A DNA stretch of 64,000 bases from Melampsora larici-populina 98AG31 (lineage: Eukaryota; Basidiomycota; Pucciniomycetes; Pucciniales; Melampsoraceae). A program made the position numbers and the translations under genes. This document shows, piece after piece, positions 1 through 64,000 of this stretch (position 1 is the stretch's first letter; every line of letters begins with the position of its first letter). Location: contig NW_006768781.1 in NCBI RefSeq assembly GCF_000204055.1, positions 145,392 through 209,391 of the forward strand. The letters are read 5' to 3'. Below the pieces are notes generated by a model. That model did not search any database, was not told where the DNA came from, and worked only from the letters and a program-made list of their open reading frames with translations.

Positions 1-234
1 ACATTTCTACAAACGGTAGTGCGGCTGTGGATGCCCAGGTGCGGTTTCGCCGCCTTTGGGCCGCGTCAGCTGCCATTCAGAGGGCGAGGCAGGTGCATCC
101 GCAGCTTTCGATGTTTACATGTGCAAGCTCACCCACATGCTAGCCGCTCACTATGATTCGAAACGCACAGTGGCGAAGGTCTCCTGTGCGAAGCGAGACA
201 ACCTATCCAACTACAAACACATTTCCAGCTTGAC

Positions 235-1913
235 ATGGCAAAATTCAAATCAGAGGCACCACGAAAACGTCCACGACATGATCCTCTCGCAGTCCAACTC
301 ACTCAAGATGAACTCGGCCCAGGCAAAGTTTCGGCGCTCGGTCGGAGGACCAAAAGAAAGCAGGAGCGAGGTCAAGAGGTCAGTAGGCCTCCCAGCTCGA
401 AAACCCACATGATGGCATGCTTCAGCGAGGAATTTCTCAATACTGATGCTGGTATGTCAACCCGAATCAGGCAGTACTAGACGGCAAAGCCTCCCAGAAG
501 ATTCTGGCGATCGCCAAGGAGCAGCAAGATGAAATGGCACACGATTCCTCTGATGAAGATGACGAAGAGGTTCAACTTGAGTGCGTTTCAATGTCATGAA
601 CGTCCTTTATGTCCTAATTAGAATGTGATTTATGCAGTGCGCGGCTTGTGGCTCGTCAAGTAGCCAATGGTTTGACCGGGTCCGACGATGAGGAAGAAGA
701 AGAATGGAAGGGCTTCGGTAGTGGTGACGAGGAAGAGGAGGAGTATGAAGAGATTGTAATGATCAACCTCTTCACTAGCTTTTCGGTATATTCTGACCTG
801 ATGATCTGCTTGGCTTCAACCACAGGAAATTGATGAAGGAGATCAAGTAATCCTCGACAGTTTTGGACAGGGTGGCTCGCGGAATTTGGCTGACTTGATC
901 ATGCAAAAACTAGAGGAACACGAGCAGCTCAATCAGTCTGCTGATAAGGGGAAAGGTCTGTAAAATCCCCATCGGGATAGCTTGATGCGTGCTGATTGCG
1001 CCTCGTGTTATGTGGTTGTCGAATATTTAGGTCGTGAGCAAGAGGAGATGTCTGGCGGTCTTGATCCCAAGATTATCGAAGTCTATACCAAAGTAGGACA
1101 ATTATTATCCCGATACAAATCAGGCCCACTGCCAAAAGCCTTCAAGATTATCCCATCATTGAGAAATTGGTTCCAAATCCTCGAAATCACTCAACCTGAA
1201 AGTTGGACACCTCATGCGACCCTTTCTGCTACTCGAATCTTTGCAAGTAACTTGGACCCCAAGCATTGTCAAAAGTTCTATCGCACAATCCTCTATGAAC
1301 GAGTTAGAGAAGAGATAGGCGAAACGGGTAAACTAACGGTGCAGTTGTACATGGCTCTGAAAAAAGCTATCTATAAACCCGCTGCTTTCTTCAAAGGACT
1401 CCTTTTTCCTTTGTGCGAGGTGCGTACTTGCGTCTTGGTTATCTTACTGGTACATCCCTAACGTGTCTGTTTTATGTACAGAGCGGGACGTGTACATTAA
1501 AGGAAGCTGTGATCATCGGTTCCGTCTTGACCAAAGTATCCATCCCTGTACTTCATTCGGCGGCGGCGCTCATGAAATTGGCCGACATGGAATATACCGG
1601 CCCGACCTCGGTATTCATCCGGGTGCTACTCGACAAAAAGTATGCTCTACCATACAAGGTTGTGGATGCGCTTGTCTTCCATTTCATCCGGTTCAAACGG
1701 GAACAGAGGGAACTTCCCGTTCTGTGGCATCAATCTTTCCTCGTGTTTGTCCAGCGATACAAGGCTGATTTGACAGCTGAGCAGAAAGAAGCCCTACTTG
1801 ACGTGCTTCGGGTCAAGGTACATGCTCAAATTACTCCCGAGATCAGACGTGAAATCGTCCATAGTGTTGCGAGGGGCGAGGAAGTTGAAATGGAGGATGT
1901 AGAGATGCTATGA
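235..1913 (+). CDS. ENP1: Bystin / ENP1, 40S ribosome-assembly factor
   Basis: Bystin/Enp1 binds pre-40S particles and U3 snoRNP and is needed for 18S rRNA processing and small-subunit export; it acts in the nucleolus, nucleus and cytoplasm. I read six exons: 235-378, 471-580, 638-755, 826-955, 1031-1419 and 1482-1913, all with GT-AG introns of 57-92 nt, totalling 440 aa, close to yeast Enp1 (about 480 aa). The N-terminus is basic (RKRPRHDPL), followed by the family block [17 protein letters not shown], then long acidic Asp/Glu runs. The conserved bystin domain fills the C-terminal half ([89 protein letters not shown]). No break is seen. It is one of two clear host housekeeping genes here. 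Family assignment is secure; the first intron's acceptor (470 versus 474) is the least certain junction. Confidence 0.93.
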
Positions 1914-2916
1914 TAGATATATGGTTTCATCATTGGTCTATTCCAAACCCGTCCGGCGGCATTTGGGTCTACGATTCAATGTCATCTTTATATACCCGTG
2001 TAGGCTTTTTCAGGATGTCTTTGTGATACTCTTCGACACGGTTTTTTTCTGCAAATGAGCCTCTTTAAGCTTGCATTCTGTCAACTATTCATTGCATGTT
2101 ATTCCTCTGCCGCCCGCGGGACAAGCTGGATTATTGCCCGTTTGATTGCGTGTCTTCCTGACAGATAGGGAATGTGATCTTGGAGGAGATCTTGATCAAT
2201 GCTTGTACTTTGTTTGTATGCGGGGAGCAAAAAGCTCTCATCGCTGAGAACTCTGGGCTGCCCCTACTATGTACAAGATGTTTTGTCCAATCTCAAAACC
2301 AAGAAAAATCACATATCTGTTTAGAGGACGTAAACAAAGGGAGATGAAAAATGGGACTGTGTAATGTGTCATGGTGCAAAATCGTGCGAAGCATAGTTAC
2401 GCGCCTAGTCCAGGACCCTTACAAGATTGCAATGTTCAAAGATAACTAATGAGATCTATAAGACCCTCAATACCAAGACAAGTCTTCGTTTCTTTGTGGA
2501 AAACTGAGTTGCTTGCAACTTCATATGTAGAGGTAATACACTTAGACAAGGGTGGTTGTTTGTTGTTTATAGATCCTCGCAAGGTGTGATGGTGGATACA
2601 CACAAGTATTTATCTTCTTCTGCTTGTCCTTCCTGATATAAGATCATCTAATGTATAAAAAGCACCAGAACTTATCCAAGTCTCCCTCCTGAGTAGTCGA
2701 GTCGGGAGGCAGGGACGTTCATCGACTACACGGGAGGGAGTCACTTTGATCAGTTGACCCTCCATCTGTCAATTTGACCTTTCATCCTTGTTCCAAATTT
2801 TAACAAAGACTCATCAAAGATAACAAAAAAGGGGAAGAGTAAACACAGTGTCGCAGCGCGGGACTGTTACAGCCGTTGTGAGAATCATCGGTAAGTTTTC
2901 AGGTAATGTGTGTCGC
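1914..2916. other. Intergenic region, no gene seen
   Basis: This holds the ENP1 3' flank and AT-rich spacer with no convincing coding sequence. An imperfect hairpin lies at about 2684-2741 (ctccctcctgagtagtcga against the complement of tcgactacacgggagggag). The stretch from about 2866 (ttacagccgttgtgagaatca) may already belong to the outer end of the neighbouring KDZ element, because a similar string recurs near 58375-58395. Confidence 0.5.
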
Positions 2917-3159
2917 CGAGTTTTCACCACTGGCTACTCATACAGCTGGTACTCAGACAGTAGTCTGGGCACCCCTGTATGGCTGTCTGAGACACTCTTT
3001 CCCTACCAGCCTCGACCAGGCGCGGCCAGACCAGTTTGAACCCTACTAAGGACTTAACCCCCCCACCCCAAAAGTCAAACCCCACCCCAAGTACCGTCTG
3101 AGGTACCGGTTCACCCTCGATTCCCTGAGCCGACCTCAACTTCACTCTGTGAGTCAACA
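2917..3159 (+). repeat. Left TIR of KDZ element
   Basis: From cgagttttcaccactggcta to ctctgtgagtcaaca this matches the reverse complement of 13477-13724 with only scattered differences. It includes a C-run segment (ttaacccccccaccccaaaa) paired with the G-run on the right side. Confidence 0.85.
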
Positions 3160-3503
3160 AGTCAGCACAGGTGTATCATCCGATCTATCAACTCATGCAC
3201 CTTCGATCAATCAACTCATGCAGCTTCGATCAATCAACTACACGCACCTCCAAGGTTCAATGAATCCCCTCACGACTCACGTGGCTTATGGCCGTCATCG
3301 CACCGCTAACAAGGCTTACGATCCTTTTAGATTTCTCTCCTCAAAAGGAGAACAATATATCATTTCCTCTGTACGTTGTCACCTTCACTCATGAAAATTT
3401 CTCACTCAATTTTTGTTTCTCACTTTTTGTCTCTTCGTCTTATCATCATATCTATCTTTCAATTTTATTGACAACCTTCTCACTATTTGTTACTGTAGTA
3501 CAC

Positions 3504-6500
3504 ATGGGTGGCAAACGCATTACTCGATTCTTTACCTCTTTGTCGGCTTCTACTCCTAAACGTCAGCAACGTACTCCCCAAGCTGAAGCCGAGTTCAAGA
3601 GAACTGCTGAAAAGCGGCAAGAACGGCTTAATCAGATTATCAATCCTCCTCCTCGTATCCCTGCTCCTGCTCCACCACCACCACCAGAATGGGCCGAGAT
3701 TGTCGGCAACGATGATCATGCCTGGATTGATGAGCCAGATGACAACGATGAAGATGGCGAAGTAGTTAGACCATCACAATATGTACGCCGCCGACAGTAT
3801 CGAAAGTACTTTGCTAAACGTCAAGACTTCTTTCGCGAATGGGCTCATCTCGAGGATCAAATGATGGCTACGTACCTATACTGCCAGCATACCACGAAAA
3901 ATTGGACAACCCAAGAGTCGTATCACGAAGTCAAACCTAGTGGATGTTCCTGTTCTCCCAACGATCATCATCCTCCACGCCAAATTGATTTGATTGACGT
4001 ACTCGGTAAGTACTTTCTTATACGACTTGATTGAGATGATCAACAGCTGACCTGACTTTTCTATACAGGACATCAAAGTCCGTCCATGAGCTTCTGCAAG
4101 TGTCAACCAGAAGTTATCCAGCTACTTCACCGAGGATACATAGCCAGCTCGCCTTCCAAGCCCCGCACAGCGTTCTCGGTCCGTTACATTCAGCTCTACC
4201 ACGACCTATGGGAACAATCCGGGCTCAACAAGAGCGGATATGTTCAAGGACTTATCAAATTCATCTCTAGACGTACTCGCCGCCAACTCACAGCTCGAGG
4301 TATCCAACAAAAATCTCGTATTCTCAGGGTGCCATTTTCCAATGCACACGATGTCTATGCCCGAATTTCCCGTCTTCAAACCTCTCTGCTTCATGTCGTT
4401 ATGCTACATACAAAGGAAGAATTATGGGCAGCCAAGTGTGCCCAATGTTTCGGCCCAGCTGAAGGTGAAGATCCGACTGATCAAGATTTCTTCAGCATCT
4501 TCTGCATGGATGGAAACTTCCAGCATCGACACAATACCGAAGCCAGTAAGGATCAACCGCTCGATGCTGAATATCCCTCCATCTTTGTCAAGCCGACCGA
4601 CATTCAAAGAAACGAGGTTGTTCTAGAAACAACATCTAATGTTGTTCTTGAAGGTGGACACGTGCGTCACTCACATTTAATTCAATTAGTAGTTAAACTA
4701 CTCAATACTCATATTTCTAACTGTCCTTTGCAGAATGTGTGTTCTGACTCTCACAAAGCGGCTAATGATCTCAGGAACACATCTACATGGGCGCATTGTG
4801 ACGATACTGGTCTTTTTGCAGCCTCATGCCGACACGATGTACCGTTACGGATTGCTAATATATATAAAACTGGTGAAAAGTAAGTCACAGCTTTACTAGT
4901 TTCATTTACATATACTAATACTTTTGTTTCTTTCTCCAGGCTCTACTATCCAATCGCTGTGATTCAGTCCATTCTCAAGGACTTCCCCGGCAAGAGATTT
5001 GGTGTTCTTTATGACATAGGGTGTCATCTCGAGAGGCACCTCAAGTGTGTAAGTACCATCTTTACTAGTATTGTTTTAAATAGTAGCTGATTATGTTGAT
5101 TGATATGTCTGCCAGCGCGACCTGCTAGCACAGAGCACAGTTGGAGTTTGCTACATCTGTTTTCCACGCGTATGTACACGAGTGGAAATTCCAGATCCGG
5201 TACAATCCAAGATACAATGACAACTGGGGACTATCCGATGGCAAAGGTCTCGAACGATTCTGGTCTTTTTTATCAGCCTTGGTCCCATATCTGCGAACTT
5301 CAACCAGGGCTCATCGATTTTGGGCCATCAGTGACCGAACCGAACATTATACAAAGGTGCTCCTAGAAAGCAGCGGTAAGTCATGATCATTTTGACTTTA
5401 TTTTATAAATTTTCTAACTGAAATGGTATTTTTAGGCAAATGGCTTTTGACCCGAATGCAACAGGCTCATGAAACTGTCAAGAAGAGTCAGACTCTATTG
5501 ACTAACATCTATGCATTCCCGAATCCTTATCAACCAGGCCATCTTTATACTGAGGACTTCTTCGACAAACAATGGAAAGATCAAAGAGAAGCAATCGTTA
5601 GCCCAAAGGTTCAACAAGAAATACAAAAACTCGAACTTGGCAAACTCCTTTGTCTAGAAGCCGAACATGATAAGGCGTGGTACGTTATTTTGTCTCACTC
5701 CGATTCAATCATTGTGTCTCACATGAGATAATCTTTTGTTTTTATAGGCAGACATTGATTCACACTCCTGAACAAGCGATTGCTCGGGCTCGGTTGGTTG
5801 GTGACCTTCAAAAAAGGATTGCAGCTCAAAGGAGAAAGGTTGGTTCGGACGCAATGACTAATGATTTATCTGGTGAGTAGGTAGGAAATTTTTATCAGTA
5901 ACCTATGTACACTAACACAATACCACACTTGTATCAGAAAAACATACGAATTTGTTATTGAAACTTTGGTATTCCAAAACGGCGATGCGACAGCTCTTCC
6001 TTGCTCTGAAGGAGGAGAAACATCCTCTTGAGATTGTACAGCAAGTTGGAATGTCAACTAAACTAGGTAAGTACAGTACATCTTGAATCATTACATCAAT
6101 TACTAATAGTACTCATTTCATAGGTCAGCGTGGTCAACAGAAGGTATTAGCTGCCATCAAGACTTGTGCTGCCAAGTTACAACCGGCGCTTGACATCTAC
6201 AGCGAAAACCTGACAGGCTACAAGGCCGCCTTCCCTGATCGTCCTGCACCGAGACCAATCACCTTTGACAAGCTCTTAGCCATCGAGGCCGATGACGCAT
6301 TTTGGAACGACGGCCTCTTTACATATGACGATCAGCCATGGGCAATCGATACACCCACTCAGACTGGGATGTGTGCATTGGCCCGCTTTCGGCGAGGTAA
6401 AGAAGAGATCCGACGTCTACAATGGGAGACTCGCCGACTTATGCGATGGATGACAAGTGAATTTCGAAACCTTCAAGATCTCCTTCTACTCATTGGAGGA

Positions 6501-7826
6501 AACCACCCCGTTGGAGCACAATCCCCATCAACTCAAGCTCGACTCAACTCATTCCTGGACCAGCCAAGTTTGAACTCTCTGTCACTTGACACTACACAAA
6601 ATGTCATCTTTACCCGGCGGTAAAGAAAACTACTGACATAGAAAAGTCCTGAGGCAACAGGAAGAGAGCTAAAAATCTGAAAAAATATGCACCTTGTTCC
6701 TAGATGTTGGGGCGTCATGACACATATTTTTTTGTATTTTACACACAGATATTGGTTAATGTACTAACAATAAAGGCTGAGAATCATCAAAAACCCACCT
6801 GTAACAATACCTGAAATTTGGCCCTTGACTTTGAAGACAGGATTTTGGAATCTTCAAACATCAATAACTTTTGCAGTTCTGAATCAAATCACTCGATTTG
6901 AAGTGCATTAAAAAGGTGAGCCTTTCCTCTACATTTTTCATTGAGACATCACATCTGTAGCTGGTCTAAAAAAGATCCTACAGAGCTATTCATGCAGAAC
7001 TGTTTGAACATATGTAGAGTGTTTAAATGAATAGATAGCACCTTACCAACATTATGAAGTGTGAAGGAGAATAGTTCAGCTTTTGAATGAACCAAAGATC
7101 GAGTTATTTGGAGCAGAATTGCAAAAGTTATTGAAGTTTTTAGACCACAAAATATTGTCTTCATACTCATGACCCAAATTTCAGGTATTGTTACATGTGA
7201 GTTTTTGATGATTTTCAGCATTTATTGTTAGTACATAAACCAATATCTGCGTGTAAAATACAAAAAAATACTCATCATGACGCCCCAACATCTAGGAGCA
7301 AGGTGCATATTTTTTCAGATTTTTAGCTCTCTTCCTGTTGCCTCAGGACTTTTCTATGTCAGTAGTTTTCTTTACCGCCCGGTAAAGATTACATTTGGTG
7401 TAGTGTGAGGAACGAACAATAGCGGTGAAGGTGATCATTCATAAAGAGTTTAACAATCTATGCCAGCTTTACAAAAGTTGGAACTTTGACATCCTGGAAG
7501 TGTTCCAAATGTTGACTTCCACCCAGCCTGGTGATGCCTCTTTAATTCGTACGTGGCATTATCAGGTGGCGCAAGTGTTATATCTTGACAATCAAGAGCA
7601 CTCCTCCATGATCGACGGCGATTTTGAGACTGTTATTGATGGAGTACAGGCATTCTACAACATAGCCCCTGAATTTCGGTACGATGAAATGGCCTTAGAC
7701 AGGATGGAAGAAAATGTTCCAGAGGAGCCAGATGAGGATGAGTTTCCGGGAGATGAAGATATTGAAGTTGTTTATGAAAAGTTTATGCATTTAGATGAGA
7801 TACATGATGTGCTGCGGGAAACTTAA
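3504..7826 (+). pseudogene. KDZ transposase, split by a palindromic element
   Basis: This is the transposase expected to cut and rejoin the KDZ element. I read nine exons: 3504-4005, 4069-4661, 4734-4879, 4940-5048, 5129-5375, 5436-5679, 5748-5872, 5938-6066 and 6124-7826, the last interrupted by 6590-7405. With the insert and one tga duplication removed the frame is continuous, about 992 aa. Motifs in order: a Pro-rich N-terminus; a Cys cluster with CSCSPND and FCKCQPE near residues 150-180 (KDZ-associated CxC type); FCMDGNFQHRHN near 313; DTGLFAASCRHDVPL near 397; LYDIGCHLERHL near 438; GLERFWSFL near 490; then a helical C-terminus ending in an acidic tail. Asp/Glu residues in these blocks fit the proposed catalytic set. 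The exon-5 acceptor is ambiguous: the reading after 5116 needs a one-base shift near 5140, while an acceptor at 5128 avoids it. Confidence 0.88.
6590..7405. mobile_element. 816-bp palindromic (fold-back) element, copy 1
   Basis: It begins cactacacaaaatg and ends catttggtgtagtg, and its arms are imperfect inverted repeats of roughly 340 bp each (for example aaaatctgaaaaaatatgca on the left and its complement on the right). It is flanked by the 3-bp duplication tga (6587-6589 and 7406-7408). It has no coding capacity, so it is non-autonomous. A second copy of exactly the same length lies at 57158-57973. The CACTA-like termini and 3-bp duplication suggest mobilisation by a CMC/Plavaka-type transposase; that is inference. 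Confidence 0.9.
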
Positions 7827-8340
7827 GCTGGTGATGATATTGATGAATAGTTTAAGTGTCTTATGAATTGTTTAGTAGTGTTATAATTCACAATTATAAG
7901 GTTTCTATCAAATGATTAGTTGTGTTAAAATTTACAAAGAATCTTCCAAAGAAGATGAGTGGGTTTGTTAGTAAGTATTCTTGTACTAAAATAAAATGTT
8001 TTTGCAATCTATGTCCTGCTTGATATCTTGAGAGTTCAAAAATTTATACCAATCCCCCAAAAAAAGGTTTTGATATTGAAATTGGAGATTAGACAAAAGT
8101 GAACATTTGTCTAATCTCCAAGTAGGTAATTTGAGGCTGATTTGAGGTAGTAGAATAAGGTGACCCATACATTCACAACAGCTGTTGTGGTGCCAAACAA
8201 AAGCTTCAGAGTAGTGGAGAAGGATAGGGAGATTTGAGAGTTACATATGACACATGAAATGTGCAATAAATGGCTCAATGGCCGGATGAAACAGGAGTGA
8301 TTTTTTGCCAAAATTGGTTAACAAAGCAAAATATTTGTAT
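7827..8340. repeat. AT-rich spacer with a perfect short hairpin
   Basis: This follows the transposase stop codon. The only clear structure is a perfect 16-bp stem, ttggagattagacaaa at 8082-8097 and its complement at 8106-8121, with an 8-nt loop. It could be a transcript terminator structure or a fold-back remnant. No gene is seen. Confidence 0.6.
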
Positions 8341-9370
8341 GAAGATGGAGAGTTATGAAAAAAGTTCAAAATGAAACTCAACTTGAAATTAAAAGTTGGT
8401 CACGCACGCGAGGCAAAAAGTCCATATTGCACCATCTTCAATGAGTTTGGAGCAGTTTTATACCAGAGCGGGAGGTGAAAGTGTGTTTTTGGGGTGAGAA
8501 CATGCAAATAAGTATAAGAAGATGTGGAGTTATGAAAAAAATTCAAAATAAGACTCAACTTGAAATTAAAAGTTGGTCACGTACGCGAAGAAATTAGGCC
8601 ATATTGCACCATCTTCAATGAGTTTGGAGCAGTTTTATACCAGAGTGGGAAGCCAAAGTGTGTTTTTGGGGTGAGAACACATAAATATTTGTATGAAGAT
8701 GTGGAGTTATGAAAAAAGTGCAAAATAAGACTCAACTTGAAATTAAATTTTGGTCACGTACGCGGCGAAATTAGGCCAATTTCGACCATCTTCGTGGCCT
8801 TTGGATCACTTTTATGGTTGATGATCAACACGATTTTACTTGGAAAGACTTGTCACGATTTTTCCCAAAATCAAACATGACCACTTTTGACTGATTTTTG
8901 AGGCTAAAATGATCCCAAACTCATTGAAGATGGTGCAATATGGACTTTTTGCCTCGCGTACGTGACCAAAATTTAATTTCAAGTTGAGTTTTATTTTGAA
9001 CTTTTTTCATAACTCTCCATCTTCATACTAATATTTATGTGTTCTCACCCCAAAAACACACTTTGGCTTCCCACTCTGGTATAAAACTGCTCCAAACTCA
9101 TTGAAGATGGTGCAATATGGCCTAATTTCGTCGCGTACGTGACCAACTTTTAATTTCAAGTTGAGTTTCATTTTGAACTTTTTCCATAACCCTTCATCTT
9201 CTTATACTTATTTGCATGTTCTCACCCCAAAAACACACTTTCACCTCCCGCTCTGGTATAAAACTGCTCCAAACTCATTGAAGATGGTGCAATATGGCCT
9301 AATCTCGTCGCGTAAGTGACCAACTTTTAATTTCAAGTTGAGTCTTATTTTGCACTTTTTTTATAACTTT
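8341..9370. repeat. Fold-back array of about 178-bp repeats in both arms
   Basis: The left arm holds three tandem units starting near 8341, 8519 and 8694, each with gagttatgaaaaaa, aactcaacttgaaatta, ggtcacgtacgcg, ccatattgcaccatcttcaa and a gtgtgtttttggggtgagaac segment. The right arm (about 8880-9370) carries the same units in reverse complement. The centre is near 8830-8870. The whole could form a very long cruciform or RNA hairpin. It lies between the two genes of the KDZ element. No coding sequence is evident. Confidence 0.85.
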
Positions 9371-9865
9371 ACTCCTTGATACTGATATCATCCTCTTTTG
9401 ACCAAATCCGGGAGAAAAACACCTGTTTTCTCTTTATACTTCAAGCTACATTGGTGATAGAAGTTGTTTCGTGTATGTGGTGGGTAGGATTCACATTTTG
9501 ACCACCTTGACAAATATTCCAAAATTGCCCTTGGTTGTTAAAACATTTGAACATATAAGGATGTTTTGTATGTATGTATATGACAGAGGCGACAACGGCG
9601 CAAATTTTGCAAAGTTACCTTTTTACGTGTTACCAAAATTTTACAAGTACTACACACGTGTAAGTTGTGATGACTTGCTCTTGATAAAATCAAAGTACCT
9701 CTTGATCTCATACTCTCATCAAAATCGACACAGACACACCACATTGTTTGTTCACTTACCAGCCTGGCCTTTTCAAGTTTAGCAGTTCAGTGGGTTATAC
9801 TAGTCCTGCTTCTCTTTCTTCACACTTTTCCTGACATTTGTTTTCCAATCGAACCCACCGAAGCC
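9371..9865. other. Spacer, no gene supported
   Basis: The open frames here (for example 9471-9782) show no recognisable family and no composition that separates them from noise. This may be the promoter or upstream remnant belonging to the Gag-like ORF that follows. Confidence 0.4.
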
Positions 9866-10486
9866 ATGCGATCCATCGCACCCAAACAATCAACTCCCCA
9901 TAACTTGATAGATGATTGGAAGTCTACCAGCTTTATTGCTTCTATACCTGCAACAGTAAGATCAGCCTGCGAATCGCTCAAAGACGATGGTTCCAACTTC
10001 CCCGATTGGGAGTTTCGCATTGTCAGCTTGATTGAGACCATCACGGGACTCAAAGGATATTTCGATGTTGATGGAACTGTGTGCACTGACCTACGCGGTG
10101 ACCAAATTATACGATACATGATTCAACATTCAATCTCAACTCAAATTGCTAGAAAGGTCACTAAATCGGCCGAATCGTCATCAGCTAAATCGTTCATGAT
10201 GGCCATCAAATCCAGGTTCTCGATTCCCAACCTCAGCGCAATCGTACAAGAGTTCAATCACCTCCATCTCACATCGGATTATGATGCAACACCATCCCCC
10301 CCATCATCAGAATCCGGGGACTGCTCAGTCTCCTGGCGTGGCTTCTACACAACAACACAAACGGCTGCATCGAACATAACTCAACACCAAAATCATCGAT
10401 CGGTTCAAACTTGTCTCTATCTTGTTGACATTGACGGCAAGTTATTCACTGCGGAGGAAGCGATACTAGGAGAAGTTCAAGACTAG
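9866..10486 (+). pseudogene. Stand-alone Copia Gag-like ORF, truncated
   Basis: This 206-codon ORF resembles the N-terminal part of the Copia Gag at 52631 in this window: LKDDGSNFPDWEFRIVSLIE here against LKADGSNYTKWEFKIGRCVD there, and its C-terminus (CLYLVDIDGKLFTAEEAILG) aligns with the segment just after that element's zinc knuckle (LNLIDANGTAFAVEATGV). The middle of Gag, including the CCHC knuckle, and all of Pol are missing. It is therefore an internally deleted Gag relic, or possibly a retained Gag-derived small gene. It lies inside the KDZ element. No LTR or target duplication was found around it. Confidence 0.6.
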
Positions 10487-11345
10487 TGATTCATCAACGC
10501 TGTAAGTCAAATCTTTACCAGATCTTTGACTACGAGTAGTATAACTAAGACTATTATACATTTATACATTCAGTTTTTGCCTACGCCTAAGGTGGAAATC
10601 AAACCCTAACCAAGGGACTCAAGTTTATTCAGAGTGTAGCAGTCAAATGTATTAGCAATCATGTTAAAGGGCGGATGAATCAGTTTTTTAAAGCAATTAT
10701 ATTTGGATTGATCAATTTTTCTAAGTCAGCTTTAGAGTTATTGTTTAGGTCGACTTTTTACTTGTTACTTTTGTTCTTCGTTGTTTTTGTTCTTTTTCTT
10801 TTTGATGTGACTTGCAATATAATTGAACATGTGCGGATATTACTCGTACCAAATGCAGCATATGGGCCACTAGAATCAGACAATCCTATCTGAGTACCTC
10901 CCCTCACAACCAATCGACCTGTTGCAGGTTTGATGTGAATATTCATTTCTCGCTCACTGTGTGTATGTATGAACCGTCGCAACTTTGCTTTTATCCATTG
11001 AATTGACTTTCATTTTTATTTCGTTTGTCAAGGCAATTTATTCTTTTGAACTCACTACGTGTTTACGTGTATATGTATGTAAAACAATAAGTAAGTCAGA
11101 CATTTCATATTGAGTCACTACGTGTATAAAAACAAAAATCACTACGTATGTATAGAAGTAAAAAAACAGATATTTAGTCACGCGTGTATATAGAAGTCAA
11201 GTGCAGACATTTCATATTGAGTCACTACAAGTGGAAGATCAAAACTAGAGTAGAGCACAGTTTTATTTCATTGAGTCACTACATATATATAAAAAAAGAC
11301 TACAGGCACTGCTACTTTTCAAAGACTACGGGTTAAAAAGAGGAC
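10487..11345. other. AT-rich region with short direct repeats
   Basis: No gene is supported. The string gacatttcatattgagtcactac occurs twice (about 11099 and 11206) with related tgagtcactac...gtgtata copies between 11110 and 11290, making a degenerate array of roughly 60-110 bp spacing. It lies just downstream of the minus-strand gene and may hold its 3' end. Confidence 0.45.
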
Positions 11346-11362
11346 ATGATGAAGCTATTTGA

Positions 11363-13044
11363 TCAGTCAGATTCTAAGGTAATGTCATCCTCGGTACCTT
11401 CAATTGGTAGGGAACCAATACCCCCTTGGTCAAGCTCAAACATTATCAATCGGCTGTCTGGTCCACTGAGTTTGGCTGGAGGTGTTTTGAGAACGTTGAT
11501 ATTCAACTTGCTTTCAGGTCTGGTCAAAGCGACCCAAAGTCCAAAAGCTGCAAGAGTAGAGTCGCAATTCGACCAAGGCCAGTTGCTTAAAGCGGTGTTG
11601 GTGTGTTCAGCTGAGGATGGTGAAGTAAAGTAAAACCATATCAAGTTAACGTGAGATTTTTTGTGTAATGGAAACCTGCTCACCTAGTAGGCGTCCCAAC
11701 CTGGAAAACACTTCCTTCTTGATGGATTTTGCGTTGTTTCCTATATTGATATACATGTCAGATGTGCTTGATGAAAATCAACTGGCATTGATACTTACCT
11801 TTGCATTGTCGTTTGGCTTCAAGCGCCTCAGTAGAGTTACCCGTAATGTAGCTTTGAACTAGAGAAGCAAACTCCTCAGTTCCAGCCGTCTCAGTGATCA
11901 GCTCAACAGCCAGGTGCGCTCCTGGAGTAGCAACCCGGTGCTGAAAGTTGTGTGCAGCCACATGCTTTGAGACAGCAAAAAAAACAAATTCGCAGTTGCA
12001 TGACGTCGCAATGGGAGTTGCCTGGATATTTAATAAGTCAGTTTATGTACATATATCAGAGTAAGATAATAATGACAGGTTTATCTCATTACCTGGGCAA
12101 TAATGTTAGTCAAGAACGTTTGAACTTGCTTTTCTGATTTTTGCAAGGAGGTCGGATTAGCCTTGAGGACTGTTCGAGGCTGAACGATTTGACGTGCTCT
12201 CTTGTTGCTAACAATTTTGTCGCCAAAGTCAAGGTCCACATCGGGCAATGGAGCCTTGAATGTTGCCTTCGCCTCGGGTGACATGTGTTTCCACATCCTC
12301 GAAAGCTCGCTCATGGCCTGACCGTTTGCTACACCTCCATCTGACCCGTGAACACAAAGATGTAAGCAAAGGCTCTGTGTAGCGTCAGTGAAATAGTTAC
12401 TTACGTATTTTAAATAGCTGCTTAGCCTTGTCGCTCTGCAAGAATCGGTTCCATGCTGTGGCCATTCGGACTGCGATACACTTACCCCTAAAAAGACAAG
12501 ATGGTGAAGATGTTAGGAATTGTGGAATTGTGATTGGATTTAATGTCGTCTTGAAAAAACTGCCCACTTACCAAGTTGCTTCAATAGCTGAAACAGATAC
12601 CCCAATTTCGAGGGCCATCATGGCAAGCGCATGCTGTTGACTTTCGTGGAAAGCGATCAGCTTGTCCATCTGGTCCTTATTGATTCCAGCGGTGGAGTTC
12701 TTCTCGGCAAGGCAGCGCAATTCCTCAGAGGTCATGCTTAACATGCGCTCTTTCGAAATTGGAGCCTTGGTCTGGTCGATAATCGTAGTAGACTGGTTAG
12801 AAGCAGTGGACGTGTTGATGATGCCGTTATTGAGAAAGTTATTCATCAAAGTCCGATTATTGACTCGGTTGGATGTGGAGACATTGTTGTTCGCGTTGTT
12901 GGTTTGGTGAGAGGAAGGTAACTGAGTTTGTGTGGGATCGGGTAGGGAATTGGTTTGTTGTTGTTGATCAAACAGTGCTGACGCAGCACGTTCAAGCATG
13001 GAGATCATGGCAGCTCTTGGCTGGTCGTAGAGGAAAGGAAACAT
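11363..13044 (-). CDS. HMG-box-like protein encoded by the KDZ element
   Basis: This is a minus-strand multi-exon gene. Exon 1 (13044-12572) has Gln/Asn-rich low-complexity sequence followed by SKERMLSMTSEELRCLAEK. Exon 2 (12487-12405) supplies TAWNRFLQSDKAKQLFK, and exon 3, from about 12343, supplies SELSRMWKHMSPEAKATFK; phases at both junctions agree. The spliced pattern W-N-x-F ... S-x-x-W-K-x-M-S-P-E-x-K fits an HMG-box core, which binds or bends DNA. Later exons lie near 12022-11800, 11740-11690 and 11630-11363 and show no motif I know; boundaries there are approximate. Convergent placement with the transposase inside one TIR pair suggests an accessory transposition or chromatin protein; that role is inference. 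Confidence 0.6.
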
Positions 13045-13476
13045 TGGAAACGGCAAGATAATCGAATGAAAAAATAGAAAGATAATCAATTGAAAAAGGT
13101 AGTCAAATGAAAAAGATAGCCGAATGAAAAATGTGATGAAAGCAAAAAATAGGAAGATCAGTATGGATCACAAAACAAAATGGACAGAAGCAAACAAGAT
13201 GATAAAGACATATATACGTACAATTTTGAATGTGACAAATGAGTAAACCTTACGACCACCGTACGCCTAATTGTGATGTAATTTGTTTTGAGCCGGTGGA
13301 TATCGGAGTCGGAGTTGTTAAGCGGAGATTGGTTGGATCGTATTGATATGATATGTTTGGATGGATGGTCTTCTATCTATTCCACGAGAATGGTTGACTC
13401 GAACCTTGGTGGTAGTTGATTGAGTTGATTGAGATATGCTGAAGGTGTCGAATGGCGGACTTGAGCCGTCGTGGGT

Positions 13477-13724
13477 GTTGACTTACAGAGTGAAGTTGAG
13501 GTCGGGCTCATGGAATCGAGGGTGAACCGGTACCTCAGACGGTACTTGGGGTGGGGTTTGACTTTTGGGGTGGGGGGGTTAAGTCCTTAGTAGGGTTTGA
13601 ACTGGTCTGGCCGCGCCTGGTCGAGGCTGGTAGGGAAAGAGTGTCTCAGACAGCCATACAGGGGTGCCCAGACTACTGTCTGAGTACCAGCTGTATGAGT
13701 AGCCGGTGGTGGAGTTTTAACTCG
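13477..13724 (-). repeat. Right TIR of KDZ element
   Basis: This is the reverse-complement partner of 2917-3159. Sequence similar to its outer flank (gacagctgtcaa, gttcaaaac, ttttgcctg-cgagttaaaa) recurs at 58240-58320, so the true terminus may extend to about 13806. Confidence 0.85.
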
Positions 13725-13929
13725 CCAGGCAAAAACTCGTTCAAAACTCAATTTTGGACTTGAACTGTGTTGACAATCATTGCGTACAGAAGCCAGGTGT
13801 ATTGACAGCTGTCAAACTCCTAATTGAACAAGTGACCCGCAGGCTCTCATATATTCTCGTATAGAAGCATATCGGCTTTGATTATATATACCTTTTCCAC
13901 CACATCCTTCAAGGTTATGTCGCTCTGCG

Positions 13930-14073
13930 CACTACATGCAAGGTGGTGACGCCGCGGGTGCGGCGTCGCGCTGACCCCGGCTCAACCCCCCGCCTTTGCA
14001 AGACCCCCCCCTTGGGTTTTGTGCGGCGTCACCGCGACCCCGCATCCGCGGGGTCAGCACTTTGCATGTAGTG
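13930..14073. mobile_element. GC-rich 144-bp MITE, CACTA-like ends
   Basis: It begins cactacatgcaaggtg and ends actttgcatgtagtg, with inverted termini and a GC-rich interior (gccgcgggtgcggcg, ccgcatccgcggggtc) unlike the AT-rich surroundings. It is flanked by gcg at 13927-13929 and 14074-14076. The terminal 24 bp plus flank (attagcactttgcatgtagtggcg) is duplicated once immediately downstream (14077-14100). Confidence 0.7.
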
Positions 14074-14103
14074 GCGATTAGCACTTTGCATGTAGTGGCG
14101 ATT

Positions 14104-14180
14104 AGCACGTCTAGTTACCAGCGTGGCACCTGATCAGGACTCTTGGGTTCAAGTCCGCATGCCCCTCTTTTTAGAGGGTC
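14104..14180 (+). other. tRNA-like / Pol III B-box-like fragment
   Basis: The string gggttcaagtcc (about 14147-14158) matches the tRNA B-box consensus and is preceded by a short palindrome (cctgatcagg). I could not fold a full cloverleaf or find a matching acceptor stem. It may be a decayed tRNA gene or a SINE head. Confidence 0.2.
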
Positions 14181-14401
14181 TTTCCCTCAATCTTGAAGTC
14201 AAAGTTCAAGTCATCATATTTTTTAATTTTGAAATCACTGTGTTTTTGTTGTGAGCGTGTAGAAAACATCTTAAACGCGTTGACCGCTGCGTCAAAAAAT
14301 TGTCATATGGGAACAGTTTCAACATCAAAGGTCAAAAAAATGAGGCATGAGAGATTCGAACGGCAACATATCGGTAACCAGGTCACTGCTGAAGTCGTTG
14401 A

Positions 14402-14617
14402 CACTGTGGGCAAATCGACGTCGCAAACATGTTTGCGACAGTTGGACGTTTCGCACGCGGTGAAACGTCCAGTTGACGTTTCACAGCCTGTCATGTGTGC
14501 GACAGGTTGAATTTTTTTGCAACAGGTCGCTCTCGCCTGCGTCAAGTTTTTTTTTATGCTACACTTTCCATTTGTTTGCGACACCTCGTCACCGCATGAG
14601 ACACCCCCGACCTCGGA
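14402..14617 (+). repeat. Left CACTA TIR with subterminal motifs
   Basis: This 216-nt repeat holds several copies of a gtcgcaaa/tttgcgac-type motif (cgcaaacatgtttgcgac, gtgcgacagg, tttgcgacacc) and the palindromic pair ggacgtttc/gaaacgtcc. Such subterminal repeats in CACTA elements are usually transposase-binding sites. It matches the complement of 51582-51797 with moderate divergence in the middle. Confidence 0.85.
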
Positions 14618-15182
14618 ATACACCACTCCAGATTTCCTTCCTTTTCGCTCAGCAGTCTACGCCTCTAGTACATACCTCCACTCGATCCGGACCACGGCCT
14701 CAGGGTCCATTCTACAACTTCGGATTTCCTCGACCTAGTGAACCGCCTGACAACCTACCAGTTTCCCTTTATGGATTGACTCGGCAGTCCCCGACGGTCT
14801 ACCCCAACCTACCGTGAGTTGGCAACCACTGAGCATAGCCTCAGGATCCTCCGTCGATACTTCGAACAAGCCTAATTGTACTGTTTTTTCTCATAGGCTG
14901 CCACGCATCCGTCATGAGCGAACCGCCTGACAAATCTACGTCGTTCCCCTTTTGGCTCGGCAATCTAACCCGATTTGTTGGTGAGTTGGCAACCCCTGAG
15001 CTCAGGTTTCTCGGTCGAATGTTTGAACAAGGCTAACCGTTTTTTTTTCTCTCATGTTGAGTATAAAAGGAGCTCGTAGCACGTCCCTCGGAAAGAAGCC
15101 TACTCCTCCCCTTTCCATCATACTCGGTTCATTAACCTTCGTCTCATCTTCATATCCTCACTTCCATCCATTTTTCGTAACT
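14618..15182. promoter_or_regulatory. Putative 5' region of cargo gene
   Basis: There is no clear gene. A TATA-like tataaaag lies at about 15062, some 120 bp before the first Met of the next gene. Two related strings (tgaaccgcctgacaa/cgaaccgcctgacaa at about 14738 and 14919, each followed by a tggc-tgag segment) form a diverged direct repeat of about 180 bp. Confidence 0.35.
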
Positions 15183-18100
15183 ATGCAATCTCAATACGAT
15201 GGTTCAGACGTCCCACCCACCGCCACTGGTCTTACACCCGAAGCTGTAGCGGGAATGATCCAACAGAGCTTGCAGGCTCAAGCAGCTCAATTCGAAAATG
15301 TTATCAGTGGTTTAAGAGCTCAACTTGAAGAGTTCAAGGATCTCAGCGGCCAATCCTCGCGTCAGAAGAAGTCTACGTCGAACACCACCCCGGACACTTC
15401 ATCCAACCGAGACCGTTTGAGAAGTTCATCCTCTCAAAACCCGTTTACGACTCCCTCACCTGCTGTCAAAGCACCGCGCAAATCAAAGACCCCGGTACCT
15501 TCTAACAAGCCTCCTGCCGCCTCTTCTGAACGCAAACGACATCCATTGCAAATGACATCAAGACAGATTCACAAAGATTACCAAACTACCAAGGTATGTG
15601 TTGAATTTCTGCACATGACTTTCATCAGCTCACGCTTGTCTTGCTTACGTTTGATGAATTACAGGACGCACTTTACTTCCACATCAAGGTCTTATGGGGC
15701 TTATTCAAGGCCAATGATGTCCCTCCCATCGTCGATCCCGAACTCTTGAAAGAATTCTACACACGATTTTCGTCCGCAGAAGAGGTTGAATCCGTGGTTG
15801 CAGACCCCTCAAGCGCTGATCTTGTTGCTCAAAACGACATCAGGACCCTGCGAGACTTGCGTACTGGCAATAATCGCACCAAGATGGGACGCGGAATGGC
15901 CAACCTCGACCAAATGTACATTTTGTTCATTCATGGAATCTTAGCTAAGGTGGGGATCCGTGTTTGGGCTCCTGACCTCCTCGATTCCCACGATTCCCTC
16001 TACAACTCTGCCTGTCGAATCACTGCCCTCACCACGTTTCGCCAGCTATTTGCATCGGGGGCCTTCAACTACATGAACGTTGTGGTGATCAATTTATGGG
16101 ATCAATTAAAAAATTCACAATTACCAGTTTACCAGTTTATTAGCAGGATTCAGCAGGAAAGAAAATTCGAAATGGAGGTTTTTGATCAATTGAAGCTCTT
16201 GTAGGCTTATGTATTGGTCATTAGGTCAACATTACATCATTTTTATTTCACATTATATATTAAGATCATTATAGTTTACTTACAAATTTATTACAAAAAG
16301 AAAGAAAGAAAAACATAAGAAAAATTCGAAATTATAGGTACAAAGGTTGGAAAATGGTTTTTAGGTTAGTAAAAATAAAGTTATGGGTATTATGAGGTTA
16401 GAATATGAAAGAAAAACATTATATTATACTATGACAATTTTAATCTTCAAGGTTGATAAGTAGAAACAGAAGTTATTAGGGAAAAGGCACTTTTTCGAAG
16501 TTGGTAAACAAGAGGTACACGTGTAGTTTGGTTGTGTAATAGTGGTAGTGATTGAATTTAAGGTTGCCAAGAGGATTTTTTGGGATTTTTAAGGTTATAG
16601 ATGATGATGTCATATTACAAGAGCAAGAAAAACAGAGTAGTAGCTGTGAAAAGTGAAGAAAATGGGTGAAATTCGTGGAAAATGGAGGTTTTCAGCTAAT
16701 TACATATGTCAAATGACGTCAGAATAGGTTGGTAGATGGCTCATTCAACGCAGAAGAGTGGATTACATAATGTACAAACTTTAAATCATTAGTAATGGAG
16801 GTGTGTGTAAAAAGTTATAAGGCAAATAAAGAATTGGTGTGAATCTCGAATTTACAGTCACAAGTCACATGTAACACTAAAAACTTTAACTTCACAACTC
16901 AATATCTTACTCATCACTCATCAGAAGTAGGTCATGTAGGTGTCAGAAATGATCAGTAACACGTGGGCTACAAGATGCACTTTAGTAATCAAAAATTGGA
17001 GCACATCTGAAAAAATTCGTAATCTCAAAAATTGGTTTTCAGCTAGTTTACAAGGAAAAAATCACCTGTATTCATCATAAGAAGTGCTGTACATCATATT
17101 ATTGCGTCATTTATCACTTTTAGCTGTGAAAATTACATCATTTATTAGTAACAAAATCATTACATTGCGTCATCATAGGGTTTTTAGGGAATTTTGGGCG
17201 GATTTGATTGGTTTTGAGGCTGTTGACCATTGTAAAAGTTCTAGTACATTGTTATATATACTTTGAGAGGGTTTTGGGACTGTTGTTCCCCTTTTTTTCT
17301 TTATCATTTACGCCATTATTATTTTGTTTATCATTATAAACTTATTTTAATAGTACCTGGTCACTTAAATACGCCCTTTATTACAAATTATAAAGAGAAA
17401 TTTACTTTAGTTTTATAGTCATAAAGACTTATTGGGAATAATATCAATCAGATATTGCTTATTTCTTTTAGTTATCAATTGGGAATAACACTATAGCAGT
17501 GTTGATAGTAATACAAAGTGTGCTTTTGAAGTTAAATTACGTGTGAAGATATATTTCTCTGGTGCCTTATCAGTACTCAATACAACAGAGCTCTTTCTGA
17601 TTGTGTTGTTTTAGAAGAGCAGTCCTTAGACAACTTCTACTAGTCATTTTATTAGTGGATTATCCTCTTCCAGCTCTGTATAACCCTTGTTGGGTTATAA
17701 GTTCTACAACGTCAACCCGAAATACGCCGAGTCGATGTCACTTTTTATCGCTACTTACAATCATTTTGTCCACTACTGGTCAGCTAGGAAGCTTCAGACC
17801 GAAATGAAAGAAGCCGGGAAAGTTCATGAGCTTTCTGTAAGGAAGAATATCCAGAAACATCGGGAACGGGTTAGTTTGCCAATGTACTCATAAATTCACA
17901 AACTCTTGAAGTGGTACTGACGTTTCATTGTGACTTAGACCATGCAGCATCGCCTGGCCTTCCTTGAAAAAGATACCAATCGTAAAAGGCCCAACCATCA
18001 ACGATATATCAAGATTTGTTCAGAAATCGCTGCCCATAGCGATGATGAAGAACATCCCGATGGAACTTACCGCGTTATCAAGACGTTACCGTACCGCTCG

Positions 18101-18655
18101 AAAAACACCTCGAAATTTTTCAGAAGACTCGACATAGAAATGAAAAAGGCCGATCAGATCTCTGGGAAAACTGTCAAGAGAGAGCCGCGCAGACTGCCGA
18201 GAGATCCCCTCCCATCTATATTCACCAGAGCTCCCAAAGAATTACCAATCGATTTTTACGATCCCCAGTGGTTTTCTCAACTCAATGCTGGTCAAAAGCG
18301 GCTCATTCCGAATGCTGGGCAAGTGGCTTTCCTCCCTGATGTGTCACAATCTCTTCTTCCTACTCCTCACCCCGACGAAAAACTTTCTGATTCTGCCTTC
18401 ACCGCCAAATACCTCAAGAGTCGCTCCGAACCATACAGAGAGGCTTTGGATGATCTGGAGGATGACGATGATGCTGACGATGACGAACACGACGAGGAAC
18501 TATCAAATGGACCTGGCGTCCCTCTCACCGCTGCCAACATGGAGACTTCTGATGAATCTGATTGCTACTCCGATGGAGATTTTGGGTCTTTATACGATTC
18601 TACCGATGATGAAGCAGCTCCTGCTGCTGATGATGATATCATCAAGGACTCGTAG
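15183..18655 (+). pseudogene. Acidic hypothetical cargo protein, split by a solo LTR
   Basis: I read exons 15183-15593, 15665-17869 (interrupted by 16081-17708) and 17939-18655; phases are consistent once the insert and one acgt are removed, about 566 aa. Visible features are a Gln/Ala-rich coiled-coil-like N-terminus, a Ser/Thr/Pro/Lys-rich linker, a globular middle (DALYFHIKVLWGLFK, TLRDLRTGNNRTKMGRGMAN, MYILFIHGILAKVGIRVWAP, FIATYNHFVHYWSA), the block FYDPQWFSQLNAGQKRLIPN, then VAFLPDVSQSLLP, and a long Asp/Glu-rich tail. I know no biochemical function. It resembles multicopy hypothetical families annotated in rust genomes, recalled and not searched. Its position inside CACTA termini suggests that such families may spread as transposon cargo. 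Confidence 0.65.
16081..17708 (+). mobile_element. Solo LTR (1628 bp) inside the cargo gene
   Basis: It begins tgtggtgatc and ends gttctaca, flanked by acgt at 16077-16080 and 17709-17712. The ends resemble the Gypsy LTR at 35992 (tgtggaaatc ... gttctaca), and both have a short hairpin just before the final octamer (here tataaccc/gggttata). It has no coding capacity and is AT-rich. A solo LTR left by LTR-LTR recombination is the simplest reading; a non-autonomous element is possible. Confidence 0.7.
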
Positions 18656-19237
18656 CCTGATGGATGGCGTGGCTCTGGACTTGGGCAGATTTGGGAGTCT
18701 TTTTTTTGTTTTTGCTCTTATCTTGTGTTGTTGAAACTTGTGCGCGTGTCCGAAATGTTTTCTGCTCTGTCTCATCATCTCATGTGTTGTTTGTGGGATT
18801 TCTTGGGGTGTTGGTGTCTTGTTAGTAATGAAGTCTTGGATGGTTTGGGTCCGAAGATGTGCGTAATGCATCATATTTCAGTCCGTCGCGTTTGAGACAC
18901 ATGTACTACATTGGCAGGTTCAGAGTCGAGGAAAAAGGTCCTCCGCTGTACTGAGCAGAAAGTCCCACTTCTCTTGACGTACATGCTGTCTGAAATTCCT
19001 GGGAAATGGAATCAAACGTGTGCCCCTCCTGATCATCCGCTTCGAGATTCGTTCAGGGGCTCGTTGGGCTGTGTATACATCCTCATACGTAATATCATCG
19101 GACGTTTGGTCCTTGTGGGTGAGAATGGGGACTATAAAGGCGCGTCCAAAAGGAATTTTTTCTTGCAACTGCCACATCCCACAAACTGGGTCGAAAATTT
19201 GTTCATCGGCTACTCTTGATTTCGGCTCAGCAACATC
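18656..19237. other. Intergenic region between two cargo genes
   Basis: No family is recognised on either strand. A minus-strand open frame at 18920-19246 is long for its size but has no start or motif context I can support. Confidence 0.35.
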
Positions 19238-20839
19238 ATGTCTCACATTTCATGGGCGAATCTCCCTGAGCACATCCTAATCAATATATTCACCCAAATC
19301 CCCGGTCGTATTCCTAATCGCGGCCAGGGATGTCAACCAGTACACCTTACAAGGGTATGTAAGCATTGGTACCAAGCTGGTTTACGGATGTGAGTCACAT
19401 TTCAGGATACAAGCGCGTTCTCAGTTTTAGTGATATCATGCTTTGGTTAGATTATGGAAGCGGATTCGAGTTACACTGCGCCAAATTGCAAATTTACCGT
19501 GGAGTTTAGAAAATTGAGTAGACATAGAAAATTATAGAGAAGCTGGCAAGGGTCAGAAAAATATGAAAAAATAATGGGAGGGCCCTTTGATGCATTCCAA
19601 TTGTCTGGCATATTTTTTCATATTTCTAAAACCACAATGCATATAACACTACACAAAATATAATATCTCCTGGGCAGAAAATATAAAAACCAACAAACAG
19701 TGATATTGAGCAGTCTTGGAGAGAGACAAAAATACACATATTGTTCCTATGGCTGAGACCTTGGATTTGAGTATTTTTTTGTATTTTTAGTGTGCAGATT
19801 GTTGACTGTACTAACAAAAAACCTCCCAGTTTCTCAGATTACAACCTGTAACACAGATTGGAATTTGGCCAAGGGGTGACAAGGGGATATCTGGAATTCT
19901 ATATCCCTCATATCTTTTGCAATTCTGGGTCAAAACACTTGATAGTTATCTGATTAGGAAGCCATGAAATGCATTTGAATGTTATGTTAATGCATCAAAT
20001 CTGTAGCTCCGCTACAAAAAAACCTATTTGTCTTCGAAACAATTTCCTATATATCCACATAGATATTCTTTGGGATTAGATGCAGGTTTTTTGTCTCAAT
20101 GAAAGATATAGTCACAGAGTTTGGCTTTCCAATGAGCAAAAAATCAAGTGGTCTGACCAAGAATTGACAAAGATATAAGGGATTGTTGAATTCAAATTAT
20201 GCCCTCCAATGTCTGTTACAGGTTGTAATCTAACAATCCTGGAGGTTTTTTGTTAGTACAATCAACAATTCTCACACAAAAAATACAAAAAAATACTCAA
20301 ATCCAAGGTCTCAGCCATAGGAAAAATATGCATATTTTTGTGTATTTTTGTCTCTCTCCAAGACTGCTCAATATCACTGTTTGTTGGTTTTTATATTTTC
20401 TGCCCAGGAGATATTATATTTTGTGTAGTGTTATATGCATTGTGGTTTTAGAAATATGAAAAAATATGCCAGACAATCAGAATGCATCAAAGGGCCCTCC
20501 CATTATTTGTTCATATTTTTCTGACCCTTGCCAGCTTCTCTATAATTTTCTATGTCTACTCAATTTTCTAAACTCCACGGTAAATTTGCAATTTGGCGTA
20601 GTGTTAGTGGGGTAGTAGCGTTAATCAAACTTAATATTATTGCTTTGGCTCGGCCGGATCTGGCTGAATTGATCAACGAGCTCTACATATATGATACAAA
20701 CTTCTTCAGCGACATTTGCGAAACACATTGGGCTACCATATCTCCTGAAGATAAGGGATTTGCAGTTGATTTCGTTTGGCCATCTTTTTGTCGCCTCGAT
20801 TCCTGGTTGCCAAACGGTTCCACCTATCTAAAACGCTAA
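19238..20839 (+). pseudogene. Small F-box protein, split by a palindromic element
   Basis: Exons 19238-19389 and 19451-20839, with 19474-20603 inserted in the second, give about 135 aa once the insert and one tta are removed. The N-terminus has a classic F-box: LPEHILINIFTQIPGR ... PVHLTRVCKHWYQAGLR, then WKRIRV. F-box domains dock on Skp1 in SCF ubiquitin ligases; a short C-terminus with no leucine-rich or WD repeats leaves the substrate unknown. A paralogous fragment lies at 35510-35861 (ISPEDKGFAVDF here, LTPEETGFAADF there). It sits between two other plus-strand cargo genes of the CACTA element. With the insert in place the frame stops early, so the copy is probably inactive. Confidence 0.75.
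19474..20603. mobile_element. 1130-bp palindromic element, second subfamily
   Basis: It begins cactgcgccaaattgcaaat and ends atttggcgtagtg. Its arms are long imperfect inverted repeats (for example gagaagctggcaagggtcag on the left and its complement on the right), flanked by tta at 19471-19473 and 20604-20606. Internal segments are related to the 816-bp element (gtactaacaa, acctgtaaca, gaatttggcc, tcttttgcaattctg). It is non-coding. Confidence 0.88.
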
Positions 20840-20865
20840 CTTAGATTCTGTTCTTCCTTCATTCC

Positions 20866-21005
20866 CGTGACGCGTTGTGATCTTATGTATCTCATATCTT
20901 TGCGTGTTGACAAGTTCGCGCTTGATGGTTGTTTGGTGATCTCGTGACGCGTTGTGTTCCTATCGGATATATTTTACGTGTTGACAAGTTCGCGCTTGTT
21001 TGTTA
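20866..21005 (+). repeat. Two-copy tandem repeat, about 77 bp
   Basis: The pattern cgtgacgcgttgtg ... gtgttgacaagttcgcgcttg occurs twice in a row after the F-box gene. The rest of 20840-21499 shows no gene; 21240-21499 is the presumed 5' region of the next gene. Confidence 0.7.
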
Positions 21006-21499
21006 ATTGGGTATGTTTGCCCTCAAAATTGTGGCCGAAACTTAAACTTGCAGACGTCTCCACCTTCTTTGTTTCTTGTGCGGCTAATTATGTTGATTGA
21101 TGATGGCTGCATTGAGGGATGGGCACATTGTTCAGTTGGCAAGGGTGGCATGAATACGTAATACATAAATTTTAATCATATGTGTGATGAAGTAATGGTT
21201 TGATCGCCGAAAAAAGGAAGACATCATATATACGTGACAAACTATGGTTGTACTGCTTAATTGATATTGGCATATGGTATGCTCAGCGAAGCTGATGAGT
21301 CAACATTCAAGATTTGTGCCGGGAATGGATATCTTATTCAGCTGAAGGTGATCGTGATCGTGTTCAGGTCATCGTGTCGAAAGACCGAATATAAAACTCA
21401 TCATTTTGTCACTGGATGTCTCTCTTCGTCGATTCATTCTATCTTTGTGTCTTTTCTTTCTCCGTGTCTCTTCTTTCCTTGTGTCTTTTGTTCCTCGTC

Positions 21500-22542
21500 A
21501 TGCCACCTTTTCGCAATTGGAAGAATCCAACTCCAGATGATCTTGCCTTCTTGAACACCTTGGACGCGCGCGCCAAGTCTGAAATTTACCCACTACCAAT
21601 CACCGCTCGGGCTCATCCATGTGTTAGAGCTGGTATGGAACAGTGTTTTGTGTGTGGAAAATTCGGTCACCGTAAACCCTGCCTTAGCAAGAAAAAGTAT
21701 GGGGCACCTTATTTTCCCTTTTGGCGGAGAACGAACAACGGCCGGTCGTATAGCATCAACAAGCTCAGATTGACTGATGAACAACTCGCTGTGGCGAGCC
21801 TTTCGGAGGCTGGTACGTTCTCATCTCCTGACGCGGAGAAACTTCATCTGATCAGCGAGTGGTGTGTTTTAGTCGAAGTGGAAGAAGACGAGGTAGATAT
21901 TATGCAATTGTCGTCCGACGACATTGCCCTCCTGGAAGCGGCGGAAGAAAAGGGTAAGTCTTCTTCTTGTTACGCGCATGGATAAAAAGGAGAATAACTA
22001 ACATTCTGGTTTGCTGGGTATCTAGCTTCGTTAAAAGCGAGCAGTCAAATCCAAGCGTCAGTAGTCTCGGGAGACGAATCAGATGAAATTGATGAGCTTG
22101 ATGAGCCCAGTAAGTACTTGGAATTCCATGTTCACTCTCGAAAGCCGCGAAACTAACTTCCACCAAACGTGGTAGCCGGGGAAGCAATGGTCCTAGCCGC
22201 GAAACCACGCTCCACGGTCACTGGCAAACAAGTCACTCACAAGAAATTACGACGCTCTGGAGGGGTGTGCTACCATTGCTTTGGCCGCGTTGGGAGTGGT
22301 CGTATCTCCGGAACTTATGGCCTCCGATTCCCACGTGAGTATCTTCAAGTCTCTTTTCGCAACGGATCACAGATGTTCACTGATCTATACTTTTCCCTCC
22401 ATTCCAGCTGGCCAACGCGTGCGTGCGCGCGTTATTTCTGTTCGAAATGGCTCAGAAATCGGTACAGCTCACAAGATACGCTGGACCCCAGTTTAACGAT
22501 GTTTCCAATACGTGGATGGGAAAGATGACTTATTTGACGTGA
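21500..22542 (+). CDS. CCHC-type zinc-knuckle-like hypothetical protein
   Basis: The first exon (21500-21953) encodes a protein with one Cys-rich knuckle, CFVCGKFGHRKPCLSKKK, near residues 48-65. Exon 2 (22026-22109) is acidic and Ser-rich. A downstream frame (about 22197-22333, then from 22407) reads as protein (CATIALAALGVVVSPELMAS, ending in KMTYLT before the stop at 22540-22542), but its phase does not match exon 2 by one base. Either a splice site is missed or the copy carries a small indel. A Met at 21416 would add a hydrophobic leader; I prefer 21500. I do not recognise the family. It is the third plus-strand cargo gene of the CACTA element. Confidence 0.45.
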
Positions 22543-22599
22543 AGTGCAACCGATGGATGACCAAACATGTATCAATCCACAATATTTTTTTTAAAATTT

Positions 22600-22845
22600 A
22601 TAGGACCCTTTCGGAACCAGAATAACCAGATATCGAATGACAACACATGAATCATTCCACGCTTGTTCTTTTTTTTTATTTCTTGCTGTATATCGGTGTG
22701 GCTTTCAACCGAACAATCCGTAGATTCTTTTTGGACCCAGATATTGAATGACCACACATGAATCATTCCAACAATTGTTTTTTTATTTTTATTTCTTGCT
22801 GTATATCGGTGTGCCTTTCACCCGAACAATGCCCAGTTGGCTTTC
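22600..22845 (+). repeat. Two diverged tandem copies, about 118 bp
   Basis: The segment acacatgaatcattcca ... ttatttcttgctgtatatcggtgtg ... tttca-ccgaacaat occurs at about 22644 and again at about 22756. It lies just left of the Ngaro-like element. The gap from 22846 to 23624 is AT-rich with no gene and probably contains the element's unresolved left terminus and leader. Confidence 0.65.
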
Positions 22846-23624
22846 AACCCCAGAATAACCATGTATTCTTTCCTATTTCTATGTCTTCACATGAGGCACG
22901 AAATGTGGGGTTAGTCCATGTAAACGTGATCCAAAAAGAAATGACAATCAAGAAATTGACATTAAAAGAGAAGAGAAAGTCGTGTAAGAATCCATCCCAA
23001 AGGAGAGATAATCCACGAGTTCCCTTCAGGAGTGACGGACTTACGACAAGATGACCTAATAGAGAAACACCGTATTACTTCACTAAACAAGAGGTTGGAA
23101 AGAAGGCTCGAGTCATATAGAAGAGAAGCTCTACCTCCTTCTCCTTTTCGCTCCTAGTAGCTTTCCTTTTAAGAATTTTTACTTCTACCCTCTAAAGACT
23201 ACAGTAACCATCTATTACCACTGATTCAATTTAGTCTAGGAACTCTAATAATTATCAATTCCCCTATATTGATATTAATCACTTACAAGTTATCTACAAT
23301 TGTAAGAAATAAGAAATATAAATTTCTATTTTTTGAATAGGCGCTCGAATTTCCCTGCATCATTTCTCTTATAAGCCTATCATCATCATTTAAATTTTCT
23401 TATAAGTCTATCATCATCATTTAATTTTTGAATCTTCTCTCGATTTTCCTACATCCTTTATCTTATAAGTTACATCGATCTCCTCTCATTTAGCATATTC
23501 ATCTTTATAATTAAAATTTTCCTACAATTAAAATTGTTATCTAATTCATAACTCAAGTTTTTCATTAGTTTCTAGTAATTCACCGTCACTACCTTTCCGT
23601 TATCAACTTAATTCAGAAAACGAA

Positions 23625-25502
23625 ATGGCTAACCCCAACTCTTCAACTCGAATTACAAGACGTACCAGAGGTGAAGAAGTGGAAGAAGGAGCGGTAGCTA
23701 TAGCCCCACCTTCCTCTAATATTACCAACCTCGAACAACGTGCACCAGTTGATGAGATGGAAGGTACCGATAATCCTGTAGAAGAATAGTTAGATGGTGA
23801 AGCCATAGAGGAAGAAAGAAGAGACGCAGTAGCTAGATCAATGGAGAGTGATCATGAAAGTTATGATGAAGATGAAGATCAAGATTCAGAAGACGACACT
23901 TACGATGCGCAAAATGAAGAATCTGATCCAGACTCGTCATCATCATCTCAAGACGATTCGTCTGATCCTGAGAATTCATCATCAGATGAGTCGACAAAGG
24001 AATCATCAGACGAGGACTCATCCTCTGGAAGTTCGTCCGAAGATTCGTCTGAAGAGGAAGGTGATACAGGGGAGTCCAACGAAACCATCAAAAATGGTAA
24101 CAAACGTAAGAACAGTCCGAAAAATCACTCCTACCACCAGCTCCCACTGTTTGAGCGCCCCGAATACGGGAAGAGACGTGTAGTCTATGTGTTACACACA
24201 AATCCAGGTGGTGCCCTCCACTGGAAAGACATATGATCTAATGAAAAAACTGTTATTTGATGAACAGGTGACAGAAAATCCTTGAAAGCTATCGACAAAG
24301 TCATAGCGAAAGCTATGCGCGCACGAGAAAAAGCGAAAGCCCGATTAGCGGAAAAGAAGCTAGCTCTGAAAGGTGTGTAGTGACTATGATCCATTAAAAT
24401 AGTGATAACAAGATAGTCCAGTTAAGCTTGGGTTACCATCTTTTCCTGTTTCATTAGACAGGAAAGCCATGTCGAAACATGGGAAACGAACTACCTCTTC
24501 AAAGGTCAAGTCTTCCAGTAACAAGAAAGATATCAAGAAAGAGAATGGAATAAAGTTTCAGAAAGGAGAACCCTGCAAATCGATGTTGCCTACGCTGCAG
24601 ACCTATTGGGGAGAGGCAATGAAAACTCTTTCCGAAAGCGTTCCTCTCACAGTCCTCAACCCTACCTTTGTTCAGAAAGACAAGGTAGAAAGTAGAAAGA
24701 ACCAACCAGCATCGTCGACGTCTAAGTCTAATCGAAACAGAGGTCTCACCCCCCCTTCCGAATACTCCATGTCCTTCGGAGAATGGATCGATGGGATAAC
24801 CCTACTAAGAAGATACTTGAAGAAAACGTACAATTTCTCAATACTGGCAAACCAGTTGAAGACGCACGTGAAGCATGTAAAAGACATAAAGTACGTGATA
24901 ACTACCTACTAGCTAGGATGACATGAAGAAAAAGTGAAATAGAACTAACTCGCTTCAAAATAGGGAAGCTACTGAATGCTGGATGGTGGCGTTACGATAC
25001 GATATAATGTTTCGTGAACAGCTTTTTGGCCATAGAGGGAAAGGAGTTCCCGTACCAGATGCGAGTATTTATGTAGAAAGCTTCGAACGAGCAGCAAAAG
25101 AAAAAGCAACTAGACAAGGCGAGTTTTCATTTGGTAATGAAAATCCTTATGCAAAAGGAGCCAGGTTTGAACATCGAGACCCAATCACGGGAATGTGGGA
25201 GGAGTAAGAGTCAACTTCACCTACCTACACATAAGATAGTAACTAATACCTTTACCTTATGTTAGATCAGCAGCAAGAGAGTCTAAGAAGAGAAGAGGAC
25301 AGTTGACCAGACAAAACTCCTCCTCCAACAGTAGAAGAATCCCGAGATTACCGAGAGGCCCACGCCTCCCAGATATTATCGAAATGCTACCACCCGCAAG
25401 ACGCGAACCGGCGCAAGAGGGAAACCATAGGACGAACAGAGGTGGAGTTCGTAGAGGTAGAGGAAGCGCGGTTAACATCAGAGGAAGAGCACGCCATATG
25501 TA
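23625..25502 (+). pseudogene. Ngaro-like Gag, multi-exon, in-frame TAG
   Basis: From ATG at 23625 the frame runs 54 codons to a TAG at 23787-23789 and then continues open in the same frame through a highly acidic Ser/Asp/Glu region (23841 onward). Later exons near 24270-24380, 24460-24890, 24964-25206 and 25265-25502 are separated by GT-AG introns. The fourth block (EATECWMVALRYDIMFREQL) resembles the conserved segment of DIRS/Ngaro Gag proteins; the last is basic and Gly/Arg-rich (RRGRGSAVNIRGRARHM), fitting nucleic-acid binding. The TAG may be a decay mutation or a readthrough site. Confidence 0.6.
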
Positions 25503-25816
25503 AGCGATTTACTAGCGAGTGATCACATTACTAGTTCTTTTTCCCTCCTTTATAAAGGAAATAGTAGTAAAATTTTTTTCAAAGATTCCTTTTTCTTGAT
25601 TGTGCCTCGAATTCACTCTCCCAAGAGGGAGAATTTGTTATAAGTCCTTTATCCTTTTCAATCGACTGTCCTTACCGAATTCCCCACACACATGATACGA
25701 TCTACTAAAAATGTAATTGCTTAACAATGGTTAAAGAAGACATTGTATGATACGTGTTAGAGACTAAAAACCTTATGTTAGATGTAAAGACTAAGACGCA
25801 CCAGTAATGACATCAT
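25503..25816. other. Spacer between Ngaro Gag and RT
   Basis: No gene is supported. A perfect short hairpin (ctctccc aa gagggag, 25617-25632) follows the Gag stop codon and could act in termination or reinitiation. Confidence 0.5.
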
Positions 25817-27433
25817 GTGTTCTCATTTCATTTCGTGTTCAGTCCCAAAATTTCATTGAGATCGAATGACGAGACTCGATCCGGAAAGGAAACTCGCGAT
25901 TGCAACAATCCGAAGGATCTAGATAACCAAGAAACAGAACCTGAATATAGGAACCTTCTAGGACAGTCTAGATTGAGGATGATAGAAGAATCCGTATCCT
26001 CACGATGGCCAAAAGGACCGACTTGTGACATGAACATTGAACTATGGGAAGCAGAATTAAAAAGATACGATCTGTTACCTAAATATGACTTTGTCCTAGA
26101 TGGTTTTAGGAACGGTTTTGACCAAGGAATCCCCGATCATAGAATAGGAAATCTACCTTTCTATTGCCCACAAAATCACAAATCGTCAGAAGAAGTTAGA
26201 GAAAAAATCATGGAGAACATTAAAAAAGAAGTTAATGAAGGCAGAATGTTTGGCCCGTTCACAACAGAAGAGTTACAAACAAGATTCCCCTTCTTTCGAT
26301 CAAGCCCGATGGGAGCAGTAACGAACGGAGACGGTTCGTTTAGGCCGATTAACGATCTTTCTTTTCCAAAAAATGATCCCGAAATCCCAAGCGTCAACTC
26401 GTTTGTAGACAAGGAAGACTTTAAGACAACTTGGGATAATTTCTCAATAGTGTCTGAGTTTGTAGCAGACGTGGAAACTCCTATCGAGGCAGGCCTTTTC
26501 GACTGGGAAAAGGCCTACCGTCAAATAGGTACCCTACCGAGTCAGTGGCCGTATCTCCTGTTAACATGTTTCCTCGGATTCCAATACGTAGACACATGCA
26601 TATCCTTTGGAGGAGTTGGAGGTTGCGGTAGTTTCGGTGGTCCAGCAGACGGGTGGAAGGACCTAGTGAAGAAGCATTTCAGATTAAAAGAAGCGTTTAG
26701 ATGGGTAGATGACAATCTACTCATCAAAGAAAAATCTAACAAGGTAAACATGGACGAGATAGTAGAGTATAGTGCAAAACTGGGGGTAAAAACAAATGAA
26801 AAGAAGTTTTCTCAGTTTGCAGATGAGCAGAAATACATAGGTTTCTTATGGAACTTTCGGACTAAGTCGGTGTCATTACCTATTCCCAAACTACAACAAC
26901 GAATCAACCAACTAAGCAACTTTCTAGGGAAGACTGATTACTCATTTAAAGAGGTGGAAAAAATGAATGGCCGTCTAAGTCACGTCTCCTACATCTTACC
27001 TCAACTACGATGTTACCTTTCCAGCAGTTTTAGATGGGTGGCAGAGTGGCATGATAGATATGCTAAGAGGAAGATGGCATCGGCCACACGAGGTGACTTA
27101 AACGTTTGGATGAATGCCCTTCAGAATTTTCCGAACCGATTCTTACTAAAGAAAAGAGAAATCACAAACGTGGGATGGGTTGGAGATGCATCCACATCTT
27201 TTGGGATAGGCATCATTATAGGAAAGGAATGGTCCCAGTTTAAATTACTTCCAGGATGGGACAGACCAGAAAACCAGCCAAAGAGAGGCATTGCTTGGCT
27301 TGAAACAGTCGCAGTTCGATTGGGTCTCTTAACACTGATTAAGCTAAAGAAAGTAGAAGGAGGTCGATTCCTGGTCCTAACCGATAACACCACAACCGAA
27401 GGAGTGCTACGGAATGAACGCTCGAGAGACTTC

Positions 27434-28031
27434 TGTTACAACTGTCAGAGCAGGGATGATTTAAGTTCAGAACAGATCTAATGAACTACAATCAAAATCC
27501 CACGAATGAGCTACTCACCTGTCAGAGCAGGGATGATTTAAGTTCAGAACAGATCTAATGAACTACAATCAAAATCCCACGAATGAGCTACTCACCTTTC
27601 ACCCAAGAAAGTAAAAGAATATCTTGGATCAGTTTTATTTCCATCACAATAAAAGAAAACATTAAGATATGAAAATGAAGAAATTTGAATGAGAAGCATA
27701 CCTGTCAGAGCAGGGATGATTTAAGTTCAGAACAGATCTAATGAACTACAATCAAAATCCCACGAATGAGCTACTCACCTTTCACCCAAGAAAGTAAAAG
27801 AATATCTTGGATGAAGAGGGAGGCTTTCTTCGTTGCTCTTCGAGGTTTACATGATATAGTTGAGAATACAAACTAGGTTAATAATGATGAGAATCTTAAC
27901 AAACAACATACATATGGTCTTATGCGCTACACATGAATATTAGTAAATGAGATATGAAATAATAGCAACATTTGAGTTTCAGACTTGTGAAATGTAATAT
28001 GTAATACATAAATGAAACGATAACTTTAACA
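27434..28031 (-). repeat. 3' LTR of Copia 1
   Basis: It contains three copies of a roughly 79-bp unit beginning ctgtcagagcagggatgatt, two in tandem and a third about 180 bp further on, followed by ctttcacccaagaaagtaaa, which itself occurs twice. The same structure is in the other LTR. Repeated units in U3 often carry promoter elements. Confidence 0.9.
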
Positions 28032-28043
28032 TCCCCCCTATTT
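28032..28043 (-). other. Polypurine tract of Copia 1
   Basis: On the minus strand aaatagggggga abuts the LTR and is the expected plus-strand DNA primer site. Confidence 0.75.
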
Positions 28044-28054
28044 CAAGAACATTT

Positions 28055-31000
28055 CTAAATCATGTGATTCAATTCCAGAGCATGACTAATTCCTTGAGGA
28101 CCCAATGGTTTTGTTAAATGATCGGCTAGCATTTCATCACTCGGAATATGATGGATTTTGAGTTGATTTGATTGAATAAGATCACGAATGTAATGAAATC
28201 TTCGGTCAATGTGTTTGGATCTTGACTTTAGACCATCGCCGGTTGCTGTAAAGATTGCCGATGTGTTGTCTATGTAGAAAGGTGAAGGTTCTTCTAACTG
28301 ATGCATGATGTCGAAGTAAAAGGAACGAACCCAAGCCATATGTTTAGAGCATTCGGTCGCAGCTACATATTCAGCTTCAGAAGTTGATAGAGCCACAATT
28401 GATTGACGCTGAGACTTCCAACACACTGCGCCATTTGATACAGTTATGACGTAACCGGTTACAGATTTCCAAGTTAATGAGCATTGTGAAAAATCCGAAT
28501 CCGAGTAAGCTTGAGGTTCATCAGTCCCCCCAGAGTAAGTAATTGAAAGCTCTTGGGTACCCCGTAAGTATCGTAAAACGTGCTTAGCAGCCATCCAATG
28601 AGATACCGTCCATGCTGAGTTATACTTTGAGAGTTGTGATACAGCATAAGAAATGTCTGGACGGGTGCAGGCAGAGATCCATTGAAGGCAGCCGACGAGT
28701 TCTTGATAAGGTATGTCTTTGGCTGCTTCGATATCTTCAGTCGATCCAGGGGTCAGTAGAGTCTTTTGAGGAAGGGGTGTTTTCGCCGGCCTGCAGTTCA
28801 CCATGGCGAATCGTTCAAGACAAGACTCTATATAGTGAGATTGGGAGATTTTAATGTAAGAACCATCTTCAGCAATATCCAGCTTTATCCCAAGGTATAA
28901 TGTGGGTCGATCGGTCCATTTGAGTTTGTATTTGGAATCGATGAAGGTTTGAAATTTGAAGAAAAGCTCATCATTGTCACAAAACACTAATGAGTCATCG
29001 ACGTGAAGATGTAATATGAGTAGTCCAAGAGCGCAGTTCAAGACATAGACGGCTGAGTCAGACGAGACGGGATAGATTTCAAAACCGGCTGTTGTCGCTC
29101 CGAAGTGTTGTTGCCAACGACGAGCAGCCTGTTTCGTTCCATAGAGAGATTTGATCAACAACCATACTCGATGTCTTTGAGTCGGATGTTCAAAACCCAA
29201 AACTTGTCGAGCATATACGAGGTCTTTCATACCACTGTTGAGGAAAGCAGTGACAACATCAAATTGACGGATCTTCATTCGCCTAGTACGTCTGTTACCT
29301 ATGGCTCTAGCAATTGACAAAGCAAGTAGAATTCGTAGTGAGTCAATCTTGCCGACCGATGCATAGGTATCATTATAGTCAAGGCCCTTGATCTGATGAT
29401 TACCAAGAACCACCCAACGAGCTTTAAAACGTATAACTCGATTGTGCTCGTCTCGCTTCTTGTTAAAGATCCACATCCCCCCAAGAACGTTAGCATCTGG
29501 AGGAGGATCGACCAGCTTTCCAACAGAATGGTCCATGAGAGACTTGAACTCCTCTTCCATCGCATGAAGCCAGGCTTGTTTATCTGGACTAGCCATCGCC
29601 TGAGTATAGGTTGGACTGTCGGGATCCGTTCCAGTGGTCGCAGAGAAACCCCAACGATCAGGGATGATTGATCTTGTATTAGTAACAATCATTGGACCAA
29701 ATTGGGAGGTAGTTGCCACAGAAGTCGAAGGGAAACCGTATCGAACAGGCGCCTTTTTAGTACGTCCAGAGCGGCGTGTAGGCGCTGGAGGAGGTATAGG
29801 CTGTGGAGGCGGTGATGGTGGTCTCGGAGATGGCTGAGGTGTTGGAATCGGGGAAGGTTCGGGAGAGGGAGAAGACTTCACAACCGGTTCAACTTGTTGA
29901 ACCAATTCATCCAGTGGCTGTTGGTCTGATGGTTGATTAGGAGTTCCAGACCTAGACGACACCCGGACGGAGGAAACGGATGATAAGGGAGATGAGTTAA
30001 TTGAAATTGGTTTCTGAAAATCTTCTGTTTCCGTGCGATTAGGAGTAGGAGAGAGATTTACTGAAGGAGCCGATGAATGGATCGATGGATCAGACGGAGT
30101 GTCCAATACATCAGTCTCACGATAAACATCATATCGTTGGGGCGGAGTGACTGGTACCAAATCCCGTAACTGTTCAAAACGGTTCGGAGACTCGACGGCT
30201 AACCTCGGAGCATGAATTGAGGCACTCAGTGGAATCCGAACCTTAGGATAGACCGGAGATGAAACAGAAGGAGAATTGTGAATGGAAAGATTCGGTCGAG
30301 GTGGCGTCTGATTAGGTGAATCTATGATTGGTGAATCCGCTCTAATCGGAGTAGAAGGGATGTTGGAACCCTTGGCTGGTGAAGATTCTTCAGATTCAGT
30401 CTCCGGAACTGGGGTAATCTTGGATGGGGCTACCGAATCGGTAAATTCAGGCAGCAGTAGTTCCTCCGGAACATTAGGTGATAAAGTCGGATGTAAACCA
30501 GGAAAGGTTTCTTCTCGGTAGACTACATCCCCCGTGACAAATACACGACCAGTTTGCTTGTCCCAGAGACGAGCTGCTCTTGCCCCCTCTTCTAGTCCAA
30601 TAAAGATGAAACGCCTAGCCAATGGACCAACTTTTGATTTTCGACTTCTGTCCACTGCGAAACAGAGTGAACCGAAAGGCTTGAAACGATCAACATCGAA
30701 TGGATGAACATGGCCAGGAAGGAGAGCTTCAAGAGTTTCCATCGGAGTTTTGTGCTGTAATGCGGCATGTGGAGAACAATTAATCTGAAGTACGCAATAC
30801 TTTGCCAGTTCCCCCCAAAGATGAAGCGGGAGACCTGAGTGAATCAGTTGAGAGCGTATCCTCCCTAAAAACGTTCGACCAAAACGTTCAGCAACTGAAT
30901 TGGCTGTAGGACGTTCAGCTGGTCCTCGTTCAATCTCAATGCCTTCTTCTTTAAGATATTGAAGAAAATCATTTGACGAGTACTCCCCTCCTCGATCAGA

Positions 31001-32830
31001 TTTTAATTTGAGAATCTTTCTTGCACACTTTTTCTCCATCAAGGCTTTGTAATGTTTGAAAGACTCAAATGTTTGATTTTTGGATTTCAGAAGGTATATT
31101 TGAGTATATCGAGTATGATCATCAATGAAAGTGACAACATATTTGAAACCAGATTTCGTGCCTGGGGATATAGGACCGAGGAGATCACTATGTACAATGT
31201 TGAGTAAATCAGGTGAACGATGAAATGAGGAGGTGGATGGAGACTGAGTTAATTTGCCCATCGCACAAGCGTCACAGGGAAGAAAATCTTTACGACAGAT
31301 AGATATGGATTTGAATCGGCGAAGAAAAGAAATCACAGCATCGGGGTGAAGATGACCCAATCGTTTGTGCCATAGGCTGGCCAATTTTACAGGATCCGTG
31401 TAGGAAAAGTAAGCATTAGATGACAACATTTTCAACTCAGGGGTCCAGAGACGGTTTGTTTGAGGATTCCGCCGCATTTTGAGTACCACATTTCCCTTTT
31501 GATCCGTAATGATGCCTAGATTTTTGTCAAATGAGGCACGAAAACCATCATCACACAAACGACCGATAGAGATAAGGTTGCCTGTTAATTCGGGAGAATA
31601 TAGAACATCTCTGAGAATGAGGGACTCGAACCTAACAGTTCCCTTGCTCTTAGCCCAAATGGCTCCGTCCTGAGAAGCTACACCGATACGAGTAGGTCGA
31701 GTGTGTTGAAGATCAGATAAGAGCGAAAGATCGGAGAACATGTGACTGGTGGCTCCAGTGTCACAGATGATAGGATTGGTTGTGTTGGTTGACGCAGAAA
31801 AGGCTTCCTCCCAATACGAAACATCCTCATCGGCCTCTGGCGTAGACTGCGATAGCTGAGCAGCATGACTTGAGGTTGACTCATTCGATTTGGACTTCTC
31901 ATACTCTAAGAAAGCCCGCCACTTCTTGGTTCGGCATTGATCGTCAGTATGACCGGAATGTCCAAGAGAACAGCGTAGCGAGGATTGATTACCGGAAGAG
32001 TTCTTCTTCTGAAACGGTCGAGGCTTTGGGTTTGATCGATTTCGTCCAGCAGCAAGAGCAGTATCAGAGTTCAGGGAGGGTGCATTCCGGGTGGCTTCAA
32101 TCTTTAAGAGGGAATACAATCGAGTAAGAGTTAAAGTTTCGAAATTAGATAAAAGACTTTGAACGAGTGGAGTATAATCTGAAGTAAGTGATTTGATCAG
32201 AATGATAGCAAAGAAAGGTTCTGATATCTTATTATCGGGCGAAGAGGATAGGTTACTAAGGATATCATTATGTAGTTTTCTGAACTTATGAATATGATCG
32301 TTCAGATTCTCATCATGTGACATTTTAAGGGATATGATATCTGAGAATAGATGCGCAGTTGAAAGGCCTCCTGCATCATCATGATGACTACATAGTAACT
32401 TGAAAGCTGCTCGAGGTGAAGAGCATGTCCGTATGACTTGAAAGTTTTCTGCATCGATAGTCGCATGAATTGCTGCTAAAGCTCGGGATGAGTTAGTTTC
32501 AAATTCATCTAAAGCAGCTTCGTCAGATTCATCGGGGGGCGTGAGATCTTTGAGGATGTACTTTGATAACCTTTTTCCACCGAGAATAGTAGTCAATTTG
32601 AGTTTCCAATCATTAAAGGTTCCAGTGGAAAGTTTAACAACAGAAGAATAAGAGCTGAGAGAGAAATCATTTTGATCAATTGACGTCATTTTGAATTTCT
32701 GATCGATTGTAGGGAAAGGAATCGAATTTTGTGGTTTGAAAGGCTGAGTTGGCTCAGTTAGTGGGAATTTTGAGGTAGTTTCTTCGGAGATATGTTCTGA
32801 TTTGGCGTCTGTGGCGTCGGTAGGATTCAT
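28055..32830 (-). CDS. Copia 1 Gag-Pol polyprotein (1591 codons, intact)
   Basis: One uninterrupted frame encodes Gag (DUF4219/UBN2-like, TGTFNDWKLKLTTIL), a knuckle that appears to lack one ligand (RCSLGHSGHTDDQC), aspartic protease (ICDTGATSHMF), GAG-pre-integrase (LWHKRLGHLHPDA), integrase with Asp-Asp-Glu positions in HSDLLGPIS, LKSDRGGEYSS and NSVAERFGRTFLG, a Pro/Ser-rich spacer, reverse transcriptase (FKARWVVLGNHQIKGLDY, YGTKQAARRW, LHLHVDDSLVF) and RNase H (AYSDSDFSQC, LSTSEAEYVA, IDNTSAIFTA). No stop or frameshift is seen, so Gag and Pol would be made as one product. Confidence 0.95.
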   Translation of the reverse strand: MNPTDATDAKSEHISEETTSKFPLTEPTQPFKPQNSIPFPTIDQKFKMTSIDQNDFSLSSYSSVVKLSTGTFNDWKLKLTTILGGKRLSKYILKDLTPPDESDEAALDEFETNSSRALAAIHATIDAENFQVIRTCSSPRAAFKLLCSHHDDAGGLSTAHLFSDIISLKMSHDENLNDHIHKFRKLHNDILSNLSSSPDNKISEPFFAIILIKSLTSDYTPLVQSLLSNFETLTLTRLYSLLKIEATRNAPSLNSDTALAAGRNRSNPKPRPFQKKNSSGNQSSLRCSLGHSGHTDDQCRTKKWRAFLEYEKSKSNESTSSHAAQLSQSTPEADEDVSYWEEAFSASTNTTNPIICDTGATSHMFSDLSLLSDLQHTRPTRIGVASQDGAIWAKSKGTVRFESLILRDVLYSPELTGNLISIGRLCDDGFRASFDKNLGIITDQKGNVVLKMRRNPQTNRLWTPELKMLSSNAYFSYTDPVKLASLWHKRLGHLHPDAVISFLRRFKSISICRKDFLPCDACAMGKLTQSPSTSSFHRSPDLLNIVHSDLLGPISPGTKSGFKYVVTFIDDHTRYTQIYLLKSKNQTFESFKHYKALMEKKCARKILKLKSDRGGEYSSNDFLQYLKEEGIEIERGPAERPTANSVAERFGRTFLGRIRSQLIHSGLPLHLWGELAKYCVLQINCSPHAALQHKTPMETLEALLPGHVHPFDVDRFKPFGSLCFAVDRSRKSKVGPLARRFIFIGLEEGARAARLWDKQTGRVFVTGDVVYREETFPGLHPTLSPNVPEELLLPEFTDSVAPSKITPVPETESEESSPAKGSNIPSTPIRADSPIIDSPNQTPPRPNLSIHNSPSVSSPVYPKVRIPLSASIHAPRLAVESPNRFEQLRDLVPVTPPQRYDVYRETDVLDTPSDPSIHSSAPSVNLSPTPNRTETEDFQKPISINSSPLSSVSSVRVSSRSGTPNQPSDQQPLDELVQQVEPVVKSSPSPEPSPIPTPQPSPRPPSPPPQPIPPPAPTRRSGRTKKAPVRYGFPSTSVATTSQFGPMIVTNTRSIIPDRWGFSATTGTDPDSPTYTQAMASPDKQAWLHAMEEEFKSLMDHSVGKLVDPPPDANVLGGMWIFNKKRDEHNRVIRFKARWVVLGNHQIKGLDYNDTYASVGKIDSLRILLALSIARAIGNRRTRRMKIRQFDVVTAFLNSGMKDLVYARQVLGFEHPTQRHRVWLLIKSLYGTKQAARRWQQHFGATTAGFEIYPVSSDSAVYVLNCALGLLILHLHVDDSLVFCDNDELFFKFQTFIDSKYKLKWTDRPTLYLGIKLDIAEDGSYIKISQSHYIESCLERFAMVNCRPAKTPLPQKTLLTPGSTEDIEAAKDIPYQELVGCLQWISACTRPDISYAVSQLSKYNSAWTVSHWMAAKHVLRYLRGTQELSITYSGGTDEPQAYSDSDFSQCSLTWKSVTGYVITVSNGAVCWKSQRQSIVALSTSEAEYVAATECSKHMAWVRSFYFDIMHQLEEPSPFYIDNTSAIFTATGDGLKSRSKHIDRRFHYIRDLIQSNQLKIHHIPSDEMLADHLTKPLGPQGISHALELNHMI

Positions 32831-32938
32831 CCGATCGCGAAGTCGTAGTCAAATCCGGGGATAGAGATTGTTTCAAACTAGTTCTGTCTGATACTGAGGG
32901 TTGTGATGGAAAGAGGAGACCGCAGACGTTTAACAGAA

Positions 32939-32954
32939 CGCTGGGCTCATAACC
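32939..32954 (-). other. Primer-binding site, half-tRNA(iMet) type
   Basis: Directly beside the 5' LTR the minus strand reads ggttatgagcccagcg. This complements cgctgggctcataac, the anticodon stem-loop of initiator tRNA-Met, not its 3' end. Drosophila copia and yeast Ty5 prime this way with a tRNA fragment. The second Copia (52146) starts the same. Confidence 0.8.
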
Positions 32955-33552
32955 TGTTACAACTGTCAGAGCAGGGATGATTTAAGTTCAGAACAGATCT
33001 AATGAACTACAATCAAAATCCCACGAATGAGCTACTCACCTGTCAGAGCAGGGATGATTTAAGTTCAGAACAGATCTAATGAACTACAATCAAAATCCCA
33101 CGAATGAGCTACTCACCTTTCACCCAAGAAAGTAAAAGAATATCTTGGATCAGTTTTATTTCCATCACAATAAAAGAAAACATTAAGATATGAAAATGAA
33201 TAAATTTGAATGAGAAGCATACCTGTCAGAGCAGGGATGATTTAAGTTCAGAACAGATCTAATGAACTACAATCAAAATCCCACGAATGAGCTACTCACC
33301 TTTCACCCAAGAAAGTAAAAGAATATCTTGGATGAAGAGGGAGGCTTTCTTCGTTGCTCTTCGAGGTTTACATGATATAGTTGAGAATACAAACTAGGTT
33401 AATAATGATGAGAATCTTAACAAACAACATACATATGGTCTTATGCGCTACACATGAATATTAGTAAATGAGATATGAAATAATAGCAACATTTGAGTTT
33501 CAGACTTGTGAAATGTAATATGTAATACATAAATGAAACGATAACTTTAACA
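32955..33552 (-). repeat. 5' LTR of Copia 1
   Basis: It is nearly identical to 27434-28031. In the element's orientation it begins at 33552 and ends at 32955 with cagttgtaaca. Confidence 0.9.
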
Positions 33553-34232
33553 ACTTCTGGGTGAATCAAGAATGGAAGGAAATCAGCTCGATTCTCTACT
33601 CGAAAGACTGCCAAATCGAACAAAAAAGAGTTACATCTCTAGATAACGCAGCTGACCAATTGTCGAGGGGAGTGTCCTCCTCTAAGGATTGGTTCCGACA
33701 GATCCAAGTCGAGATTCCTCCTGATCTCGCTCGTTGGATGAGAAATACAACGGAGGAAGATCATCAGTTAACAGAAAACAACATGAGCTATTAATAGCAC
33801 AAGTAGAAACACACAAGGAAATGCCGAAGCAGTTTTGTATAAAATTCTTGTACAGCTTGAAGATGAGGAGCGAACTTGTAGTTAGTTGATGAGCACTTGT
33901 GAAAGATAGTGGTCGCCTCCATGAGGGAGATGTGCTATGCAATGAGAAACCAAAACCATCTTGACGTAAAGAGCAATGAAGGCAGTAAACAAACCTGACA
34001 AACTTTGCCAAAGATGAGACGTAACGAACAAATAATTAAAGTAAGAACCCAGCATATAAACTACCAAGAAGCTGAGATCTTTCGGAGAGAAAAAATCGGC
34101 GATAAAGACAAACCACTATACGAACCGAACCGTCAAGCGAAAAAAAGGTGAGGACGAACACAAACATAACCCTTAAAAAGGCAATAGACTGATAAAACGT
34201 TCACGAAACACCTCAAACATCAGAGATTTAAA

Positions 34233-35237
34233 ATGAAAGACCTTACAACATTCATGAGAATAAAGGACGACACCCCGAGGAGGCTCTCTAGTACTCAAAG
34301 ACACATGATACGAGGAGGGTGGAAAAGAAACACTCTGGAATCGTATGCTTCAGGAGTTAGAAAGTTCAAAAACTTTACGACACTATTCAGTCTACAAGCC
34401 TTCCCAGCCACCCGTTCAACAATCGAATCATTCATAGTATGGTCCGGCCACAACTACAATACAGCGGCTACGAACAAACCGATCAAAGTCGCAACAATTC
34501 ACAAGTACCTATCCGCGATACGTACCTGGCATGATTTCCATGGCCATACTTGTCCCGAGATAAATAAGACCAGACTAAGTAGTATCCTGAGAGCGTCAAC
34601 AAGACTCGAAACGGCAGCACAGCTGACAGGAATGAATAGAAAACCGGTCTCACCGAAAGCATTGGTTCAACTCTTAGATCACATACAGAGTAATGAAATA
34701 GACCCCGTAGGACTTCAAGCTTTAGTTCTCACAGCTTACTGGGGATTAGCCAGGATCGGCGAACTAGTATATAAGTCCACATCTTATGACAAGAGAGACA
34801 TAGGGGCAGTTTTGAAGTCAGACCTCCACTTCATCTCGGTAAAGGGACAACGCATGGCAAAGATAACTTTACGTGATGCGAAAACTTCACGAAACGGAGA
34901 AGTACAGTACCTGGTACTACGCGAAACGGGAGGAAGGCTTTGCCCGTTCAGAGCTTTAGGAAGATTAGTGAGGAGAATGGAAAGGGTAAAAGACCCGAGA
35001 CTCTTCATGACTTGGCACAACGGAGGAACGACAGCCATAACTCGACAAATCTTATCCAAGGTGCTAGAAAACACATGGGGAAGATCAAGCAGCATGACGG
35101 GCCACTCGTTTCGAATAGGGGGTGCTACTCTCTTGACGAAAGCAGGCGTAGAAACAACTGCGATTAAAACACTCGGCCGTTGGAAATCGGGTTGTCACTC
35201 ACTCTATCAACGAGAATGGTCAGAGATTGAATGGTGA
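34233..35237 (+). CDS. Tyrosine recombinase of Ngaro-like element
   Basis: This 334-aa protein is the integrase-equivalent of DIRS/Ngaro elements and joins a circular DNA copy to the genome through a phosphotyrosine link. An N-terminal SAM-like core-binding region (RNTLESYASGVRKFKNF, IHKYLSAIRTWHDFHG) is followed by the catalytic domain: the first Arg in YWGLARIGELV, the H-x-x-R box in TGHSFRIGGATLL, and the W...Y end in LGRWKSGCHSLYQREW. All expected residues are visible and the frame is intact, unlike the Gag and RT of the same element. The 33795-34232 spacer upstream shows no gene. Confidence 0.93.
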   Translation: MKDLTTFMRIKDDTPRRLSSTQRHMIRGGWKRNTLESYASGVRKFKNFTTLFSLQAFPATRSTIESFIVWSGHNYNTAATNKPIKVATIHKYLSAIRTWHDFHGHTCPEINKTRLSSILRASTRLETAAQLTGMNRKPVSPKALVQLLDHIQSNEIDPVGLQALVLTAYWGLARIGELVYKSTSYDKRDIGAVLKSDLHFISVKGQRMAKITLRDAKTSRNGEVQYLVLRETGGRLCPFRALGRLVRRMERVKDPRLFMTWHNGGTTAITRQILSKVLENTWGRSSSMTGHSFRIGGATLLTKAGVETTAIKTLGRWKSGCHSLYQREWSEIEW

Positions 35238-35293
35238 TGCGCACAACATGTACTACGCACAGAAAAATGTTTAATACCCTCTTATACCTCCTA

Positions 35294-35468
35294 ACACAGG
35301 AAACAAGAGACAATTTTCCCGCAGGAAGACCGATTACACATAATGTAGTTTCTGAGCCATAATGTATAAATAACACAGATATAACACCAAAATAATACAT
35401 TTTGGCTCATTAACTGAGTCAGATACAATTGGTTTTCCCGCGGGAAAATTGTCTCTCGTTTCCTGTGT
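35294..35468. mobile_element. 175-bp MITE with 30-bp inverted ends
   Basis: It begins acacaggaaacaagagacaa and ends with its complement (ttgtctctcgtttcctgtgt), both continuing into attttcccgc/gcgggaaaat. A clear target duplication was not read (ta/aa at the ends). It may be a separate MITE or part of the Ngaro right terminus. Confidence 0.6.
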
Positions 35469-35509
35469 AACCGTGAAAGAAAGGAATAACTTTAGGAAAG
35501 CGTTGTAGT

Positions 35510-35861
35510 TCGACAAATGTAAAACGAAACATTTAACTGGTATGACGTCGGGATTTACGTGTGAGTTCACACCTTGACAATTATCATTCTTCAACGTAAG
35601 ACTTACGACTTGAACATTAGGTGTTGGAAATGCATCAGGATCGCTGGGATGAACGTGATTAGGCTTCAAAGGGTCGCTTTGGATCGCCCAGTCCTCGCAG
35701 CCATGACCACCGAGCTTGTGATATCCAATTCGCGATGGTTTGACGATTTCCCCGATGGATTTTGGAAGTCACTTACACCTGAGGAAACCGGCTTCGCTGC
35801 TGATTTTGAAGTTTTCCCCGAACGCTGGCTGCCCAATGCTGACATTACCTACATTGAGTAG
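35510..35861 (+). pseudogene. Decayed second F-box-family copy
   Basis: The C-terminal exon (35621-35861) encodes CWKCIRIAG ... LTPEETGFAADF ... ERWLPNADITY, paralogous to the F-box gene at 19238. An intron with the same position and gtgagt donor (35561) precedes it, and the upstream sequence (NWYDVGIY in frame just before the donor) matches the paralogue's HWYQAGLR, but a taa stop lies five codons before it and the F-box start is missing. It is therefore a truncated pseudogene lying between the Ngaro and Gypsy insertions. Confidence 0.6.
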
Positions 35862-35991
35862 TCATATCGTCTTTCTACCTCGTGCATATGTCTAAGTAGC
35901 CTATCTTTCGTAATTTTTTCTTTTCGAAAAGTTAGCTAGGCTCATTGTCCCATAGTCAACCATAGCTCTCTGTTGGTTGTGAAACACACGT

Positions 35992-37728
35992 TGTGGAAAT
36001 CAAATCCAACAAAGATATACCACACATCTGTCATCTCATCTTTTCACTTGGAAATCAAAACCTTTATCAAAATCTTTTATTTAACTCACTCATTGTCATG
36101 CTAAAAGCAAAGCACATATCTACTACATATACAAGTAAAAAGGAAACTCATCAAGATCTCACTATGGCTCCTTAGTTTTTTTTGGTCAATATTATTATTA
36201 ACAAATTTCATTGCATTAAGTCATCTTTATCTTCTTACAACAAATATACAACAAACATAATTAAATCAACAAAAGAGAAATGCTTGAAAACACAAGCCAC
36301 AATCTAACTTACAAGAAATCAAAAAAAAGCAATTTCAAATTTGAAAAGCCTACATATTATCTCTTACCATTCATTGATATTGATCTAGATTAAGAAACAT
36401 ATAACAATGAACTGAAATCGATTTGAATGAGTTGATTGAACAATCTGGAACATTCTCAAACAGCCAAGAGACAAGTCAATTAAATCAATAAATAAAACCA
36501 GCAATTAGTATTATGTAATTATGTCAAGCAGTTGGAAGGAGAAAGAAAAATGAATTAGAACTTATTAGTTGTTTTTTGGTCAGAGGTTGAATCACAAGAT
36601 CAATTGAAAAGAGATCAAATTGAAAAAAAATCGAAATCGAAATTGATGATGCAGTTGAATGGAAGGAGTTAGAGTCAGTTAGCATGAGAAAAAAGGGAAT
36701 GAACAAGGAGAAGAAAAGAAAAGAAGAAAGGAACATACCTGGAAAGAAAAAAAAAAAGTCGAAATCGAAAATGATAAGTAGTTGAAGGAAGGAGTTAGTG
36801 TGGGAAAGAAGGGAGTGATAACCTAGATAGAAGGAAAGAAGAGACAAATGATGTCATCAGTAGTAGAAAAGAAAGATAGAATGAGAAAAGAAAGCAGAAG
36901 GAAACAAACATACCATGAGAAAGAGGAAAGAATCGAGTTGAGATAAGATCCTTAGTGTGGGAATAAGCCAAGAGATCGGTCGGAATCGGTCGGAGCGAAG
37001 AGAAGGAAAGTCTTGAGGCTAAGTTGTGGTTTGGGTAGGTGGAAAGGTATAAAAGGGGGGTGTTGTTGGTGTTGAAGGAGCTCGTGGCATTGTGTAGAGG
37101 ATCGAAGCAAGTCGATCGAAGTGTTTTTTTTTTTGTGTTTTGATCGATAGTGTAGTGTGTTGGTGTTCAACTCGATTATCCTATTCATAAAGGATAAAGA
37201 AGAAAGAGCGAGTTTTTTTAGATTAGTTAGCTATTAGTTTAAAAGTCAAGTAAAAGGAAGAAAAGAAAGACTTACATTGAAGAATTGATTCGTTGTGTGT
37301 TAAGGAAGTTGTTGAAGTTGAAGTCGAGTGGAAGGAGGGTTGTGTTATTTTAATTTTAATTTTTTTATTTTGTGTTCTATCTACTCGAGTACAGGGCCAG
37401 ATCAGGGCCAAGGGGAAAGGACTGAACCTGGGTTCAATTCCAGGCCAAGTTGTGTTTTTTTTAAATTGTTTTTTTAAATTTTTGTGTGTGGCTCAGTTGT
37501 GGGCGGGATAAATAGGGTTTAGAAAGTGTGAATATCCTTCTTCGGGGTAAATTAGGTTTACGGGAAACTTGTAACGGCGGAAGTGTTAAGAATCGTCCTA
37601 CGTAATTTTTTCGTAGAATTTCTTAGGTTGAAGGCAGCTTCGCAGCACCGTAGTTTCATCCGTTCTTCTAGGCGGTGATTCTTACCTTCTCCGGCTCAGC
37701 CTACGCTACACTGCGTAGGAGTTCTACA
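35992..37728 (+). repeat. 5' LTR of Gypsy
   Basis: It begins tgtggaaatc and ends gttctaca, with a 7-bp hairpin (cctacgc at 37700-37706, gcgtagg at 37713-37719) just before the end. A TATA-like tataaaag lies near 37049. At 37543, 37594 and 37641 it has C in a CpG where the 3' LTR has T. Confidence 0.92.
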
Positions 37729-37730
37729 TC

Positions 37731-37748
37731 TGGTGACTCCACTGGGGC
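37731..37748 (+). other. Primer-binding site of Gypsy
   Basis: tggtgactccactggggc starts two bases after the LTR and begins with tgg, complementary to a tRNA 3' CCA end. I cannot name the tRNA by eye. Confidence 0.6.
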
Positions 37749-37916
37749 AATTCGAAACAACCTCTTCCGGCTTCGCAGGTGCTCATCCGTCAAACATTGT
37801 TTCTCGACATCTCAACCGGTCAACTTTTTTCTCAATTCATCAAGTCATCAAATTCAATTCAATAATTATATCTCGTCACTACATCTTCGCAATTCATAAA
37901 TTTCTCAAACCTCAAC

Positions 37917-38387
37917 ATGTCACCTCAAATTAATCTTGGTCAAGGGACGGTTTCACATCCTTTGGAGGAAGCAGGTAGTAAAGGCGGTAGTAGTGTAGTT
38001 CAAGAAGGGTCTAAAGAAGTAGAGAAGGAGTTATACAGGGAGAAAAAAGAAGTTGAGGATGATTCAGGGGATGATGTCACTGCAAGAGGTGTGGGGGAAA
38101 CAATAAAAGAGGAGTTTCCAATGGATTATGAGGACGGAAGGCTGAGAGAGGAGGACCTTTCAATTCAGGAGGCGGAGGAATACTTGATGGAGGCACGGCT
38201 ACAAACGGAACATATGGAGAAGGTGTTGAAGAAGTTGAAGGAAACAAAATTAAAGAAGGAAGTAAGGGAGAAGCCAAGGAAGGAAAGTAAAGGGAAAGGC
38301 AGGAAGAAGTATTGCGGAAGCAGTAGCAGTTCAAGCTTGGATAGCAGTAGTGAGGATAGTTCAAGTTCGGGGGAGGCGAGTGAGTGA
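37917..38387 (+). CDS. Gypsy leader ORF, acidic/charged (156 aa)
   Basis: The first ATG-initiated frame of the Gypsy internal region encodes a charged, probably coiled-coil segment (ERK-rich, residues about 80-130) ending in a Ser-rich tail, with TGA at 38385-38387. It lacks capsid, zinc knuckle or protease. The Gag proper continues in the +1 frame without a nearby ATG, and the overlap contains gcg agt g at 38376-38382, like the known Ty3 +1 shift site. It is thus probably the N-terminus of Gag reached by frameshifting, unless an indel or an unseen intron separates them. Confidence 0.6.
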   Translation: MSPQINLGQGTVSHPLEEAGSKGGSSVVQEGSKEVEKELYREKKEVEDDSGDDVTARGVGETIKEEFPMDYEDGRLREEDLSIQEAEEYLMEARLQTEHMEKVLKKLKETKLKKEVREKPRKESKGKGRKKYCGSSSSSSLDSSSEDSSSSGEASE

Positions 38388-41142
38388 AGTGGATATCAAG
38401 CCGAGGAAGAAGAGCAAGAAGGGGAAGAAGAAAGTGGTTAAAATTGAACCTCAAGATTCAGAATTACGGTTCAGCCGGGGTGATGATGTCAAGAAGTTCT
38501 TACGGGACTTTGAGGTTGCGGCACAGGTTGATGGAGCAAGCGGTGTAGACATGGCAATGCAAGTCTGTGCATTTGTGAATGGGAAGGATTTAAAGGAGGA
38601 AATTAAGGAACTTAAGGGTTGGGGAGAAGGAGAATGGGATTGGAAGTTGTTGAAGACGGAAATGAAGGACCGGTATGCGTCAATTCGAGAGGCGCCTAAG
38701 TACACGGTGGAGGATTTGAAGGAGCTAGCCTTGGATTCTGAAAGTAATGGGGGTATTGATTCAAAGTTGGAATTTGAAGGTTTCCGGCATAAATTTGATA
38801 GTATCTTAGTCTATCTCAAGAAGTACGATTACATTGACTCCGAGGACGAGATATGTAACTACTATTACAGAGCATTCTTGGATAGTATGCAGAAGAAGAT
38901 CAAGGAGAAGTTAAGGAGTGATGGGGATTTGAGAAAGACAAGGGATGGAAGGCACCGGCTGCCAGGGTGGAGAGTACTCAAGAAGACAGTGCATACGGTG
39001 TTACAAGAGGAGGTAGAATTGGTATTCGAAGAGCTAAGAGGAAAGAAAGAGGTGGAGACTAAGAGGGATGAGGAACTCAAGGAGAAGGTGGTACAGAAAG
39101 ATAAGGAGAGAAGAGGATTGAAGATGGAAGGTTTGAACAAGAAGATTGGAGGCAAGGTGTCAGACGAGGCTACCATCAGCGAGTTGGTTCGTCAGTTTGC
39201 GGCATGGAGTGGGCAAGGGATGAGTCGACCTATGGCTGTCAACCCAAACAGTCAAGTCCACGGCGTGTTCCGGAATAGTTCGTATTCTGGACAACAAAAC
39301 AACTTTGGTCCGCCGGCTCAAAACAGAGGAGTACCCGAACCTCAGTTTAATTCTTCAACTTATTTCCGGGGAGGTCAGCAAGGAGGACAGTTCAACAACA
39401 ATGCTTCTGGACCTAACAATCAAACTGGCGGGCGCTATGTGAACTTGGGAATGAATAGAGGACGAGGAGGGTATGGCGGAAATAGGGGTGGATATGGTGG
39501 GAATCAAGGTAGAGGAGGTTACAACTCGAGTTCCCAATGGAACACTTCAGCTGGCCAGTACCAAGGCAACAATGGTAACCAGCAACCATCCAGCGGACCA
39601 GCAGGACCACCTCCCAACAATGGGCCTCCTAGAGGAGAGTTTCAACAGTCAAACTTTAGAGATGGTCCTCTGATGTGTTACTACTGTGCAAGAGAAGGAC
39701 ATGGCCATAACAGGTGCCCAGACAAGCAACGGGACATAAATGATGGATATGTTACCGAGCATAACAATACCTATATACTGTCTAATGGTGCGGTAATCCG
39801 GTGGGACAGTAGTAGGCCTATTAGAGCGGTAGTTGCGGATTATTCCTTGCAAGTGGAGCAAGCAAAGATTGCAGCGAAGGGGGCACCAAGCCAAAGTGCA
39901 CCTCCGGCGGAAACAGCTAAGGCTGTAGTAGTACCTGAGAAGACTGTTGTTACCGGGATATTGACTAAAGATGAGTCTGGTGGATCTCAAAGTCAGGAAC
40001 TTAGGGCAAGCTGTGGCATATTGGAAGAATGGAAGGCTCCTGGAATTACGAGTAAAGGATTTAAGGCTGCAATGGCGGGAGCGGGGACTAAGGTTTATGA
40101 TGTAGAAGTGAAAAGATGTAGAGGTAGAGCGGAACCGGCGGAGGCGCCAAAGAAGAAGAAGGTCACAATGTCAAAGGACAACGAGGATCAACAAGATGAA
40201 CTTATGGAGTTGGCTGAAGATGATGATAGTAGTGAAGATATCCCGTTGGCGGAATTAAAAGAAAGGAAGAGGCCAACGGTAGTAGCACCAAAGATTCAGA
40301 AGAAGGATATAGTCAAGGGAAGATTTGAAAGACCAGTGGAGAAAGGTTATGAGGGGGTGATGGATAATGTGGTGCCAAAAATAATGAAGACCAAGATAGA
40401 GGCAGAGGTTGGGGAACTGTGTGCTATCTCACCAGCGTTGGCGGAGCACGTCAAGAAGCAGGTTTCTAAGCGGCGGGTTGTTATTCCTAGGATCATCAAG
40501 CCATTAAGAGCAGCTACTGGTGGATTAGACGAAGAAGAGTCTAGTTCAGAGAGTGAAGATGATGGGGAGGATGTACTCTACTCTTGTCCTTTAGGATATT
40601 TGGACATTATGTTTGGCGGAAAGAAGAAAAGGGTTAAGGCCTTGGTTGATTCTGGATCCCAAATCAACATCCTTCCGGAATCAGTAGCGGAGGAGTTAGG
40701 GCTAACAGGGTTGGTGTCCATTAGATCAGGTGTTAGAGGTATTGGAGGGCAAAGGACAGAGTTAGTTGGGATTGGGGAGGCTATAGAAGTGGTAGTAGGG
40801 ACTAGAGTGCAGGGTGTGGCTCACTTTTGGATTGCCAAGGAGAGTAAATGTCCAATCTTATTGGGACGGCCCTTCCTTATGGACTTTAGAGCGGGAATGG
40901 AGTTTGGGAAAGCAGTCGGGGAAAGGTTGACCTTGAAGGATGAACGAGGTATATGGACAAGGTTTACTATTTGCCAGCCAGATGAAGGGGACTGGGAAAG
41001 AGAGTTGGATCTTGGGGAGAAAAGAACTACTATGGTGGAGGTCAATTTGGCTCGGCTGCGGCAAGAAGTTCAAGAGGAGGATTCAGGCTCCGTCCCAAGT
41101 TATGTGGAAGAGGTGTCTGGTGAAGATAAGTCTTTTTTGTAG
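38350..41142 (+). CDS. Gypsy Gag-protease ORF
   Basis: This long frame encodes a capsid-like region (LRFSRGDDVKKFLRDFEVAA, GWGEGEWDWKLLKTEMKDRY), a Gly/Asn/Gln-rich stretch, a CCHC knuckle (CYYCAREGHGHNRC) near residue 440, a long acidic/basic linker and a retroviral-type aspartic protease near residues 755-860 (VKALVDSGSQINILPESVA, ILLGRPFLMDFRAGMEF). It has no ATG near its start; the listed start is a GTG, and the true entry is probably by +1 shift from the leader ORF at about 38376. It ends in TAG at 41140-41142, directly after a run of six T. Confidence 0.85.
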   Translation: MRIVQVRGRRVSEVDIKPRKKSKKGKKKVVKIEPQDSELRFSRGDDVKKFLRDFEVAAQVDGASGVDMAMQVCAFVNGKDLKEEIKELKGWGEGEWDWKLLKTEMKDRYASIREAPKYTVEDLKELALDSESNGGIDSKLEFEGFRHKFDSILVYLKKYDYIDSEDEICNYYYRAFLDSMQKKIKEKLRSDGDLRKTRDGRHRLPGWRVLKKTVHTVLQEEVELVFEELRGKKEVETKRDEELKEKVVQKDKERRGLKMEGLNKKIGGKVSDEATISELVRQFAAWSGQGMSRPMAVNPNSQVHGVFRNSSYSGQQNNFGPPAQNRGVPEPQFNSSTYFRGGQQGGQFNNNASGPNNQTGGRYVNLGMNRGRGGYGGNRGGYGGNQGRGGYNSSSQWNTSAGQYQGNNGNQQPSSGPAGPPPNNGPPRGEFQQSNFRDGPLMCYYCAREGHGHNRCPDKQRDINDGYVTEHNNTYILSNGAVIRWDSSRPIRAVVADYSLQVEQAKIAAKGAPSQSAPPAETAKAVVVPEKTVVTGILTKDESGGSQSQELRASCGILEEWKAPGITSKGFKAAMAGAGTKVYDVEVKRCRGRAEPAEAPKKKKVTMSKDNEDQQDELMELAEDDDSSEDIPLAELKERKRPTVVAPKIQKKDIVKGRFERPVEKGYEGVMDNVVPKIMKTKIEAEVGELCAISPALAEHVKKQVSKRRVVIPRIIKPLRAATGGLDEEESSSESEDDGEDVLYSCPLGYLDIMFGGKKKRVKALVDSGSQINILPESVAEELGLTGLVSIRSGVRGIGGQRTELVGIGEAIEVVVGTRVQGVAHFWIAKESKCPILLGRPFLMDFRAGMEFGKAVGERLTLKDERGIWTRFTICQPDEGDWERELDLGEKRTTMVEVNLARLRQEVQEEDSGSVPSYVEEVSGEDKSFL
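41130..41142 (+). promoter_or_regulatory. Candidate -1 ribosomal frameshift site
   Basis: In the Gag-protease frame the codons are tct ttt ttg tag, giving the heptamer t ttt ttg (41133-41139) of the X-XXY-YYZ type immediately before the stop. A -1 shift enters the Pol frame. I did not confirm a downstream pseudoknot. Confidence 0.65.
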
Positions 41143-42745
41143 AGGATGTTGGTGAAGACATGGGCGTTCAGTATATAGCAAATCCAAGTTACCTTGGGCG
41201 TCCATCACCAACTATTGAAGAAACGGGAACTTGGTTGTGTATGAATAATAATTTCAATTCTCAGTCTCATTTTCAGTCTCAAGATTCTCCTCAAGTTTCT
41301 TATATTTCATCATCTTTGGTATCAATGGAGGAAGAGCAAGTGGGAGAAGTTTTGGAGGATAGTATATATTTTGGCTCAGAGTTTAGTTCTTCTTTTAGTT
41401 TTATTGAATCCTCTTTATCTCAGTCTCAATTCTCAAGTCGTGGTGTACAATTAGAAGATTATGGCGGAAGTATGCAGGAGTTAGAAAATGGAATCAGAGG
41501 GGGTTTATTGGAGGAAGAAGAATGGGAGACGGTGAAGGCGCTAAATGAAGGTTTCGACATTAGGCAGCAAGCAGAGGTTTGCGAGAGATGGAGGAGGGGA
41601 GAGTTATTATGTTTTGCGGCGAAGTACAAGTCAGTGGCGAAGAAGGTCCGGCCGGTCAATGCAGCGATGCCACAAAGTCTCAACCCACCCTTACAAAGGC
41701 CACCGATGTCAAGGGATCCATATGAAACACCTTTGTCCAAGAATCCCCCGGACTTTGCAGAGACAAAGAAGACAACATTGGAGCGGTTGAAGATGTGTAA
41801 TTTTGGGCCTCAAGATTGGCTAAGTGATGAGGAGATGAAGTTATTATTACATGTAGTAGTATTAAGGGAAGGGGCAATTGCTTATTGTGAAGAAGAAAGG
41901 GGTGTTTTGAAGCACTCTTATGGATTTCCTTATGCCATTCCAGTGGTGGACCATCAACCTTGGCAGAAGAAGCCAATTCCAATTCCGGCGGCTATCAAAC
42001 CAGAATACATTGAATTAATCAGACAACGGCTAAGGACGGGATTGTATGAACAGTCAACTTCAAGCTATTCAAGTCCAGTATTTTGTGTGAAGAAACAGGA
42101 TGGCAAATTAAGAGTGGTTCATGATTTACAAGAATTGAATAAGGTCACCATCAAGGATGCGGGAATGCCTCCGGCACCTGAAGAGTTTGTGGAATCATTT
42201 GCAGGAAGAGCATGTTATGGCTTAGGTGATATTATGGGAGGATATGATGAAAGAGAGTTGGCAGATTTTTCAAGACCCTTAACAACTTTTGAAACACCAT
42301 TGGGAAGATTTCAACGTACTAGATTACCTCAAGGTGCAACAAATTCAGTAGCAGTATATCAAGCTCAGATGATGTGGATTCTCCAAGATGAAATTCCACA
42401 GAACGTAGGTATCTTCATTGATGACGGCGGAATCAAAGGTCCTGATTCTACCTACGGCGATGCGGTGCTGGAAGAAAATCCCGGCATTAGGCGTTTCATA
42501 TGGGAATATGCGGTTACTTTAGAAAGAGTTTTGTTTAGGATTGAAGAGGCGGGACTTACAGTTTCAGGGAAGAAGTTTGCAGTTTGTGTGCCAGCATTGG
42601 AAATTGTGGGACATGTGGTCTGTAAGGAGGGAAGAACAATATCAAAGAAGAAGAAGAACAAGATTCAGAATTGGCCGGTTCCCAGAAACACTACAGAGGT
42701 TTTGGGATTTCTCGGAATGTGCATATATGTGAGGATGTTTATTAA

Positions 42746-42928
42746 CACTGCGAAGATAATGTATTTCTCCAAGGTGAAAAATGATTACTTATAATGCACA
42801 AAATGATTAATAATGCAGAATTAATGCAGAAAAATGCAGAATTAATGCAGACTTAATGCACTTTTAATCATTTTGTACATTAAATGTAATCATTTTTCAC
42901 CTCGGAGAAATACATTATCTTCGCAGTG
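42746..42928. mobile_element. 183-bp MITE, CACTG ends
   Basis: It begins cactgcgaagataatgtatt and ends with its near-perfect complement, with about 42-bp inverted ends and an interior made of repeated taatgcaga/aaatgcag units. It is flanked by taa (42743-42745 and 42929-42931). The arms are almost identical, so it is young. Confidence 0.93.
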
Positions 42929-44894
42929 TAAGGACTTCTCTAAGATTGCAGCACCTATGAGAAGGTTGACTAGGAAAGATGTGGAATGGGATTGGGATGA
43001 AGAGTGTCAGGAAGCTTTGGATAAGCTGAAACAAATTATTGGGGAAGATATTATGTTGAAGGGATTGGAATATGGGGAAGGCGCAGGCAAAATTATCTTG
43101 GCGGTAGACTCAAGTCAAATGGCAGCAGGAGGTGTATTGATGCAAGAAGATAAGCAAGGAAAGGCAAGGCCAGTGTTCTACGAATCATTGGTGTTTTCAC
43201 CGGTAGAAGCAAGATATTCTCAACCCAAACTAGAACTATGTGGCGTTGCAAGAATACTTAAGAAATTTCAAAGCAAATTGTGGGGACAACACTTTGAGCT
43301 TCAGGTAGACGCAAAGTCTTTGGTAGAAATGATCAACAGGCCAACTTTACCAAATGCACCGATGACTAGATGGGTGGCATTTATTCAATTATTTTCCTTT
43401 GATATTGTTCATAAGTCAGGAAAGAGTTTTGGGATGCCAGATGGACTCTCACGAAGACCAGTCGGGGAAGATTCAACGTCCGAAGGAGAAGATTTTGATG
43501 AAGAAAAGGATGATATTACTCCACATGAGGGTTTCCCAGTTTCTACTATTGATAATGATAATGAAATGATACCTTGGACTCAAGAAGGTTTATGGGCGAC
43601 ACTTGAAGAATATCTAAAAGGTTTTCATAGACCTCCAAATTGTTCCGATGAAGATTTTCAATGGATACAACATAGGTCAAAGACTTTCTTCATGGAGCGG
43701 GGAAGATTAAAGAAGAGGGGAATACCTTGCGGAAGATTAGTAGTGTCAAGAAAAGAAGGTCAAGAGATAGTGTTACAAAGATTACATGAAGAGATGGGAC
43801 ATAGAGGTGTAGAAGAAACTTATAGAAGATGCTTAGTTAGGTTTTGGTGGCCGGAGATGAAGGAAGACGTGAGAAGATGGGTGATGTCTTGTGAAGCGTG
43901 TCAAAGAAGGAGTCCTAATACTCAAAAGGAAAGAGGACATGCTACGGGGGAGGCTACGGTGTTTGGAAGGGTCAGTCTAGATGCTGTGCATATTAAGACT
44001 AGTAAATATAAGTACTTGATTGTGGCAAGAGATGATCTTTCAGGATGGGTTGAAGCAAAACCTTTACAAAAGTTAACTTCAAAGGCGGTGGCGGATTTTA
44101 TCTTGAAAGAGTGGATTTGGAGGTATGGGGCGGTGAAGTGCTTTACAGTAGATGGAGGGCCAGAATTTAAGGGAGAATTAAGAGAGGCAGTGAGTTTATC
44201 AGGATCAAAGTTGGGGGAGGCTACTGCTTATTGGCCGCAAGGTGAGGGAATGGTAGAGCGGGGACACCAACCGTTGAAGAATACCTTGGTGAAAATGTGT
44301 GGTGAAGATGGAAGGAAGTGGGCGGAGAAATTACCTTTAGTGTTATTTTCAGACAGGATTTCCACTAAGAGGACAACTGGTTTCTCACCTTATGAAGTTC
44401 TTTTCAATCAGAAAGCGATCTTACCAGTGGACGTCGAGGCGGGGACTTTTCTTGGAGTGGATTGGGATAAAGTTACTACCAGAGAGGAGTTGTTAATGGC
44501 AAGAGTGGAGCAGTTGGAACAGAGGGATGAAATGTTAAAGAAGGCTTATGACAGGATGATGAAGGCAAGGACGGAGGGTATTATATATTGGGATAAGAAG
44601 AATTCACATAGGTTAAGAGGTGCTTTGGAGGCTGGGGATTTAGTCTTGGTGTATAACAAAAGTTTGGAATCTCAATGGGGGAAACTATTTAAGGATAGGT
44701 GGAATGGGCCTTATAGGGTGAAGGAACAATATCCGGGAGGATCTTATATTTTGGAAGAATTGGACGGGACAGTGTTAAGCAGGCGAGTGGCAGCAGAACA
44801 TATCAAGAGATTTTTTCCGAGAGGGGTTTCAGAGGTTTCAGTGCAGGAAGATTTTCAAGAGGAGGAATCAGCAAGTGCGGGAAGTTCAGGATAA

Positions 44895-46631
44895 GATAAA
44901 TAAAAATAATTCTCTTCAAAGTTTTTTCTCTTTTGTGTTGGTTTTGTGTGTATAAGTTGGGGTGTTTTCTTTTGTCTTTGTTTCTCTTTAAAGGTGGACT
45001 GTATTTGTATGGGATTGGTGAATTTAGTGTTAAAGCGGGCGTAGTTCGGTGGATTTTCTTATTATCACTTTCTCTTTATCTTTGGCGGTGTGGGATAGGA
45101 TAGTTGAGGATGGTGGATGTTGGCAGGATGGATAGTTATCAAAATTACAACAAAAGTAGTGGGTACGGGGCGGGCATAACAATCATCAAACCAAAATTCA
45201 ACATTCAATCAATCAAGCTGAATTTGGAATACTACTTAAAATCAATTTTCTTTCTTTCTTTCTTCTCTTTTTTTTCATATAATTCAAATTAAATCAATCA
45301 ATAGCAGGGGGCACGGGATGGGTACAAGTTACAAATTTAAATAAATCAACTTTAACAATTAAAACAAAATGGATTACTGCTATAAACAATTTTCACAATT
45401 TTCTCTTTGTTTCTTTAGTTATGGTCATTTTAAATCAAGTTTCTCTTTATCAGTTTCTTTTATTTTTTCCGGTGGTGTTTGGTATAGGTTAACGAGGGTG
45501 GAGGATAGATGGCGGGTACGGAAAGTCAAAATGAATCAGAATTAAATTACATACAATCAAATCAAATTACAAGAAGTAAAATAAAATGAATCAATCAAAT
45601 ATCAATTATTCAAATAAGTTACATTCAATATTACATCAAAATAAATTCACGTAGAACCTTTTTAAATCACAACACTTCTACTATCAAAATGGTTTGACGG
45701 GGTGCGGGTTATGTTTCTCTTTTTCAATTTTTTCTTTTCTACGGGGACAGGATTGGTAGTCGAGGATGGTGGATTAGCTGGCTGGTATTAGGATATAGTG
45801 TTACAAATTTTATTAAATCAAAGTTATTAAATCAAAACAAATCAAATTACATCAAACTTAAGACTGTAGTAGGGGGTTTGGGGAGAGGCTGCAAATTATC
45901 AAGAACAAAACAATCAAAGCGGCAACAAAATTACAATAAAATTACATATAAAATGGTTACTACTACAGCAAATCTTTTCTTTATTTTTTTACGGGGATTG
46001 GAGTGTTGAGGGTGTTGGATTGGTAGCAGGACGGATAGCATTACAACAACATTTATGATTACTATTACGGAAGATTTTGTGTTTTACGAGTTAACGACTT
46101 AATATTTCATTTACACGGAGTGTGGATCTGGCGGAGCAACACAACTTTTGGATTACAATTATAATGTTACATTTTGAAAGATACATAGATACATATATTT
46201 CTTGCGAATTAGTACAAGGTAGATACAGGACGGAACCTGGTGCATGTGAATTTATTGTCAAGGCCTAGAATAGAGGTTACTTGGAGTTTGTTAAGATTAT
46301 TGTTTGGATTACGGGAATAAGAAAAATATTATCAAAATATCTCAAAAGTTACGGTTATGAATTTTACAAGGAAGTTGATGAAGTTTTACGGATAAGTGCA
46401 ATGGGAACAATGTTATATTTTAGTTAGAGATAAATAAAATTAGAACTTACAGTGGTGGTTTTTCATTTAAGTTGGGGAGGTGTATCACAATTGCGGCAAT
46501 TTTTTATCTCAGTTGGGGGAGGTGGTCATCAATTATTTTTTCAAGGCGCACATAGTTTTCACAAATTTGCATACATATTCATTTCAAGAATCAGCGGCAG
46601 CGCTGAGGACAGCGTAGAAGTTGGGGGAGGA
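44895..46631 (+). repeat. Non-coding 3' tract of Gypsy with diverged repeats
   Basis: No ORF is supported in this 1.7 kb. A pyrimidine-rich stretch followed by a G-rich box (ggat-g-ttgaggatggtggat-ggc-gg-a) recurs about four times (near 45085, 45475, 45740 and 45995) with AT-rich aaatcaaatcaa spacers. The final purine run gggggagga at 46623-46631 is the polypurine tract. The role of the repeats is unknown. Confidence 0.6.
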
Positions 46632-48368
46632 TGTGGAAATCAAATCCAACAAAGATATACCACACATCTGTCATCTCATCTTTTCACTTGGAAATCAAAA
46701 CCTTTATCAAAATCTTTTATTTAACTCACTCATTGTCATGCTAAAAGCAAAGCACATATCTACTACATATACAAGTAAAAAGGAAACTCATCAAGATCTC
46801 ACTATGGCTCCTTAGTTTTTTTTGGTCAATATTATTATTAACAAATTTCATTGCATTAAGTCATCTTTATCTTCTTACAACAAATATACAACAAACATAA
46901 TTAAATCAACAAAAGAGAAATGCTTGAAAACACAAGCCACAATCTAACTTACAAGAAATCAAAAAAAAGCAATTTCAAATTTGAAAAGCCTACATATTAT
47001 CTCTTACCATTCATTGATATTGATCTAGATTAAGAAACATATAACAATGAACTGAAATCGATTTGAATGAGTTGATTGAACAATCTGGAACATTCTCAAA
47101 CAGCCAAGAGACAAGTCAATTAAATCAATAAATAAAACCAGCAATTAGTATTATGTAATTATGTCAAGCAGTTGGAAGGAGAAAGAAAAATGAATTAGAA
47201 CTTATTAGTTGTTTTTTGGTCAGAGGTTGAATCACAAGATCAATTGAAAAGAGATCAAATTGAAAAAAAATCGAAATCGAAATTGATGATGCAGTTGAAT
47301 GGAAGGAGTTAGAGTCAGTTAGCATGAGAAAAAAGGGAATGAACAAGGAGAAGAAAAGAAAAGAAGAAAGGAACATACCTGGAAAGAAAAAAAAAAAAGT
47401 CGAAATCGAAAATGATAAGTAGTTGAAGGAAGGAGTTAGTGTGGGAAAGAAGGGAGTGATAACCTAGATAGAAGGAAAGAAGAGACAAATGATGTCATCA
47501 GTAGTAGAAAAGAAAGATAGAATGAGAAAAGAAAGCAGAAGGAAACAAACATACCATGAGAAAGAGGAAAGAATCGAGTTGAGATAAGATCCTTAGTGTG
47601 GGAATAAGCCAAGAGATCGGTCGGAATCGGTCGGAGCGAAGAGAAGGAAAGTCTTGAGGCTAAGTTGTGGTTTGGGTAGGTGGAAAGGTATAAAAGGGGG
47701 GTGTTGTTGGTGTTGAAGGAGCTCGTGGCATTGTGTAGAGGATCGAAGCAAGTCGATCGAAGTGTTTTTTTTTTGTGTTTTGATCGATAGTGTAGTGTGT
47801 TGGTGTTCAACTCGATTATCCTATTCATAAAGGATAAAGAAGAAAGAGCGAGTTTTTTTAGATTAGTTAGCTATTAGTTTAAAAGTCAAGTAAAAGGAAG
47901 AAAAGAAAGACTTACATTGAAGAATTGATTCGTTGTGTGTTAAGGAAGTTGTTGAAGTTGAAGTCGAGTGGAAGGAGGGTTGTGTTATTTTAATTTTAAT
48001 TTTTTTATTTTGTGTTCTATCTACTCGAGTACAGGGCCAGATCAGGGCCAAGGGGAAAGGACTGAACCTGGGTTCAATTCCAGGCCAAGTTGTGTTTTTT
48101 TTAAATTGTTTTTTTAAATTTTTGTGTGTGGCTCAGTTGTGGGCGGGATAAATAGGGTTTAGAAAGTGTGAATATCCTTCTTTGGGGTAAATTAGGTTTA
48201 CGGGAAACTTGTAACGGCGGAAGTGTTAAGAATTGTCCTACGTAATTTTTTCGTAGAATTTCTTAGGTTGAAGGCAGCTTTGCAGCACCGTAGTTTCATC
48301 CGTTCTTCTAGGCGGTGATTCTTACCTTCTCCGGCTCAGCCTACGCTACACTGCGTAGGAGTTCTACA
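46632..48368 (+). repeat. 3' LTR of Gypsy
   Basis: It is the same length as the 5' LTR. Differences seen are T at 48183, 48234 and 48281 (C in the 5' LTR), one extra A in an A-run and one fewer T in a T-run. It is followed by the acgt duplication. Confidence 0.92.
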
Positions 48369-48508
48369 ACGTGTGTAATATGAAACATTCATTCGATCTA
48401 GTTTGAGAAACTAGGTGATCTACAACTTTATAAAATGAGATATTAGAATTTCAGACAACAACGTGAGAGAAAGAGAGTCAAAATTACTCTAAGTCAAGTG
48501 AATACAAA

Positions 48509-51414
48509 CTATTCTTCAAGCACGGACTTGTGATCACACGGGCGTAAGATAATACCTCCTTCTGGTATACCCCAAGTGTCATTTGGTAAAAGCCGGTAAG
48601 CAGCCACGGCAGTGACTTTCGTGGGTGATACAAATACGGAGGAGTCGAGGACTTGACCTACAACAGTTTTTAGTAGAAAAAGTTTGTAGCGGAATAGATG
48701 GGAAGGGGATGAGGAATCTTTGGGATACATATTTTTAATAGGGTTGATAAGAAACTGGACTTGTTTCACGTTGACAGGGTTTCTAAATTGATAAATTTGG
48801 CAAACGATTCCGTAACACGACTTACCCCCTTCTTTATACTTGATGCAGTTGTTTGGTTTGAGCACAGACACCGATACATACTGGGATACTTTCCAAGAAG
48901 GTTGAGGTGTTGCGTAAGAATGTAGTACTCGAGCCATTGGAGGATGGGGAAGTTCCCGATGGTGACGAGCGTCTGGCATGGTCACCCTAATTAACGCCAG
49001 TAGCGCCTCGTAATCGTTGTCTTTCAGCTCGATCTCATTACGCTTTGTTTTGAAGATTTCCACGCCTTCCTCGAGACTTTCAGTGTCGACGGAGATTGGA
49101 TGATCCGCCATCAGTCTTTGGAGCTGACCGAAGCGACGGGAAATTGTTTTGTCCATTTCCGCTGCGAGTACAGAGATATAATGTTTCAGTATCAGATATA
49201 TCTACAACAATCACGATCAATTCAATATTGAGAAACTTACCCAGGTGAGTGTTTGTCTGAATGTTTTGTAGATGACCCACTAATCTTTCGCCAGAAAATT
49301 CAGCTACTTGACTCAGAGGCCCCCAGCGCCTCATCATATCTGGGATATGGAGCGTGTAGTGGTGATTCGGGACGACATTTAGATTACCAAAGATGACCTT
49401 TGAAGTTTTGTGATATCGACGGTAAAAAACTCAAACTTTTCTGAATCGGTTTCTGAAACTGCCTTGGCGCAAACGATATTTGTGCACTGACATAAATCGG
49501 ATATGTTCAATAAAATTTTCCCTCGGTTTGAATCCACGGGGATGTTTTCAACATCAGTCACGAAAACTTCCAGTACGATCAGAGGGATGACATAAGCAAA
49601 CAAGCTGTGCCATTGGGCCGCTTTCAGTTTACCGTGTTTTGATTTGCCAAGATTTGAAGGAAGTCGAGTAATGCCTGAGGGTAAAACAGCATCTTGCATT
49701 CGGTTTCGAAAAAACTTGATGTTGTCCTCAGTAAAAAGGCCACCGTTCCATCCTGACTCCAGCTCCTCGTCATCCACCTCATCCTCTTCGTCAGATTCAT
49801 CCTCAGGGTCTCCGAAAACGTTTCCGCCGCCCTCCTCGTACAAGACCCGCTTCGAAGGGTTCTCAGGACCTCTCGCCGACATTCGACGTTTGTTGCTGCG
49901 AGTTTTCTCTTCTTTTGAGGGTATTACAAAACCCCAACGAAAACGGAAATGCTGGTGGAGCACCCCCTCGAACCAATTGTGCATGATTCCCAGAGGAAGA
50001 TCGAGCACCGGGTCGCGATACGATAGCCGATTCATTTCAGACCACCGGATTCCTGTTTCTTTGAGGATGTCTTCTTTCGCCGCGAGTGTCTTCTTAAGGC
50101 GGGAGTTGTTTGATGTCCGGATGACCTCAGACTTCGTTCTCAACTTGCAGATCTTCATGTCTTGAATCTCATTCAAATTCGCCCAGCACCAGGAGCAAAA
50201 GAAAGTAGCAGAATGAGAAGCATAGCCGGCAACTTTATGCATACCGACTATGTCACCTAACAAGGACAGTAATTTAATGCGCACTAATCGGCCGTTGGGA
50301 TACTGATGGGTGCAGATTCGAATTCCGGATTCAAGCTCAATGAGTTCATCCACCGTCCCTTCCAAGATATGGTTTATAGTCGACACGTTGGGAGAATTGG
50401 GACCGGGGGTTATGCCAGCAAGGCAAGTGTTTCCAATTAGATTGCGTCTTTGAGGGCTGAGGTTTAGGCAGTTGTAAGCGAGGACCCCAAGGGACTGTTG
50501 TTTTCCGGCTTGACGGTTCCCGCGGGGGTTGAACCAATCGATGAACAAAGAAAAAACGAGGTTCAGAGGGGGTGCTTCATTCAAAACTTCGGATCTTCCA
50601 GTATCCACCCAGCGGAGGCCAGAGGAAGCAGGTGATTGTTGAATGTCGATCGTCTCCGGTTCCATCATTTCGGATAGTTCCTGCTTCCAGTTTTCGTTGT
50701 CCAGTTCAATTGATGATTTGCTCAAAAACCATCGAAGCCATGACACCAATGGTTGTGTGACATATACACTTCGAGGGACTCCGATTTGAAATGGCGATAA
50801 TTGTAGAGACTGTCTTGGTGTGGTTCGAATCTTCCCCTGGTCTCGGATGCCACAATACATAGTCTTCAGAATGAATAGGTCTTCCCCACAGACTCGAGCT
50901 TTGGGAGATTTGAGATAAGTACAGGTCCAAGGTGCGTTCGAGATTTCATACAAGGTGAAGCAGATAGGACAGCAGACGTGTTCGTTAAGTTGAGGAGTGA
51001 CTGATAGACGCTTGATGATCGTTCGGACGTCTTTAGGTACATGATGTTGAAGGTTCTGCAGGTCATGGCCATTATCCCGCTCCAATCTATCCTCGTCACG
51101 ACATAGAGAGAGAATTCGAAGGATGAATTCATGGGCTTTTCAACAGTCGTTTCGGCTGAGCCCGCAGTATATGTGAAGCCATCCAAGAAAGAGAGACACT
51201 AGCATGACAGCTGGAGGAAAGCAGTCAAAAGATAATCGACTTGAAGTCAGCGGGCTGGTTCAGTGAGCAAGGTAGGGTGATCTTACCGGTGAGGGAGCCT
51301 TCATTTGACCAAGGTTTGGGTGGTTCTTTGATGTTCAGTTGCTCTTCAACGGCCTTTGCAAGTTGATCGGTATCATCTGAGGAGTGGACATCCTCATCTT
51401 CGGATGGAATATCT
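48509..51414 (-). pseudogene. Tnp2-family CACTA transposase, one frameshift
   Basis: This is the transposase expected to bind the 216-nt ends and cut the element. Exons run from about 51414 leftward; the main exon (51141-49379) has a Cys pair region (CCPICFTLYEIS), the catalytic-region signature FSLFIDWFNPRGNRQAGKQQ followed by SLGVLAYNCLNL and GITPGPNSPN, then ATFFCSWCW and a CLEANED-type LDLPLGIMHNWFEGVLHQHF. The C-terminal block (PNHHYTLHIPDMM, WGPLSQVAEFSGERLVGHLQ) is in another frame; the switch maps to the homopolymer at 49424-49429, where one more base would join them. A last exon (48509-49156) gives a small globular tail. One of five short Asp/Glu clusters lies at GDPEDESDEEDEVDDEE. 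The homopolymer shift could be real decay or an assembly error. Confidence 0.85.
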
Positions 51415-51581
51415 CGTCAATGGTGTTGCAGCTGTGTTTGACGGGTCGTCCATTGGCCGCGAAGACGCTTTCCCGTTGGGTCAATGCATGTCCGAGTGAT
51501 GCAAGTGGAGCAAGTACAGAGGGGCATGATCGATGATTATGATGTTAGTGATCGGAAGGGCGAGAGGTGGAAATCGAGGAA

Positions 51582-51797
51582 TCCGAGTTTGGGGGTGTCG
51601 CATGCGGTGACGAGGTGTCGCAAACAAATGGAAGGTGTAGCATAAAAAAAAACTTGACGCAGCCGAGAGTGACCTGTCGCAAATGACTGCCGCCTGTCGC
51701 ACGCAGTCTTTGGCTGCGACATGTACAGGTGACGTTTCACCCGTGTGAAACGTCCAACTGTCGCAAACATGTTTGCGACGTCGATTTGCCCACAGTG
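51582..51797 (-). repeat. Right CACTA TIR
   Basis: This is the 216-nt partner of 14402-14617, ending atttgcccacagtg before the tga duplication. The Tnp2 gene's 5' region overlaps or abuts it, so the repeat may also act as the transposase promoter. Between 51415 and 51581 no further exon is certain. Confidence 0.85.
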
Positions 51798-51833
51798 TGA
51801 TTTCTGCAGCAAGACTAAGTAGTCGGTTGAAGG

Positions 51834-52145
51834 TGTTATGGCCAGAGGCCATAGGTGGCTAGGCATGAGAAGCAGGGCCACGTCTACGACAAAGCTCGGG
51901 GCTTAGGTTTGGGGTCTTATCTTATAGTCGCACCACTCCTCGATATTCCGGCTCTCCACCATTGGAGCCGGAACATCGAGAGAGTCCACAGAGTGCTCAC
52001 CTGAGATTCTGTCACTACAGGTTAGCATCTCTTATCTTGTTTCTCTGTCTATTTACGTGTTGTGTGCTATGTCTGCAATCCATACCATTGGAGCCGGAAC
52101 ATCGAGAGAGTCCACAGAGTGCTCACCTGAGATTCTGTCACTACA
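51834..52145 (+). repeat. 5' LTR of Copia 2
   Basis: It begins tgttatggccagaggccata and ends gattctgtcactaca. An internal unit (attggagccggaacatcgag ... ctgtcactacagg) is present twice in tandem, about 130 bp apart, so the last part of the LTR is a duplication of its own middle. Confidence 0.9.
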
Positions 52146-52159
52146 GGTTATGAGCCCGC
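52146..52159 (+). other. Primer-binding site of Copia 2
   Basis: ggttatgagcccgc directly follows the LTR and matches the half-tRNA(iMet) site of the other Copia for its first 12 bases. Confidence 0.75.
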
Positions 52160-52198
52160 ACTGCCACTGCGTAAGCGACGACTGTTAGCCACAGTTTC

Positions 52199-52606
52199 AT
52201 GAAGACAAGAAGAGGAGATTACGGATCACCGAAACCAATAAAGAAGAGACAATATAAGAAAAAAGCGAAAGTAAAAGAAGAAGTTCTGCAGACTAGTGAA
52301 ATTGAATTACCAAGATTTTTAAAAGAACACCCAGAATTATTAAAACACCCTGATCTTGAACCTGTCACTGGATCGATATATCCCCCCACTTCTGAATCAC
52401 TATATCCTGAACCTATTATCAATAAATCACATTTCATTTTTCGTTTCTCTCTACTTTCTATAACCGATTCCTCTCCTACCTCGTCATATTTTTTAAATCG
52501 CTCTATCAAGCCCCTACCCCAACTCTCTATAGTTCCATTTTCTGCTCCTGCCGGGTTAATCTTCCAAACTAAACCTCTACCACGTACATACTCTCAAGCC
52601 ACTTGA
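52199..52606 (+). CDS. Upstream ORF of Copia 2 (135 codons), unknown
   Basis: A Lys/Arg-rich start (KPIKKRQYKKKAKVKEE) is followed by a Pro/Ser-rich segment. It is in the same frame as Gag and separated from the Gag ATG at 52631 by a single TGA (52604-52606) and 24 nt. It may be a leader peptide, a Gag extension by readthrough, or a relic. No family is recognised. Confidence 0.35.
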   Translation: MKTRRGDYGSPKPIKKRQYKKKAKVKEEVLQTSEIELPRFLKEHPELLKHPDLEPVTGSIYPPTSESLYPEPIINKSHFIFRFSLLSITDSSPTSSYFLNRSIKPLPQLSIVPFSAPAGLIFQTKPLPRTYSQAT

Positions 52607-52630
52607 CGAGAAATCCGACGCATATTCAAC

Positions 52631-55600
52631 ATGTCGACGAACCCTGCATCGAAGGCACCTCCTGAGCCACCACCTCACTCGACAAAAGGGACGGTCGACG
52701 ACTATAGATCCAACAAATTCCAACTGTCTATGCCCGCGTACGTTAAAGGCTCGGTCGACACACTCAAAGCCGACGGTTCTAATTATACCAAATGGGAGTT
52801 CAAGATTGGTAGATGTGTGGATCGAGTGACCAAGACGACTGATTACTTGTCTAAAGATGGAATGAAGACGATCGATCCTGACGGCGATGCTGTTATTTAC
52901 TCTATGATCGAACTGGTCGTACCTTTTGAGATTCAACACCGACTGTCTGGTTCCGCCAAAGACGCAATCCGTACCATCCGAAGTCTGTTCTTCTTTCCGA
53001 GTCGTAGTGGTCACATGGCTACGTGGAAGGAAGTGTTGGAGGTCAAGTACGACGACGTGTCAGACATCGGTGATTACTTCCGAAAAATAGACCAGAAGGT
53101 CTCTGACCTGGAACGAGCTGGTTTTGAATGGAATAAAGATGTGGTCACTGGCGTCTTATACCAACTTGGTCTTGGGAACGCTTTCACGAACGTCAACAAC
53201 ACCCTCAATGCACGCTTGAGAGCCACACCAACCAATCCAATCTCTGCTCGAGAAGTTGAAGAAGCTATTCGTGCTGAGAAGCAGATACACCAGACCGACA
53301 ATATCGCACCCGCCTTCAGTCAGTTGGATCTCAATGCTTTTAATTCAAACCCGTTGAGACGTGGTGCTGTCAATACTGGAAACACCTATCGGCCAGCTGC
53401 TCTCACTACGCCTGGACGCGGTAGAGGCGTGTTCAATTACGCTCCACAACCACCCTATCGTGTGTCAACACCAACCAGAACCTTACAATTGACTCCCAAG
53501 GTCGTACCACCAACTCCTGGTGTCCCGTCAAAATTTCATCCATCCTTGTATAATCAACATTCACCATGCTTTATTTGTCACAACGTTGGACATTGGTCGG
53601 ATACCTGCCCTACAAGATATCCTTGTGCCGCCACCACTACGCCTTCTGTCGCTTCGTCTCAACCTCACCAATCAACTAGTCGCAGTACTCCAACTCAACC
53701 CCGTTCTTTCACTTTAAATCTTATTGATGCAAACGGTACGGCATTTGCCGTCGAGGCGACTGGAGTTGAAGATGATGAAGGACCCCTACCCGAAGGCGTG
53801 TGGGCGTCGGAGGGCACTTTGACCGAAGTATGGGATGCTCAGGACGAGGGCGTGAGTGATACCGGTGCAACGCACATGGTGACTGGAAAACTCTCGCACT
53901 TAACTGACATCCGCGCTTTATCCAGACCGATCCCAATATCGGTGGCGACAAAGGCTCCTAAAGCCTACGTCACGCATGTGGGGACGATGCATATCAAGAG
54001 TGACACTGGGAAACCGATCGCCATTCACAACACCTACTATTCACCACTGGCCAGCAGTACGCTCATATCAATTCCTCAAATAGTTAACTCGGGAGGAACG
54101 TGGAAAGCTGAGGATGGGAAAATGGAAATCAAGTTTCCCTGTGGTGGTGTTGTTTCCTCAGTTTTGAAAGAGCGTCGTTGGACCATTCCTGTAATGCAAG
54201 CTTCGGCACGTGACTGTTTGAAACTCGCACCAAAGTCCCAAATTGTGCAACAACCACCGTCACTCATGGCCACGAGAGCGACCAACGCTGGTGCGCCACC
54301 TGCCGTGAACGAGGCACTGAAATGGCACTGCCGTTTTGGTCATACCAGTATGCGTAACATTCAAAGAATGATAAAGCATGGTATTGTCTCGGGCATTCCT
54401 GAACAAATCGACAAGACACCGTTCACATGCTTAGACTGTATTTCAAGCAAAAGTCTACGATCTATCACCCTGACGTCATCTGGCAATCGACTCAAGCCTC
54501 TAGAGTTGATAGTGAGTGACGTCGCCGGTCCTTATGAGGCCTCAGCCAATGGGGCTCGCTATATGATCAACTTCCGTGATGTAGCCACGACATACACAGA
54601 ATCAACATGTGTAGCTCGACGAGACCAAGTTCCGCAAATGTTCTTCGATTTTGTGGAACGAATGGAAAGGCAAACCGGATTGAAAGTGAAATCACTGCGA
54701 AGTGATGGAGCTGGTGAATATACATTCAAGGCAATGAACACGTGGTGTGCAGCACGTGGAATCATTAACCACCAGACAAACCGATACGAACATCACCAGA
54801 ACGGCAAGGCTGAACGGTCTATTCGCACCATCTCAGACATGGGCCGTACTATGTTGCATGCGGCAAATTTTTGGGGAGAACATGTGGGCGTACGCACATG
54901 CAGCTGCGTCTCATGTACATAACCGGATACCCAATGCTGCTACTGGGCTCAAAACACCTTACGAGCTGATGTTTGACAAGAAGCCTCATTTAGATTACCT
55001 GCGAACATTTGGGGAACCTGCTGTAGTTCATATTCCATGTGAAATACGACGCAAACTTGATGTTCGCGGTAAACTGATGTTGATGATTGGTTACCCTCGC
55101 GGTAAGAAGGGATGGACGTTCTGGGACCCTGAGACTAAGGTTACAGCAACTGTCGATTCTTCTCTTGCGCGATTTTTTTCTGATGGGCCTCCTCTGCCTC
55201 AACCAACCAACACACCCGAACCACCAACCGAAGTTACCTCAGATATCAAAAAGTCAAAGGGCAGTCTCAAATATGTCTTGAATGCCCTGCGACTTGGTGC
55301 TTTCGATGGTGAAGTCGCCGTTGAAGAACAAGATGCATTAGTTGAGATGATCGAGACTCAATCATCGCCGTACGGGATTATTCCTAAATCTTATACGGAA
55401 GCTATGCGACTTCCCGAAGCTGATAAGTGGAGAGAAGCATGTCTTGAGGAACTGCGACGATTCACTGACATGGGTGTGTGGGAAGTGAGCGACCCGCCGC
55501 AAGGTCAACAACTCACAGACTTGAAGTGGGTTTTTACGATCAAACGAGACGGGCGATTCAAAGCTCGACTCGTTGCGAAAGGTTACTCGCAGGTTGAGGG

Positions 55601-56894
55601 TGTAGACTTCACGGAGACCTTTGCACCTACTGCACCTTTTGCAGCACTTCGAGTAGCGCTAGTGATAGCGGCATACTATGGACTTAAGGTGCACGGTTTT
55701 GACGTCATTGCGGCTTATCTAAACAGCCCAATGGATCACGACGTCTGGGTGAAGGCACCTCCGGGTTTCAAAATGGCTAGGGCAATGAAATTACTCAAAG
55801 CTTTGTATGGTACAAAACAAGGAGCTAGATGCTGGTGGAAATTCATGGAGGAAAAGCTACGAGCACTAGGCTTCCAACCTAGCCAATTTGATCCTAGTTT
55901 CTATGTATTGAGACGTGGAGGAAAGATATGTTTGATTTGGTTACATGTAGATGATGGTTGTGTTGCTAGCGACTCAGATGATTTGTTACGAGAAGTAGAA
56001 AGAGAACTCAGCTCACAAATTGAGATAAGATGGGAGAATGACTTGAGGAACATTGTAGGCGTGAACATTGAGCGACGATCAACTAATCACTTCGTTTTGT
56101 CTCAGCCTGATCTAGCGAACAAGATAGTCAAGGACCATATCGACCTCCTATTGACATTCTCCGCATCAAAGCCGGTACCACCGAATCTGTCCCTGACAAC
56201 ACCCACCGATCAACCTCCCCTTAATAGCCAACGGTATCTCCAGATTGTGGGAGCTGTGAGTTACCTAGCAGTAGGGACTAGGCCAGACCTCGCCTTCCCT
56301 GTCAACTTCCTAGCTAGGTACTTGAAGTCTCCTCAACACGAGCACTGGAACGCGGTAAAACACCTACTGCGGTACGTTCGTGACACAGCTAACATGGGAC
56401 TGGAAATTGATCCTAAGACGAAAACATTTCGTCGACCTGTGGAAACGTTCGTGGATGCCAACTGGGGAGGGGAATTCGCAAGATCGACTTATGGCCACGT
56501 GACAAGATTGTACGGTATACCAATTGCATGGGTCTCTCGACACCAAGGGTGTGTGGCAACATCCACGTGCCACGCCGAGTTTATGGCCATTGGTGCTGCA
56601 TGTAGGGATACTATCTGGCTGAAATCTCTTATTCAAGATATTATCCCACAAATTGGAACTCCGTTAATACTGGGCGACAACAAATCATCAATACATGTTT
56701 CGAAGGACAACGCAGCTAACAAAAGAACCCGTCATACTGAGAGGGAATTCTACTACATCAACGAACAACTGTACAAAAAGAAAGTCGATCTAGAATGGAT
56801 TCCTGGAAGTGAACAATTGGCAGACACCTTTACTAAAGCGTTAGGTCCTCTGAAATTCAAGGAAGCTAGGGAACAGTTGGGAGTGCGTAGATGA
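52631..56894 (+). pseudogene. Copia 2 Gag-Pol, one +1 shift at a homopolymer
   Basis: The first frame (52631-54922) has UBN2-type Gag (TLKADGSNYTKWEFKIGRC), a zinc knuckle (CFICHNVGHWSDTC), protease (VSDTGATHMVTGK), GAG-pre-integrase (WHCRFGHTSMRN) and integrase up to SDVAGPYEAS and LRSDGAGEYTF. The second frame carries the integrase end, RT (FKARLVAKGYSQVEGVDF, YGTKQGARCWW, LIWLHVDDGCVA) and RNase H (FVDANWGGEFARS, CHAEFMAIGAAC, LGDNKSSIHVS), ending at 56894. The change of frame is +1 and maps to the run tttttgggg (54868-54876), where loss of one base would join them. The rest is intact, so the element is young but probably disabled, unless the base is an assembly error. Confidence 0.9.
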
Positions 56895-57027
56895 TTGTGA
56901 TGTTTTGAGTTTGAGTTTGGTTTGTTTTGTTGTGGTTGTCTTGTGTTGTACTTGCTCGTCTTTGTTTCTTTCTTTGTTTCTTTCTGTTTCTCTGAGAGGA
57001 TAGGCTTTGTCTTGCCGTGGGGGGGGG

Positions 57028-58157
57028 TGTTATGGCCAGAGGCCATAGGTGGCTAGGCATGAGAAGTGGGGCCACGTCTACGACAAAGCTCGGGGCTTAG
57101 GTTTGGGGTCTTATCTTATAGTCGCACCACTCCTCGATATTCCGGCTCTCCACCATTCACTACACAAAATGTCATCTTTACCGGGCGGTAAAGAAAACTA
57201 CTGACATAGAAAAGTCCTGAGGCAACAGGAAGAGAGCTAAAAATCTGAAAAAATATGCACCTTGTTCCTAGATGTTGGGGCGTCATGACGAGTATTTTTT
57301 TGTATTTCACACACCAATATTGGTTAATGTACTAACAATAAAGGCTGAGAATCATCAAAAACCCACCTGTAACAATACCTGAAATTTGGCCCTTGACTTT
57401 GAAGACAGGATTTTGGAATCTTCAAACATCAATAACTTTTGCGGTTCTGAATCAAATCACTCGATTTGAAGTGCATTCAAAAGGTGAGCCTTTCCTCTAC
57501 ATTTTTCATTGAGACATCACATCTGTAGCTGGTCTAAAAAAGTTCCTACAGAGCTATTCATGCAGAACTGTTTGAACATATGTAGAGTGTTTAAATGACT
57601 AGATAGCACCTTACTAGCATTATGAAGTGTGAAGGAGAATAGTTCAGCTTTTGAATGAACCAGAAATCGAGTTATTTGGAGCAGAATTGCAAAAGTTATT
57701 GAAGTTTTTAGACCACAAAATATTGCCTTCATACTCATGACCCAAATTTCAGGTATTGTTACATGTGAGTTTTTGATGATTTTCAGCGTTTATTGTTAGT
57801 ACATAAACCAATATCTGTGTGTAAAATACAAAAAAATACTCATCATGACGCCCCAAGATCTAGGAACAAGGTGCATATTTTTTCAGATTTTTAGCTCTCT
57901 TCCTGTTTCCTCAGGACTTTTCTATGTCAGTAGTTTTCTTTACCGCCCGGTAAAGATTACATTTGGTGTAGTGATTGGAGCCGGAACATCGAGAGAGTCC
58001 ACAGAGTGCTCACCTGAGATTCTGTCACTACAGGTTAGCATCTCTTATCTTGTTTCTCTTCCATTTACGTGTTGTGTGCTATGTCTGCAATCCATACCAT
58101 TGGAGCCGGAACATCGAGAGAGTCCACAGAGTGCTCACCTGAGATTCTGTCACTACA
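57028..58157 (+). repeat. 3' LTR of Copia 2, split by a palindromic element
   Basis: It is preceded by a run of nine G (57019-57027), the polypurine tract. It is interrupted at the second half of ccatt|ggagccgg by 57158-57973. Otherwise it matches the 5' LTR closely, with a small difference in ttctctgtctattt against ttctcttccattt. Confidence 0.9.
57158..57973. mobile_element. 816-bp palindromic element, copy 2
   Basis: Same ends, same length and nearly the same sequence as 6590-7405, flanked by att (57155-57157 and 57974-57976). The pair shows that this family has moved recently, once into a transposase exon and once into an LTR. Confidence 0.93.
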
Positions 58158-58239
58158 GAAGGGAGAGACACATGAAAGGATCAGATCCGCTAAAAAACAT
58201 GGCAGGATGCGGGCCGAAGGTCTGGTATGTTCAATTCGA

Positions 58240-58400
58240 AGTCGGACAGCTGTCAACATACTGGCATGGGTATTGACAAAGTTTGAGTCATAAACTAGGT
58301 TTTGAACGGGTTTTTGCCTGCCGAGTTAAAATCGGACGCAACACATTTATCACAAAAATTACCATTGATTCTCACAACAGCTGTAAGTTTGGCTGAAGAG
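58240..58400 (-). repeat. KDZ-end-like fragment
   Basis: On this strand cttacagctgttgtgagaat resembles the flank at 2867, while the other side (gacagctgtcaa, gttttgaacgggtttttgcctg, cgagttaaaa) resembles the complement of 13735-13810. It appears to be a short derivative carrying both outer ends of a KDZ relative. It helps place the true KDZ termini outside 2917 and 13724. Confidence 0.45.
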
Positions 58401-58424
58401 AGAGTTTGTAGAACAGAGTCAATG

Positions 58425-60723
58425 CAAACTTAACTAAGTCCCAGTCTGGACCTAACCACCAACTCCAGAGAGGGACTTACGCGCTATCTCGAAATTCTGG
58501 CGTGAGATCCCTCGGTACATTGCTCTTTTTTCTTGCATCACCATTTCTCGCGAAGTACCATTACCAACCTCCCATAACCTCATAATGAAAAATGAGCGCA
58601 TGCTTCTCAACTAAAACGGCCCTCTCTCAAAATTTCCTTATCATAATTTGTTCTCATATTATCCCAAAAAAAGGAACTGGGACATCCACCGGGGCCAAAA
58701 GCTTACACACGTCATTCTGATGCTGCGCGTCAGAAAGGTTTGCGTCTCCTCAATTAATGTTATGAGTCGACCAAACAACAGTTCTTGCTCGCCAAGAGTC
58801 TTAAAAAGAATGCATTGTTGGGCGACAGCCTGCTCAACAAACAACATCATGTCAAAAGGTCAGCATTGATCTTTGTTGACCACAAAAGCAATGCGCCACT
58901 CGCTATATCTATTCCACTTCTTGTCACCAAGGGTAGTAAGCGCAGATGCTAAGTTCATCCGCCTGAGAAAGAAAGCAATAATTTTTGATAAAAAGAACAT
59001 AGGTTCTTTGTATCAATTCTGCAATGAATCAAGAATAGAACAAGTTGAAGCTTTTCATCTAATGATAATATTGTCTTTTTAGTTTCTCACAGGAATTCTG
59101 TTCGACGACTCAAACAATCAACACTCAAGATTCGATACTGTACGCCTAACCTAACTAAGTCCCTCTTGGACGAACGAGTAGTCGAGAGAGGGACTTATAG
59201 CTTATCCACAGATTTTGGCGTGTGAGCCTGTGGACCTTTGGCTGGGGCACTTTTCAATCTGATACACAGCATAATCCTGCTTACAAAAATCCCCCGGACC
59301 CAAGAAATGGATTGTTCTGTGAGCTGTCCTACATACACTGGGTTTTCTACATAAACACTCACCCCCAGGAAGGTCATCAAGATATTGATTGAAAAAATCC
59401 AGTCTCATGTAAACTTCCAGTGTGGCTGCTGCGAGTTTTCAACAAGTTTGACAGGTTGGGCAAAAATGAGGAATTTTTATCTCGAAGCTGTCAATTACGT
59501 AAATATGGTGACTCCTTTGGAGCTTAATGATCACGAGCAACTATTCAGATTTATCGAATCGATGTACTTATAAATTGCGAGGCGTTGAGGCTTCCCCTGT
59601 TGAGGTTGGAAAGTGTAGAGACTCGTATGAGGAATCCTCTGGTATGGATAGGTTTCAAAAGATCTCAAAGTCAAAACCGAGTGCTATTCACTCAATGTCC
59701 TCTCCCTTCCAAATTCATTCAAATCAATTGAAGAGATCGAAGGAAAATTTGAGAGTTTCTCAAATGACAGGAGTAGAAGACTCTCTGACGCCTCCGCAGC
59801 AAGTTACAGAGGATGCAATTTCCCAAAAAATTGGGCTTGAATAACTCAGTATCCATTTGGATTAGGAGGGTGAGACTGGCACAGGTGTATGTAGGGCAAT
59901 TCAGAGAAGGGTGCATTTCTTGGGTCTGGAGGATTTTTGTAAGCAGGATTATGCTGTGTATCAGATTGAAAAGTGCCCCAGCCAAAGGTCCACAGGCTCA
60001 CACGCCAAAATCTGTGGATAAGCTATAAGTCTCTCTCTCGACTACTCGTTCGTCCGAGAGGGACTTAGTTAGGTTAGACTGTACGCCATCAAGGTCGACT
60101 TTTCATTATGTCATTGGCAAGCATAATCGAGTGAAGTCAAGCGTTCTGTTGATCTTCAGATCGGGCCACGATACTTACCTGGTATAGATTTCAATCCCTG
60201 TATTTGTCATTTTCAATCGACTTCAACATCGTTGAATACAACAAATCGATCTCAGACCTTGGATAAAGAACCATCAGGATTGGGTATAATGGTGCGATGA
60301 GAAGTGTCGTTTCGTGGAATTATCGAAATTCTCTCGTTTCAGTCAGAACAGCAGTTTGTCTAAAACTATTTCAAGGTTTAGTACAATGATTTTGGTGTTT
60401 TGAGTGCAAATTTGGGTTTTGGTCGCCGCAGTTCTCTTGAATGTCCTGTACGGCCCGGGTGGATGTCCCATTTACCTTTTTTGGGATAATATAAGAACGA
60501 ATTATGATAAGGAAATTTTGAGAGCGGGCCGTTTTAGTTGAGAAGCATGCGCTCATTTTTCATTATGAGGTTATGGGAGGTTGGTAATGGTACTTCGCGA
60601 GAAATGGTGATGCAAGAAAAAAGAGCGATGTACCGAGGGATCTCACGCCAGAATTTCGAGATAGCGCGTAAGTCCCTCTCTGGAGTTGGTGGTTAGGTCC
60701 AGACTGGGACTTAGTTAAGTTTG
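58425..60723. mobile_element. MULE-like palindromic element, outer (2299 bp)
   Basis: Ends caaacttaactaagtcccag and its complement extend as inverted repeats of roughly 270 bp (58425-58700 with 60450-60723), flanked by the 9-bp duplication gagtcaatg (58416-58424 and 60724-60732). A 9-bp duplication with long TIRs is typical of Mutator-like elements. No transposase is seen; the interior open frames have no recognisable family. Confidence 0.82.
59146..60077. mobile_element. MULE-like palindromic element, nested (932 bp)
   Basis: Ends ctaacctaactaagtccctc and its complement, with inverted arms of about 145 bp (cttatccacagattttggcg, ggcacttttcaatctgatac), flanked by actgtacgc (59137-59145 and 60078-60086). 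It shares the taactaagtccc ... gagagggactta end pattern with the element it sits in, so the two belong to one family group. It is non-coding. Confidence 0.85.
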
Positions 60724-60773
60724 GAGTCAATGTCACTCATGAGTTGTTGAACAATCACGATTCACAGTCCTGT

Positions 60774-60811
60774 GAGGTGTATATGTACAATCTGTATGTA
60801 CACACCTCTAT
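60774..60811 (+). promoter_or_regulatory. Inverted repeat upstream of LEU2
   Basis: gaggtgtatatgtacaatctgtatgtacacacctc can pair over most of its length, 130-170 bp before the LEU2 start. It could be a dimeric factor site. The MULE ends only about 50 bp further upstream. I saw no Leu3-type ccggnnccgg site. Confidence 0.35.
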
Positions 60812-60942
60812 AATAATTTTTGCAAATTACCCAGGACAAGACTTTTTTTAGACTCCGAAAGTCCATTCGCAAAAGCCAGCCGCATCTATCCCCCTCTCAA
60901 CGCAAGCTCTCGAACGATCTCACTTGACACAACTCAAACAAT

Positions 60943-62390
<1,448 letters not shown>

Positions 62391-63978
62391 AGTCATTTTG
62401 AAACTTTTACACCATATCTCCTATTTGCCATTTCTCATTGTATGCACTAGAGCTGTCTGCTTGGCAGCGATAAAATACCTGGGCAATAGTATAGTGACCT
62501 TGAGAAATTGCGAGGACCATCTCACTCACAGTCTTCAGATGATTCTCATTTATACTAACACCCGGTTCCAACGGTGCCAGACCTCCAAAGTTTGGTGAGA
62601 TTGCTGCTGTTTTGAGAATACCAATTCGCAACCCTCTCATTAGTTCGCTCGACTCAATCTTGTCATCGTGCCCATCCTTTACAAGCGATAGGCTCACCTC
62701 ATAATTGATTATATCAAACGCCAAGCAAATATTCGCTGACAATTGCAGACAGACACTTCCACAACAAAACAACGGTGATCGTGGGCAGGTACGGCAATTG
62801 TTGAAATTAGTAAGTGTACTCTTGGTCAGACCAGCTTCCTGGAAAGCGCTATGGCATCCTGATGCATTGTCTGTTTACCGTCAGAAAGCTTTGGGTCTAC
62901 AACCACGATCGCGGTAGGTCATCAGTTTAAAACTCAACTTGTCGCTGGCATGATTGCTGGAGGCTTATATGCATCACTTTTACACACCTAACAATGTAGC
63001 CAGGGTGTCTCGATTCCACTATTGCAAACGAGTTTTCGAGAGCATATAAACACTGCAGCCGACGGCAATCTCAGTGACGCTGTATCACAAGTTATCGGTC
63101 AGGACTAACGCACTTAGATCAGGCAGGAAGCAAGGTTGGCTGACATTATATTTGCTTGGTACAAAATTATCGGCTTCCGCGTCGCCAGCCTCCGTGCTTG
63201 ATAACACCCTTGACACACATAGTCCAGCTTGCACTCGGGACGGTGACTAGCTCAAGTCACAAAAGGCTGTCTCTACTCCTTGTACGAGGGGTGAGTTAAA
63301 CAGCTCATAAAAGTCTCAACCGGTTCGAAAACAATAAACACAGACCAAATACATAGACTCCGATGATGCTCACCGGACGACCAACTTGAGAAGATGCAGC
63401 GCAAGTTGACGTTGATTATAGAACGATAACTGTTTATTACCTTGTACCCAAAAAGCAATTGACTTGCAAGGTGAGTAAATTTGATCATTGTGTTCAAAGA
63501 AGCCAAATTCACCATAGTTCCTCACTCTATCTTCTCGACTTGATTTGCAGGACGACCTGGACCGGGTTCTCCCTTACACTCCACCATCACATTTTCTTTC
63601 ACACCAAGAATCCACATTGTCGGCCCTGGTGCACCTTTTTCATTATAGATTTAACATCACTTGCTTTTTGGCAAGCCAAATTTGCCCAGGTCATATTTGA
63701 GGACGTTGTTCCGCCCAGCTTCACATTATCAGACCATTTTACCCTTTGAAAGGGATCATATAAAGCTCAACCTCTTCTCAAACCGTGTGCTTTTCGCTCT
63801 GCCTTCCACAACAACAATACCTTTTTCTGCAGAATCTTCCTTAAGCTGTTAAACCGCATTTAGCAATCAACTTACCCCTCATTATAGTCACACTTCTTAT
63901 CACTCAGCAAAACCGCATCACACATCTTCATTTGACCCTTCTTCCATTTTTTTTCCTCTTCACTCTATCATCAACAAC
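62391..63978. other. Intergenic region, possible gene relic
   Basis: After LEU2 no complete gene is supported. Short plus-strand pieces (ALSVYRQKALGLQPRSR near 62870; GVSIPLLQTSFREHINTA near 63003) faintly recall the C-terminal helices of NAD-linked hydroxyacid dehydrogenases, but frames are broken and I give this little weight. The stretch from about 63750 (tataaag at 63759, then pyrimidine-rich sequence) looks like a promoter and 5' leader for the gene that begins at 63979. Confidence 0.3.
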
Positions 63979-64000
63979 ATGCATTCTTTCCTTACATTAC
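63979..64000 (+). CDS. Possible start of next gene, cut by window end
   Basis: The first ATG after a TATA-like box and a long CT-rich leader encodes MHSFLTL before the window stops. The hydrophobic start would suit a signal peptide, but seven codons are too few to judge. Confidence 0.25.

What the first reader, a model, noticed from the sequence alone, without database searches (positions are those of the whole stretch)
14402..51797. A 37-kb composite CACTA element carrying host-like cargo genes
Equal 216-nt inverted ends (cactgtgggcaaatcgacgt) and matching tga duplications lie 37.4 kb apart, with a Tnp2 transposase near one end. Between them are an acidic hypothetical protein gene, an F-box gene and its decayed paralogue, and a CCHC-type gene, all on the plus strand. 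After subtracting nested elements the unit is roughly 10 kb with about four genes. A cargo-bearing CACTA that moves F-box and lineage-specific genes would explain how such families multiply in these genomes.
Basis: partly seen in the sequence, partly recalled or inferred. Interest (0 to 1): 0.9.

Follow-up and report, generated by a model that had tools for sequence, protein, structure and literature searches.

The report
CACTA transposons carrying swappable F-box gene
A 37-kb stretch of a fungal genome is one old cut-and-paste transposon swollen by other insertions; its family repeatedly carries a small F-box gene, probably a protein-destruction adaptor, that seems to be traded between transposon lineages, so it looks like a tool of the transposons rather than a stolen host gene.

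Summary
14402-51797 is one CACTA element: 216-bp inverted ends (87% identical), matching TGA duplications, and no other copy of these ends found in the 98.3-Mb genome. It is a dead copy holding at least five nested insertions. The 'host-like cargo' reading is only partly right. The acidic gene is the transposon's own second gene: 29 of 29 gene1/Tnp2 pairs I could form are convergent. The F-box gene is not host cargo either. All 16 F-box loci of this family that I found lie beside CACTA genes or CACTA-like DNA; none is a stand-alone host gene. It sits between gene1 and Tnp2 in 10 of 29 pairs, in either orientation. Two sister copies (97.5-98.2% identical) have moved whole, F-box included, to different sites with their own 3-bp duplications. 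F-box genes look exchanged between distant CACTA lineages: one pair differs at 10/42 four-fold sites against 86/128 in the transposase. They are under purifying selection. Best reading: a facultative third gene, swapped between elements, that probably redirects the host SCF ubiquitin ligase to the transposon's benefit (function inferred). Nearest precedent: the TET/JBP gene traded among rust DNA transposons.

The parts
14399..14401 (.). left target-site duplication TGA
14402..14617 (+). left terminal inverted repeat, CACTGTGGGCAAATCGACGT...
15183..18655 (+). gene1, the CACTA family's own second gene (acidic C-terminus), interrupted here by an LTR-like insert; exon edges approximate
   Evidence: homologues convergent with Tnp2 in 29 of 29 pairs formed
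16092..17707 (.). about 1.6-kb LTR-like insert in gene1 (TG..CA ends, ACGT on both sides); edges inferred by eye
19240..19391 (+). F-box gene A, exon 1 (Pfam F-box-like, 25.6 bits against a cut-off of 24.3)
19474..20603 (.). CACTA-type MITE, CACTGCGCC..GGCGTAGTG, about 400-bp inverted ends, TTA duplications, lying in exon 2 of F-box A
20604..20839 (+). F-box gene A, remainder of exon 2 (exon 2 begins at about 19451, before the MITE)
21500..21985 (+). CCHC-type small gene, candidate cargo (Pfam zinc knuckle only weak, E 0.17, below cut-off); also 3' of gene1 in the sister element on C174
23500..35530 (+). nested element with an RT-like ORF (25811-27481, named by eye) and a tyrosine recombinase-like ORF (34188-35237; Pfam Phage_integrase E 0.006, below cut-off); edges not resolved
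27434..33552 (-). nested Copia-type LTR element (type named by eye), LTRs 99.8% identical, ACTTC duplications
35535..35864 (+). F-box gene B, 5'-truncated, 75% DNA identity to the F-box of the C9 element
35992..48368 (+). nested Gypsy-type LTR element (type named by eye; aspartyl protease over Pfam cut-off), LTRs 99.7% identical, ACGT duplications
48509..51208 (-). Tnp2 transposase, two main ORF blocks, with an in-frame stop near its start
51582..51797 (-). right terminal inverted repeat
51798..51800 (.). right target-site duplication TGA

Best explanation
The span is one CACTA/EnSpm-type element, since expanded to 37.4 kb by at least five nested inserts (about 10 kb without them) and now dead. 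The family core is two convergent genes, gene1 and Tnp2, between CAC..GTG ends (shown). Some members carry a third gene, a small F-box protein, in the space between the 3' ends of the core genes, in either orientation (shown). The F-box gene moves in two ways. It moves with its element by ordinary transposition (shown for the C5/C55 sisters). It also passes as a roughly 730-bp block, gene plus upstream region, from one CACTA lineage to another, by recombination or template switching during repair (exchange well supported for one pair; mechanism inferred). Its protein most likely docks on Skp1 and directs the SCF ubiquitin ligase against a factor that limits the element, such as a silencing protein, or tunes transposase level (inferred).
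For: Single pair of ends with matching duplications. 29 of 29 gene1/Tnp2 pairs convergent; 10 of 29 hold F-boxes between the two genes. Both ends found in 8 of 13 relatives whose outer flank I fetched; 7 of these 8 have matching 3-bp duplications, each a different triplet. C5 and C55 elements, 97.5-98.2% identical in the long pieces, match only from end to end, with different duplications (ACA, TAG) and no similarity in the fetched flanks. F-box census: 16 of 16 loci beside gene1 or Tnp2, one of them only beside Tnp2-like DNA. C10a/C72 exchange: 10/42 four-fold differences in the F-box against 86/128 in Tnp2 (P=1.6e-6) and 35/49 in gene1 (P=7.6e-6); a shared 773-column block with about 250 bp upstream of the gene. 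F-box dN/dS 0.22, 0.17, 0.07 and 0.29 in four of the less saturated, undecayed pairs, like Tnp2 (0.25) and gene1 (0.29) in the C10/C66 pair.
Against: With host clades collapsed, an AU test on nine F-boxes does not reject descent with the host elements (p=0.33). Two ancient F-box paralogues with losses could therefore explain part of the pattern, and several other cross-lineage pairs are marginal or negative. 19 of 29 pairs have no F-box, so it is not essential. The F-box alignment is 137 residues. The tail model has mean pLDDT 59, so no fold supports a substrate role. The function is not tested at all.
Confidence: 0.8

Rival explanations
1. The F-box is an ancestral third gene of the CACTA family, inherited vertically as two or more paralogues, flipped by local inversion and lost in most copies; no exchange between lineages.
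For: Present in at least five main clades of the transposase tree. AU test on nine F-boxes does not reject host clades, p=0.33. Three elements carry two F-boxes, and the two in one element belong to different F-box lineages (clades C10a+C10b+C66a+C66b and winA+winB+C9 rejected, p<0.001), as old paralogues would.
Against: C10a/C72 F-boxes are far younger at four-fold sites than their backbones. Three vertical control pairs show F-box four-fold divergence no clearly lower than Tnp2's (0.62 v 0.64, 0.60 v 0.58, 0.38 v 0.23; the first two are near saturation). The C10a block replaces what its sister C66 has in that slot.
Confidence: 0.2
2. Passenger cargo: repeated accidental capture of host F-box genes, of no use to the transposon.
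For: CACTA elements are known to capture gene pieces (recalled). 14 of 18 F-box-like domain hits of the genome lie outside the CACTA units, so donors could exist.
Against: No stand-alone host relative at E<=1e-3 with four queries; one hit at E 0.045 on C15 was not followed. Purifying selection similar to the transposase. Same slot in all 10 pairs that hold an F-box.
Confidence: 0.1
3. The two ends belong to two short separate elements that happen to face each other.
For: The ends are only 87% identical.
Against: Only two copies found in the genome, inverted, with matching TGA, and with gene1 and Tnp2 in the family order between them.
Confidence: 0.02

Closest known systems
EnSpm/CACTA transposons of rust fungi (CAC..GTG ends, 3-bp duplications), PMC12730594, passages seen
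   Same: Same end motif and duplication length; transposase with weak Plavaka similarity (one of three relatives scanned, E 9e-4, below cut-off; window copy none).
   Different: Those described there carry a TET/JBP dioxygenase gene; here an F-box gene. The main text of that paper has 0 occurrences of F-box.
TET/JBP genes traded between DNA transposon superfamilies in Puccinia and other fungi, PMC12730594, passages seen
   Same: An accessory gene passes between transposon lineages; that paper reports no signature sequence at the ends of the shared block.
   Different: Different protein; exchange seen here within one superfamily; Tet_JBP has only 2 sub-cut-off hits in this genome.
VANC anti-silencing proteins of Arabidopsis VANDAL transposons (PMC10398659, PMC5735166, starts of abstracts in a search listing)
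   Same: A transposon-borne accessory protein that would counter host control.
   Different: VANCs are sequence-specific anti-silencing proteins; here the proposed route is protein destruction, and it is untested.
F-box genes that captured a Tc1/Mariner HTH domain in Caenorhabditis (PMC12062965, abstract seen)
   Same: F-box genes and transposon sequence combined.
   Different: There a host F-box gene took a transposon domain; here transposons carry the F-box gene.

Membership tests
CACTA/EnSpm superfamily | CAC..GTG terminal inverted repeats | tested here: met
   window and 8 of 13 relatives
CACTA/EnSpm superfamily | 3-bp target-site duplication | tested here: met
   window TGA/TGA; 7 of 8 relatives with both ends found; C34:655k fails
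CACTA/EnSpm superfamily | DDE transposase of the CMC type | tested here: inconclusive
   Pfam: none for the window copy; weak Plavaka below cut-off in 1 of 3 relatives. A CxxC motif is visible in the sequence (CSWC); its meaning is taken from PMC12730594.
CACTA/EnSpm superfamily | moves as a unit | tested here: met
   C5 and C55 copies, 97.5-98.2% identical end to end, different sites; not shown for the window copy
F-box proteins | F-box domain at a curated cut-off | tested here: met
   window exon 1: 25.6 bits against 24.3; C9, C24, C55 and C10 exons over cut-off; the other CACTA F-boxes were not listed there
F-box proteins | binding to Skp1 / SCF assembly | not testable with these tools
   none
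TET/JBP-bearing transposons | Tet_JBP domain inside the element | tested here: not met
   2 sub-cut-off hits genome-wide, on C4 and C6, where none of the 29 gene1/Tnp2 pairs lies
host-gene cargo (transduplication) | a related host gene outside the transposons | tested here: not met
   F-box: none of 16 loci found. CCHC-type gene: relatives exist, the closest in repeat loci

The most novel reading that the evidence does not exclude
CACTA transposons of this fungus carry a dedicated F-box gene that hijacks the host SCF ubiquitin ligase to remove a silencing or defence factor, and this gene circulates between transposon lineages as an exchangeable counter-defence module, as TET/JBP genes do.
Probability: 0.35. 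Interest if true: 0.85.

Novelty: new variant of a known kind. Interest (0 to 1): 0.6.

Why it matters
Transposon-borne accessory genes that pass between element lineages are rare windows on the fight between transposons and genome defence. A transposon-only F-box gene would point to protein destruction as a weapon in that fight, next to demethylation (TET/JBP) and VANC-type anti-silencing. It also warns that part of a fungal genome's F-box gene count may belong to transposons.

Tried and rejected
Two separate short elements: rejected (single pair of ends). F-box A as gene plus decayed neighbour: rejected, one gene split by a MITE; the decayed paralogue is F-box B. Fixed-topology AU tests of the F-box against the gene1 tree reject strongly but are unfair, because the gene1 tree resolves C16/C24/C55 weakly; I use the collapsed test. 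Its first run printed no table and was rerun. TET/JBP as the third gene: not found. Public protein search with the F-box: 1 candidate, none at E<=1e-3. Fold search not run, since the model is poor (mean pLDDT 59). First joining of loci with a wrong strand assumption was redone. Paper searches showed no F-box gene carried by a fungal CACTA, judged from titles, starts of abstracts and the F-box passages of PMC6416283 and PMC4905642 (neither relevant); the two rust genome papers listed were not read, and the library is open-access papers only.

Full report
What is there. The ends at 14402-14617 and 51582-51797 are inverted copies, 192/220 identities, flanked by TGA on both sides. A search of the whole 98.3-Mb genome finds these two copies and no others (the tool's counts are lower bounds).

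Inside the ends, left to right: gene1 (15183-18655, +), interrupted by an LTR-like insert of about 1.6 kb that sits in ACGT (edges inferred by eye); F-box gene A (exon 1 19240-19391; exon 2 from about 19451 to 20839), split by a 1130-bp CACTA-type MITE with TTA duplications; a CCHC-type gene (21500-21985; Pfam zinc knuckle E 0.17, below cut-off); a nested element with RT-like and tyrosine recombinase-like ORFs whose edges I could not fix, itself holding a Copia-type element with 99.8% identical LTRs; F-box gene B (about 35535-35864, without most of its first exon); a Gypsy-type element with 99.7% identical LTRs; and Tnp2 on the minus strand with an in-frame stop near its start. The window copy is a dead relic.

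Gene1 is not cargo. I took 43 gene1 loci Tnp2 loci. From the 96 Tnp2 segments I left out the more distant ones (37% identity or less), second segments of loci already taken, and one 53% fragment on C32. From the 150 segments I left out those that match only the LTR-like insert. In 29 of 29 gene1/Tnp2 pairs within 32 kb the two genes converge; 14 gene1 loci and 5 Tnp2 loci have no partner in these lists. Gene1 is the family's own second gene, comparable in place to TnpA of plant CACTA elements (a comparison, not a test).

The family is real and has moved. Of 13 relatives whose outer flank I fetched, both ends were found in 8: C9 7164 bp, C24 7855, C34:145k 6096, C5 8139, C55 7024, C78 6256, C10 8831, C34:655k 6093 or 6462. 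Seven of the 8 have matching 3-bp duplications; C34:655k does not. Ends were not resolved in C110, C66:132k, C40, C72 and C16, although C16 and C66:132k show inverted repeats (96% and 91%). The C5 and C55 elements match in pieces of 97.5 and 98.2% identity that stop at the element ends, apart from an internal insert and a 969-base stretch of C5 that I did not fetch; their duplications differ and the fetched flanks share nothing. Both hold an F-box gene, so an F-box-bearing CACTA has transposed as a unit.

The F-box gene is a transposon gene here. One search gave 88 segments: 15 are F-box matches, and the other 73 start at residue 1 of the query, which is the MITE end (a few of them run on past it). 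Two further queries added no locus; the full-length query added one weak exon-1 match on C2 (E 2e-4) and one at E 0.045 on C15 that I did not count or follow. That makes 16 loci. Thirteen lie in 10 of the 29 pairs. C7 and C2 lie beside gene1, with no Tnp2 seen in the lists. A decayed one at C9:774k lies beside DNA that is 73% identical to the stretch of the C46 element that holds the 3' part of its Tnp2, although the window's Tnp2 gives no significant protein match there. None is a stand-alone host gene. Pfam F-box-like has 18 hits genome-wide, 4 of them in CACTA units and 14 elsewhere; host F-box genes exist, but my F-box queries did not find them. In the 10 pairs the F-box lies between gene1 and Tnp2, in the direction of gene1 in some and opposite in others; C10 has one of each. 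In C24 against C55 the F-box block is inverted and more alike (74%) than the backbone on either side (65 and 62%).

Exchange between lineages. Gene1 and Tnp2 trees agree in their main clades; the F-box tree does not follow them, though many F-box branches have low support. The strongest case is C10a against C72: F-box four-fold sites differ at 10/42, Tnp2 at 86/128 (P=1.6e-6), gene1 at 35/49 (P=7.6e-6). I picked it after seeing all 91 F-box pairs; multiplying the first P by 91 leaves about 1.4e-4. The shared block is 773 columns long, includes about 250 bp upstream of the gene and ends just past the stop; on its left it begins at a 27-bp stretch identical to C10's sister C66, which lies in a short repeat, and C66 similarity resumes 28 positions beyond its right end. 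Of the 10 cross-lineage or window comparisons, the two for C10a/C72 are far the strongest, five others are below 0.05 uncorrected, and three are not (C16-C7 0.087, C9-winB v Tnp2 0.13, winA-C7 1.0). Three control pairs show no clearly lower F-box rate, but two of them are near saturation. Against exchange: with host clades collapsed, nine F-boxes do not reject descent with the host (p=0.33), nor do the single clades C72+C40 or C16+C24+C55+C5. Forcing C10a+C10b+C66a+C66b, or winA+winB+C9, into clades is rejected (p<0.001), which shows at least two F-box lineages but fits old paralogues too. So at least one recent exchange is well supported; how common it is remains open.

Selection. dN/dS is 0.22 (C10a/C72), 0.17 (C10b/C66b), 0.07 (C24/C55, near saturation) and 0.29 (C10b/C9), against 0.25 for Tnp2 and 0.29 for gene1 in C10/C66. 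C9/winB gives 0.44, in line with the decay of winB. The C55/C5 pair is too close to judge (1.30 on very few changes).

Function. F-box domains are expected to bind Skp1 (established for the domain, recalled). The tail is about 85 residues and its model is poor. The counter-defence role is an inference by analogy with transposon-borne TET/JBP (PMC12730594, passages), TnpA reactivation of methylated promoters (PMC1636069, passages) and VANC (starts of abstracts in a listing). Regulation of transposase level is an equally simple alternative.

The CCHC-type gene. 65 segments match it. By coordinates only the window's own and the one on C174 lie beside gene1; among the joined loci a further match lies just outside the C24 element. 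On C174 it lies 3' of gene1, and C174 is the sister of the window copy in the gene1 tree. Its three closest relatives sit in loci that share three near-identical ORFs in the same order, so they are a repeat family of another kind. It may be true cargo, taken once.

Limits. I infer a basidiomycete, perhaps a rust, from the element type; no call shows it. Names of Tnp2 and of the nested retroelements rest partly on reading by eye.

Noticed in passing
window 35992-48368 and 16092-17707: The Gypsy-type element and the LTR-like insert in gene1 both sit in ACGT duplications, hinting at a palindromic target preference.
   Followed up: no
window 28055-32848: The nested Copia-type element has a single 1597-aa open frame and 99.8% identical LTRs, so it is a recent insertion.
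   Followed up: no
C6:741801 and C6:742570; C4:2489659 and C4:2506454: The two weak Tet_JBP hits of the genome lie 0.6 kb and 17 kb from relatives of the CCHC-type gene; that gene may belong to another transposon type.
   Followed up: no
window 19474-20603: The MITE in F-box A has many related ends across the genome (73 segments); a CACTA-type MITE family, TTA duplication in this copy.
   Followed up: partly
C34:655670-662302 (L039, L008, L066): One element end stands twice, 369 bp apart, and the flanking triplets do not match, in a relative.
   Followed up: no
window 61362-61910: Isocitrate/isopropylmalate dehydrogenase exon, an ordinary host gene.
   Followed up: no
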